Shown here piece by piece: positions 1 through 64,000 of a stretch of DNA of 64,000 nucleotides. Within the stretch, counting starts at the first letter, position 1, and each line of letters starts with the position of its first letter. The notes under the pieces were generated by a model, which did not search any database, had not been told where the DNA came from, and saw only the letters and a list, made by a program, of their open reading frames with translations. Source of the DNA: Antitrichia curtipendula (taxonomy: Eukaryota; Streptophyta; Bryopsida; Hypnales; Leucodontaceae); the NCBI GenBank assembly GCA_951230915.1, contig OX579635.1:8246001-8310000 (forward strand), given 5' to 3'. The position numbers and the translations under genes were made by a program.

Positions 1-189
1 GTTTTGTTGGAGGAGGAGAAAGGGAGGTTCAAGGTTTGTGCCCCGCCAATACATTTATTCTGCTGGAACCCTCTTTCTATGTGCTAGTGTGCACCTGAAA
101 ACAAAATTGTTGGCTTGTTGGTATGTTTTCAATGTAGGACAAGGACAAATATGCGTAGTACCTGCATTTAGTGGAATTGCAAATAAGTC

Positions 190-731
190 AAAGTGTCTAG
201 ATATGGCAACTCCTATTTCTATGAGGTGCGTTTGGATGGGCCTATTTAATTTTCAGGACATTTAATGCTAAATCCCGTGTGTTCATCCCTGATATATGTA
301 AACATATTCTCTTAACTGATTGGTTGCTTTGTATTTTATAGCCTTGGGTAGTAAAATTGCTCAGCAATGTGGATCCCAAGAAAGTCTACCAATATTTCAA
401 CAACCGTTACGCAAATCCTTCCACATTTACAGTGATGATGGTTGGAGCCATAAGCACTGTAGAGTCGTTGCCACTCATTCTACAATATTTGGTAATATGT
501 TGTTCACCCTCTACTCCTTCTATATTTGATTAAATGGAAGTTGAGCTCTGTATGGTTCTTTCAACAAACTTATTCAGATGATATTGCAACAGATTTGGTA
601 GAATCAACCTAGAAAATATTGTTGTGCCCATGATATGTGTGAACTTTGTAGCCTAGGAATCACCATTTTTCTGATATCACTCTTTTTTTATCCTATGAAG
701 GGTGGAAGTCGCAAGCCAAAGAAATTAGTGA
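190..731 (+). pseudogene. PQQL-like M16 zinc protease, three 3' exons (partial or decayed)
   Basis: Three short blocks read as consecutive exons of the plant PQQL-type insulinase-family (M16) peptidase. Block 1 (about 190-227) gives RYGNSYFYE and ends at a strong donor (GAG|gtgcgt). Block 2 (342-491) follows a ttttatag acceptor and gives 50 codons including DPKKVYQYF and PSTFTVMMVGAI...LPLILQYL, ending at |gtaata. Block 3 (701 to about 730) follows a T-rich acceptor and begins GGSRKPKK. Joined in phase, they follow the family's order: the YGNSYFF-type motif, the VDP helix, the PSTFTVVIVG strand, then QYLGG-PKP. The HXXEH zinc site would lie upstream of the window. I found no downstream exon for the remaining C-terminal M16 domain between 731 and 3000, so this is either a truncated relic or a gene with very long introns. 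Family identity is fairly sure; functional status is not. Confidence 0.6.
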
Positions 732-3169
732 TGGCTTACAATTGTGAAAGTTTGTCAGTCATATGAGATTGTAAGGTGTAGTCCTTATCCGACACTATCA
801 TTTATTTTTTGATCTTGTAAAATGCAGTTGCATCTTGGATACAAGCATACAAAAATCTTTGTTTTGTAGTTTTGAAATTAGAATTTGTGTATTGTATGGA
901 TATGCATACATTATTGAGTTACATCTTGTACATTTTTTTGTTTTGTCCTATAAGAGAAGAAATGCGCAGATAAGTGCATTAAAAAAATCTATTTCTCGGA
1001 TAATAATGAAAATGGGACTTGGTATGATGGTTTAAAGAATGTAATGCTGGTGCAGGAAGAACCATCCTCCAAAAATTAAGAAGATGATTGAACGAATAGT
1101 CCTGTGCGTGTAGTTGTTGTTTTCTATGGATATGGACTAACTTTTAGCCACACTTCGAGGACATTGTTATTCAAATATTGTAATATGGGAGGACATGAAT
1201 TGACTATGTGAATTCAAAAAGAGTTATGGTCCATACCTGCGGTTTCTTGCCAGACACCGAGTTGAATGGGCTCATGTTGATGATGTCAACCTAATTTCCA
1301 CTTTGACTAATTTATGAGATTTTTATTATATCTTTTTTACGTAGACCTATACATCTGGGCAGCAGTTCCTACCGATCGTTCTCATGTTTGAGGTTGTTTT
1401 GATTAGAATTATGTTCAAGCTAACATGTTAGACGCGGTTGGACATGTAGGTATTCGGTGGTATGAACAAAGGCTCCAAGTGTGGTTATCACATGTATAAT
1501 TGTCTGGCTCAGGCTGTGCTTTCAACTTTGTACACTGAAACTAGCTATTGAGTTTCGTATTTTATAATTTTTTTGTGAATTGCATGATTATGTTTATTTA
1601 TGTGATTAATACAGAACTGAAAGAGTAATTGAAGTTGTGTAACTGAAGTTGTGTATCCTTTTGGAGTCTAAAAAAAAATGTTATGTATAGAATCTACTCA
1701 GGAACAGTGTCTGGAGCACATGAAGCATTTATCGTTGGCCTTCCTGCAATATCTCTAGATTCTTAATGGTATTCTATATTCTTTTGTTCAAATTTTGTTC
1801 ACGTTCTTGTTAATTCTTTATGAAGGAACTGCATGTGTTCGTTCCTTTGATCCTTTCAGAAGCTTATCTGAACAATTTAATTAGATTCTTTGGAGGTATT
1901 TATTACAACCTGTTTAGCTGAATCTAACACAACATTTCAGAAAAGAATCATTTAGTGTTACAATCAGTTTTTGCAAAATTACTGAAACATTGATACCATC
2001 AGGAATGCTGCATTTTGTGTATAATAAAGGCTCAGCTTTTGTTGTAGTCTCTTTCTTTGGGGTGTATATGACTTTGATATAGCAGTAAAGCATAATGTTC
2101 CTAATCTTTGGTTTTGAATTAAATATTAAAACTTCTCTATTCCAACTGCTTTCCATTCAAGTATGGATTTCAATGTTTGGGATTTGATCTTGATGTCCAA
2201 CTCTTTCTTTGATCATTAACACCATGTTGCTCATTGGTCTATGGCTTCTCTGTTGCTCACTTTTAATCTCTGAATAAATATTATGCTCTCTTTGGTGGCA
2301 ATTTGAACATGTGTGTCAGAGATGCTTAATTTTGTCAACATGTCTCATATTTTGGTCTCCGATTGAGTACAAACATCTTTACAGGATTGGCACCTTTGTC
2401 TTCATTTTACAGTAGGATGTTTCCGTAGAATCAGCAAGTGTGGAACATATGGGGGTATCGAATATTCAATATTTGTAAGTTGCAATGCGTTCATAATTTA
2501 CATTAAAATTCAGAGTATTTTATTCAAGTGAGTGTCCATAGAAGCATTATTTTTTTGGTTCAAGTTTTAGGAACTGTACTGAATTTGACAGCATTCTTCC
2601 GGGTACCTTAATGGTAACAATTTCTGTGGAGTTAGCTTTCTCTACACAATACTTTCAACTTCTGAAGTCCATGGAGGATGTGCTTGTTGTGATAAACATA
2701 ATATTTATAAAAAATTCCAACAGGGATTTCTATACTTGTCCTAGCTTGTGTTTTCATGTACCTCAAATCTTGAAGTTTGATCATGCAGCTCATAAAGAGG
2801 ACCAACCACCTTGTGCAGCACTGCAGCAGAGCTGAGGGGCGGATACATCTGAATTGTACTTGAATTCCACAAGGATGTGATACATGTCGAGATCACTCCA
2901 TGTAAGAAAAGATAAGCTTCTACGAGCTAAAGATGACAGATAAGAGTAATCACATGTCGCCACCCAGCCATGATTGTTTATTGCAGAGCATTTCAAGCTC
3001 TTTGGCTAATAGTATTTGGTTATTTTACTAGATGATGTTGGAGATGCATCATTAGGGCAATTTGAAGCCTATACTTGATTTAATTATAGTAGTTGTGAAG
3101 TTATTATTTTGCAATAAATATTGCAATTTTCAGCTACTTTTTTGTCATCACAACCATCTTTTTTCATCT
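732..3169. other. AT-rich stretch without recognisable gene
   Basis: No reading frame here resembles a known protein, and no further PQQL exon could be recognised. The many short T-rich tracts are compatible with intron or decayed DNA downstream of the PQQL fragment. Confidence 0.5.
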
Positions 3170-3356
3170 ATTTTATCAATTGGAATTGCATCCAATCCCA
3201 AAGTTCACTTCCACTGCATGAATGTGTATGCAAAAATTCATCCATTCTATTTAGTTTCATCCAAAAATGAGATGGAATCCATCCAAGTTATATGACAATG
3301 TTCATCCAATTATTCAATAAAATTCATCCAAATTTGACCAAAATTCATCCACATTG
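3170..3356. repeat. Degenerate TTCATCCA-motif cluster
   Basis: About seven copies of the octamer TTCATCCA or one-base variants (GCATCCAA, ATCCATCCA) lie at irregular 18-40 base spacing, usually inside an AAATTCATCCAAAT context. It looks like an eroded short tandem or subterminal repeat array rather than coding sequence. Confidence 0.55.
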
Positions 3357-4445
3357 CTACTTGTGTGATCTAAAATTACCCCACCCTGAAGCGTACAAAG
3401 ATGGGGGTAGTGGGAGGCATAAAGATTTCCCCCCATCTCGTGCATTAGTGTAAAGTGGGGGTAAAAGGGGGTTTAACCCTTCCCAGTTTTGCATTGGGTA
3501 ACCCGCCGAAAGTTCCCAGTGTATAGCCGGCGGGCCGTCGATCATCCCCATCCGCCGATTGATCTGCAGCCTGGAAGGTCAGATCGATGTCTGTAGTGTC
3601 TGTAGTGTCTGTGTCCTTTTCGATATTCTGCTGATCACCCCTTTCGATGAACCCCTGAAGGACCAAGCGACTGTTCAACGTATACAAGAAATCTCGGGTA
3701 GTTGCACACTAAGTCAAGAATTTTGGATGTTCACGAAATTTAGAAATTAAACAAGATGAGAACATGTACCGCACTGGTTCTCCAGGGATTAATTTCTTGT
3801 ACCTGAGCTCGACAATTTAGCTATCTGGCGTCTGGAATTAATGTGCTTTGTGATAATCAGCAATATGCAAGTTTAGGTGAGACAGAGGTCTAGCTAGAAT
3901 CACTCGCGATCGCTTGCCTGGCAAGCAAGCACTGCATGCTGTCGCATTCATTTTGACCAGAATTCGAAGGGTGCTGGTCAAGCTAAGGTGTTGATGGGCA
4001 AGAACTGGATCGAAATGATGATACTGTCGGGAGCTGAGTTTCGTTCGTTCTCATTTCTGTCTTAAGAACTTCCTTTCAACAGCGCTCTAAAGGACCCGTG
4101 GAATCACATACATACCCGTAATCACATAGGGAGGCGGCGCTGGGGGCATCCTAAAACGTAAGTACGTAACCGACCTCATTTCAATTCTGCAAATTAGAGT
4201 GTAGGTCAAATGCTGTGATGTGTATCAAGTGACTACTTTTTCTCCAAAATCTGTGGACATCTTGAAAGTGTAGCTGCATAAGGGTTTTCAATTTTGGAGC
4301 ACACTACCAACAGCTAGCGCCAAATGTGTCGAACTTCTAGTTAGTCATAAGATTTTGTTCTTTTGAAACCAATTTAGAAGTCGGTACCACAGGCTGTTAT
4401 TAACGCTGAACCGAGATTTTTATTCACTTTGTGGTGCATATGCAG
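3357..4445. other. Gene-free spacer upstream of the lipin-like gene
   Basis: Contains a short G-rich patch (3400-3480) and a small direct repeat of CTGTAGTGT near 3590-3612. Overlapping small frames on both strands resemble nothing known. A leader or first exon of the lipin-like gene may lie here, because the frame stays open upstream of its first ATG as far as a good acceptor at 4445, but I could not place that exon. Confidence 0.4.
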
Positions 4446-4453
4446 AAGTAACC

Positions 4454-7400
4454 ATGGGCAATGTCTGGACCACAGGATTCGCAAATGACATCATAGTTGT
4501 CAGGCAACCGGATGGCACCCTCCGCTGCTCTGCAGTGAACGTTCGATTCTCACACCAGGATAACTTTGCGAATTGGAAAGAGAAAAATGTCACTGTCTCC
4601 ATTAACGGTATAGTCCTGACCTCTCTACGCGAACTGAACCCGAGAAACGAGTCAAGCTACGGGGGATTTCGATTTACATCTCCATGCCTTGAAAGCATGC
4701 GACTTCGTCATGAACTGAACGACATCACTTTCACAATCAATTCCCACGGGCAGGATGTCGAGGTTTTTGCCGATCTATACTTTTATTTTTAAGACTTCCC
4801 GAGGACTTTGTTAGAGAAGGTTTATTTGAAGAGCACATTCACTTTGTTGTAAGGTATACTGTATATACTCAATAGGTACGGTGGAGACGTTCGTTAAAAT
4901 GGCGTGCTCAAGCTAGAGCACCAAATTCCAAAACTGTGAAGTTTAAATTCAAGTGCCAAGAGCTCTGAAGACTTGGATTATAGAGTGATTGTCATTAAAA
5001 TGCCACTTTTCCAGGACTTCGCCCATCTCGAACTTAAGGTTCATACCTGTCCAATTTTTCAGAACTCTGAGCACTGGAATAGAGTTATGTGCATGCACAA
5101 GTCATTTTAACATAAATATGACCATAGAATTTTTAGGTTTCAGCTAGTGGGGCGCCTGGCGGACCAATTTTGCTGTAATTGACTTGATACAGGTTAAGGC
5201 CCGCATGTTTCTCTGGCGCTCGGATTCGCGTATTGTGATTACAGACGTGGATGGTACGATCACAAAGTAGGTTCAAACTCCCCTTCCTCACTTCAGTTAA
5301 TGTAGGACTTGTAGCTTGAAACTAAGTTGAGCGATGTCTACTTGGTACTCCGTAAAATATAGGTCAAAAGGTGTAAGTGCTAGTAGGTCACTCAATAGTT
5401 ATTTCCAAATAATTATAACTCGAGAAATCGAGTTGCTTAGGAATTTGAAGGCCTGAAAATCATATGAAAAGCTAGTATGTTGACTCATTGTTTTCGATTC
5501 CGAATTTGGATGCCAGTCATATATTTGTGAGAGTAGTACAGAGTTATCAAATGGACGTTTGAGTACATAGCGCTTAATTAATTGCATGTGCCGTACGTAG
5601 GTCCGATAAGCGGGGAATTGTCATGCGTTTATGGAATCTCGACTGGACCCAAGATGGAGTTAGCCGCATGTTTTCTGCAATTCAGGTGATCCCAAATTCA
5701 AGAGCTAGACAGGCCGGATTTCCACCCCATCCCCTCCGGATGCTTGAGTCATTTCATTTCCTTCCTTTCTTAGGGTTCACCATGTCATTGGAATGGAATT
5801 GCGCCAATTTAACGTTCTACTAAGGCTTCCAATTATTTCATTGATAGTAAAAATCTCCAACGGTATATATAGGGTCCGAGCTTATATAATTAATTCGTGT
5901 CGTGAATGATCGATAAGTCTGCCACCACAACTGACTCACGTTTGGTGGTGGCTGTTCAGAATAATGGCTACCAAGTAATTTATTTGACCGGACGTCCAAG
6001 ATACGAGGCAGAAGCGACCCGCAATTTGCTAGACGATGTGCAACAGGTGAGATATCGACTACTTCCGCGGATATGTTATTTCAAGAAGTCCTCAAGGTGA
6101 CAGGATATTAATTTTCCGCTGTTACTTGCTTGAAAATTGCTTGAAAATTGCTTGTCTGATAGCTTCTGGACGTTGTAAAGGGCTACATTATATTGGTGGC
6201 TGCAATTTATGCCTTTATGGGTTGTAGGATGGTGAATTCCTACCGAAAGGACCAGTAATCGTTTCTCCTGACGGATGGAGAGCCGCCTTTAATCGTGAAG
6301 GTGAGTACAAGTCTTGTTTGGACAGTGTTAATTATCTCGATTGCTCAGAAAGTACGTGTGCAGTTGATCACAGTCACAATCATGATCGTGTGGCCGTGTG
6401 CGTGCGTGGTTGATTTTGCAGTTGGGGCGAAGACTCAGCATGAGGATTTCAAAATTCCAATGCTCAAGGTATGCGCCTCCTTTGGCTTAAATAGCTTTCT
6501 GCAAGTCTGAAACTATCCTGCCAGTCTAGCTTGAATTTTGGGATATTGGAAAGAGGATGAAATTAAGCTACTGTAGTTCCTCCGAGTTTTGAAATTTTTT
6601 AATTTTAAAAACAATGGCAACTCACTACTTACTCTGGCCAATCCGTCCAGTAGGGGTTAAGTGGATGCTAGCTACCTGAGAGTAAAGCATGACCATTCAC
6701 GGATTTCACATGTTTGATTCCTTGTTCTGTAGCAAATACGGGAATTATTCCCTGCTTACCACCCGAAACGCAAAGAAGCGGGTCCCTTCCACGCGGGGTT
6801 TGGAAACCGACGGAGTGATGCACAGACGTACCAATACTTTCAGATTCCGTGCAACAGCATATTTCATCTCAGCCGTTCCAAGGTACGAAATTGCAGTCAG
6901 TGGTGTTATCTCGAGAGTACTAATCATGAGAGAATCTGATCTTGAGTTTGGAAGATCACAATCACCTAGCGTTATACTCCGTATTATTTTTTTTAATCAT
7001 GTTTGCGCTTCTCGCTGCAGTTTCTTTCAATTTGTTGTTACATACTCCCTCCTTCCCAAAATAAGTGTCCTAGTTGGACTTGGACCTCATGTTTTGAATG
7101 GGTCATATGGAGATTTTGTTTAGGTTACAATGAACACATGCAATGTATTATTGATTGGATATGGTGATGTAACATTATCCCCATTTGGGTGTATGCTTTT
7201 CACAATGATTAGTGAATTTGGTATTAAACATTTATGGGGAATTTCGTTAAAATGACAGTCACTCCGCAACTTTAGCACTTTTATACGTAACCATGAATGA
7301 ATGGATGAATACATATATAAAAACTGGCCGGGTGTCGTATGTGGGACAGAGAGCAGTTGTGGTGAAGTCTGAGGAGGAAACCATCAACGCCATCTTCCCC

Positions 7401-7454
7401 AACAACTACAACGGCTTTTCCAGTTTTGTGGACAATTTTTTCCCTCCAGAGTAG
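4454..7454 (+). CDS. Compact lipin-like phosphatidate phosphatase (N-LIP + LNS2)
   Basis: Eight exons: 4454-4762, 5193-5266, 5601-5685, 5960-6046, 6228-6300, 6422-6468, 6733-6882 and about 7350-7454. Introns 1-6 are GT-AG and all phases agree; the last acceptor is uncertain. The product is about 309 residues. Residues 1-90 match the N-terminal lipin domain (DIIVVRQPDGTLRC, then VSINGI). Residues 104-300 are the LNS2 domain: FLWRSDSRIVITDVDGT carries the DxDxT catalytic motif (D121, D123), followed by NNGYQVIYLTGRP, LPKGPVIVSPDG and HAGFGNR. Lipins dephosphorylate phosphatidate to diacylglycerol at the ER. Plant and animal members are usually 700-1000 residues with a long middle region, absent here. 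The ATG at 4454 sits in a good context (aaccATGG), but an acceptor (gcatatgcag) eight bases upstream with an open frame suggests a possible extra 5' exon. An LNS2 phosphatase outside the PAH subfamily is the main alternative reading. Confidence 0.82.
7045..7080. repeat. Single Stowaway-like terminus inside lipin intron 7
   Basis: After a TA dinucleotide the sequence reads CTCCCTCCTTCCCAAAATAA, the classic Stowaway MITE end. No matching inverted end was found in the next few hundred bases, so this is a solo or truncated terminus within the last intron of the lipin-like gene. Confidence 0.5.
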
Positions 7455-8087
7455 GACTGTGCCGATCCAGCAGCGGAAGAACGGAGTTCGTCTCATCACT
7501 CTCGCAGGGTCAAAGAATATGGCAAATCTTTGTTTCAACACCTTAGCTAGAATCTACGTACGAGTCAAGTAGGGTTGATGTCTCACTGCATTGATTTGGA
7601 CTAATAGAGAGGAAGGATAGTTAGTGACACTGCGAAAATTTTATTTATGTGGAAATTGGTACTTGCACTAAATCAAGGAATTTCATTAAAATGGCATATT
7701 TTCATATGTCATTTTCAGACCGTTCAGTTTGAACTACAAAAGTGCCATCTTGGACAGGTATAGATTTCAGACATCTAGGACAAGTGTACATTTCAGACTG
7801 TATGGTATAAACCACAAAAAGTGGAATTGGCATCTAACCCAAGTCATTTCATATTTATTAGAGCTTTGTGGAATTAGTTATGAAATTTTTGAAGTTGAAA
7901 TGGCATAGGGCTCTAAAATCGCCCACTTCCTAAAGTGCATATTGTTTGTGCATTGCTAAAGGCTATGAATAAGCAATATGTACAAACAATGCACATTTGA
8001 GGAGGTGACAATTTTAGAACCTGTGCACTTTTAGATCCTCCTACCTCATCTCCACTTCAGTTGCCCTTGCTAGCAACTCCACATTGA
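7455..8087. other. Gene-free spacer with dispersed repeat fragments
   Basis: Fragments beginning GGAATTTCATTAAAATGGCA (near 7679) recall the motif at 7232 and at 9835 in the same orientation, so this stretch seems to be made of pieces of one dispersed repeat family. No gene is visible. Confidence 0.45.
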
Positions 8088-8632
8088 TTAATCCTTAAAG
8101 GACATCCTATGTCGAGGCTTGGTCAAACTTCATTAGATTACTACATTAAAAGATAGGTTTCAAAATTTTGATATTTTTCACATGTAGTAACATATGTCTA
8201 ATCTTGTTTTTAATAATTAAAAACATGGAATTGAATTTTATATGATTCTTAAAATAAATTTATGTATAAAAATCATAGTAATTATAAAAATGCTTAAAAT
8301 ACTATGAATTAAAAAAAAAAATGAAAATACTAGTGGCAAACATCATGTTGTAATTGGTGTACATCCTAGAGATTACATGAAGAGAAATTTGATAAAAATA
8401 AAAAGCTCAAAAGTGGTGTGTTTTGAGCTTTTAAGATGCTATCTTGAAAGTGTCATAAAAATCATAATTTTAAAATTTTAAAATAAATAAATAAATGGAA
8501 TAAAAAATAGATTATTGGAGCTATATTTTCTCAGTGAACCTTTAAAATATTTAAAATAAATAACTATGTGAAAATTCAAATACTTTGACTTTCAATGTGT
8601 CCAAGGGGCATGCATTGTCCTCTAAGGGTTAA
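8088..8632. mobile_element. TTAA-bounded MITE-like element, about 545 bp
   Basis: The left end reads TTAATCCTTAAAGGACAT and the right end, reverse complemented, TTAACCCTTAGAGGACAA. Both begin with TTAA, matching the family seen at 30725, 39269, 40865 and 44280. The interior is AT-rich and non-coding. Confidence 0.6.
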
Positions 8633-8845
8633 GCTTAGACATGACTTTCCTCCCAAGCATGGTCTTCCAACTAGCGATATCCCACTACTTTAGCACCTTC
8701 CACAATGTTGCACCTTAAAAAGTAACTAATGGTATGTCCACACTTGGTGTTAGGGATGGTGCTTGCAATTTGAATCCAGTCTCCAAATAGGTTTGCATTC
8801 ATTCCTAAGACCTGTAGTAAGTCGTAGTTTCTAAAATCTTGCCAA

Positions 8846-9066
8846 TTAACGCATAAATGACGAACTAGTGACTATGGAAATCATCTATGTTGATACTATG
8901 GGAATCATTGGTCTAAGAAAATCCAAGAGTACTCATTGAAAGTCAAAGTACTATAGAAGATCTCCCTTTTTCATCCGGGGATGAATAGTTGCACTTATGT
9001 CCTACACTAAAAGATTCTTTATCATCCATCGGAAACCAAATGTTTGCCTCGACATTTAAGGGTTAA
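8846..9066. mobile_element. TTAA-bounded short element, B family (copy at 8.8 kb)
   Basis: The left end is TTAACGCATAAATGACGA and the right end, reverse complemented, TTAACCCTTAAATGTCGA. The interior (AGTACTCATTGAAAGTCAAA, GATGAATAGTTGCACTTATG, CATCCATCGG) matches the copy at 30499-30728 and, inverted, the copy at 45504-45713. No coding capacity. Confidence 0.65.
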
Positions 9067-9353
9067 CTAAATTGAGATTCAGAGGGATTGTTAATTGCCC
9101 AGCTGAAATTTTAAACCACAGGCAGGGTAAAGTCTTAAAATCTAAGACTTGCATAGATCTTGTTCCAGATGGGCATCCTGAGCCTCTCCAATTTCAAATG
9201 GGTGTGACCCGTACAACAGGCACAACGAGGTCACCATAAAAACTAGTTTCATCTGATAATTGAAACAGTAGTTTATACTTCAGTTTTTGGAAATAACGAT
9301 TTGTTCATACCCAAGCTTGTGCTATTTGTCATCGGGGGACATCCAAAGCCTGG

Positions 9354-9390
9354 CTAAGGGTTTAGGGTTAAGGGTTTAGGGTTTAAGGTA
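9354..9390 (+). repeat. Interstitial telomere-type repeat (TTTAGGG)
   Basis: A run of imperfect TTTAGGG/TTAAGGG units, about five in all. This is the plant-type telomeric heptamer and it lies far from any gene, so a small interstitial telomeric relic or repair insertion is more likely than a promoter telo-box. Confidence 0.6.
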
Positions 9391-9831
9391 GTATGCTCTA
9401 AAACCAACCATTTAAGGACCAATCCGCCTTTTTCATAGGTTCCCATGGACAGAAATATTTTTAGATCATTTTCAGGGAAAGAAAAATAGATGTGGAACCT
9501 AACAAAAGTGGTTTTGTATTTTTCCAAGCATTTTTGAGTTATTTATAAATTTTCAAAGATTTGGGACATAGGCCTCTATTTGTGACCGTAGGTCTCCCAA
9601 AATCCGTCCACTTGCAACTTGTAAAGAGAAGTGCGGAAATCAAAGACAATGATTGTCTCTTGCAATAGAAAAATATTTTTTCCTTGACTCATTCAATTGC
9701 TAAATTGGTCCATTTAAGGATCACTTCATCTCTATTCTCCTAGGGTCAATTTGATGGAGAGGGTCGCTTTCAAAGCATACTACCTTATGTGTGACAAATG
9801 ACAATTTGCAGTGAAGAAGTATCAAGCGTTT

Positions 9832-10035
9832 ATGGGGAATTTTGTTAAAATGGCAGTCATTCCACAACTTCGGCACTTTTATGAGCACTTTTATAGTTTA
9901 GACCGTATGCTCTAAACTCTGTACATTTCGATGGTTTAGATTGCGCAGTTTGAAATCTATACCTATTCTAGGCGGTTTAGATTGTGCAGTTTGAAAATGG
10001 TATATGGAATATTTTCATTTTGACAAAATTCTCTA
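9832..10035. mobile_element. MITE-like element, about 200 bp, with GAATTTTGT ends
   Basis: The left end is GGGGAATTTTGTTAAAATGG and the right end, reverse complemented, AGAGAATTTTGTCAAAATGA. It is flanked by TA on each side. Related left ends occur near 7232 and 7679. Internally it carries two GGTTTAGATTG(C/T)GCAGTTTG motifs 52 bases apart. Confidence 0.45.
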
Positions 10036-11307
10036 TATTCATGCTCAAGTCAAACGGATCCAAGATAAGTCCAACCAAGGCTTGCAACAAACGACCAATG
10101 CATATGAGAATTGCCGAATATGTAACTGAGAAACTCAATTGTGAAAGGACTTGCATCACTTAAATTTGACGTTAGAGATTGGATGCTAGAGAAGGTGATA
10201 TTAGATGGAAATTGGTTGGGAGCCCTTTTTAGATTTTTGAATTCAATCCTTATTATCACATCCTTTTACTTCTTGTGACAAAATCAAGAAGTTTGGTAAG
10301 AAGATCTAGATACCATGTATTCGGATCAAATTTGTTAGACCTTGTATAAAATCATTTCTTAGTATACAATTTTTATTTATTAATATTTTCTATACTATTC
10401 AATTATGCTACATTATATGATATATTTAATTATATTTTAACAAATTTGACCCAATCATAGAATAGGATATTAGAGTGGTCATGTTGTGCACAACTTTCAA
10501 TTGCATCTATTCAAACTTTTTGAAGACTTCTTTCAAATGAATGACACTTTTGAACCTATTGGAATGCAATGAACTTACTTTAAGGGTAATTTAATTCACC
10601 TAATGTATGGACTTTGAGGTAGTTGGAATACCATAGGATATTGGTAGACAAAATATCAAAGGGCCTAAACTACACCAAATATTAGAAAATGCACAAAACA
10701 CAAATAGTAATGAATTCCCCTACATATTGTATGGTATGTAGAAAGATATCTAAATAATGTTTGTTTAGCTCATTGGATGAATGAGGTACATTTGCGTTGA
10801 GTATCTCTCCTATGAATTGAGCATTTCTATCAATATCTCTCTATTATGTGGTTGAATGATGAATTACTCTCTCAAATCTTTTCTTTCTTGTAATTCAATA
10901 AACCTATCAACACCAAGTAGAAGCATATTCAAAGCATAAGCTATTTGACTTATTGCTCCAAATCATAGAAAATTGACCTTTCTAAATGTAAAAGATAGGT
11001 ACCATCTTTTAAAAAGTAAAAAACAAAGAAAATTAGAAGTAAAAAAAAAAGGCAATATTTCACTTAAAAGAAAAGTAAAAAACTAAGATGAAATTGAAAA
11101 GGACAGAAGTCATCACCTCTAACATGGTATGAAAATTGAAGCACTTCATATAATTGTATTAAAATACACAAATAGAAATCAATTCATTTGTTTTAATTAA
11201 AATTCGGATCTAATGAACAATTGAATGTCTTTTCACCTACTGTAGGTAAGCCATTTACACAAACATCTGCAAACTTGAAGAAGGTGGCATTATTGAGCCT
11301 TCAATAT
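10036..11307. other. AT-rich intergenic DNA
   Basis: No gene, RNA or complete element recognised. The last part should hold the 3' untranslated region of the ankyrin-PGG gene. Confidence 0.45.
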
Positions 11308-12426
11308 CTAGGAAAAGCATTTACTGAAAAGATCATGATCTTGCCAAATGCTTCCAAATAATAACATAAGGCTGACTAAACAAAGTGCGCCTCCAATAGA
11401 ACTCGTAATGATCATATTTTCTTGCACTTTGAGCATGGGTGTCAACACAATACTCCCCGCGATGGCAAACGCGACAATCACAAAGAACACAGAAAACGCC
11501 AGAAGAATGGTGGTCACCAGCAGATTGACTTGAAGCCTCTCCACCGCGCGCTTGATGAAAAATTTCCTCCTGGGCAACACACTTCTCGCGCCAAAAACAA
11601 CAGTAGCAATGGCAGCGTAAAAGGAAAGACTGTTCGCCACCCAGAACGCTTTCAATCCGCGGTTATGTTCAACATGGACATAGCCTGCTGCGTATCCCAA
11701 GGGCGGTTGCAACCATGAGGCAAAAGTCACGCTTGCAATCAAAGCAGCGCCCACAAGAATAGCATTAGCCGCATCTACATACACTTGCCGATCTCTGTAA
11801 AGCTCCTCCATGTACCGCTGCACGGATTCACATTCCATCAGCGCTCGGTGAATGTCCGTGAGGCGCAGTTTATGAGCATATTCGACAGGAGTTTGGCCAC
11901 CATTAGATTCCTCCGTCAGTCTCAGCCTGTCTTTGTGCTCCAAAAGTTCGCGCACTATGTGAATGTTTCGTGTCTCTACACCCATATGTAAAGCTGTGAG
12001 GCCCAATTTCACATCTACGGCGTTCACATCGACTGCGCATGTTGCCAGGAGCGTTCTGACAATCCCAATATTTTCTCCTCTGACGGCTGTGTGGAGAGCC
12101 GTGCAACCGTATTCCTTGTCCACTGCATTCACATCGACTGCACCTGCTGCTAGTATGTCGGAAACCATCGTTGAATCCTGCATCCTTACTGCCCAGTGAA
12201 GAGCAGTTCCCATTCCCTCTAAGAAATTGCTCATTCGATTCAACTGCTGATTCCTGGCGAATTGCGAAGTGAGAAAGGTGGGAATATCCGCATTTTGATC
12301 AGCCAGAAGCTTATCCACTACAGCAACTACCACCACTTCTGCCCCCTTCTCACCCTTCGAGCCCACGGGCAAATAGCGTAAGTAATTCGCTACTCGCGCT
12401 TCAGATGTCATTGCTGCTGGGTGCAT
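11308..12426 (-). CDS. Ankyrin-repeat protein with C-terminal PGG membrane domain
   Basis: A single coding exon gives 372 residues from the ATG at 12426; the frame stays open to an ATG at 12477, but a good acceptor (ttttgcag|AAGG at 12450) lies between them, so I prefer the inner start. Three or four ankyrin repeats come first, with the GxTALHxAV pattern (GTALHWAVRMQD, GCTALHTAVRGEN, GLTALHMGVETRN, GQTPVEYA). A PGG domain follows (DAANAILVGAALIASVTFAS, a conserved hydrophobic start, then PPLGY), with four hydrophobic segments. Proteins of this plant family (ACD6-like, ITN1-like) sit in the plasma membrane or ER and act in stress or defence signalling; the specific role of this one is unknown. 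A leader exon lies upstream at 13076-13350. Confidence 0.85.
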   Translation of the reverse strand: MHPAAMTSEARVANYLRYLPVGSKGEKGAEVVVVAVVDKLLADQNADIPTFLTSQFARNQQLNRMSNFLEGMGTALHWAVRMQDSTMVSDILAAGAVDVNAVDKEYGCTALHTAVRGENIGIVRTLLATCAVDVNAVDVKLGLTALHMGVETRNIHIVRELLEHKDRLRLTEESNGGQTPVEYAHKLRLTDIHRALMECESVQRYMEELYRDRQVYVDAANAILVGAALIASVTFASWLQPPLGYAAGYVHVEHNRGLKAFWVANSLSFYAAIATVVFGARSVLPRRKFFIKRAVERLQVNLLVTTILLAFSVFFVIVAFAIAGSIVLTPMLKVQENMIITSSIGGALCLVSLMLLFGSIWQDHDLFSKCFS

Positions 12427-13075
12427 CCTTTCCTCCAGCTGCAATCCTTCTGCAAAAATTATGAAAACTGAGTCCATCCTGTCTTAACTCGATAATGAAC
12501 GAACGAGTTCCATTCAAGGAAAATACTCGAGATAGACAATGTAAGTGCGACAGGATAGATCTCTGTAAATAAACTGATCATGCTCTCAAACCGCTATCAA
12601 ACACTAAGCACTACTAACATTGCTTTCAATTAGAATAGCATTCGGCCTGAACTTCTCCTGGTCATCAACACTCCTGGATCTAACCATCGCAACCAAGCAT
12701 ACGTGGTCCTCATCTTCAAATTCGGTTTAAATTGCAAAATTCAAGAACCAAACAAGTTTCCAGTCACCCATCATTAATCTAAGATCTATCTGTAGCTGTC
12801 CTAGCTGTCAGAGCAACGCGTGCACTTGAATGTCACAAGCTTGGCGCTTCCAAAGACGCCAATTTATACCAAATATGACCATCCTCACTCAACCACATGC
12901 ACCAAATCAAATGACTCAAAGCTGTGATTCTGCACCTTGGTTTCTTCTTAAGATAAATAGTGCTCGAGTCTCCTGGCCCTTGAGCATTATTATCCAGTGC
13001 TTATCAGTCTCAAAATCCTCGACAGAAGTGCACAAGAAAACCAAAAAAACGTGACCCACATGGTGTGATTCATAC

Positions 13076-13350
13076 CTGAGTTCGAAGCGTTCCACACGGC
13101 AGAGAGGCAAACAGTTAGCTTCTCTAAAACTGTCCAACCTCCTTTGAGGTTTTCCCCTTATCTGAAGGCTGAGGAAAGGCACTCAAACCAGAAAAGCGGA
13201 AGTGTGGCTATGCAGAATATGATGGATCGCGGCAAGCTAACCTTCTCAACCAAGACTCCAGCAAACCTCGATCGTCATGTTGATGACGACGCGCTCGGCC
13301 TTGTACACTTGCCCCTCGTCGCACCATGCTTGAGTTTTCCGACAGCGAGA
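13076..13350 (-). other. 5' leader exon of the ankyrin-PGG gene with a 39-codon uORF
   Basis: Moderately GC-rich sequence ends at a perfect donor (CAG|gtatga at 13076/13075), pairing with the acceptor at 12450 to remove a leader intron of about 625 bases. Inside lies an ATG at 13327 that opens 39 codons and stops at 13208, fully upstream of the main start. The exon's 5' edge is inferred from the promoter motifs at 13359-13381. Confidence 0.5.
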
Positions 13351-13358
13351 GTTTAAAC

Positions 13359-13381
13359 TTTTATTTTCACTCCCCCATTGG
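13359..13381 (-). promoter_or_regulatory. CCAAT and TATA-like motifs, ankyrin-PGG promoter
   Basis: Read on the minus strand, CCAAT (13381-13377) is followed closely by the TATA-like GTGAAAATAAAA (13370-13359), just before the inferred leader exon. Both are seen directly; function is inferred from position. The two are closer together than usual. Confidence 0.35.
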
Positions 13382-13399
13382 ACTCCCGTTCATTAAATT

Positions 13400-14053
13400 C
13401 CGCGCCCATCGGAAAGGGCCTGTTTTCCGGTGGGGTGGTGGTCCCTCCGCGTCGGAGATTCCTGGTCCGAGTCTACCATTTTTCTGACCTTGCACTCATG
13501 ATGAAAACAATCAGATATCATAAGTTAAATTGTCTGTAAACGAAGAAATAGTCTACAAAGTAAAAAAAGCATGTGAGTGCGAAAGAAAATTCTCTTCCAC
13601 ACATGGCTTTACCAGGACTGTAATGAGCTCAAGATTGCTTCCCAAAAAATCCATGACAGTTTCAAGGGTGTTAAGGAGGCAGCTTCTCAAGAATGTTAAA
13701 TTTCATGATTAAAAACACTGTATAAAGAAGAGGTCTTGGGCATGAAACTATGCACGGTAACTGTGTACAGACAATCGTGGAAAACAATGCAATGATCCAG
13801 CAATAACCATGATACGAATTTAATATTGTCGGTACACGATTGTGTAAGACAAATGATAACCAAAATGTGTAAACATTTTGTATACTGTCAAAAATTTTGC
13901 CAAGGGTAGCAATATGACATATTCGGTCTCTGGATAAATCCTTCGACACCAGTCGTGTAGTAATCATTTCTCATAAAACTCGTGCTTATTCTCATTAGGC
14001 TGCCGTAACCCTTGCATATCACTATATAGTTTCATAGAGAATATAAGGCGTTA
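13400..14053. other. Spacer between ankyrin gene promoter and ASL 3' end
   Basis: Holds the distal promoter of the ankyrin-PGG gene and, nearest 14053, the 3' untranslated region of ASL. The two genes are arranged head to tail on the minus strand. No other gene is seen. Confidence 0.45.
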
Positions 14054-17000
14054 TCACATCGCCAATTTATCGATCCAAAATTTCATCTGCTCAGCAACAG
14101 GCGCAGCTCCTGTGGAACCGTATGATCGGAACTTGGCTATGGAGTTCTCCACACCTAAGAAGGTGTAAACGTCTTCCTCAAAAACGGGGTTAATTTTTCG
14201 GAGCTCCTCCAGGGAAAGATCCTTAAGCTCTACTCTCTTGCTGACTGCAATTGCTACAGCCTTTCCCACAATATCATGGGAAGTTCGGAAAGGTATGCCC
14301 TGGATTACAATGACAGAGAACGGAAGCTTAAAATGCTAGGAGCTACTAAATAGAAGACATTAATGGAAATAGTCAAAAGATACACAAAAATGAAAGGAGA
14401 TCTTTGAAATGAATTGCGAAATTGTAAGTTAGTGTCGGTACCTTGTAAACAAGATAGTCAGCTAAGGTTGTCGCATCCAGATGCCCAGCTGGCAATGACT
14501 TCGCAATACGTTCCTTATTAAAAGTAACATTCTGAGCAAACTCGGCAGTCACGTCCAGCACGGTATTGATGGTTTCTACACTGTCAAACAGTGGCTCCTT
14601 ATCCTCCTGCAGCACCCACCAATTCGTTATCACCGAAGAAAAGGGAAATTACAACTATTGGGGTTGCTCGATTTAAGGACGAAAAATAAAAACCTTCAAA
14701 CCAAAAAGTACAATTACTGCAGGCCAAACTAATTCTAGTACTTTTAACAATAAGTTTGAATTAGAACAATCGTTATTTAATACGTAGTTTAGTACAAGTC
14801 GTGTACGAATATGGCATCAGGACATTAAAAGTTCTGTTAGAAGAAAAAAGTTCCATAAGATACAAAACATGATGTAAATTCCAGTACACACCACAGTAAT
14901 TGGAAATTTTGGTGTAATTACTACTGAAAAGTCTCAACTCACTTGGAGGTCGCGGTTGTAGGCCATGGGAAGGCCCTTGCACAAAACCATGAGCGTTGTG
15001 AGGTCTCCAATCACTCGAGCTGACTTCCCTCGAACCAACTCCATGGGGTCTGGATTTTTCTTTTGTGGCATGATACTGCTCCCAGTCGATACAGCGTCAC
15101 TAGGCGTTAAGAAACCAAACTCTTCCGAGGCCCAAAGTACCCATTCCTCCGCAAGGCGAGACAGATGAATTGCAATGATGGAATTGGCGCTCAATAGCTC
15201 GATCAGAAAATCGCGGTCGGCAACAGCATCCACACTGAATGGGACGACAAGTAACGTTAGCATAGCAATATGCAAATGATAACACACACCAATTCAGGAA
15301 TAACAAGACAAAAATCTTGAGTATGACGATAACTATTACCATCCCAAGGTCGTGGTGATCATGTTGCAATCTAACCATGGAATTTAAATGAGGTGCTCGC
15401 ACCTGTTCCGAAGTGGTGCAGAGAAACCCAGTGCTTGCGCAGTATTATGTCGGTCAATGGGAAGTCCAGTGCCCGCCAAAGCACACGCACCTAGAGGAGA
15501 AAAATTGAGCCGTGCCTGGCAGTCCAGAAGGCGAGAAGTGTCTCGCTCTAACTGGAGTCCACCGAAGAAAATAGCATGTTAGTAAAACTTTTCCGGAAGA
15601 CATAAAAAGTCACAAAAGCCATGCATTGTGATAGAGATTAACATTCTAATTAACCATGCTCAGATCAGATGATCCATTCTAAAAATGTATGTATGCCAAT
15701 GCATAGATGCTCCAAAAATAGGTTAGTGGTCGTACCATTTCCACAAAAGCCAACAAAAGGTGTTGCAAAAGTAGTGGTTGTGCCCGCTGAAGATGAGTAT
15801 AACCAGGAACTACCAAACCCTCGTTTTCCACAGCAAGCTGGACCAAGGCAACCTGCATTATCCAGAATTGAGTCACTGTCATATTCTGGCATTAATTAAA
15901 TTTATATGGTGATGCATCAAGCCATGACAAGTGAATTGCATTATTCAAATATGCATTCTGTTTCATTCCTCACGCTACTACATCTCACTTACCAGTCAAA
16001 ATACACGAGATTGAATCAAACCGCAATCAAAGGATATTAACTTAGAAAGGAAGCTATCGTCTACACAAATTTTAATTTCATTCGCTATTAGGACTCAATC
16101 CCTTATCTCCCTACCTGCAAATATTTAATTCGCTTCACGATGTCGTTGATAGCATCTCGACACCATAACCGCACATCTGTAACAACCTGGAATGCTTGAT
16201 ATCAGCGAATCTAGAAAAATTGCCCATCAGAGAGAACTGCCCTTGAACACGAGGTCTCAAAAACAACTAAGGGCCGAAAAAACTTTCAAACTACTAATTC
16301 CCTGATTTGTGGGAGTGAACCTCAACTACAAGCAACCCAGCAACCCGAAATAGTGCGATATACAAAAGCAAACCCTGGGATTTATACAAACACATGCAAC
16401 ACAAACCTGATCATTCCTACTCCGTGCTGTATGCAGCTTCTTAGCTGGTTCGCCAACAAGTTCAATAAGCGCAGCCTCTACATTCATGTGAACATCTTCT
16501 CTGTCAGCTCTCCAGTTGAAATTTCCGTCAACTATGCGCTTCTCGATTTCGTCAATGCCGTTCAAAATTGCATCTCGGTCCTCCTCAGTCATGATACCCT
16601 GCAGAATGCAACAATTGAACTCTTGCAAAATTCTGAAAACCACCACTTTACTATACCGATTATGAAATAACCTCAGTCTTTCAAAAATGTACAAAAAGGC
16701 AGTTCGATATACCTGCTTAGCAAGCATGGAAGCATGAGCTCGGCTTCCCATGAGATCATGCTTGTAAAGCCTCCAGTCGTAGGATACCGACTGTCCAAAC
16801 TTCTCCACCGCAGGAGTAACACCCTTCTCAAACCGGCCCCCCCATAACTTGGCCTCTTTGGGCTTCTCCGTGGTCTCTGTTTGGGTCCCCTCAGCTGCTG
16901 TATTAATAGCCTGCATCCTGCACTGTCTTGGAGCAGAGTTTCGAAAGACGAGAGGCGTCTTCAACAAGGAATTTCCACTATTCAAGGAGGAGAGAGAGGT

Positions 17001-17084
17001 TACAGAAGGCTTGGTGCACATGAGATGACCTTCCATCTCACCAAGAACTCCATGGACACTTCCGAGAAGACTCAATTGCTGCAT
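14054..17084 (-). CDS. ASL: Argininosuccinate lyase, plastid-targeted form
   Basis: Eight exons on the minus strand: 17084-16713, 16598-16407, 16186-16115, 15852-15736, 15551-15403, 15234-14943, 14606-14442 and 14299-14054. All junctions are GT-AG and the phases agree, giving about 534 residues. The enzyme splits argininosuccinate into arginine and fumarate, the last step of arginine synthesis, as a homotetramer, in the plastid in plants. The first ~75 residues are Ser/Thr/Leu-rich and look like a transit peptide; the conserved body starts [11 protein letters not shown]. Family landmarks are TARSRNDQ (end of exon 2), [10 protein letters not shown] (exon 4, catalytic His region) and the fumarase/aspartase signature [12 protein letters not shown] (exon 6, mobile catalytic Ser loop). 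Body length and order are normal, and no break was seen. The C-terminal exon ends FWIDKLAM. Confidence 0.95.
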
Positions 17085-17116
17085 TTAATACTACTCTGCG
17101 CCACTGATTTCGGTTC

Positions 17117-17995
17117 CTAATGTTCCGATGTGGCGTTGGTGAAAAAGGTCAAAATTTTGGCCAAATGACTTGGCCTTTCGTAAAACCCTCCAAATACTTC
17201 GCCAAAACCTGTACTACAGAAGATAGAAAATCTTGATACACTTCAATCGCCATACCATTTCGAAATTGTCATTTTGACTCTAAACCCTCTACTGTAAACC
17301 CTAAACCCTGAAGCATTGAAACCAGAGAATACCAAATACCTCTAACCTCATCATTCATTTCAAAATCTGCAGCCCTAAATCATCCCAATTTAAAGAAGTA
17401 TTAAGTCTATCACAAACCGAAATTACAAGGACAACAAAAAACAGAAAAACGCAAGAAGAAAAAACTCTATCAGAACTGAAAATTGCAAAGAGAATCGTAA
17501 AACCACAACAACATCACAAAGAAAGACAAGCATTGAGTCCTACAAGAAAAAAAACAAGAAACTCATGACAAGAAACCACAATTCAGAAACAAGAACAGAG
17601 GGTATTGCGAACCAAACCAACCTGCGAAGAAGGAGATGCGACTTGATTTGAAGTAAAATTGCTGAAGCAGATGAAACGCAGTATCGTTGGAATCCTGATG
17701 CTTCTGGAAGGAAGAGAAGCGAAGGTGTCAATAAGTAAAACCAGCAACAAGAGGAAGGCGAACTAAAGAGAAGACTGAGACATGACGAGAATTGCATAGA
17801 AAGGAGTCGTTCCAAAGCCCAAAACAACCTGCTGTAATGAGAGGCAGCCAAGGCTTACCTGAAGGAGAGGAGCAAGCGAGCTGCGGCGAGCAAGGATTGT
17901 GAGGAATCAAATGAAGCAAGCTAATAAGTTAGCGACGGCGAGCTTGCGAGAATGGAGACAAGCGTAGCGGTGGGCGACGAGCTGCCGCTTCTCCA
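17117..17995 (-). promoter_or_regulatory. ASL 5' leader with probable leader intron and telo-box motifs
   Basis: A donor (CTTCAG|gtaagcc at 17859/17858) and an acceptor (cattag at 17117) bracket a probable leader intron of about 740 bases, with a leader exon from 17859 up to roughly 17990. The intron contains two joined telo-box units (TAAACCCTAAACCCTG, 17295-17310), known in plants from genes expressed in growing cells. Splicing here is by signal only and was not confirmed. Confidence 0.4.
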
Positions 17996-18009
17996 TGCCA
18001 CGCTCATGC

Positions 18010-20948
18010 TCATCCATCCCGGCGGGAGCATCTAACCCCTACTAGTAAGTGCTCGACCTACTTAAAGATTACTTTCAATAATAACTTATAATAATAAATA
18101 ATTGAAATTCCTCCAAGATATGCGAACTCGTAATTGTAAGTAATTACAAAGGAGTACAGTTATTGTTATTGAACATGAATTTTTTTTATTGGATCTTATT
18201 GGCATATGAAAGAAGATTTCAATGCACGTTAGCATACATTATTTGGACACTGTATACATAAGTTATAAATTTTCAAAGTTACTTGTAGATGATATACAAC
18301 ACTAGGCTCTCAAAGATTCTTTTAATTTGGTTGTGTAAATATTATGCAATTAAAATCTAGGTTTCATGACTCTTTTTGGTCCAAATATAGCAAGAAATGT
18401 AAGCGTTGTATTTTAGGTTGTGGTGATTATAGGTGCACATATCATATATCATTGATTTATATAAGATTGCAAACCTATTATTAACCTTTTCTCAATTGTA
18501 TCCCTTACCTAAACTTGTTCAACATTTCAATCCAAAACTTTTGAAAAGGTGGAAAGAGGGAACACAATTATGAAACGGTTAATTATGGATATACTTACCT
18601 TTAGTTAAAGCTTTCTTTCTTCTTTCCATTGAAATTCACTATAAGTTTGTTTTCTTAATTTGATTGGTTGGGAGGCAATGATATTACATGTTAAATACCA
18701 TATATGTACAACAAATGTGTTAATGGCAATGATAGTGTTGTAGGTATGCAAGAAATTCCAAGATCTTGTTAAAGAAAGGATTAGATTAAGGGAGGAAAGT
18801 GTAGTATGTGATTATATAAACTTCCTCAATATACACCAATTAGATGAAGTTCACTCTTTACAACATTCATCATTCATTGGGTGGATGGTTGAGTGCTCAA
18901 AGTTAAGATAGGAAGTTGTTTCAATTCTACTGTTTGAAAATATGTTTTATTTTTGCTTTTATTTTTTGAGGGAATCATGACTAAAACAACAAAATGAAGC
19001 CATGGCTATTATAACTTTTGCAATAATTAACTTTATAGTTTTGACTTTATCCATTAATGTATATAATCAACGCACTTCCATAGCCACAATGCGGCTTTTA
19101 CCTCATATTTGTTCGAGTTTGTCGTCCCACTGCATGTTTGTTCTCCGCATCTCGGGGGGTCCACTTAGTTCTACTACAACAAACCGCGTACGAACAAGTG
19201 GTTTCTAATAAACTATAATTTCAACCTAAAATTTTGAGCATTGTTTAATAATGACTATAGGTTTCTATTGCCAAAATTTCCAACTCAAATAAAATATGAA
19301 TTGATTTCTAGAAGAGGTTGAAAATGAACTAAAATGACATGTTTTTCAACTCAAATAATTATAGAGAACACATTTAGATGACCATTGAATCAATATTCAA
19401 CTCAAAATGATCTTTCAATAGAGAGTTATTTTTAAGAATTTTTTGTTCATTTTTTAGACAATCTTTTCTTATATAATATAGGGGTGTGAAAGTTATTTTT
19501 CAGTTCTATAGGGTGTCATTTTACTTCAAAATTTTATAACTAATTATTATTAACAAATAAAAATAAAAACAATTCAAAATATAAACTTTCAAAGAAGGAA
19601 AATCTATTCATTATTTATTTATTTATTTATAATTAAAAATAAAAATACATAGGGGGTCCAAAGTTTTGTTTGCACATGGTTTCTAATGGATACTCTAAAT
19701 GACCCCCCAGCTCCGCATGAAGGTGACCTATACTGACGACCATTCTTTTTGAGTCCCCACATCCTTGTGAGTGTCATTGGTAGAGTAGAGAGCTACAAAG
19801 CTCTAGTCAATTTATATTATTCAATTTATAAATATTTTGATATTGTTAAATTGTATTCATTTTAAATATAAATTAGAATAACATAGTCTATTCTACTAAA
19901 CTATTATTGTTTAACACATTATCAGAATTACAAATGGTTTTTAAGAAATGGGAAGACCACACTAATTAAATAAATGAAAGATGCAATTTGTGCATTAATA
20001 ATATATATAGTTGCAAATAAATCAAATAAATAAATTCAAAATGTCAACTCTAATGGTGAAAATATTTTAATGAACAATTTATAGTCTACAATTTTGTTTT
20101 TCTTTCTAATTATACAAGTTTGTTTGTTTGTTTGATTTTATTTGTTACTCTCACAGTTGTGTGTTTGGTACCGTCAGAAAGCTCTTGACAAGGAGGGGGG
20201 GGAGGAGGTTGTAGCATTTGGACCTATAGTGTGAAAGTTATGTTTTTTGAGTTATTTTTGGTTAAAAAAAATTAAAAATTACTTTGATTTTTATTCTGGA
20301 TGTGCCAATAGCACATAAGCACACTAGTAAAAATTAAAACAAAGTTTAATAAAAAAAAACTCTAGATAATCTTCTTGTATAAGAATGTTTTAAATGACTA
20401 AATTTTTTTTTATCATAACTTATATAGTTCTTCATCAATTGCATAGTTGATGGATATTGAAAATTGAACATTTTCAAAAATTTGTCAAATGTTCACTAAT
20501 AAGACCGCATTCATCCAACATTCATCAAATATAGTGTGAAGTGGTTTTACACTATTTATCTTCTCATACTAATTGATATAACTTTTGAAGTAAATAAAGG
20601 CTATTTCTTCAACAAGAACTACAAACTACAAACTACAAAGATATTTTACTACCATTAAAGATGCAGGCATGCAAAATAGAAGTAGAAAAATAAAAGTTTG
20701 AGAACTTTGGACTAAAAAATGAGAGGCATTCACTTCTAAAGCTTATATTATCATTAATAATTAATAATAAGAGGACTCACTTATAGGTCAAATTAAAATA
20801 TATTTTAAAAAAAGAATACAAAATTGAATTATTAATATAGTGGATTCACATAATGATACATGATCAATGGACTCTCCTAATGATATTATCTATAAATAGT
20901 TTATCATGCCTTCTTTCACCATTCATGCTCATGTTTTAGATGTTGATA
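18010..20948. other. AT-rich gene-free DNA
   Basis: No reading frame resembles a protein and no complete element was delimited. Simple A/T tracts are frequent. Confidence 0.5.
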
Positions 20949-21528
20949 CTCCCTCCATCTCAAAATAAATCTAGGATTTCCTAGATATGGATAGATTAGT
21001 GCATGAGTAGCTTCTATTTTCAAAAGATTGTCTAGCTATTGTAGCTTCTGCTAAATCCTAGTAGGCTTAAAATAATGGAAGTCAACAATGAAGCAGTGCA
21101 TGTTGAAAACATGCAACAAAATCGACAATTTTTTTTCCTTCTTAGAACTGCTCCAATGGTGTTAAATTTGATCATTCTTTGAGCAATGTTGGTGTAGTAA
21201 TGTCCATTCATGTCCATTGTATTCAATTCCAACAATATCCTTTGATTTTATTCCAAGAAATTCTTAACAAGAGATTTATTAGTACCAGTTTTTGTATAAT
21301 TGTAGGTTGAATTCTTCACCTTTGGTTGGTTAGAGGTTGGATTTTGATTCCTTTTGTAGGGATTGAATTGCTATATAGTCTCTAGAACGTGGTATCTGTC
21401 AATTATTTTGCTTTAGAGTGTTCGAACTAGCTTTAATAGTTGTCCATCAAGTTGTGGAGAGTCAATGTTGAATATAATTTGGAACAAGTATATTTGAAAA
21501 CCCTGGATTTATTTTGGGATATAGGTAG
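20949..21528. mobile_element. Stowaway-like MITE, about 580 bp
   Basis: The left end is CTCCCTCCATCTCAAAATAA followed by ATCTAGGATTT. The right end, reverse complemented, is CTACCTATATCCCAAAATAA followed by ATCCAGGGTTT, giving about 31 bp of imperfect terminal inverted repeat. TA flanks both sides (20947-20948 and 21529-21530), the target duplication of the Tc1/mariner superfamily. No transposase frame. It is long for a Stowaway, so an internal insertion is possible. Confidence 0.65.
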
Positions 21529-23460
21529 TATGTAAGGATGACCAATAATAAAGTGAGTCACAATAGGGGAGTGTTTGCATGTGAGCATAGAATCTATGAG
21601 ATTATGAGCCTAGGAGACTATATTATAGACACTTTCTATAATTATAGGTGTTTGTGTTATAAAAAAATTTCATATCATAGTGCATCTATGTTATAGGTAC
21701 ATAGGTTATAAACACCTTCAAATGGTTATAGACACATACCTACAATTAGGTTCAAGGCTCATAGGCTCATGTTTTTGCACACATGTTCTAGCATCGTTGG
21801 TCATAATGGGGCCAAAACCTTCAACGAGTTGGGTGCCAGTATTACTTTGTCCCAAATAGTGATTACAAGATTGTCAACAAACTTTTTGAAGAAAGTGACA
21901 TAAATAATAAAGTGCTTATTATATATGTACTAACCCCAAGTTTGGAGATAGAGCATGTGGCAACTTCTTCTACCATAACTCCCTCTAGTAAACATTTATA
22001 TATTACAATAGTGTTCACCTTTGTAGACAAATATCACACAAAGTAAGGAAATTTTTGTGCTACTTGTGCATTTTTGAAGAGTACACATTATTTTCAGAGT
22101 AAGAACTTATCCCTACCTTGTGATTAAATAGGCCCCGTATTCTCTAATGACAACCATTTACATTAAACATTCCTACGTACGATAAGTTGGCATGTAGAAA
22201 TGTTTATCTTCACAGGAAATTTAAAAAAACAAATTGTCCTGGGAAACCACATATGCTAAAAAAAAGCATCTACGCATGGTTCTTTTTTAACCCCTCAATG
22301 CCATAAAAAGTTTCAATGTTTGTGGACCAACTTAGAGAAGTTTGACAAACTTTTACTTTTTCTCTAGTCACATCATTTTTTTTCTAACAATACCAAAATT
22401 GATTTTGGGATGAAAATTAGAATAAAAATAATAAATACTTGTAGAAGCATCTTTAGGTGGTAAAAGGTTAGATTATCTTAAATTTTGTTGGCAAAAGAAA
22501 TAAAATTTAGATCCTCTTAACCCTTTAAGACCTAAATCCTTTGATGAAATTTTGTATCTTTCTGCATATATCATTATGCAAATATATCATTTATTTCAAA
22601 TTCAACAAACTAGTCATTAATCTCTAAAGTCCTAAGGTCTTTTCATCAAATTCCACTTAAAATTGCCATTTCTATTGCAAAATGCAAGAGTTTTGAAAAT
22701 TGTCTTTTTGCATATCTAACCATAGGATCTTGCACTGTCTAGACTAATATAAAAATAGATCAAAGAAAATTTAAAAACTTTGACCGTGTGGATTGCAAAA
22801 TATTAACATTTGAAGTAAAGAAATTTGATTTTTTTGCACCTTGCTTGTCTAGATTGCAACAATGTTAGCATGTAAGCATAGAAATGTGAGCCTATGAACT
22901 TTGAGCATATGTACAAGTAGATAACCTACAACCATTGATGGTGCTTATATAACATAAGTATCCAATAATCATAGAAGGTTTGTATAATATAGACGCCTAT
23001 AACATACTGGTACAATCTTCTAGACTCATAAGCTCATGATTCTAGGTTGATATCCATAATAGCAAACATGGTTTAGGTTGTAAGGCATGGAATCTTCTTA
23101 GTTTAGAATTTTTGCACTATACATGTTGAATTTAAAATTTTTATGTTGAAGAATTGAGTTGAAAGTCTAGAAAAAAAATCACAAAAAACATACACTTGAT
23201 TTCCATTCTTTAAAAAATTGTTGAGTAGAAGTAGATTCAAAATCAAAAGAAAAACTAAATCGTTAATAACTCTAACTAAAGATGGAACTGAAACACAATA
23301 ATCATGACAATGAGATTGTCCAAGTAAGAAAACCTAACCCTAACAAATTTAATTTTTTTAAAGTTGTAAATTGCAATCCAAAAATTAATCCTATAAGTTA
23401 TTTTCTCAAATAGATGCTTAGAATGCCTGAAAAACAAGATTTTCTAATTTTTTAATCATG
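21529..23460. other. AT-rich DNA with fragments of TTAA-type repeats
   Basis: TTAACCCCTCAATG near 22288 looks like an isolated TTAA-family end. Two direct copies of a TTAA(C/T)C...CTTT..ATCAAATT motif of about 38 bases start near 22514 and 22616. No gene. Confidence 0.4.
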
Positions 23461-23659
23461 CACTATAAAAAAAAAACTGTTTTGTTGGACATTAGCAGTA
23501 AACACATAAATTTTTCAAAACAAGAACACAAAGATAGGATTGCAACCCTAAGAGGCAGACTTGAGTTGGATGTTCTAAAAAACGTTTTCATGTCACAAGC
23601 AAAAGAAGTTGATGTCTTGTGCAACAATGGCAATGATGTTCCGAGAGACATAAAAAAAA

Positions 23660-23970
23660 CATTACAAAAAATATGAGGCCTCAACAAGGCCGTGAGTGCT
23701 GATTTTCGGGACCCGCGGGTGATATTACGGAAAAAAAAAAAAAAAAAATCTTTTTTATTTTGAAAAAAAAAAATAATTTTTTTTTTTTTCCCGAAAAAAA
23801 AAATTGAAAAGTGACGTCACGCTGATGTGGCGCTGACGTCAGCGCTGGCGTGGAACTTCGACCACGTCAGAATTTCAGTTTCTGAATTTTTTTTTTGAAA
23901 AAACCCTCCGTAGTATCACTACGGGGTCCAGGCTTAACGGCCTTCCGGAGGCCTCATATTTTTTGTAATG
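23660..23970. mobile_element. Foldback/MITE-like insertion nested in the CACTA element
   Basis: It starts CATTACAAAAAATATGAGGC and ends with its reverse complement. The inverted similarity goes on for about 75-85 bases through AAGGCCGT, GGACCC and GTGATAxTACGG. The core has poly-A/poly-T tracts and a GC-richer island with two perfect palindromes, GTGACGTCAC (23811-23820) and CGCTGACGTCAGCG (23831-23844). No target duplication could be assigned. Confidence 0.6.
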
Positions 23971-24507
23971 CCACAGTTGTCTTCTGTACAATGTCCAAGA
24001 AAACATAGAACTGCCATGTTGGCAAGGGGTTTGGGTTTAGGTTTGGATAAGTTAGTGAAAGTTATTATAAGTTGAGGTAAGACCCTGACCAAACTATGAT
24101 TAATTTTTTTTGAAATGACACTTGATGTTGCATTTGAATGACATGGCCTCCAACAAGGATGAAGTGGCATGCAACATCAGCTCAATTTAATGTCATCTAA
24201 GAATTTTAACAATGGTTTTTTAAACATCTATTGAGATGTCAACAAAGACATCAACTGAGACGTCCAAATCTTTTTTTTGACGTTAGCTTTGACAGCTTTG
24301 TAAAATTCAGAAAATTCACATATCCCATATTGTTTGTCTTCCCTCCTACCACCCCACTTGTATAAATAGTTTGTTTTCTCATATCAATATACACACAATA
24401 AATGGCTTTTCAAGCCATGCAACATAAATATCAAATATGGTGTATTTTGTATGATGTACAATGTATGGCATATTGTGTCTAATATATAATATATGGTGTA
24501 AGTCAAA

Positions 24508-24680
24508 GTTGATGTTGCAAACAATCTAGACGTTGGAGTTGATGTCTCAAAAAATTTCTAGATGTCTAAGTTGATGTCTCAAAAAATGTCTAGATGTCTA
24601 AGTTGATGTCGCTAAAAACAATATCATAATTCTTCTTGATGTCTAAATTGATGTTGCTCAAAACAATATTAATCTTTTTA
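24508..24680. repeat. Tandem 32-bp GTTGATGTC repeats in the CACTA element
   Basis: Five units beginning (G/A)TTGATGT; two central ones are nearly identical and 32 bases long (GTTGATGTCTCAAAAAAT, then TCTAGATGTCTAA). The fourth is about 45 bases. They probably serve as subterminal repeats. Confidence 0.6.
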
Positions 24681-25006
24681 GATAGCGTGACATCAAGTGC
24701 AACGTCAGTTGCCACATCATCTCCAAGTTGGGTGAAAAAATTTCCATATGGCACTACCCACCTACATGGCACTTATGTGGAGGTGACATGGCTACCATGT
24801 GGCACACTTTTGGTTCCTTCTTTGACCATATCTATGCAAATGTCACACTAAAAACATGGCACATTTTCTCATATTTTACCATATTTTTGTCATGTTAATC
24901 TTGACAGATTTTTTTGGACATCAACGGGAACATACCTAACATTAAAAAAAACGTATTTGCATGTTTTTTAGCTTGTCCAAAAAAACGCAAATTTCTTACA
25001 GTGATG

Positions 25007-26225
25007 AGTCCAAATAGAATGAATCACTAAATCTTTCCATATAAACAAGAATACTTTCTATAAAAAACAAAGTTTTGAAATTTTTATTTTTATTTTTGTA
25101 AGTTTTTTTGGTGTTGCCCAATGAACCTGTTTTAGACTTAGAGTGGCATAACTTTGCTTTTGGATATTGATTGAAATAAAAATTATATTCCCAAAAAACT
25201 GACATGTTTTCTTGTTTTTGAAAAAAAAATCAAAAAAACACATTGCAATCATAGGAACCCTACCCAAAATTCATTTTGTCCTCTAAAGGGACAATGGAAC
25301 CCTAGGGATTAACACAAGAAGGACATTGAGGAGAATAAGTGTCCAATGAATGACAAGAAATTCTTCACTGTAGGATAGAACTACAACTATTCATCTTTGG
25401 ATTTTTTTGTGGAAAGTGGAGAACATCTACAGTTGCTTGACTTCCAATTAGTACTTTTGGATTTTTTTTATTCCAATGACTCTCATGGTTACACAATGCA
25501 TGATTTCCAAGGTCACCTCCCACGTCGTCTCAAGGTTAAAAAAGGTTTGTCTTTTTAAGAATTCAAATATTACTTGGGATGAGTGAAAAGTTATTTGGAC
25601 AAAACATTGAATAGAAGTGCTTCCCATGTATTGAATTACAACAACCACATATTTCAACCACATATTTGTATACTTGGTTGATAATTGTTTTGAATGTAAT
25701 CCTTGTGTGATACCCCATGGGGTTCAAATCTTTGGAGCATAGTGGTTAATTTATCATTATTGCAATGACACAATGCAATGGTTGTCACTTGCTCACAACT
25801 CATACTTCTAACTACTTGTGGGACTATTTTGGGATTGTATAAGAATCAGATTTAGTGTGTTCACATGAAATTGACCAAACAATTCCTGTAGCGATGTCCA
25901 TAGAATTGTTGCCGGGTACTGTTGAAGGGAAGAATATGTAGGGGTCAGGTTTGCAACGCGGCCACAACTGCGTGTACTTACCTTACTACATAGTACTGTA
26001 GGAAGAATGCATCCCATGCAAAGCCCCAACGCAGATCTTAAATTCAGGATCTTGGAAGTTTACCTCCTGTTTCAAAATTGGTAGAGCAGTAGAAGGCTGC
26101 TGAATTCACGTTTACTGAGAGTCCAGTGGAAACGTTCCGCATAACATTTTTGAACAAATTCACATACTAGATTTCTAAACGTAGGATTTTATGACACCAC
26201 CTCTATGAACAATTAGCCCTAGTCA
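25007..26225. other. Spacer with an inverted fragment of the C-family element
   Basis: 25230-25308 resembles the reverse complement of the left end of the element at 43273, finishing CCCTAGGGATTAA. It is followed by a B-family-like segment to about 25445. The last part (from about 25900) is the probable 3' untranslated region of the GEM-like gene. Confidence 0.4.
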
Positions 26226-28037
26226 TTATTTATAATTCTTTGTGTAAGGATTGGATGCATTAGGATTATAGTTTGGAGGCACACCAGCAGTTGGATTGTG
26301 GCCCGGAGTCGATGTTGAAGGAGGTTGTTGCGCAGCCGTCTTCTTCATTCCTGGCACCGACAATCCAGCCCACGGGGACTTCAGTCCACCATTGGGATCA
26401 ATCGCGCCGATGTGCTTGAGAGCCAGTTGCATGCTTTTCACACCTTTGTCGTAGTTCACAAACCCCATGAACCAGAAGTCGTGACCATCTTGCGTCACGA
26501 TCTGAATGTACCTCTCCTGAGGCTTGTTCTCGTTGAAAGATGGAACAACCTCCTTTACTTTGTCCAAAGGCACAACCATCTATGCACAAAAAGAGGTGAG
26601 CTTTCAGTCCCTAAGAATGAGAAGTCAGATTCACAAATCTTCATTATTGTGAAGGTGGTGAATAATCATGAATTAGTGTGAGCTGTCAAACGAAAAAATG
26701 ATCCATTTGAGCAAGGGAACTAACCTTGTAGTAACTCCAGGCTTGCTGACCGGGAGTGGGTGCATACGAGAGAGGTCGATCGCTGCAGAATGAAAACTTC
26801 AAGTTCGAGATATAAAGAGTGCCAGCCACGGGACCCGTCGAGGTGGACAGGTAACAAGCGTATGTCTTCCGAAGCTGCTCCCCTTCGGCCATTCCAAAAG
26901 TGGATTTATAGAGCCCTTCAAAGCCACCCTCTTGCACCAGCTTGAATCCTTGGGTCATCCTTCCTCGGGCTGCATCTGCAATTGATGGACCAGTCTTCAC
27001 TGCCATCCATCCACAGTTGCAAAGTAAGCGACTGTACACTCAGTACATGCAATATACACGCGATGGCTCTTTCATGAACTCTAAAGTACACCCACCCACC
27101 CACCCTCCCCCGAGATGTACAACTCTGCTACATTATCTCCATAGAACATACACTAAGTGTCCCCCGAGCAGCACGCATCCCAAAATCAATACAAAACTCA
27201 AGAAGCGCATTAAAACTGCAGTGCAGATAACTTGCAAGGATTCTCCAATGTCACTTACTATGGCTCCAAATGTTTTCTGCAAATAATTCTGCTTTCCCCA
27301 TGTACTTATTGAAATTCTCCACAATCGTATTCATAGGACCTGAAAATCAAAGACAAAGAGCACATCAACACAACAACAATCAAATATCTCGTCTAGTCCT
27401 GTTGAAAGGACGCTACCCCCACATTTTGGATCACATTCTAAAGAAAATTCCAACGATAACAAACTCATACAGTACATCAAAACTCAGACTTCAACTTGCA
27501 GGTGAGGTGTGACAAAAAACACAAATACTAAAATTCTGCTACCTACTGCAGTTGCAGATACATACCGGTTCCTGCAGCTGGAACTGATTGCGTCTGAACA
27601 TACGGGCTTCCAGGCTGCACTCCCACGGGAACAGTGCCAGGCACTCCCGGCTGCGAAGTAGTCTGCTGTCGGTAAGCGCTAGCTGTACTCGGATGCTGCG
27701 TGGCACCGTTGAAAAATCCATGATCAGTCTTCGATGTCTCATAAGCGCCACTATGTTGTCTATGTAGGCCACCACCCGTCGCAAAACTACTTGGTTGCTC
27801 GCCGACTCCACTTCCCGATGCCCCTGCAGTCTGCGTTGCAGCCATTTTGTTGTCAGGGTGAGCACTAGGCTCGGATGGCTCTCCCATGGGAGGTGCTCCG
27901 AATGTGTTTGCGGGTGGCTGATAAAAAGGGTTCCGCATACTTGGCTGTCGATCCTCGGGTGGGGAGGTGAACAGGGGCTCGCCATCGTCGAAAGTGTATG
28001 GAGGGGGTGGCCCCTGGTGGTGATACCCGTAACTCAT
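26226..28037 (-). CDS. GEM-like protein with GRAM domain
   Basis: Four exons, 28037-27566, 27339-27259, 26999-26725 and 26579-26226, with consistent phases give 393 residues. The first ~150 residues are a low-complexity Pro/Ser/Gln-rich region (GPPPPYTFDDGEP). The conserved part follows: MNTIVENFNKYMGKAEL, MKTGPSIADAARGRMTQGFK, then the GRAM domain with ACYLSTSTGPVAGTLYIS, FCSDRPLSY, WSYYKMVVPLDKVKEV and HDFWFMGFVNY. This is the plant GEM (GLABRA2 EXPRESSION MODULATOR)/ABA-responsive GRAM family, membrane-associated proteins tied to ABA response and epidermal cell fate in Arabidopsis. The C-terminal tail is Pro/Asn-rich. The ATG at 28037 follows a leader acceptor at 28057. Family assignment is sure, cellular role is inferred. 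Confidence 0.92.
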
Positions 28038-28056
28038 TGTGGACGAGTCGAAATGC

Positions 28057-28950
28057 CTGCGAATGCAAAGAAAGCGAATCACTTGAATCGCACTCGACAC
28101 TGTAAAGCCTTCAAAGATATCGAGATTTCTCGAAGTAAAGTCATAACCTAAAAATTGCTAAAAATAACAATACGTGCGGTTGAGGAAAATTCGAATTCTG
28201 GAGAAAGAAAGTAAAATTGTGCTCCCAAATATTCAAATCTCGAATTATAATCTGACAACATAATGGAAACCAAAAATTCCGAAATGGAAACAGCAGAGCG
28301 ATCCTCGAGCGATCTACACATCGTTCTTTTCACCAGATCTGTAGACCTATAGAATTCAAAGTATTGGTTACTACTCATAACTTAAAATTCGTTTAAATAA
28401 TTACACATTTTGTATCAGGCGATGCAAACTCAAGTTCAAAAATTGTAAAATTCCGCTCTGAAGAGTCTCAGAACGATCGGAATCTAGAATTCCAAACTCA
28501 TCTTGGAAAAAAATTCCAAAATGTAAACAGTGAAACAATAGAGCGGCCCTACTGCTACGTCCTTTGCACCAGCCCTAAAGAAAGACAATGTATCATGTGG
28601 CAAAGCGTGGGCGATCAGAACAGACGAAGTACCCCAGGCACTTGCCAACTGATTGTAATCTACAAAAGCAGGACACGAACCAAAAAAAAGGGAGAAAAAA
28701 GAGCAGAAATTGCAAAAGAGCTCACCTGATCTGATGCTGTCTGGACCGTGCGAGAGCTGAGTCGCAGCGACGAGAGCAATTCAGTACATTGTTGGAGTAG
28801 AAGAGGCAGGAGCGGAAGAAATGTTAGCTGAAGTTACTACACAGCGAGAACGGGAGGAGATGCGAAGACCGAGAGACTGAGGGAGCTGGAAATAAGAACG
28901 AAGGCGCTACGGTGACGGGGTTGACCGTGGAAAAGGGGGCGGTGAACGCC
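28057..28950 (-). promoter_or_regulatory. GEM-like gene 5' leader intron and promoter region
   Basis: An acceptor (cattcgcag at 28057) and a donor (GATCAG|gtgagc at 28726/28725) define a leader intron of about 670 bases. The leader exon extends right of 28726 into a region of moderate GC to about 28900. No clear TATA box was found. Confidence 0.45.
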
Positions 28951-29787
28951 GCGTGGGCCGCACGTCCAATGCCGTGGATGAAGCGTCCGCAGGTATCTCG
29001 CCCTCTCTAATGTCACAGCCTTTTCAGGTCACTCCGGCCATGGCCGTGCTGCATAGGAGCTTCGCGGAGCTTCGTCTTCTATGCTCGCATCAACTTGCAA
29101 CACGGTTTGCCCCACGTTGTATTCTTGTTCTACTGTTCTACACTTGATTTTGATTTCTTAGGATCTTTCTGTGCATTATCGGCGCAAAATCGATGCAGAA
29201 GCGAACAGGAGAGGTGCGATTGAAGGGAAGGAAAGGAGGTGGAAATGAAGAGGAGAAGTTTCGATCGCATATTCTCAATTGTTTTAGAACGAGTTCTGTG
29301 CAGAGAGTGGCAAAGATAGTACAATATGGGCGGGGCGAAGCGGAGCCCTGTCAGATGGTCGAGATCAAGTTTTACCAATGGCAAGTCCGAGTACGTCACA
29401 AGACGTTCGAGAAGCTTCTGGACTTACCTAGACGATCACCAAAAGTTACAATGCATACATATTTGTGGATTTGAATGTCAATGATTTGAATTAGGCAAGA
29501 GTAAGGAGCATTTTTGCAGAATTTGAATGATTGATGGTGCTGCTTCTTGGCAATCTGCTTGCGTGCAGAATTCAGTAGCAGAATTCTTCGTGCAGATATC
29601 TAGGGTAGAACCACCCATGGTCAACCACGTAAAGCAATTCTGCATATGTTCTGGAGCAGTCGATGTGAATTTACAGCTCTGTAAGGAAGATAGAAATGAT
29701 GGGCAATGCCAAATTTTCGTAAATTTTGTCCTTGTTTTGAATTTACTATGAATTTTTTAAGCCAAAAGTTGGCCTCAACCCAATTCC
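28951..29787. other. Spacer with short unassigned frames
   Basis: Small overlapping frames on both strands (for example 28953-29147 + and 29193-29474 +) resemble no known protein. The first half has higher GC than typical intergenic DNA here, so an upstream antisense transcript from the GEM-like promoter is possible but unsupported. Confidence 0.35.
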
Positions 29788-30010
29788 ACTCTATCATAAC
29801 ATTACTAACCTTTTAGCGGGGGACCCCTTTTGCTCCCCCCATATCAGGACCCCCCCATTCGTCGATATGGTCTTGTCAGAGCTACAGGGATCTCCAAACC
29901 AATTGGATGTACTCAATTATAACTAAAATTTCCCCCCAGGCATCCAGGGGGGGATTATACCTCATGTCAGAGGGAGTGCAGTCGCGCGGTTAACAATGTT
30001 ATGATAGAGT
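29788..30010. mobile_element. MITE-like element, 223 bp, ACTCTATCATAACATT ends
   Basis: The left end is ACTCTATCATAACATTACTA and the right end, reverse complemented, ACTCTATCATAACATTGTTA. The core holds several runs of six or seven C or G (near 29825-29860 and 29932-29953). No convincing target duplication was seen. Confidence 0.6.
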
Positions 30011-30498
30011 CATGCATAATTGATCACTGTGAGAGTAATTGCTACTAACTTGATCACCCAAAGTTAAGGACATTTGGCATCACGACCTTGGAGCATTGAT
30101 ACAACCATCCCAAAAATTAATCATGGAATTGAGTCCTAGCATGTACTGAAAATTGATACACCCTAGTGGTTGGCAACTGGATACTGGTTGGTAATGGGTG
30201 GTTCTACCATATGTGCGTTTATGGTCATATTCATTAAAATAGCTTATTTAAGAGCTTAGTTACCGAAAATGGACTACTCTTGTTCTCTAAAGCTTTCTAA
30301 TTGTGCATAGGATTGCCTTAAATTTTTTTTCCAATTCCAGTTTCAAAGAGTGTCCTTAAGCTGTAAGTACACTTACAATATAAAGATTGAAAAATGTTGA
30401 CAATGATCAAATTGTTGCAGAATTAGGTATCAGACAACAAGAATATTCTATTTTTCCATAATGAGGTGTTAGAGTCCAATAATTTTGACATTTAACCC

Positions 30499-30728
30499 TT
30501 AACCCTTAAACGATGAGGGGGTGACCTTGAAAATCATTCCTTTTCATTACCATGTGAATCATTGGCTTAAGAAATAGCAAAAGTACTCATTGGAAGTCAA
30601 ACTACTATAGAAGACCTCTCCTCTTTACAACAAAATTTTGAAGATGAATAGTTGTACTTTTGTCCTACTACAATGATTCCTTGTCATCCATCGGACATTT
30701 GGAGTCCGTGTCGACGTTCAAGGGTTAA
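30499..30728. mobile_element. TTAA-bounded short element, B family (copy at 30.5 kb)
   Basis: The left end is TTAACCCTTAAACGATGA and the right end, reverse complemented, TTAACCCTTGAACGTCGA. The interior matches the copies at 8846-9066 and, inverted, 45504-45713. Its right TTAA is also the left TTAA of the next element. Confidence 0.65.
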
Positions 30729-31376
30729 CCCCTAAATGTCCAAGCCTTTTTTGAGCTTCTAGGAATTTGCTCTAAATTGAACAAAAAGCCAACATTTTGA
30801 TAAGTTTATTATTATTTTTTGAATTATAACAGAACAAATTCAAACTAGACATTTTAGAGATCACATTGAAAAAGAAAACACAACAATATCACTTATGGAT
30901 TGAAAGATTATAATGTTTGATTATGATGGTATTAAAACTGTGAAAGTGATTTGAAGTCTTTCAATCCTTTTTTCACATGTCAAAACTAAAGTTGGTCACC
31001 CCAAAAAATATGGAGATAAAGGGCCTAACACACATAACCCCAATCAATTTATGGCTTCTCAAAATCTACTTTACGATTTTTTTAAATGGATCTCTAATGT
31101 AATTTTTTCTCCAAGATCTAATGTATTTGAGGCTCATTTTCAAGAGCCCTCAACACTACATAAAGTCAAGATTGCAATGGACACCCTTGTATAAAATCTC
31201 GAATAGAAAAGTTTTAATCAATCATTTTCAAAATCAGATTTTTGATGCTAAAACTAGACTCTAAAAATATTTTTCCAAAATACAAACTACTAAAAATAAC
31301 AACTTGGTTAGGTTTTATTTCAACTTCAAAGTATTGTCAACACCAAAATTTGGTACCTTGGACATTTAGGGGTTAA
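30725..31376. mobile_element. TTAA-bounded element, A family, forward copy (652 bp)
   Basis: The left end is TTAACCCCTAAATGTCCAAG and the right end, reverse complemented, is the same 20 bases. The full interior is similar to the reverse complement of 44280-44924. AT-rich, no coding frame. Confidence 0.75.
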
Positions 31377-31560
31377 TAGATGAGTTGGGCACCGTGTGAA
31401 TAGTTGGCTTCAAAAAATGAAAAATCACTCATTAGAAGACAAACTATTGTTACAGTAGCTTTTTACACAAAATTTGGAAGATGAATAGTTGCACTTATGT
31501 CTTAAATGAAGAGATTCTTTGTCATAACCGGTTGTTGAGTTTTCAACGCTCACGTGGCAC
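31377..31560. repeat. Partial B-family copy
   Basis: The segment around 31420-31510 carries the B-family landmarks (ACTCATTAGAAGACAAACTA, GATGAATAGTTGCACTTATG) directly after the A element. Its right end is lost in a different sequence beginning CATAACCGGTTGT, which reappears inverted near 31684. Confidence 0.5.
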
Positions 31561-31939
31561 CGTCCCATTGGCAACCCATCACCATTGCCATAACAAGTTG
31601 CAACTCATAACCTTCTTTCCTTTCAACTTACTTCCTACACCCTCGGATCATGAAGATCAAAGGTTTTGATTGGAAAATGTACAACCGGTTATGTACAATA
31701 ACCTATTCGCCGCTAGCGCGGCTCATTGGTTATTTAATACATTCATCAGCCAAAAAACGTCCTCCGTGTTGTTTATGGGTTAATAGCACAAAGCTCTCAA
31801 AACTATAACTGGTGTAGACGATGTTCTAAAATTTTGCCAATTTCTTCCGCTGTAACGACTAGATGGGGGAATATGTAGTGCGTGTGTTCAATTTTCTGCG
31901 GTGTACGTACGGAATTTTGGTTACAGAGTGGTAGTTATG

Positions 31940-32179
31940 GTTACCAAAACTCCAGCTTGGCTGCGGGGTAGAATGGGATCTAGGCAATCACAGGTGCGGC
32001 AATGGCGACTCCACGGTCAACACCAAGGAGTACAACATCCAGTACGTCATCCACAGCTGATCATCCTTCTTGGTTTGCGTCTCGAACGCCATGATGGAGG
32101 CCACCAACGGGTACCTGAACGTCATCACGAGACCTGTCAAGGGGTATACCGGCATTGCTACTGCCCATAGCCATCCCAT
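31940..32179 (-). pseudogene. HVA22-like (TB2/DP1/REEP family) gene, decayed
   Basis: Starting at the ATG at 32179, after a ctgctgcag acceptor, the frame reads MGWLWAVAMPVYPL, then RYPLVASIMAFETQTKKDDQ and WMTYWMLYSLVLTVES, the conserved core of HVA22/DP1 membrane-shaping proteins of the ER. The frame stops at 31988, but the family's next block (IPFYPAAKLEF) continues in another frame at about 31976-31941, up to a donor-like TTTTG|gtaacc. I found no later exon with the family's LPQF..A motif. So the gene is frame-shifted and truncated, unless an unusual splice rescues it. An unassigned frame at 32212-32436 (-) is probably leader or intron. Confidence 0.6.
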
Positions 32180-32436
32180 CCTGCAGCAGAATTAGAACTC
32201 AAAGAACAAATTCAGAAAGGAAAAACTACTAACATTCGTCCAGCAATCTGGAGATCAGTCCATTTACAGACCACCATGCCGCACAAGATGGAAGAGCTGT
32301 GGCAACAATCGAATACCCCTGGGAGGAGATGATTCAAGGCTAAAATAATGAGCATCAGCATATAAGTTATCTCCACGCCATATACGGAGTAATTCCCATG
32401 CTCATCTTGTTGGTTTGGCAATCCGACTGAGTCCAT

Positions 32437-33364
32437 GATCGTTTTCGAGTGGAACTTTCTTATTAGTTGTCACTGAAGGTTGATTTCATCTGCATTCTTT
32501 TCATTGAAGTACACTTCGAGACTGGGCAATGTTTGCCCACGCTAAAGAATACATGAGAATCTGTTCTGTTTTTTCTGTTCACAGAGCACAGAACCTTCAC
32601 AAGCTAATGATGATCGCGAATGTACCAGGGTATGTGAATGTACCTGAGGAATCATCTTTGAGCAGTTCACGAATATATAGTTGCTGATGTTCTCGGCTTG
32701 TGTGGCACGAACATATAGTTCCTAAGTCAATGTTCTCAGCTTGTGGGGATAACCGCGTTGTTTACACTGCATCTAACTTAAAGATTTTCATTTGAATTGT
32801 TGTAACTGTAAAACATGATTGCGTCAGCAATGTAATTATAACGTTATCAAGGCAGCTCAAAATTTATCGAGTTTACCGCGATGGTGAGAAAGGTGGATAC
32901 TTCTCCTTCACCTACCCAGGTATTTAGTCAATACCAATGGTTTCAGATTATTTCATAGCTTCAATCATCAAACACTTTTATTAGGTGATTGTAAATGCTC
33001 AACAACGAAACTAGGCTTTCAGGATCAGTAATTTCTATAAGTCGTCATATTGCCGGGATTCTGGTCCCAAAAAATTTGTTCATACCCTAATGAGCATGTG
33101 GAAACACCCACACCTCCATTTTCACCATTATTCTGTTTTCTACACAAAGAACGTGCTAACATAACTACCTTTTCCGCGAATCACCTATGTTCTACACGAC
33201 CGGTACATTGAACGGCATACTGCACTACAAAACTTGACATTCAGCTAGTGGCAAATTAACCTACGCTAAACCAGCGTGGCACTGTACACGAAAACTCCAA
33301 TTTGCCTCCAACTGAACTGAGAAAAATGAATACAACCTCCACTCGTTGAAGCGAGGATGAAAAT
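32437..33364. other. Spacer with a 40-bp tandem duplication
   Basis: Contains two adjacent near-copies of CACGAA(T/C)ATATAGTT followed by TGTTCTC(G/A)GCTTGTG at about 32668-32702 and 32708-32744. The right part should be the 3' untranslated region of the HMA-domain gene. No other gene is seen. Confidence 0.5.
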
Positions 33365-34454
33365 TTAATAATACTCTGACTCCACATGTTTCATGTAGTT
33401 AGGATTCGTGACAGGAACATTACTCAACGACACTTGCGGCCGGAGGAGGGCGGGCCGCTGGTTGTGGTGCGGGACATAGTGACTCTCCGCCATGCCCGGC
33501 CGGAACTCGTTCCCCATGGAAATATACTCCGCGTCGTGGAAGCGATGATTCTTGAACGACGGCATGCGGCGCACGCCGTAGAATTCACGCTGCAGGTTCA
33601 CAGGCTCAAACGCGTTCGCCTGTCGACCATCATACCGCTGAACTCGCCCAAACGAGGGTTCCCGGTTCATGCGTCTGTCGAACGAGTTCACACGCTGCAG
33701 CTGTTGGGGGATCATCGGTGCTTGCATCACGGGAGCTCGCATCATGGGCGGCATCTGACCCTCGTGAGGGAAGCGGCCGAAGCCGCTGGAGTTCGCGCGG
33801 ACGAGTGGGTTCGCTGTGTAGCGCGAGTCGCGGACGAGTGGATTCGTTGTGTAGCGCGACTCGCTAAAGCCGTTGGCGCTGGCGAGCGCGTTGTTGTTTC
33901 GAGCACTCTCGATAGGGAGGCTGGTGGCGTTGATGTAGGTGCTGTTGTTGAAGAAGGAGGATTTCTTCTTCACCTTCTTGACTTTCCGGAGAGCTTTCAA
34001 CGGGTCCACGAAGCCAGTGACGGTCACGCGCTGGTTGTACTGGTCGCAGATCACGTCGCGCACACCGTCCAGCTCCTCGAGCTCCTCCTTCACTTTCTCC
34101 TGGCACTTCTCGCAGCACATGGGCACTGTAAGCTCTAACACGGGGAGCTTCGTATTGAGCCCATCGAGCGACTGGAAGCCACGGTTCTGATACATGTACG
34201 CGTTGGGGTAGTCGAGATCATCTTTGCTTGAGAAGAGCTGCACCATTGGAAAACAGATATGGAACACAGGGTCAAGAAAGTAAATATGGAACACAGAAAT
34301 TTCAACATATCTGAACCACAAAATCCCTATCACGAATTAAAGCGGAATACGAAGCACCTTAACTAGTAATCAAGACATGCACGCCCACAACAACGTAAGA
34401 ATGGGACAGGTTAAGCAGTACCTCCTTGATTCCCTCTTTCACCCGACTCGCCAT
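33365..34454 (-). CDS. Heavy-metal-associated (HMA) domain protein
   Basis: Two exons: 34454-34422 (MASRVKEGIKE) and 34237-33365, in phase, giving 301 residues. An HMA fold runs at about residues 43-105: LPVLELTVPMCCEKCQEK with the metal-binding CxxC (C53, C56), GVRDVICDQYNQRVTVTG, then DPLKALRKVKKVKKKSS. The remaining ~195 residues are low-complexity and Arg/Asn/Met/Pro-rich, including a tandem SRYTTNPLVR/SRYTANPLVR. Plant proteins of this type (HPP/HIPP) bind or ferry soft metals. The C-terminus is ESEYY with no CaaX box, so it belongs with the non-isoprenylated HPP type. The start is supported by the spliced short first exon and the TATA box 186 bases upstream. A 250-residue frame on the opposite strand is a shadow of the GC-rich exon. 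Confidence 0.88.
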
Positions 34455-34639
34455 TTAATTCGTCTTCGCAGATCTCTCTTCCTTACAAAATCCACCAAAT
34501 AGCAACAATTGCAGATACACTTCACCGGTAGCTACAACTACTCTCTCCCCTTCAATTCTGCGTTTAAAGTACTCGTCTCAGTGCAGATATCTTAACTCGA
34601 AACCAATCTTCCAAGCTCTCTGTTTCACGCACTTGACAG

Positions 34640-34647
34640 TATATATA
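34640..34647 (-). promoter_or_regulatory. TATA box of the HMA-domain gene
   Basis: Minus-strand TATATATA in the context GGGTATATATACTGTC, about 186 bases upstream of the ATG, so transcription should start near 34610. Seen directly; role inferred. Confidence 0.55.
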
Positions 34648-34654
34648 CCCTAAG

Positions 34655-35430
34655 CTTAACCCACTGATCAACTCTTCAAGAAGGAATTGTTCAACACACG
34701 ACAACGCTCTCTACGAAGTCCGAAGCCCTCTCAGAAGCTCACAAGCCGCTTCTTGCTTGGTCGTCACTCCACAGCCGAAACTCGAGGGTCCAAGGCAAAG
34801 CCAAGAGTTAAAAGTTTATAAGCTACGTCCTCGGCAACCGACCCACTCACTGAAAAACGTCTCAGATAATCGAGTTCACAACAACCTCCAAATGCCAACA
34901 ACAATTCTACGAGCGAAGGAAACAGCTTGTCCGTTGCGAAATGATCATTAACCCAGTGTAATTTTAAACGTAAGAGTTGCCGATCACTATATGAGAGAGC
35001 AGGGAGAGCAGACTAGTCCTGCGGAGAACGCAACACGTGGCGAGAGGTCGAAATATCCAAGTTGCTGTTGATCGTCATGGACTCTGGCTGCTAGGCTAAC
35101 CCTAAAATTGAGACTCACCTTGTCACTGCTATGCTACAGTTAAGGCGGGGGTAGCTGCTGGAAATAAGTCTAGTATTGTGCGCTGTCTACTTTTGAGGGT
35201 CGAATTAAAACGCTGCGAGCACCGACCTCAGTCGTCGCGACCGTACTCACCGTAGTATACCGCACACATTCATGTTCGTTCGTGGAAGCTCATTCCAGAA
35301 CCCTCTTGAACGCGTGCTGTCACGCTGACGCGTGTCCCTCGTCAGATCAAAACCGACTTCTTGGAGATAGGATGGCGGCCAGGGAGGATTGACCCCCTTT
35401 TACGCCAACCATGGGCAAATGTACACCCCA
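34655..35430. other. HMA gene upstream region
   Basis: Moderate-GC DNA with no convincing coding frame. It probably holds distal promoter sequence. A run of C (35420-35445) marks its junction with a dispersed repeat. Confidence 0.4.
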
Positions 35431-35439
35431 CCCCCCACC

Positions 35440-35600
35440 CCCTTACTTTGTGCCGAGTAAATTTTGTATTTCTTCACTTAGTTGGACTAATTTGGGGGCT
35501 CTGGTTGCAAATATGAATTCAAAATTGCAAATTTGATCATGGGTGACAAATAAAAAATTTCAATGTTTTATCTAGAGATAAAATATGGAACAATAAGAAG
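35440..35600. repeat. Dispersed repeat, copy 1
   Basis: Shares a string of motifs in the same order (TTGCAAATATGAATT, AAAATT, ATCATG(G/C)GTGACAAATAAAAAA) with 58530-58670. Both copies follow C-rich DNA and lie upstream of a minus-strand gene. Confidence 0.55.
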
Positions 35601-35873
35601 TCAATCTTCCATGGTTGTGGTATGGCCGTTTGGTCATTGCACATACGTAAGGTAACTATACATAAAATTGCACAACTAAGCTCTGTGGCATAACCGATAT
35701 GCTTTAAAAAATGAACAACAGTTTTTCGACATTGGTGAAGGACTATGAATCAAAATGCAAGTGGTTCCATAATTTTTGGAAGCATTGTGAGTTAGTTACA
35801 AATGTTTAAAGAAGAAAGGTACAGGACACTATAAGTTGTCATGTAGTTGATGCTAAAATCCACTTGATGCACA

Positions 35874-36842
35874 TTAATCCCTAAAGGTTTAAACACCATT
35901 TTTTGGCAACATAACAATTTTAGGCAGCTTAATACAAACGGAGTTTTTAATTTTTTTCTTTGAAATTTTCACACAATATATATCCAAGGAGTAGCTCTAG
36001 TCACAAAAAAATTTAAACTTTTGGCTACATGGTTAGAAAGTTATTGCATGAAATGTAATTTTCATTACTTGATGGCTAATCCCAGTAGATCAAAAAAAAT
36101 TCTTTAAAAATCACTGTTTTAAGAAAAGAAAATTTGAAATTGATTTTCTAGACTTATATACATGTAGAAAGCTTTGAATCATTCCATTTTAATAATGAGA
36201 TGAACGTTATGAGGAATTTTAGTTTTTGTAGGTTGTTATGGAATCTCTACTCTAAGATAAACTTTGAAGTCCTTTATTTAACTCAATTTTTAATACTTTT
36301 TGAAAAAAGTGAAAACATTGGGTGTAGATTGTTTATTACAACATTACAACCATTGGGATTGACACTTTTCAATTTCATAACTAAATTCTTAACAATTATA
36401 ATTCGTACTTTAAATCTCTGCTTGTTTTAAATCTCTACTTTTAATACTCTACTTGTTTCTACTTATTATGTTTTTCAAGAATGAATATGAAATTTTATTT
36501 ATTTATAATTTTTAATAGGTATTTTCAATTTATTTCTTCAAGATATTATGGAGAATAACAAGTTATAGGATCTACACATTTTTGTATAAAAGTTTGAAAG
36601 ATTATATCTAATCATTTGAAAAAAGCTGAAAATACTTATTTTTGAAATTCAAGCACTTGATCTTGAAATAGGTAAAATTCTTATTCTGAAATTTTAAGAG
36701 GGTCTACTCTAACATGTTAATTAAAGGATCATATGGTGGATTTGTTAATGAATAATTATAAATGATGATTTTAGCCTTGCTTTGGGTCTTTGTACCTTAA
36801 AGCATTTTTGGGCCTTAAAAACACCAAAATCTTTAGGGGGTA
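35874..36842. mobile_element. TTAA-type element, C family, copy 1
   Basis: Begins TTAATCCCTAAAGGTTTAAA. The first ~580 bases are colinear with 39269-39860 (TTTGAAATTTTCACACAA, AGGAGTAGCT, TAAACTTTGAAGTCCTTTAT, GGTGTAGATTGTTTATTACA). The right end is degraded (AAAATCTTTAGGGGGTAG). Non-coding. Confidence 0.6.
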
Positions 36843-38339
36843 GAAATGACACTATCAAAACATATCATAAAAATAAAATAAAATAAAAAAAGTGTACCCT
36901 AAATTGACTACTTGTAAAATTGCCACCTCCATAGTAACATAAATAGAGCTGTTCATTTTACAAAATGGATCCAAATTCTACCTTATACTTGACATTCTAA
37001 TGCTCACCATTTGGAAGATCCTCCCTATTTTGTTTTCCTTCAAATGAAAGTTGATTTTTAGTAGTGCTCAATTTTAGATGTGGTTACTATAGTCACATTG
37101 GATTCACAATTTGTTTTTGTAAGAAAACAACAATTTTGGAAACATTCCACATTCTTTTCATTCAACTAAGTTTGGGAAAAATTAAAGAAACATTTATAGG
37201 TGATCAAAGCCAAAAAAATAGCAACAATAGCTTTGCAACTGTTGTGTGTACAGAAGACTATTATTGTTGTCTATTTGGATGCTAATGTGCCTCTTTTAAT
37301 TCTTGACAAGGGTGCAATGAGAATTGACAAGTGTCTCTTATGATTGAGGATTAATGAATGAACCTTTAAGCATGTGTACAAATCACAAAGGTGTTGTCAT
37401 TGAATTCCTTGAAACATTTATTTAACTAAAGAATCCTATAGTCGGATTTGTTAAAAAATAAATATAGATGAAGATTTTAGCCTTGATTTAGAAATTAGTA
37501 TTTTAAAACAGTTTTTGGGCCTCTAAATATGTAAGAACTTTAGAAATTAATAAAATAAACATTAAAGCAATATAACAATTTATGCAACTTATGTAGTGAG
37601 ACACTCCTTGATGTGATACATTGCAATTTTGTATAAGACCACCCATATACTCACAACCAATTATACTATCAGTGCTATTATGAGAGACTTAATAATTCTA
37701 CATTAAACTATGCTAATGAGTACAAATGCAAACAGTCCAAACTCAACTCCAAATTTCAACATCCATTTACATATTAGATAGAAGTATCACAATAGTACAT
37801 ATTACATATCCATAATTATGTTTCCATCTACTATTTGGTAGTCCAAGATTTTTTTTAAATTGAAGTCTTTTGGCAAAAAACTTCACAATTTGTCACCATT
37901 TTTTAGCCAAATTATTTTTTTCTAGTGCAATCTAGCATTGTTCCCCCCCTCCCCCTAGAAGCCCTAGTTTGAAAGACTTGTAGAAGTATAGAATCCATTT
38001 TTATAGATTAAGAAGTTTATTATTTAATCAAATGTAAACAATAAAATAAAATAAAATTGAAAACGATCAATTACACCGGCATTCTATAGACATAAACAAG
38101 GTAGGCTTCCTAAATTTATTCAATTATTGGTTAATTTGTGTTTCACATTTTTCAATGTTCTTACAAATATATGAAAAGACAAACAACAATTCCCATGTTT
38201 TCCTCACGATGCACATCTTCTCATATGTCTTTTTTGTACACAAAAACCAATTTTAGAAATATTTCAAGAACCACTAAATACTTTAATGTTTCAACTACTA
38301 GTACCTAGGAAGATGTTTGTGCCCATTTCCATATTGATG
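36843..38339. other. AT-rich repeat-rich spacer
   Basis: 37440-37560 resembles 36725-36880 (GATTTTAGCCTTG, TTTTTGGGCC), so a second fragment of the same repeat is present. No gene. Confidence 0.4.
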
Positions 38340-39268
38340 GGCGTGACTTTGCTTGTGGATCAATGAATTGTTGAAGCTGGAACAAAGTGCTTAGAAAACC
38401 AATGCTTGATCTACACCAAGTCCACCCATCTTCATTCTTCAGTGGAGATGCTCTTGGTCTTCAGAATGAACCTACAAGTAAATGCCATCTTCACCAACAT
38501 CCACCCAATAAAGGAAAAGCCCCCCCACTTGAATGCACACAACATTAACAAGAACACTTGCCGAATGACAAATTTAAAAAAAACATGTTGGTAGGCATGG
38601 TGTCGGCTTGTCCCGGCCCACCACTTGAATATTCAAAGGATAGATCTCACTTGGAATCAACAATCTCAGAAGACTCCCAAACCACGAGGAAGACAAAACG
38701 TAGACACAAATTAACATTATTACAATCAATTTTACGTACAATGCCATGGTGATGTCCTTCAATCCTAGGGCAAAAATGATGTCAATTGCCACCTATTCAA
38801 GTGTACAATCACATGAATATATAAAAAATATAAAGGAATAAACTACCATTGCTTTAGAATTGTAAACATTGATGTCATAGAATAGAGACCTACGTTTACA
38901 ATACAACAATGAAAGCTCAATCAAATCCTTTTGATTAAACTAAATGAATTTGGGATGTGCACAAACTAGAGAAGGAAAGGAAATTAAAGGATTGGAACTT
39001 GTACCTAAGCTACAAAATAATATTTGGATACAAGATTCAAAGAAGAGACAATGATGCTCCTTTTGGTTCACCATGCATGACAATGGCGACAAATGTTGAC
39101 AATACATTCACTACGCCGACAATCATTGATGAATAAAACAATGTGAAGTTTCCAAATCCCACCATCCAGAACAATACAAACCCATAGAATATGATAACAT
39201 TGATCTCCGTGGATTGTTGGAAGAATTGCAATAGTATGGTGATGAAGAGTTGAGGATGGTTGTGGTGC

Positions 39269-40213
39269 TTAAAGGACCAAACACCGTTTTTTGACAACAT
39301 AGCGTTTTTGGGCAGCTCACCACGAATGGAATTTTTTATTTTTTTTCTTTGAAATTTTCACACAAGATGTGCCCAAGGAGTAGCTTTAGGGCCCAAAAAT
39401 TTTCATAACTTTTGACCACATGGTTAAAAAGTTATGGTATGATATGTAGTTTTCATTGTTTGGCGGGCAGCCCAGGCAGCAAAAAAAACTTCTTTAAAAA
39501 TCATTTTCTAGAGAAATAAAAATTTGAAATTGGTTCTCTAGATTTATGTGCACAAGGAAAGCTTTCAATCATTCCACTTTGATTTATAAGATGAAAGTTA
39601 TGAGGAACTTTAGTTGTGGGTATTTTGCGGGTAGTTATGGAATCTCTATTCTAAAATAAACTTTGAAGTCCTTTATTTAACTCAATTTTCAATATTTTGG
39701 GAAAAAAATATAAACATAAGGTGTAGATTGTTTATTACAACATTAGAATCGTTTGGATTGGCATTTTTCAATTCCATAATTAAATCCTTAACAATTTAGT
39801 GTTTTGAATCATTTTCTACTTCTTTCTACTTACTATTTTTTTCCTATATGTTGTACATTTCCAAATGATCTGAAATTTTTCAAGCATGTAGCTAACTTGC
39901 TTTGAAAAATTAATCCAAAGAGTTACCACCATTTTGGACATTTTTCATACAAATGTGACCATGTGAAGTGCAGCTGCCCGTTTTTTCACAGGGACAAAAA
40001 AAGGGGTTTTGTCACTTCAAATGCTAATATCTTGCAATCTACACGGTGGAAATTTCTGAAATTTTTCCACATCTTCTCAAACTAGTTTACTACAAGATCC
40101 TACGGTCACATGTGTCCAAAAATGTTTTTTTTCCAAAATTTGGTACTTGTACTAGAAATGGCAGTTTGGGAGCGTTTTTTGTGAAAACATAGTCAAAAAC
40201 CTTTAGGGGTTAA
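39269..40213. mobile_element. TTAA-type element, C family, copy 2, inside STP exon (945 bp)
   Basis: Right end TTTAGGGGTTAA at 40213; left end TTAAAGGACCAAACACC at 39269, which seems to have lost the CCCC part of the terminal repeat. Transporter homology stops at 40214 and resumes at 39268. Removing the element leaves one TTAA in a continuous transporter exon. Non-coding. Confidence 0.75.
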
Positions 40214-40546
40214 TTACATTTTGGAATAGGCTTTATTCCATTTGTTGCTTGTAACAATAATGTCGTGGAACATTTGAACCAAGTCTTCAACGCTATGGAT
40301 GCATTTCATGACCTTCTTTCTATTGTTGAGCTTACTCTCTTGCACCAAGGAGTTGGGCATATTGGGTAGAATGATTCCTCCACTTGTGATACAAGCCAAG
40401 GGATTCTAGTAATTTCAAGGGAAATTCTCCATCCATTGGACTTTTCAATGTCATAATTGATCAAATTGGCAAGTAAAATGCCAATTGTCACCACGAGTTG
40501 GAAAACAATGTTTAGAAAGCCTCGCCATTTTGGAGGTGCCAGTTCA

Positions 40547-40790
40547 AAAAGAAACTCATCCATGGATGTCACACTACCTACAAGAGTAAAAACCACAAAA
40601 ATAATCATTTGTAAGCTAAACCCACAAGGCATCAATCAAACTTCAAAGGTCAAAAACAATTTTTTTGAAAAGAAACTCAATCATCTATAGTAGTCACAAC
40701 ACCTATATAAGTGAAAAAACACAAAAAAAGACAATTGCAAAAAACTGCAAGGTACAAATCAAGCTTTGGGATGATAAGAGGTAATCTATA
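40547..40790. repeat. 122-bp tandem duplication over an STP intron-exon junction
   Basis: Copies at 40547-40668 and 40669-40790 each contain a T-rich acceptor and the start of the (G/V)VT(S/T)(M/I)D(E/D) exon on the minus strand. They have diverged, so the event is not recent. Confidence 0.65.
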
Positions 40791-40864
40791 CACAAGAATT
40801 ACAACAAATTCTTGTTCACTTAGAATGCAGACATCATATCCAAACATGAGCCATTGCCTAAAGC

Positions 40865-41832
40865 TTAACCCCTCACCGTCCAAAGTCCAACCATGCTTAA
40901 AAAATGCCTGCCATTGCAAGTCTGAAAAGTCAAAATTAGAGTGAGGTATGAAGATCTCAACCGTACAATATTGTAATGTGTATGTTTTAGATGGTGTGGA
41001 ACAAATTTGGGGTCATTTCACCGTTTAGATTGAAAGATTATAATGTTTTAGTGTACAAAAAAGGTGCTGAAATTTTCTTAAAATCACATTTGGAGGTGAA
41101 ATTCGATTTCTAAACCTACTCAAATGAAAAAACTATAAGCTACAAAGTGATTCAAATCCATAATTTAAACACTTTGGTAAAAAGAATCTCATAAAAATGA
41201 ATCATTGTGTCTACAAAATGGATTTGAAATGTCCAAAAACAGTGAAAAAAGGAGCAAAAAATCACATCTATAATTGAACCTCCTTCTACTAAAATGCTTC
41301 TCAGACAATCAAAAATTCTTGGATTGATATTTAATTCTAGCCACAAAAACTAGACAAGTATACGCAACTTCTCCAATAAGAATTTTTGAAAAAGGATCAT
41401 GTATGAAGTAGTTATGAGCCGCCGAAGTTGACTGAAATGCAATAATATCTGGATTTTGAACTTCGAATTGCTCCCAAGAACTCAAAACAACTTGGATTGG
41501 CATGAAAATTTTACCACAATAACTAGACCTTAAGGGGTACAAAACGCAACAAATTTGGTTGAAAACAAACATTTTGGAAAAAGATACAAGCCCCCAAAGT
41601 TGCATTTATCACAACGCAGTGTGCTGAACAAAAGTTGACCCTATGAACTTTGAATGGCTTGCGCAAACTCAATTCGTCTTGGATAGATCTGAAAATTTTA
41701 CCATAGAAATTATACTGGTATGCGCAATTTTTCCAATAATTTTTATTGAATTTGGACATCGGATGCAAAAGTTATAGTGCTTCAAAGTTTGTGTGGGGAC
41801 ACTTTTCGTCCTCTTGGGCGGTGAGGGGTTAA
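40865..41832. mobile_element. TTAA-bounded element, D family, inside STP exon 1 (968 bp)
   Basis: The left end is TTAACCCCTCACCGTCCAAA and the right end, reverse complemented, TTAACCCCTCACCGCCCAAG. Outside it the minus-strand frame continues (CLGLVCIS upstream, LSFRQWLMFGYDV downstream) across a single TTAA. Interior non-coding. Confidence 0.8.
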
Positions 41833-41870
41833 GGAAATACAAACCAAACCTAGGGACAATATTGTTTGGC

Positions 41871-43272
41871 ATGGTTAGTGTTTGATCTCCACCATAGACA
41901 TTAGGGCTTCACGAGCCATTATATTAAAAAATGCTCACCCACAAAGTTGCAAGTCTCAACAATTAGCAATTTAATAAATTCTACAACAATATAAGGTTGC
42001 ATGGCTTCATATTTCATTACTTGTATATTTTAACTTCTAAAATAATACTCCACTTCACATCAATATTTACCAATTTTTTTTTGCTAAAGCTTAGTTAAAA
42101 AAATCTTATAACAACAAATCATGGTGTTTCAAAATTATTTTTGTGAACACCACTAATAGGTACAATTCTTTAAAGTCTCACAAGAAGGACAAGGATGTAT
42201 GCTTTTATTTAGAGATTTGGTAGTAGGATCAAAGAAGTAGTATAAGAGGACACTCTTTCCTATCTATTTTCACATCTTTGGATCTAAAGTAGTTGTGCAA
42301 AAAGCACAAGCAATATATCAACAAGAGACCATAATTTTTCTTCTTGAAATTTAACTAGTTACTCATAGTCCTTGTAAGCCAAAGGAATTTGCAACTTTTT
42401 GTTTAATTTTTAAACATGATTTTACTATTTTTAAAATTTAAATATATTAAAATATCTTATTTTTTGTAATTTTCTATAAACCTTTTTTGAATAGTTTGAA
42501 GATTTTTTTTTAAGATTGATTAATAGGCAAACAAAATGCACACCATCTATCATGTCTATTTAAGTGAGTTAAATGTGAATATATTATGGCATCAAGTTGT
42601 ATATATATACATGGCTTTAATCTCTTAATTAATCAATCCCTTTGACTCTTGCTTGCATCACCAACACACAAAAGTGCCAATAAAACATTATACATTCTAT
42701 TAACCCAAGACTTTGGCCCTCTTATAGGGTGATGAAATTGGAAATGTACAATGTGTAAAGAGCATTTTGTACAAAATTAAACAAGACAACTGCAACAAAC
42801 TAAATTTGTTCTAATAGCAAGAAAATTGCCTTCAAATTTATATGTTATGAGCATATGCAAAGCATTACCATAAAATCCTCACTTTTCAAACAATCCAACT
42901 TTTGTCATCATGGTATATGTGTTATATTTCAAGGTAAGAAAAATATACAATGACGGGTTACATCACTCTAACTGGATAATTATAAGGGAAAAAGACCTTT
43001 ATCCACCCTTGTCCAATTTCATTTCCTAATTATCCTATAAAAATAATTCTATGGTTTCTTGTGGAGAATTGGAAGAGTATCACAAATTTATTTTGTGACA
43101 CAAGGAGTAATAGAAAATAACCCTTAAACAACATAGTGGCCGTTTTTTGGCAAAGAATGACAAAGAATTTTTCCATATAGAACAAACATATAACTATTCA
43201 TTTTGAATTTTTGTGCTAAAAGGGGAGGGCTTCTTCAAAAGTTTGACTTCCAAAGAATGCTTTGGGGATTTT
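41871..43272. other. AT-rich spacer
   Basis: No gene recognised. 43130-43270 resembles an inverted, diverged B-family copy (CTATTCATTTTGAATTTTTG, TTTGACTTCCAAAGAATG). Confidence 0.4.
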
Positions 43273-44217
43273 TTTACCCCTAAAGGACCATTGTTCCTTC
43301 GGGGGACAAATGAAATTTCGGGCAGGTACCTATAGGCTAAATTTTTGTCATAATTTTTTGAATTTTTTTTTGAAGATATAAAAATTGATTAGCTTCATGG
43401 GAATATAATCTTTTTTTTCAATTGGCGCCTAGAAATAAAATTTATGCCCAAGTAAGCTCAAAACAAGGAAAAGTAGTCAACAAAAAAAAATTGCAAACAT
43501 TTGAATCTGAATTATTATTATTATTTTTTCCTCATAGATTATTTTTTGTCTATCTAGTAAGCTTTAAATTCATTTCATTTGGATTTGTTATGAGAAAGTT
43601 ATGGACAATCTTGTTTTTTAGGCAATTAGAACATCTTCTTGAAAAATATAACTTGTAGGATTCATTTTCGAATGCAATTTTTGCAATTTTTCAAAAACAA
43701 AAGTTCTATAGGGTTTAGTTTTCTTGCTAGAACAATCTTACCATTGGGATTAGTGCATTTTAACTCCATCTAAAAGATATTAATATTTTAGATTTTCCTG
43801 CTATCTTGTATCTACTTCTACTTAACAATTTTTCAAAGAATGAAAATTAAGTCTTTTTGAATATCTTTTTTTCCCCTAGATTGTCAACTCAATTCATCAC
43901 TATAAAGATTTAAAGCTCAAGACTCTATAGTGCAAAAACTTTAAGTTAAAAATGTTTGAGGTCGAATAATCTAGTCCCACAATGTATTGAAAAATTTGTT
44001 TTTTTCACCTTAAATGTAGATATCTTGTCATCTATGCAGTCAAAAATACTGAAATTTTTTCCACACATTCTCACATTCTCGTACTGTCTAGTTACTTGTA
44101 AGATCCTACAGTTAGATGTGCAAAAAAAAAAATTCAAATTTTTTTACTCTTTGCTATGGAAATGACAGTTTTGAGTGTTTTCTGACAAAGAAAAGACCTT
44201 GGTCCTTTAGGGATTAA
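43273..44217. mobile_element. TTAA-type element, C family, copy 3 (945 bp)
   Basis: Begins TTTACCCCTAAAGGACCATT (first base of TTAA context mutated) and ends GGTCCTTTAGGGATTAA. The right 200 bases match 40010-40213 (ATATCTTG, TACTGAAATTTTTTCCACA, AAGATCCTACAGT). It has the same length as copy 2. Confidence 0.65.
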
Positions 44218-44279
44218 CCAATCATTCACACTATACCAAAATAGATGAATTTCAAGGTCACTAATCCATCCTTCAAGGG

Positions 44280-44924
44280 TTAACCCCTAAATGCCCGAGG
44301 CACCCAAATTTGGTGTTTGCAAAACTTTGAAGTTAAATAAAACTTAACCAAGTTGCTATTTTTAGTAGTTTATATTTTTGGAAAGTTCTTCTTGAAGTCT
44401 AGTTTTAGAATTAAAAATCCGATCTTGAAAATAAATGATAGTGATTTTTCTACTCAAGATTTTGTGCAAGGGTACCCATTGCAATCTTGACTTCCCGTAG
44501 TGTTGAGAGCTCTTGTAAATGAGCCTCAAATACACTAGATCTTGGAGAAAAAATCACATTAAAAATTCATTTAAAAAAGTTATAGAGTAGATTTTAAGAA
44601 GCCATAAATTGATTGGGGTTATACATGTTAGGTCCTTTAACATCATATTTTTTTGGTCACCAACTTTTTAGATTTGACTTGTGAAAAGAGGATTGAAAGA
44701 TTTGTGCAGTTTTAACACCCTCATAGTCAAACATTATAATCTTTCACTCCATAAGTGATATTGTTGTGTTTTCTTTTCCTATGAGATATCTAACATGTCT
44801 AGTTTGAATTTGTACGGTTACAATTCGAAAAAAACTGATACAACTTATCAAAATGTTGGCATTTTGTTCAATTTTGAGCAAATTCCAAGCAGCTCAAAAC
44901 AGGCCTTGGGCATTTAGGGGTTAA
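44280..44924. mobile_element. TTAA-bounded element, A family, inverted copy (645 bp)
   Basis: Left end TTAACCCCTAAATGCCCGAG; right end, reverse complemented, TTAACCCCTAAATGCCCAAG. End-to-end similar to the reverse complement of 30725-31376, for example GAAAACACAACAATATCACT and ATAACCCCAATCAATTTATG. Confidence 0.75.
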
Positions 44925-45503
44925 ACAATCCATTTCAGGTTCTACTCCAATCCCAAAGCCAAATTAATTTACCAATCAAATCTTGATTATGGGTCAAGTT
45001 TATGGACCCCGCAAGGCTAGTTGAGAAGGTTAGTTATCTGAAATCTAGATTGGAATTCAAAATCGTTTGAATTTTACACATATATTTATAGATACAGGTT
45101 TGGTTTCTTTATGAAAGAAAACCATTCAGATCCTTTTCCAAAGCTCTCATGACCAAAAATCCATAGAGGATAGGAATAAAATGCATCACCTAGAAGGCAT
45201 TCTCCACAAAATGTAAAGTAACTACACCTAAAATGGCACACTATCAAAAATCGCACACTAGAGATTCTTGCTCCCACTATCCGTGACAATCTATGATCGC
45301 TTATAAGAACACCTCATTTCAGCACTTTGAAATTTTATAGTTTATTTTTATTGTGTCTAAAAAATGCATTATAAGAGAATCTAGAATCTCCTTATCACTA
45401 CCAACTCAATCCAATAAAAAGTTTTTTTCAATATAATTATGTAAACCATACTAAATTGCTTATTTGTGCAATTTTCAGGTGTACTTATCTTATTACTCTG
45501 ACA
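44925..45503. other. Spacer between A and B family elements
   Basis: AT-rich, no gene or complete repeat recognised. Confidence 0.4.
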
Positions 45504-45713
45504 TTAATCTTTGAACATCGACACGGACATCTAGCATCCATTGGATGACAGGAAACCTTCTAATAGGACAAAAGTGCAACTATTCATCTTTAAAATCTTA
45601 TTGTGAAAAGGAGGTCTTCTATAGTAATTTGACTTCCAATAAGCACCTTTTCTATTTCTTAAGTCGATGATTCACTCGGTAATGAAAAAAGATGATTTCA
45701 CTTTGTTGTTTAA
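45504..45713. mobile_element. TTAA-bounded short element, B family, inverted copy
   Basis: Reverse complement of the 30499-30728 element (GACAAAAGTGCAACTATTCA, GGAGGTCTTCTATAGTA). TTAA stands at both ends; the right TTAA is shared with the next element. Confidence 0.65.
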
Positions 45714-46454
45714 CCCCTAAATGACGGACCTATAACCACTGATTTCAGGCCTCAGTGCCTATCACTCAATTTGCTGCCATTTTGCAACTAGATATGTATG
45801 AAAAAAATTTAATTTATTTTTCAGAGATGAAATTACATGTCTTCTTTACTTCACAAAAAATTTAGATTTTTTTGTGGAAAATTGATTTTTTTGAGAATTT
45901 TTGAAGAAAAAGAGAAGAAAAATCACATCAAATAGAAATTTATTTCAAAAAAACTGAAAATTTCACCATGTGTGTTTATTACAATGACAAACATCATGGT
46001 GTAAAATCAATTTCCGTCTCATTCTATAATTAGAAAATAATAGACATTGAAAATACACCCAAAGTTCAAATTGCAATAAAATATGCAATATTAAATTTTT
46101 TTTCAAAATTCAAATTGGAGAAGAAACTAAATTAGACTACCTTCATTTTGTTAGTTGGGCTCAAACTCAAAAAATATCATTTTTGTGGAGAAATTTCAGA
46201 TTTAGGGCACGGAACAACAACTTCCCAAAATACACTAAAATAGCATATTTTGTGATCCGTTTTTTTTTAATAACTTCTCATTTATGTGAAGATAGACACT
46301 TGCATGACTACAAATTCAACTATACACTCTTTGTAATCCACCATGGAGGGTGAGCAAAAATGAAATGGATGAAAAAAAGTTTCCAAGCAATGTACAGATG
46401 ACTGCACAATCATCCAAACGCCACAAAATGGCTGTCCCGGCGTTACAGGGTTAA
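45710..46454. mobile_element. TTAA-bounded element, E type (745 bp)
   Basis: The left end is TTAACCCCTAAATGACGGAC and the right end, reverse complemented, TTAACCCTGTAACGCCGGGA. The ends match less well than in families A and D. Non-coding. Confidence 0.5.
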
Positions 46455-46944
46455 GGATTAAAAACATCGAACACATTCATAAGCAAGCCCTTGAGTCTAC
46501 ATGGATAAAATACAATTAAGAATGTCAGCAATAAATTCCATTGCCATTAACTCCAGGTATCATAAAACATCAAATTTTGTTTGTCCCTCAAAAAGTCTCT
46601 TGAACCTTCGGACTTTGAAATCCCTTCAAACTTCAAACAAGGTAGAACCGTACATAACACTATTCAAAAGGGTGGATTGATCCCAGAGAAAGTATACTGT
46701 GCCTCTGTCAGTGGCAAATAATTCAACAAGCAAGTCTTTCCACGTAAGAGAAACTCGTTCTTGCAGGTTCTGAAAGCCAAGGCTAACTGGGAAGGAGAAG
46801 AGAAAAAGGGTGGTTGGTTGCATGATGATTTGGTACATCATAGCAACAAAATGAACTACTTCCAAGCCTTCCAAAGCCACCCTGAATGGCTGAATAATGT
46901 CATGTAGCAGACGAAACGAAACCAAAATATATAGTACAAAAAGA

Positions 46945-49900
46945 TTACATAAAATAACTCAAAGTGGTCTTCTTGCGTGTGCCACCCTCTCCATACTGCT
47001 CATTCCACTGCTGAAGCTCCATCATGCTCCCTGCATCGGAAGCCACGCTGGACCGCACCTACGAACAACACCAGAAGATTCACGCCAGCGAACGTCAGGA
47101 AGCGCAGTCCGGAGACTAAAATTGAAGCATCACCACAAGGAGATCGCAAGTGCGCAGTGAAAAGAATTACCGACACACACAGATATAATTGGTATGCACA
47201 ATCCCATAGATCTAACATACCTTCTCCATAGCCTGGCGCATATCGGCCATAGTCAACGGACGGATATACGGCGTCACTCCAGCTTCAGCTTCAGGTGGAT
47301 CCACACCCTTCGCTTTGGCCAACTCTTTATCCTGAAGAAAGTTCACATACACATGCACGACAATGAAAAATACACACAGAAGCGTGACCAAAATAGGAAA
47401 AGGAAAGATTCAGCACGTCCGTCTTGGGCAGACAATACACCAATCGCACCAAGTCACGACCGAGTCACCATTTGCAAACGAAACAACAGATGTAGCAACC
47501 TGCAATAAAAATGGATTGGGGCGAGGAGAAAACACTGTACCTTCTTCTCCTTATCAAGCAACTCCCTTATGCGGCTATAAGCAGCAGTCGTGCATAAACT
47601 CTGTCATGCCAGAAACACCTTTCAGCACAGGATGCAATGGAACATGCAACAAAACAAAACCAACCACAAAACTTCACAGGCTAGTTTCCTACAAACGATT
47701 TGCTGGAAACAATCCATACGGAATTGGAAGCACAGTCCGTGGCCCATACGACATCCGCCAGAACAGAGAAACTTCCCAAATACACCAAACGACTTGTGGA
47801 GTGATGTGTGGAGAGAACACCTTCAAGTCACTGCCGGAGTAGCCATCCGTAGGACCAGCCAACTCCTCCACATTGAAATCGGGGGCTAAATCTTCCTCGG
47901 CCAAGATCACTTTCATAATTTTGGCACGGTTGTCTGCGTCCGGCAGATCGACCATCAACCTGCACGTGACCACGAAATCATATCAGACCAGAAGCGGGAA
48001 TATGCAGCATATGACAAAGAGGCAAACACCATACCGGTATTCACAAATTCGACGGAGCGAAAACTGACACCAAAAGATGCCCGAAGACCAAGCGGGTGGA
48101 ATCAGTATTTGGCGGTTCACAAGGAGAATAGGTAATATCAAAACGGAAAGCTCGTGACTGACCCTGGAACTAGGCGAAAGACAAGCTCAAACTATGACCG
48201 TACACACTGCATCAGGTCGATCCAGGTCATTCTGCTTCTAAAGAAAAAGTACATGCATGGAAGTGACAACCTACACCGGGCCGGCAACAAAAACTCAACC
48301 CATCTCACTTGTGGCAAAAGCATACGACTTCAGATGAAAGCAACCACATCTCAGTGCACAGAGAGAAACGAGTACCTGCGAGGAAACCTGCGGATGACAG
48401 CTTCATCGAGATCAAACGGTCGATTGGTCGCGGCCAAAACCAGCACGCGCTCCCTCTCCCGAGTGCGCAAACCATCCCAGCTGGCCATGAACTCATTCTT
48501 CAACTTCCGCATAGCCGAGTGCTCAGTGTCTTTTCCACGTCGACCAAGCATACTGTCCACCTGCTCATGACAAAATATGGAATTGAGAGGTACGCAACAT
48601 GGGAAATCTCCAGAGCGGCACACAAACAACAAGTCCACGAATCTACATTCTGGGACACAAACACACATAAGATAAGCTTTACCACCAGACAGAAATTAAC
48701 AATTGCACCACCAACTCCAGAATGGAGGAGGCCACAGCAAAGAAACCCAAGCACATGCCCAGACTTCAGTGATTGCCAGAAGCATCCGGCTAGTTCCACA
48801 AACCCAACCACCGTACCTCGTCGATAAAGATCACACTGGGAGAAATCTTGCTAGCTAAGGTGAAGACGGCCTTCACATACTTCTCAGCTTCTCCAAACCA
48901 CTGCACGTTCAAATGAATTCCTCGGTAAGACAAAAAGAACATTCAAAATCATGCGGAAACTACCGAGAACCTCAGATGTGAAAATAAACACAGGCCAGGC
49001 AGAGACTCCGCTTGACATCCATCGAGAGCGAACGAAAGTATAGGCGTGATCTCTTTGCAGAAATCGGCGGCCACAATCATTCCCTGAGGCCGCTAACTTG
49101 GAGAAAGGACGAATAGTAACCTTGGAAGCAATCGTGGACATGGAAATGTTGATAAAGTTAGCCCCGGCTTCGGTTGCAACGGCCTTCGCTAACATAGTCT
49201 TGCCGGTGCCTGGTGGTCCAAACAGTAAGAGGCCCCTGCACGGCTGCGCAGAACATGGAGAAAACTCCGTCAAACAAACTCCCTTCCTCGCATGGTCGTA
49301 ACCCAGCACGACGACTTTATCCAAAACAGAATCGTGGCCAAAGTGAAAATATACCGGAGACTTCCTCCACACCTCTGAACATGCACGACTAGAGCTTGGA
49401 TGGAAGAAGGAAACTACTAAGATACGTTCCCAACTGCGCAAATGCTTCGATGATCAAGAGGTTGGCTGAGGCCATGCGCCCGTGAAAAAGGGAGGACGAG
49501 CGGAACTCAGAAACCTCACCTTAGTCAGCTGCCCCTTCACAAACAGCTCCGGGCGCTGCAACGGAAGCATCACCAATTCACGCAAAGTCTCTTTGACATT
49601 GTCCAGGGCACCTATATGGTCGAAGGTGACCCCGAGCTCATCAGGAGGAATGACCTCCGGCAACAGCATCTTCTCAAACTCATTATCGGTGACAACATCC
49701 TGATCCACATGACAATGTCAAGTCAACTTCCGTATACCAAGGCCGTGAAATGGCGGTACTTCTTCAAAGCAAAAAAGAGAAGCGCACATCAATCAAAGAA
49801 GCGAGACCGTAGATCGACAGGCGCCGACACAAGAGAAGGCGTTCCAGAACGACCACGTACTCGGTTTCTCACAATCTGAGACCCCCAGAATTATTCAAAA

Positions 49901-52900
49901 TGACGCACTTCGGGGTCAAATACCTTCAAACTCTTCTTCCGAGACGAGGAACTCCGCTGCACAGACTGCAGCTCCGCCAAACTGTGTTGCAAACTGCCGC
50001 CAGAATCCACCGCGAACAATGTTAGGCGTCGTTGCAAACGGAAGCACGTGAAAAAACGGGGAGGAGAGCAGAAGTCTTCAGAATTTCTAAACGTTAGTGC
50101 TCATACTCATTCTTAAACACGATAAAATCGTTGTTCTTGCTCGCCTCTCAGACCAGGGAAGGTAATACTGGACACGCAAAGAGACCAGTGGACACAAAAG
50201 AATCAGGAAAATGAACGAACCTCTCTGCATCAATAACGAGTTTATTATTCCGGAGAACAGGCTCAGACTTCCGCTGTAAGTGGTGGCTAATACCCCAGCC
50301 AACAGCCTTCTCCGACACTGCAGACCCTCAAAAGGAAGAGCAAGGCGTCAATACCACTGCAGAAACTCTTCAAAGGAACCAAAAGCAAAGTCCCCGAAAG
50401 ACATACGGAAACAAAACAGGAGTTGCAGCAAGAATGATGGACAAGCAATAAACGATCAAGCAAGACTAGCTGACAGACCGCGAGAAATGGAAGGGACAAG
50501 TTGTGCTCAGACCACAGGGTTTGACATACTTTCTTTTGTGAGAAGATAAGTCCGAATATCAATGCTGGCAAGGTCGTCACATTCAACATTCGAAGCTCCC
50601 ATAACCTGTCCCGTAACGGTTGACACCGGTTAGGGTTTGATATTTGTACTATAGACCTCAGTAATCATCCAAGAGCGGACTACCTCCAGTCTTACAGTAA
50701 GTACCGAACTCATCTCCAGGGCTGTGAAGGACACTGATAAATGCGAGCTCCAAATGCGATTACTTCAAGGATGTTATATGCTATGACCTAACAAGTCAAT
50801 AAAAATTGAATTGAAAATTAAACATTAAAAATTAATTCTTTGTAAGATTGTGAATTAGAGATGGGCATATAATGTTTCGAGTATGAGTATTGAAGGAAGT
50901 ATTCAAACTATGATTGCAGTCAGGGACGTTTATAAAACAGGTTCACTGAAGAAATGTTTGAAGGGCTGTCAAACGCGTCGGGAAGTTCAGTTTTTGAGAT
51001 GGATAGAAGTCGAAAGCATTGCACTATTAATATTTCTACAGAAGAGTATTTGCACCATATGCTAGAAAATGAGGAAAAGGAAAAAGAAAAATTCGATGAA
51101 TTAAATTGCAAAGGTCTGCTAGACACATAACGCCTGAATGGTAGAGTACAACGCGAAACAGGTTGATTCGCCCATGCAGGGTAAGGGAACACAAACATTT
51201 GTAAAGACAAGAAGCATGTGCAGGAGCAAGCTATGAACGGGGGTCAAACCATGCGAAGCTGCTGTCTGTTCGCCTCCGCTTTCAGCAATTCCGTGTCATG
51301 CTCCAATTGCCTATTCCAGTCTGCCAATAGTGGTTCTTCCTGCACAACACGAAATTCCGTCTGGTTCAATACCCCCTCTGCTAGAAACAGACGACACCAT
51401 CAGTCCGGCACATGGAGACTAATAACTGCTCTTATACGACTCCAAAATCCACACTAAGAGTCGTCTCCTAACTAGCTAGTGAATGAACACAAATTTGGAG
51501 CTATGGACTAACCATCTGCTTTTAACCACTTATACTGAAAGACCGAAGGCTCCCCAAACCACTTCGAAGTCTCGGAACCAAGATTTCGGTCGAAACTTGC
51601 CTACAAGATCCTCAAAGTGTGCTCGAAGCACACGAGGACGTTATGGGAGAGATAGGGTCCAATTAATAAATATGAGAACTCGTCTAAGGACTCATACTGA
51701 TATGCTTGCAAAAGAATAAAACCACACACCATCAATCGATACTATCCCATTTGGAGTCCAGCCTTACCAATCCATGAACCAGTTTGAATTATCAACACTG
51801 AGCCCAAGATAGCATGATTTGCAGACGAAACACTTACTTGAGGTTGCTGCAGATGAATTTTAGTGGGAAATAACTTGACAAGCATTTTCGAAGCTTTGGG
51901 ACCGTCCATTTTGTAGTCCTCCATGCGGGACGCCAGATGATCCTAAATTCATTCGTACAGATTGATCAACACAAAGCTGGTTTGCTTCCACAAAAAAAGA
52001 TACAGCAGGGATAATTAGAACCCCAAAAATTAAGAGGATGATTCACACATCAAAGGACCTGATCGACATATCATACATTGCTAAAGCCCAGGACTCCTCT
52101 TCACAGATAGATGGATGCTTCAAGTATCTCAATAAGGAAACACAACTCTCGTGATAGACTGGCTAATTTATGCGAATTTAACAATGTTCGAAACCCAACA
52201 ATAACATAACGAGTACTCAACAACTCGATAGAAAACACCCTGCAAGAGGAAATTAGTTCCAGATATCATCATCATGACTACACATTTATCAAAGTCATGA
52301 AGGATATCTGAACAAGGTCATTCCCAACTGCGATCCCAAATCACTCTCAACCAAAAAAGAAAAAATTGTCTCACTGTACACAGGAGTTAAAACATACAGA
52401 ACATACCAAAAATGAGAGATCCAACAGGGCAGTGACGTTATTCCCGACTTTTGAAGAGCTTGAGGAACCCCCGTTACCCTGCGCAACATCAAGGAAGAAA
52501 CCATTCAACAAAATGCCTCAATGGGTTCAAGTCGGGAAGACAAAGACCCTCAACCGCCATGACTTTGGTCGCTTCCAGGAGACGAAGATAAAGCGAACAA
52601 GAAGACAGTCAATGTACACATACAATGACAAACATAATGACAGGGGAAGAGTACGGTGGAACTGTCGGAAGAGGTAGCCATAATTCCATGCGCACCTTCT
52701 CCTTTTGATGGTCGCTCGTATGGGACCCAATCACAACCAACCGCACATCTTTCAAAGTCTCAAGCTTCATGTACCGCTCAAAGTTTCCCAAGATGGACTT
52801 CTCAACATTCCGAATAAACAGAATGAGAGGATCCTTTTGAGCCTCCGCCTTCAAAACCTGTATCAGATTCAATTCAACCACAAAATACACGCAGTTAAAG

Positions 52901-55900
52901 AAACTCCGCTTCGGATGGAATCGCAACCCAGCAGACATCAACTTCTGTTCAATTCGGAATTTCACTGAGTAAACCCCAAACTCTACACCCCGTCTATCGA
53001 ATAGGAGCTACAACCGTCGTTCACATAAGAGAGCTAAAGAAACATCCTGCATGGGCATTCCCCGCAGAATGCACTTTTCCAGACTGGAACATAAACAGAT
53101 ACAAAAAAGAAAATCTTCTTACTATGCATACATAAAGTCAACGAGACAAGTATCTGGAACGACCTGTACTCTAATCAGGATTTGGAAGGAAAGAATACGG
53201 ACAGAACACAACATCCCCCTTCCCCAACAGCGCTTACCTCGAAAAGTGACTCCAATACAAGCTTGTCTACATCCTCTCCAGGAGGCTCCATCCTCAGTTC
53301 CGTCACTGCATAAGAGATGCGTTGGCAGCTGTCAAAAAGACACCAGTGAAGCTCCTGAGAACAGCATTGACATGCTGCCTCCGACACTCAGGCTCCTCAC
53401 CCTACTTCGAATCATTTCGCAACTCACACCACAAGACCTTCAAGTACCTACTCAAGGACAAACTAATATCGATGCAACATGGAATCACAGAAAGAGGGTC
53501 AGCCAACACGGGAATCCAGAAACAACATTTGCTTGAGCCATGGAACTCAACATGAAAAAACACTCTACCCACCGTTGCAAAAATATCCATGGCCTTCTTC
53601 ACACAAATCAACCAGGTTATTGCCACCGTAGACGGGCTTGTCAAACCGTACACCAACTTTATTAGGATTGTCTTCTAAAACCATCAGAACACGACCTTTA
53701 GTTCCAATTGAGGGTCCCCTGCTTCAGGAACAAACAGCAATAATTGTGAGCACAAACTCAGGAAAGAAATCAGCATGGTTTTCATCGATTCGAACCCCAG
53801 TTCGAACCATTAAACCAAATGTGTCTCTACATTACAGTGAAGCAGAAGACAGCCGCCGGTTGTTTCCATATCAGAGAAGGGAGAAGTTGTTCGTACCCAG
53901 AAGTGGAAGCATGGCTAACTTGGGCATGACCTCCAGCCAAACCTGAACTGGACGCTCCAACATACTTCACTCGATCACCTACAACCATGCCACCGCTTCC
54001 GATGTCAAGGCATGCAAAAGCTAAACTGAAATCTAAAGAAACAAGGAGATCAAGAAAAACAGTGACGGTGAGAAAACCATAAATCCTGCAATAGTATGAA
54101 GGAAGAAAAACAGAGTCGCAAAAAAACATGGCATGAACAGAAACATGCAAGCGTAACCAACCAGAGGGATCGGGTTATCACCATATACCCTGCTGCTTGC
54201 ACACGTAACTTTCACTTCGATGGATCAAAACATGTAAATATTGTAACCATCTAGCATATTCCCTGTGGCGAAGCTTGGACGCACTTATTCAACTCACCCT
54301 TTCTTAGAGATCGACGAGATTCAACAGAAGTAGCGGAAGCAGCAGTTGCTGCCGCTACAGCATTCGCCAGAATCTCTGCATCTACATTTGGATCTCCTTT
54401 GGGTTTGAAGCGGGCCAACTGGGCCAACTGTCCCAACCCAGAACTCTCCGATCCTGAATCTTTCGAACGACCAGTGGCAGATGTCGTCCTTGAGATTTTG
54501 GGGGCTTCTGAAGGTCGCGATTCTTGCATGGCAGGTCGGGTAGGCGCACCAGTCTGTAAAATCACAGAATGAAAGACACTATTTACATTCTTGCGCATAA
54601 GCATCAGATTCCAAAACTTGACGATCGTCAATAGAGAATAATACTTATGTCTGCAAAGGATCTGCACAAAGGAAATAGAGCACATACTTTCCACAGAAGA
54701 CTTTCAGGATTGAAGAAGGAAATATACACCCGGGGAAAAAATATCTCACATCAGGTACAGTAGCCAACTCTATTAAAAGAGAAATGAACGTGATTCCTTG
54801 CCGGAAATTTCCATTGCTACATGTCAAAAAAATATTTTCTGGAAACAGGACCGGTGAGGAAACTATCTCTTCCAGGAGTCCACGTGCAAATCAAAATACT
54901 CGAGGATCACATACCAATTCTTTGACATCACCATTGACACCATCCAATACTTGGACCGCAGGAGCATCTGTCGAATGCTCACTTGCAGCAGTCGAATCTT
55001 CGGACACCCTCTCCATAACATCAGGAGTGGCTTCACTTGCCTACAGTCATCAAACATGAGTTAAGGTGGAATCCCAAACTATAAAAAATGACTGCATTTC
55101 GGAGTCCTACGAGTTTCGGTTCATTCAACCCTCACTTCGATAAATATCCCGCAGAATCAACGAAGTCAAAAAGTGCGAATTGATGCTCATCTACTTTACA
55201 CCATTTGCTGGAAAAAAACATCATAATACTCAAGGGAAACAAATTTGCGATGTCCATTCACATAGCCTGCGCCTGCTTCGTCAAACCTCACAACCACATC
55301 GACAGGAATCCATGCATCAAGAATGCTCAAAATCCCCTTATTCGTATGGTACTACTCCCCCCGCCCTCAGAACTTCATATATGGTGATCAGAAGAGTGAA
55401 AGGAGCGAAGTAATATGCTGACACACGAGACAGAGGGAGAGGACTGCACCTCCAAAAAAACACGTGTGCTATCAAATACGAGAAGGTTTACTTGCAGATG
55501 CTGTGCCAACCCCATAACCAACTTTTCCTGATAAATCTCTGAACCTGCACAACATCCACAGGTTTGGCGTTGCAGAGTCAAGATGAGATTACGAGACACT
55601 CAGGTCATGAAATGACTTTACAGAACTAGCACTCGCTCATGAAATCACAAGGACAAGACGAAGCTCTACAATACTTCAAATGAAGAATACTGCAGTGTGC
55701 AAGTGATGTTGCACATTCAAGTGTAATGTGGTGCGCACTACTCTCAAGCATTTCCCACAAGCGGACAGCTCCGCAAAGAGAACTTACCTAGAGGACCAGT
55801 CAATAAGATTCGCGGGCTCACACTTCCCAGTTCATCGGTGTACTTGGAGAACTCGGGCCGCTTAAGAAATACATACATGGAATCCAGTAATGCGGTCTTC

Positions 55901-56446
55901 GTGTTCTCACTGCATTCATCCAGCAGGATCGAGTCTTCAGCATCAAAAACATTAGGAGTCAAAGTAAAGACACCTCACAGCTAATAATTGCAAGATAATC
56001 CCACGACCAGTCCAACAACCGCATAGGTCCACTTGAGCAAATACCAAATCAATTTGTGTCACATCGAGAATACACCCTGTAAAACGGAGGGGGGAAGGGG
56101 AAGGTGCAGCAGCGAGAGTGGGGAGTAAATACTTTATGAAATACGGGAAGGCGTCCAGTGAAACGTCGATACTCTTCCATTCTAATAAGCACCGTCGGAC
56201 GGCTTCCCTGTAAGCATGATCGTCCTTCGGCTTACCAGACGACCTCTTACTTTTATCGGACTTAGAACGATGACGGTGCTCCCGTTGATCCTTCTTTCTC
56301 TTAGACTTCAAAGCAGTGAAGGCCGCACCGAATGCATATGGAAACGCGCTGGCGGTCACCGCTGCCGCTGTTCCAGCTGCAACACCAGCCGATACGGCGG
56401 CCAGGGCCACCCACAATGCGCGATCGAAAGTAGTATTCCCCTCCAT
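46945..56446 (-). CDS. Membrane-anchored AAA ATPase, DAA1/MSP1-related plant family
   Basis: Twenty-three exons on the minus strand: 56446-56133, 55909-55788, 55544-55450, 55040-54915, 54553-54298, 53978-53897, 53718-53573, 53305-53238, 52857-52696, 52478-52407, 51942-51838, 51339-51250, 50605-50530, 50317-50221, 49993-49924, 49699-49520, 49243-49121, 48900-48817, 48560-48376, 47959-47821, 47600-47541, 47331-47221 and 47058-46945. Lengths sum to 2,877 bases, exactly 958 codons plus stop. Residues about 9-46 form a hydrophobic Ala-rich anchor, followed by a basic stretch ([16 protein letters not shown]). The family N-terminal module follows ([29 protein letters not shown]), then a low-complexity linker (exons 4-5) and a KGDRVKYVG block. 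The AAA domain has Walker A GPPGTGKT (696-703), Walker B VIFIDE (751-756), WDGL and [21 protein letters not shown], and ends [14 protein letters not shown]. Such ATPases are hexameric unfoldases or extractors; the substrate is unknown. Arabidopsis relatives are At1g64110 (DAA1) and At4g02480. Confidence 0.92.
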
Positions 56447-57000
56447 GTTTCAATCCTGCACTCATCGATCGAGAGTTAAGTCAATCAGAACTGGCAGGAG
56501 AATTCAGTGGAAAAAACAATGGACATGGCTTCTCGAAAGAAGTGCAATGGAGGAAATTAACTCCTCGTAATAGAAGGCGAAAGAAAACGAAACCAATCGT
56601 ACAGAATGAAAGATAATGAAAAGCTATGATCACATTGACGCTTGCAGCCGGATTATATGTTTCCAGAAAGGTACGGATAGGCAATGCCTTCCAAAAAAAT
56701 AATGAGACATTTGACACTTGAAATGACAAATAAAAATAAAATTTCTCCAATTAAGAGGATATTCCATATTACAATCGCCATCGTGCACAGGCCCAGACAC
56801 ATGCAAGAGGTTTCATTGCAACAACCCTATTTCATTGTTCACATTCTACCAGAATTCGGATGGTAGATATAAATTTCTGAGCATAATATCAAGCAGCACA
56901 AAGCTTTAGGGTTTATAGAAGGTGGAGTTGATCCTATTACCTGAGAACTTTTTGGAGTCGGTGCTTCCATTTACGATCCTACTTCGCTCTCTGCAAATAC
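56447..57000 (-). promoter_or_regulatory. AAA ATPase 5' leader with short uORF and leader intron
   Basis: A donor (CTCAG|gtaata at 56941/56940) and an acceptor (gagtgcag at 56456) define a leader intron of about 485 bases. Across it an ATG at 56970 opens MEAPTPKSSQD and stops at 56450, three bases before the main ATG. A further leader acceptor (atttgcag) lies near 56995. Confidence 0.5.
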
Positions 57001-58180
57001 TTGCCCAGCAGCTTTCAGTCCCTAATTAACCTCCACAAGTATTCTAACCCATGGGGAATAATAAACAGATCAAATTGAACTTCTTGTCCCCAAATTAGAC
57101 TTTCACTACCTTAACAATTTGCCCTAAGACTGGACGAGTTCAATGATATGACGAAGAATCAAACCAAAAGCTTCAAAGCCAGTTTTAAACTACGCCACGA
57201 TTACAATGTGTCAACCAGGATGCCAAGTAAACAGAAGCAGTCTGGACGCTCCAGACACCACACACGACGCTTTCAAATTGGGTAAATTTGTTCATTCAAG
57301 TCCACTAACAACAGGACATCGGCTCAAATCATCTTCACCTATGATTTTCCAACAGCTCAATTGCAGAAAAATTCCCAGGGCGCCCTACAATAGAAGATAA
57401 AGCATCAAAAGCCTCAATTATTGCTCGTGATGACGCAATTCCTCAAAGACACCCGGAGTGGCTGGAAATAATCAAACCAGACAGTGGAAACTTCACGAAA
57501 ACAAAACAAGACACGACGGTAACAAAGAGCAACTACGCAACCAAAGAGATTGTACTCTCAATGCCACTCCAAATTCACGTGCGATCGAACCCAAAACCCT
57601 AACATTTACAAACACGACATCCACCACCACTGATAGTTCAAATCAGTGCAAGCTTCCCACTCCACCCCTTACCCTACCAATCCCATTCCACTCATCACTC
57701 GATTCCCAAGACAGCCAATTCTCCACCCCACGACCTGACCCAAAAAATCCACAACCGAAACTCCGAAACAACCTCGGCGTATTAAAAGAGACTCGATTTA
57801 CCTCACCGTTCAGTAAAAGAGCCAAGAGCCACACCGATAAAGACAAGTCCTCGAAGCACGATGCGATTCGAACCAATCGCGTGACCTGGAGCAGTTGCCC
57901 TAGATCGCCGTGGCTGGTGCACCAGTAGTGGCGACGATGCGAGAACTAGAAGGGATGACGAATCTGAAGAGGGGAGTAGAGTGATGAGAATGGCGGAAGA
58001 GTGACAGCAATATGGCAGAAGTCGTGTGGAGGTGTCTGCTGGGCTGCCACCGGCTGCTGGTGTGCCGGGGAAACACTGGAAAACTCCGGAGGAGCTCCCT
58101 CCAAGTAACACACAGTCGCACAGACAGACAGGGAACGAGAACGTCGACGGAGACGCCGCATTTCAATGACCGCGTTGATC
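57001..58180. other. AAA ATPase distal leader or promoter
   Basis: Moderate-GC DNA from about 57850 to 58150 probably holds the transcription start. Several overlapping frames on both strands are low-complexity and resemble nothing known. Confidence 0.4.
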
Positions 58181-58380
58181 CATCCGGTTTGGCTCTGTTC
58201 GTCAGACTCGGCAGGTCTGTTCGTCAGACTCGGCAGGTCTGTTCGTGGGACGACTTGGTAGGTCTGTCCTCCTTAACGACTTGGTAGGTTCGTTCTCCGT
58301 GATGACTTGGTAGGTCTGTCCTCCTTGACGACTTGGTAGGTCCGTGCTCCATGACGACTTGGTAGGTCTCTCTTTCGTCT
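58181..58380. repeat. Minisatellite: two 21-22-bp units then five 26-bp units
   Basis: GTTCGTCAGACTCGGCAGGT occurs twice in tandem. Then (C/T)GACTTGGTAGGT recurs with its first base at 58251, 58277, 58303, 58329 and 58355, an exact 26-base period, with variable linkers such as CTGTCCTCCTTAA. The core GG(T/C)AGGTCTGT is shared by both unit types. Confidence 0.85.
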
Positions 58381-58529
58381 GTGTGGTGCTTCGGGAGGCC
58401 TGCAGTTACGTCATGAGTTGCAGGGAAGGTAGGAGGTCTATAAAGAGCGAGGCAGGGGTGAACCAACCCCTTGCTCGTCCGCCCAAAGTCCCCAACTTTC
58501 TCCCCGGGGTGCATGTTAAAAAAAAGATT

Positions 58530-58670
58530 GCCTATTTTGTGCTTATTTTAATCTACACCACTACTAGCTAATTTTGGGTCTTTAATTGCAAATATGAATT
58601 TAAAATTCTAAGTTTTATCATGCGTGACAAATAAAAAAGTCATGTATTATTTCCAAGGGTAAAAAGGGGG
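58530..58670. repeat. Dispersed repeat, copy 2
   Basis: Colinear with 35440-35600 (TTGCAAATATGAATT, ATCATGCGTGACAAATAAAA). Preceded, as there, by C-rich DNA upstream of a minus-strand gene. Confidence 0.55.
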
Positions 58671-60000
58671 ACACGCATGGAGATCAATTCACCCTAGCCT
58701 AAAGTGATTGGCCTTTAAGAACGTTCTCTAATACAAAAGTACATTTTTCTTTCTTCAATGTACTAATGGTATTTGTCAATGTACCATAGGGAGACATATT
58801 AGGGGGGTGATGCATTTAATGATCGATATGGTTTCAATTGCAAAATTTGTTAACTAATTTTATGAAGGTTCAAGAAACAAAAATATTACTTACATTAAGG
58901 CCAATTTTGTTTGTCATTCTAAAAAATTTACTGAAAAATATTCCAAGGAGTTTAGCTTCCCCCCAAATGCAATTGGCTCTTTGGCTAGTTATTTGTGGCT
59001 TTGACTTGTGGTAGACATTTGTGAACATTAAAGTTGGTAATTCAAATGCCATGCAAATGCAAATGGTAAAAATGGTAAAAAATGTGGTTTACCATGAGGT
59101 GTTTGCATGACATTTGTCATGTAGATTCCTACAAACATCAACACCTTGATCAAGCAAATAGAAAAGTTAAGAATGTTTTTCAAAATCTGCATGTTTAGAA
59201 TTCATGAATATTTTGGCGGTGGCCCTTCCATCATCATGTCATGTCTCAATTGAGACAAACTACTATTTCAATATTTACAATCAAATTATATTTCAAGCAT
59301 TTTTGCTATTTATGTTTGAATTTTTCTACATTCCAATGTATGCAAAAAAATTTATGTATTCATCATTGCATATACTTCATTCATTAAAATTTATATTGTA
59401 CATTTCAATGTATGCATTTCTACAAATATTATTATTTAAAGACTTATTATTAAAAAAAGATATTCTATATTTTATTATATGAATAATATGATGAATGCTT
59501 AGCATAGTAAGTGCCAAATGCCTGTTAAAAGATAAAAATATAATACAAATTCTTATCATGAAAAATTTCAAGAATAAATTACACTCAATAAGGCATCTAT
59601 CAGCCTTCAAAGTTTATGGGGCTTCTATAGGGCCACTAGAGCTAAACCAAAAGTCTAAATGAAAAATTCATATTTTTTAATTTTTTAATTAAAAAAAAAA
59701 ATCTAATGAGTTATATGGACTATTGGAGGAACTAGCCTAGAGTTTAGAGACCCTCTTAACCCCTAGGTGTCCTAGCAATAAATATTTGTCGCTTAGAATT
59801 TTTTTTAAAGCCCTCCTACTACCAGGTAGGTTTGTACAACAATAATAATTATACATGGACTTGGTGGAATAGGCTCCATAATAAAACTAAATGGAGGCAT
59901 AAGGCGATCAGATCATTGTACATCCGTTTTCGCCAATCGATACATGAAGGCTGCAAATTGAGGTAGAAATCGGCTATCAAAGCAACCGAGACAACTGAAA
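58671..60000. other. AT-rich gene-free DNA
   Basis: A lone TTAA-family-like end (TTAACCCCTAGGTGTCCTAG) lies near 59757 without a partner. Long T-rich frames near 59200-59480 are compositional artefacts. Confidence 0.45.
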
Positions 60001-60165
60001 CGACCAGTCATACATCGTTGGGGTGTTTTGGCACGACATAGAAGGAGACAATGTGTTCATTCTTTGTTGACTTGATCGTGGGAGGACAACAAAGAATGTC
60101 ACACATTGTTGGGGTGTTTTGGTACGACATTATTTGTTGACCTGATTATGGGAGGACTCCGAGGG
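60001..60165. repeat. Imperfect tandem duplication with GTTGGGGTGTTTTGG
   Basis: ACAT(C/T)GTTGGGGTGTTTTGG(C/T)ACGACAT followed by TTTGTTGAC(T/C)TGAT(C/T)(G/A)TGGGAGGAC occurs twice, starting near 60012 and 60105. The first copy has about 30 extra bases in the middle. Confidence 0.65.
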
Positions 60166-63100
60166 GTTTAGGATATGAGTGGGAATTGATTTTTTTTGAA
60201 GAGGGTTTTTATTTCAATGTACTACGTACTCATGATTCGTCAAGTGGTCATTGTAAAATGCGCTCCATTCATAAGAGTGGTGTTGCTTGGGGTTTTTGAT
60301 TTTGATGTGTATTTGTGTGTATTTTGCTTCTTTTGTTGAATGATTTTGATGTTTGTGATTTAATTTGCTAGTTTTATGAAGTAATTGTCAATTTGAAAGT
60401 TCATTTTTGGAATTCTAGTTTTGGAATTAGGATAGTTCGTAATACCATTTGGGCTGAAGTTGGTTGTCTAAGGATGGATATCAATAAATCTCAAGTCTGA
60501 TTTGGTTTTGTTATGTATAGTCAGGTATTAGGGTTATCAATCCAATTAGATTGGTTATCTAGTTGGTTGCGACAGTTAGGTGAGGAGTTCCTATTTGGCA
60601 GTTTGGGCTGTGTTTTGAGGTTACCAGTACAAGTTGGTTAGGAAACTGCCTGATTTGGGTTTAAAGGAGGTGTTTCCCAATTTGGAAGGCACCCACCGTT
60701 TGAGAGAGTCCAATGCGAGTCCCAGTCCAAGTTGGCTGCATATTTTATGTTTCTATATGGTTTATGTGTGTTTGGAGTGGTTAAGTTTCAATTGTAGAAG
60801 TGTGCAGATGAATGTGAAATTCTGAAGTTTGAAGATAAAACAGTATGAAGAAGATGGAGGTTTTCTGATGTTAAGGAAATCATATTATGTTATTGAGGAT
60901 GTGTAGTATAATGTTGAAGAGAATTCTCATGGAAAGATGAAAGATATGTTTAGTTGAAGAAGTTTGAGCCTAGTGGGAGAAATATTTTGAGAACATAATA
61001 AATTTTTTGTATCAAACGTTAAATCTGTAAACGGTGATTTGTCAACAATTTGGATTAATGAAATGAAAGTGTATTAGCAATTGGTTGCATGTGTATGAAT
61101 TAATCAAGTGGGAGTTGTTTGTTGTCTGTAGCTGGTGTTTGGCTATGGTTGTATGGCTGAAGTCAAAGTGGGTTTAACAATGATTTATGAAAATGTAAGT
61201 ATGTGTGAATGGGATATATTTTGATGGAATGTAACTTGTGTTGATTTAATTCTGCATTCAATTTGAAAGTTTTGTATGTCATTGCAGTGAATTGCATTTT
61301 TTTCCAAGTTGGGTATGTATGGGGTCTTTAATTTATAACAGTCTAATTTGGAGTTTGTATAAAGTCTAAATGTTGTTTTATGGAATTTCCAATTGGGTTT
61401 GTTTATGAATGCATGCCTATTGTTAAGTTAGAGTGAGCTATGTAAGAAGCTGTAAGGGTCATAATTAAAGTTATTTTGAGAACATAATTAAGAATGGGAA
61501 ACTAAGAGTAAAAGTTGTAATTCCAAATTGGTCTATGAGTCTCTGTGAGGAGCCTATCATTTGGGATTTTATTGTGACATGTTGAGTGATGATGTATGTG
61601 AGGGAACAAATTTGGATTCTATTATAGCAATTGAGAGGAAAAGAGTACAAGTAGCAAATTGGTGGAGTTATGCTGGATATCTAAGTGGAAGACAAGATTG
61701 TGCTGCCCAATAACTAGTGCGATTTGGAAGTAAAGAGCCTTGGCTGAGCTTGGTTAGTGAGCAATCCCAGTTGGAAATAAAGATTTGGCTGAAGGTTGTA
61801 CCAGTACTTTCCAATTTGGAGTAAAGACCAAAAGAACCTCATTGGCTGTGAAGTGAAGATCAATGAATAATTTGGAAGAATCTCTTTCATTTGTGGCTAT
61901 TAAAAAGGGAGTGAAATAAATTTAGTAATTAGGTTGTGTAAATTGTGAGAAATTAACTTGATGCTAGTTGAAAGTATACATTTATTGGGTGCTTTATTCC
62001 CTAATAAGTTGTCTTTTATCATTGCAAAGTAAGCCTATTTTAAAAACCTCCCTAGGAACAAACTTTACTATTGATTTAGAAATTTCCAAATAAGATCTAA
62101 ATCTATCTACAAAATGTTGTGTGTATAACAACCACTACCTTCAATTGCATGTAGAGTTGATAGAAAGTAAAAGCAACAGTTAAGTCATGAAGGTTGTGGT
62201 ATCGATTAGGGATAATAAAGAATAGCATTGCATATCATACAATTCCAAGCAATATAATAGTTGGTTTGGGAAGACTTCAAAATGTATGTAGAATCAACAG
62301 AAAGTAAGAGCAAGAACTGAGTAATCAGTAGGATTGTGGTGTCAATCAAGGTTATTAGAGAGTAGGATTTTCAAATTGGTCATTGAATATTGCCCTTGGA
62401 ATTCAGCCATGGTTGTTGGACCATTTGCTGCTGCTATGGATTGAGAACTGGGGATGCATTGCATGTTGCCTTTTCGGGGGGGATTTCGAGAGGCCTTAGA
62501 AAAGGTTCCAGACTTTGTGTTTCTAGTATATTGCATCAACGTGCTGCAGTCTGTGCTCGTCTTTTTCTATGTGTGGTAGAGAATGATGTTGACGAAGGGG
62601 CAACAATGAGAATACAAATCATGGCAGTAGTATGGGCTTCAGGATATTGAAGAGGCTTGGATAAATTTAGATAGGCAGGGTATTTGTTTCAATTATAGAT
62701 TGGGCTAAGTGGGTGCATGTGGCAGGGAAGTGTTATACTGGTTTGGATTGCATGATGATTGGAAGTTGTAGCTTTGGCACACTGTGTTAGTAAAGGCCGT
62801 ACGCTGCTCCCGCTCACCATGTCCTCCTCCGCTGCACCTAGGTGGCATTCATGGCCTATTTTTATGGTCCTATTGATATCAAATTGTCCCAAAAATTGGT
62901 AGGTCACTAGATATCTAAACCCTGCAAGCCTTCCCAAAATTTGAGGACTTGAAAGCACTTGCACCCTCTTCTATAAATGTCGAAAGTACCAAACATCCCA
63001 AATTGTAGACCGTTTGAGTAAATTCAACAGAGGTTTGACTATAATAATCTTTTTTTTAGTATGGCAAAAACATTAGCATCCTTGCCTTATAGGAGCCACT

Positions 63101-63545
63101 CATTTTTAGCTACCAATTTCTACAGTGAAATTTTTTGGATCTTGATATTAAGTCTAAGGTGATGGACTGATTGGATTCAATAAGATAGGGTCTTATATTT
63201 AGCCTCCATGCACTAGGCACTCAGGGATAGGAATTACAAATTATTTGTAATGTTCCCCTATAGTAGGTGACATCAGCTCATATCTCAATCATGTGATTAG
63301 CCAAATATCCATCAACTACCATTTTCATCTCCCACAACTAATTTCTTATCATTATTTTGAAGCTACATAATCCCAAAGTTCCATTAGAAGATAAACTATC
63401 TTTATTTTTTATCTTTACAGCTTTATACACATGAAATAAAAATTAAAAATATCTCAAAGTGTGAAAATAAATGAATTTGGATCTAATCATTGTTTAACAA
63501 AGGTAATAACAAATATAATAACATAGGTTCAAAAAGAACATCACT
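60166..63545. other. Long G/T-biased, gene-free stretch
   Basis: From about 60200 to 62700 the plus strand is noticeably richer in G and T than in C and A. No frame is recognisable; small frames at 62342-62964 on both strands match no family I know. Confidence 0.4.
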
Positions 63546-63549
63546 TCAT

Positions 63550-63735
63550 CTACAACAACTTAAAGATGTGCTTAATAATAGTTACAATATATTTTACATG
63601 AACTAGTTTATTGAGAGGATTGACTTGCTCAAGTGTCACATTGAAGATTCTCATGTCATCATTTTTCCATGCAAGATTATTTTGGCGGTCAAAAAGATCT
63701 AGCTTCTTTTTGTGGACGCCCGTGTGGTGATGCAA
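63550..63735 (-). pseudogene. Possible gag fragment of a Copia-type retrotransposon
   Basis: The minus-strand frame contains KKLDLFDRQNNLAWKNDDMRI, which recalls the start of plant Copia gag (LFDGxNNFxxWKxxMRxxL). It is only 61 residues long with no following gag or zinc knuckle, so at best a relic. Confidence 0.25.
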
Positions 63736-64000
63736 AGTTTAGAGCGTGGAGAAATTGATTTGATGTCACATCGTAAATGTAAGTGTTATGTAGAAAATGT
63801 GTTTATATGTTGTTTGAATTGATTTTGATATTAATAATATATTGAGAAAGATGACGTCACTCAATGTAGCTTTAAGGTGATGCTTATCCACCGATATGAA
63901 TGAGCAAACCATAAATAAAAAGGAACCATCAAAGAGCTTGATCAATTTAATTTAGTTTTTCTTTGTGTAACATTTTGGATTTTAGTATGTCAAATTATAG

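What the first reader, a model, noticed from the sequence alone, without database searches (positions are those of the whole stretch)
8088..46454. A TTAA-bounded MITE superfamily with TTAACCCCTAAA-type ends
At least nine elements of about 0.2-1 kb (8088, 8846, 30499, 30725, 39269, 40865, 43273, 44280, 45710) start with TTAA plus CCCCTAAA, CCCCTCACC or CCCTTAAA and end with the reverse complement. Interiors fall into several unrelated groups (A-E), but the outer 10-14 bases are shared, as if one transposase mobilises many different cargoes. TTAA target preference is the hallmark of piggyBac, which is rarely reported in plants.
Basis: partly seen in the sequence, partly recalled or inferred. Interest (0 to 1): 0.85.

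Follow-up and report, generated by a model that had tools for sequence, protein, structure and literature searches.

The report
piggyBac MITEs in a moss-like plant
A land-plant genome that looks like a moss carries thousands of short mobile DNA elements that sit at TTAA, and at least one group of them shares its end with larger piggyBac-type transposons of the same genome that encode a transposase with its catalytic residues in place; piggyBac is well studied in animals but little described in plants.

Summary
TTAACCCCTAAATG occurs 3011 times in the 400-Mb host genome against 1 for the reversed control. Thirteen aligned group A copies stay conserved up to TTAA and not beyond, and an interrupted copy shows a 4-bp TTAA duplication. 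The genome holds at least 116 piggyBac transposase domains (PF13843; 906 candidates, 116 scored). One was read: a 556-aa frame with aspartate at the positions of D268, D346, D447 and D450. The element carrying it starts with an end that matches the right end of the 45710-46454 MITE (85% over 46 bp). The same subterminal motif lies 2.6-2.8 kb upstream, same strand, of three further transposase domains and never on the outer side (100 of 252 places examined). Plant piggyBac has been listed before: a large new member of a known kind.

The parts
8088..8632 (.). Element E1, 545 bp, drifted ends (TTAATCC / TTAACCC inverted)
   Evidence: 10 of 12 inner end bases match; no relative found
8846..9066 (+). 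Group B element E2, 221 bp
   Evidence: 72% identical to E3 end to end; right end ranks 3rd of 3634 TTAA sites for the transposase-type end profile
22617..25312 (-). Group D element enlarged by internal insertions
   Evidence: three stretches match E7 in order; TTAA at both ends (by eye)
25309..25539 (-). Group B element B3, sharing TTAA 25309-25312 with the D element
   Evidence: 76% identical to E3 over 206 bp; alignment; right end 5th
30499..30728 (+). Group B element E3, 230 bp, sharing TTAA 30725-30728 with E4
30725..31376 (+). Group A element E4, 652 bp, 20-bp perfect terminal repeat
31391..31783 (+). Damaged group B copy (start unclear) with an inner insertion
   Evidence: 73% match to E3 51-189; end at 31783 ranks 2nd
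35882..36397 (+). Fragment of a D element like E5
   Evidence: 80% identical to E5 over 529 bp
39269..40213 (+). Group D element E5, left end cut back
   Evidence: 81% to L004 end to end; left end TTAAAGG
40865..41832 (+). Group C element E6, 968 bp, 20-bp terminal repeat (95%)
   Evidence: partial copies in L008 and L029
43118..44283 (-). Group B copy B5 split by E7
   Evidence: both halves match E3/E2; alignment of joined halves
43273..44217 (+). Group D element E7, 945 bp, inserted in B5; left TTAA decayed to TTTA
   Evidence: 28 of 40 scored genome copies span exactly 1-945
44280..44924 (-). Group A element E8, 645 bp, sharing TTAA 44280-44283 with B5
   Evidence: 84% to E4, up to 95% to copies on C1
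45504..45713 (-). Group B element B4, sharing TTAA 45710-45713 with E9
   Evidence: 82% to E3 over 198 bp; right end 4th
45710..46454 (-). Group E element E9, 745 bp
   Evidence: 82% to L025 copy end to end; right end matches the end of a transposase-bearing element and ranks 1st

Best explanation
The elements are non-autonomous piggyBac transposons (MITEs) of a bryophyte, probably a moss. Larger elements of the same genome (at least 4.8 kb in the one that was read, a nested insertion included) encode a DDD transposase of the piggyBac superfamily. By inference it binds the terminal TTAACCC... and a subterminal motif that ends in GGATGA at positions 40-45, cuts the element out at TTAA and joins it into another TTAA, which then stands on both sides. 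DNA with suitable ends can be carried whatever its interior, so several unrelated AT-rich interiors have multiplied. Shown: TTAA boundaries, one clear 4-bp TTAA duplication, thousands of copies, a transposase with the catalytic aspartates, and the same end on that element and on group E. Weaker: B and A by end similarity. Inferred: cut-and-paste chemistry, mobilisation in trans, and that C and D belong here.
For: 3011 copies against 1 control. Group A conserved from TTAA inwards, at most 0.70 bits per position outside, 13 copies. Natural empty site with TTAA duplicated. 116 of 116 scored candidates (906 at first look) match PF13843. Transposase 556-aa frame: PF13843 6.6e-80, PDB 6x67 3e-24 with all four key aspartates facing aspartate. 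End of that element against E9: 85% over 46 bp. Profile of five transposase-type ends ranks E9, five B ends and two A ends within the top nine of 3634 TTAA sites. Subterminal motif 2592, 2632 and 2759 bp upstream, same strand, of three scored transposase domains, 0 on the outer side, 0.29 expected per side within 10 kb.
Against: The 3' end of a transposase-bearing element was not reached. E-group left ends and A-group ends showed no excess near transposases. C and D ends and the E9 left end are not in the top 22 of the profile ranking. Only two of the five ends in that profile (L059, L061) belong to an element whose transposase was located. The 97% copy on C8 has lost its TTAA.
Confidence: 0.92

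Rival explanations
1. The MITEs belong to another TTAA-specific superfamily (Kolobok; Sola3 is recalled as another) and the piggyBac genes are unrelated residents of the genome.
For: Kolobok also makes TTAA duplications (PMC9587614, passages). C and D are not tied to a transposase here.
Against: Kolobok termini are 5'-RR, these are 5'-CC. Group E ends sit at a fixed distance from piggyBac domains.
Confidence: 0.04
2. Groups A, B and E are piggyBac MITEs, but C, D and the lone 8088 element are moved by separate piggyBac lineages or are older, unrelated TTAA elements that look alike by convergence on CCC ends.
For: Several transposase lineages exist; C and D ends do not rank in the end profile.
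Against: They share TTAACCCCTAAA or TTAACCCCTCACC, and the D element also duplicates TTAA. This is a variant of the best explanation rather than its opposite.
Confidence: 0.45
3. The ends are pieces of a satellite or of telomere-like DNA (CCCTAAA).
For: CCCTAAA resembles the plant telomere unit (recalled), and a short AGGGTTT array lies at 9357-9389.
Against: Copies are dispersed and balanced over strands, 1514 and 1497, of fixed length, with unrelated flanks.
Confidence: 0.01

Closest known systems
piggyBac superfamily (Trichoplusia ni piggyBac, PDB 6x67; piggyBat, PDB 9c0f)
   Same: TTAA duplication, CCC-type ends (PMC10813416, passages), PF13843 transposase, four conserved aspartates (positions from PMC2533014, abstract), C-terminal cysteine cluster (by eye)
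   Different: Plant host; long N-terminal open frame rich in Arg, Gly and Ser upstream of the transposase frame, without a Pfam match; element at least 4.8 kb against 2.4-2.5 kb for the moth element; very large MITE complement
piggyBac MITEs of corals, Daphnia and insects (PMC2872659, PMC3849761, PMC4912750, seen as listings)
   Same: Short TTAA-bounded derivatives without coding capacity
   Different: Those are animal elements; only listings were seen
Kolobok / T2-MITE
   Same: TTAA-specific 4-bp duplication (PMC9587614, passages)
   Different: 5'-RR termini; here 5'-CC
PiggyBac fragments annotated in the fern Ceratopteris (1230 fragments, PMC6890710, passages)
   Same: Annotation of the superfamily in a seedless plant
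   Different: No ends, duplications or transposases described in the passages seen

Membership tests
piggyBac | TTAA target, duplicated on insertion | tested here: met
   Empty-site comparison, D element in an A copy; boundaries of 13 A copies
piggyBac | Ends beginning CCC after TTAA | tested here: met
   13 of 18 window ends; CCCTC/CCCTT/CCCAT motifs in PMC10813416 (passages)
piggyBac | DDE_Tnp_1_7 transposase in an element with the same end | tested here: met
   For group E. For C and D not shown
piggyBac | Catalytic D268, D346, D447 (and D450) | tested here: met
   All four face aspartate in the alignment to 6x67, one transposase examined
piggyBac | Transposase gene bounded by both ends at TTAA | tested here: inconclusive
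   5' end read, 3' end not reached by C6:12413110
piggyBac | Excision without footprint | not testable with these tools
   Needs an assay or population data
Kolobok | 5'-RR ... YY-3' termini | tested here: not met
   5'-CC after TTAA at most ends; rule from PMC9587614
PIF-Harbinger | 3-bp TWA duplication (recalled) | tested here: not met
   Four bases TTAA stand on both sides of the D element and once in the uninterrupted relative

The most novel reading that the evidence does not exclude
Bryophytes host a large, diversified piggyBac radiation: hundreds of transposase genes of several lineages, many with long N-terminal extensions, which together move several unrelated MITE families through a shared dozen-base end. 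It would be the first well-documented plant piggyBac system and a source of plant-adapted, footprint-free transposases.
Probability: 0.4. Interest if true: 0.7.

Novelty: new member of a known kind. Interest (0 to 1): 0.5.

Why it matters
piggyBac is a major tool because it leaves no scar, yet its natural history in plants is little described: a 2010 review calls relatives in plants, fungi and animals probably inactive (PMC2874221, passages). A plant genome with at least 116 transposase domains, many without a stop, and thousands of MITEs lets one ask how piggyBac spreads and is tamed in plants, and whether a native plant transposase moves MITEs in trans.

Tried and rejected
Satellite or telomere origin: rejected. 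A window-only test of terminal repeats at TTAA against 15 other palindromic 4-mers was too weak to decide. Reading 900 bp past five transposases to find 3' ends failed: two of five stretches hold a TTAA, none holds GGGTTAA. E-group left ends: none of the 100 listed (of 460) lies within 10 kb of the 116 scored transposases. A-group 14-mers: among the first 100 listed places (C1 up to 8.97 Mb, five scored transposases), by eye the nearest is 5.4 kb away, no more than chance. A moss paper that listed 'piggybac' uses the word for expression piggybacking (PMC10619864). The upstream open frame (471 aa given) has no Pfam match. Counting CCCCTAAATGCCCAAGGC with and without TTAA did not complete. Literature searches: (listings); passages read; abstract and outline. 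No bryophyte piggyBac description appeared in what I saw; subscription papers are mostly not held.
Full report
Setting. The window is G000:C3:8246001-8310000 of a 400-Mb, 303-contig assembly. Its genes are those of a land plant (Lyase_1, HMA, ankyrin-PGG and AAA proteins).

The elements. All nine are at the stated places. With ends set as, TTAA stands at 17 of 18 ends and TTAACCC at 13 of 18. Inverted repeats of 20-22 bp with 95-100% match bound 30725-31376, 44280-44924 and 40865-41832. Self-comparison gives groups A (30725, 44280), B (8846, 30499 and four more: 25309-25539, 45504-45713, 43118-44283 split by another element, and a damaged one ending at 31783), C (40865), D (39269, 43273, 22617-25312 and a fragment at 35882) and E (45710); 8088 has no relative in the DNA at hand. 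None of the 14 open frames of 150 aa or more in the window lies in one of the nine elements. A window-only test of terminal repeats was weak.

Genome-wide. TTAACCCCTAAATG occurs 3011 times (1514 and 1497 on the two strands) against 1 for the pattern read backwards. The E-group left end has 460 places at up to 2 mismatches, control 0. The 43273 element has 8290 candidates at first look; of the 40 scored (the window copy included) 28 span exactly 1-945, the others at 81-85% identity. In 13 group A copies, chosen from 30 loci and the window for near full length, conservation starts at TTAA and is at most 0.70 bits per position in the 20 positions outside on either side. In one search, 62 of 64 copy edges read TTAA and two are one base off; but only alignments that reach the last base of the query were counted, 30 loci had been chosen by one TTAA end, and four pairs of loci overlap, so that figure leans upward.

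Empty site. At C1:1145026-1146604 a group A copy is interrupted by a D element. The uninterrupted relative 44280-44924 has one TTAA at that point; in the interrupted copy TTAA stands on both sides of the D element. In the window the D element 43273-44217 likewise splits a B copy, though there one TTAA reads TTTA.

The transposase. PF13843, the piggyBac transposase family, gives 906 first-look candidates in this genome; 116 were scored and all 116 match, best E 5e-80; the search rings in 0 of 14 control genomes, which the answer does not name. Around one of them, C6:12407840-12413110 was read. A stop-to-stop frame of 556 aa (C6:12410413-12412080) matches PF13843 over 5-349 of 349 at 6.6e-80 and piggyBac, PDB 6x67, at 3e-24; D268, D346, D447 and D450 of piggyBac all face aspartate (positions from the abstract of PMC2533014). 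A C-terminal cysteine cluster is present by eye. An upstream open frame of 476 aa, rich in Arg, Gly and Ser, is separated from it by one TAG. Of 99 relatives in the protein collection the four best are 62-75% identical; most rows are unnamed or 'hypothetical protein'.

The link. That element begins TTAACCCAGTAACG... at C6:12407877. Its first 45 bases match the right end of the 45710-46454 MITE at 85% over 46 columns (E 1e-7 within the 4.9-kb stretch; 86% over 49, E 2e-6, against all DNA then at hand). A search with the next 1000 bases found related 5' regions; seven of them, besides the query's own place, start at query base 1, and I read five: three carry TTAA (L061, L062, L064), one ATAA (L063), and the 97% copy on C8 a decayed end (L060). 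A profile of L059 and L061-L064, TTAA not scored, was run over 3634 oriented TTAA sites in 264 kb: the E9 right end, not used to build it, came first; B right ends came second to sixth; A ends seventh and ninth; C ends, D ends and the E9 left end are not in the top 22. AATT, TATA and ATAT sites reach -8.5 at best; eleven TTAA sites lie above that. Of the five profile ends only L059 and L061 belong to elements whose transposase was located. The 23-base subterminal motif has 252 places at up to 2 mismatches, control 0. Of the 100 listed, three (all among the 17 exact ones) lie 2592, 2632 and 2759 bp upstream, same strand, of a scored transposase domain; none lies on the outer side; 0.29 would be expected within 10 kb per side. 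Thirty of the 100 pair with a listed E-group left end facing them within 3 kb, 24 of these at 697-704 bp, the length of the E MITE. So one terminus bounds both MITEs and transposase-bearing elements.

Not shown. The 3' end of a transposase-bearing element was not reached. C and D are tied to piggyBac only by TTAA and CCC-type ends. Several transposase lineages exist (five sampled C-terminal pieces, 28-71% identical), so one enzyme for all groups is a guess. Present activity is not shown; the closest A copies in the sample are 95% identical to 44280-44924.

Known or new. Kolobok shares TTAA but has 5'-RR termini (PMC9587614, passages); piggyBac ends are CCCTT, CCCTC and the like (PMC10813416, passages). 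piggyBac is listed for all groups including land plants in a 2015 survey (PMC4438587, passages) and for plants, probably inactive, in a 2010 review (PMC2874221, passages); a fern annotation lists 1230 fragments (PMC6890710, passages). In some searches no description of a bryophyte piggyBac system appeared. I file it as a new, unusually large member of a known kind.

Noticed in passing
window 25309-25312, 30725-30728, 44280-44283, 45710-45713: Four of six B copies share one TTAA with a neighbouring element, as if elements insert into the TTAA at another's edge. Genome-wide, 72 of 3011 A-type ends are preceded by GGG (2.4%, head-to-head pairs counted twice) against about 0.7% from base composition (own estimate).
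   Followed up: partly
window about 23661-23972: Another inverted-repeat element (ends ATTACAAAAAATATGAGGCCTC...) inside the enlarged D element, seen by eye.
   Followed up: no
window 31508-31708: A 39-nt inverted repeat (74%) around 123 nt inside the damaged B copy.
   Followed up: no
G000:C6:12408982-12410409: A 476-aa open frame with Arg-Gly-rich stretches upstream of the transposase frame; other listed transposases have open frames up to 1261 aa. No Pfam match.
   Followed up: partly
G000:C6:12407900-12412707 and C6:24582061-24586984: Two transposase-bearing elements are 97% identical in the 3' flank but only 67-75% in the 5' flank, which hints at exchange between elements.
   Followed up: no
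G000:C3:15764644-15765571: A D-element copy lies about 3.2 kb from a scored transposase domain at C3:15768731; may be chance.
   Followed up: no
window 9357-9389: Short array of the plant telomere-like unit AGGGTTT, 4.7 copies.
   Followed up: no
window 11308-12483, 16326-17084, 33365-34336, 48884-49453 (minus strand): Host gene exons: ankyrin-PGG protein, lyase, HMA protein, AAA ATPase.
   Followed up: partly
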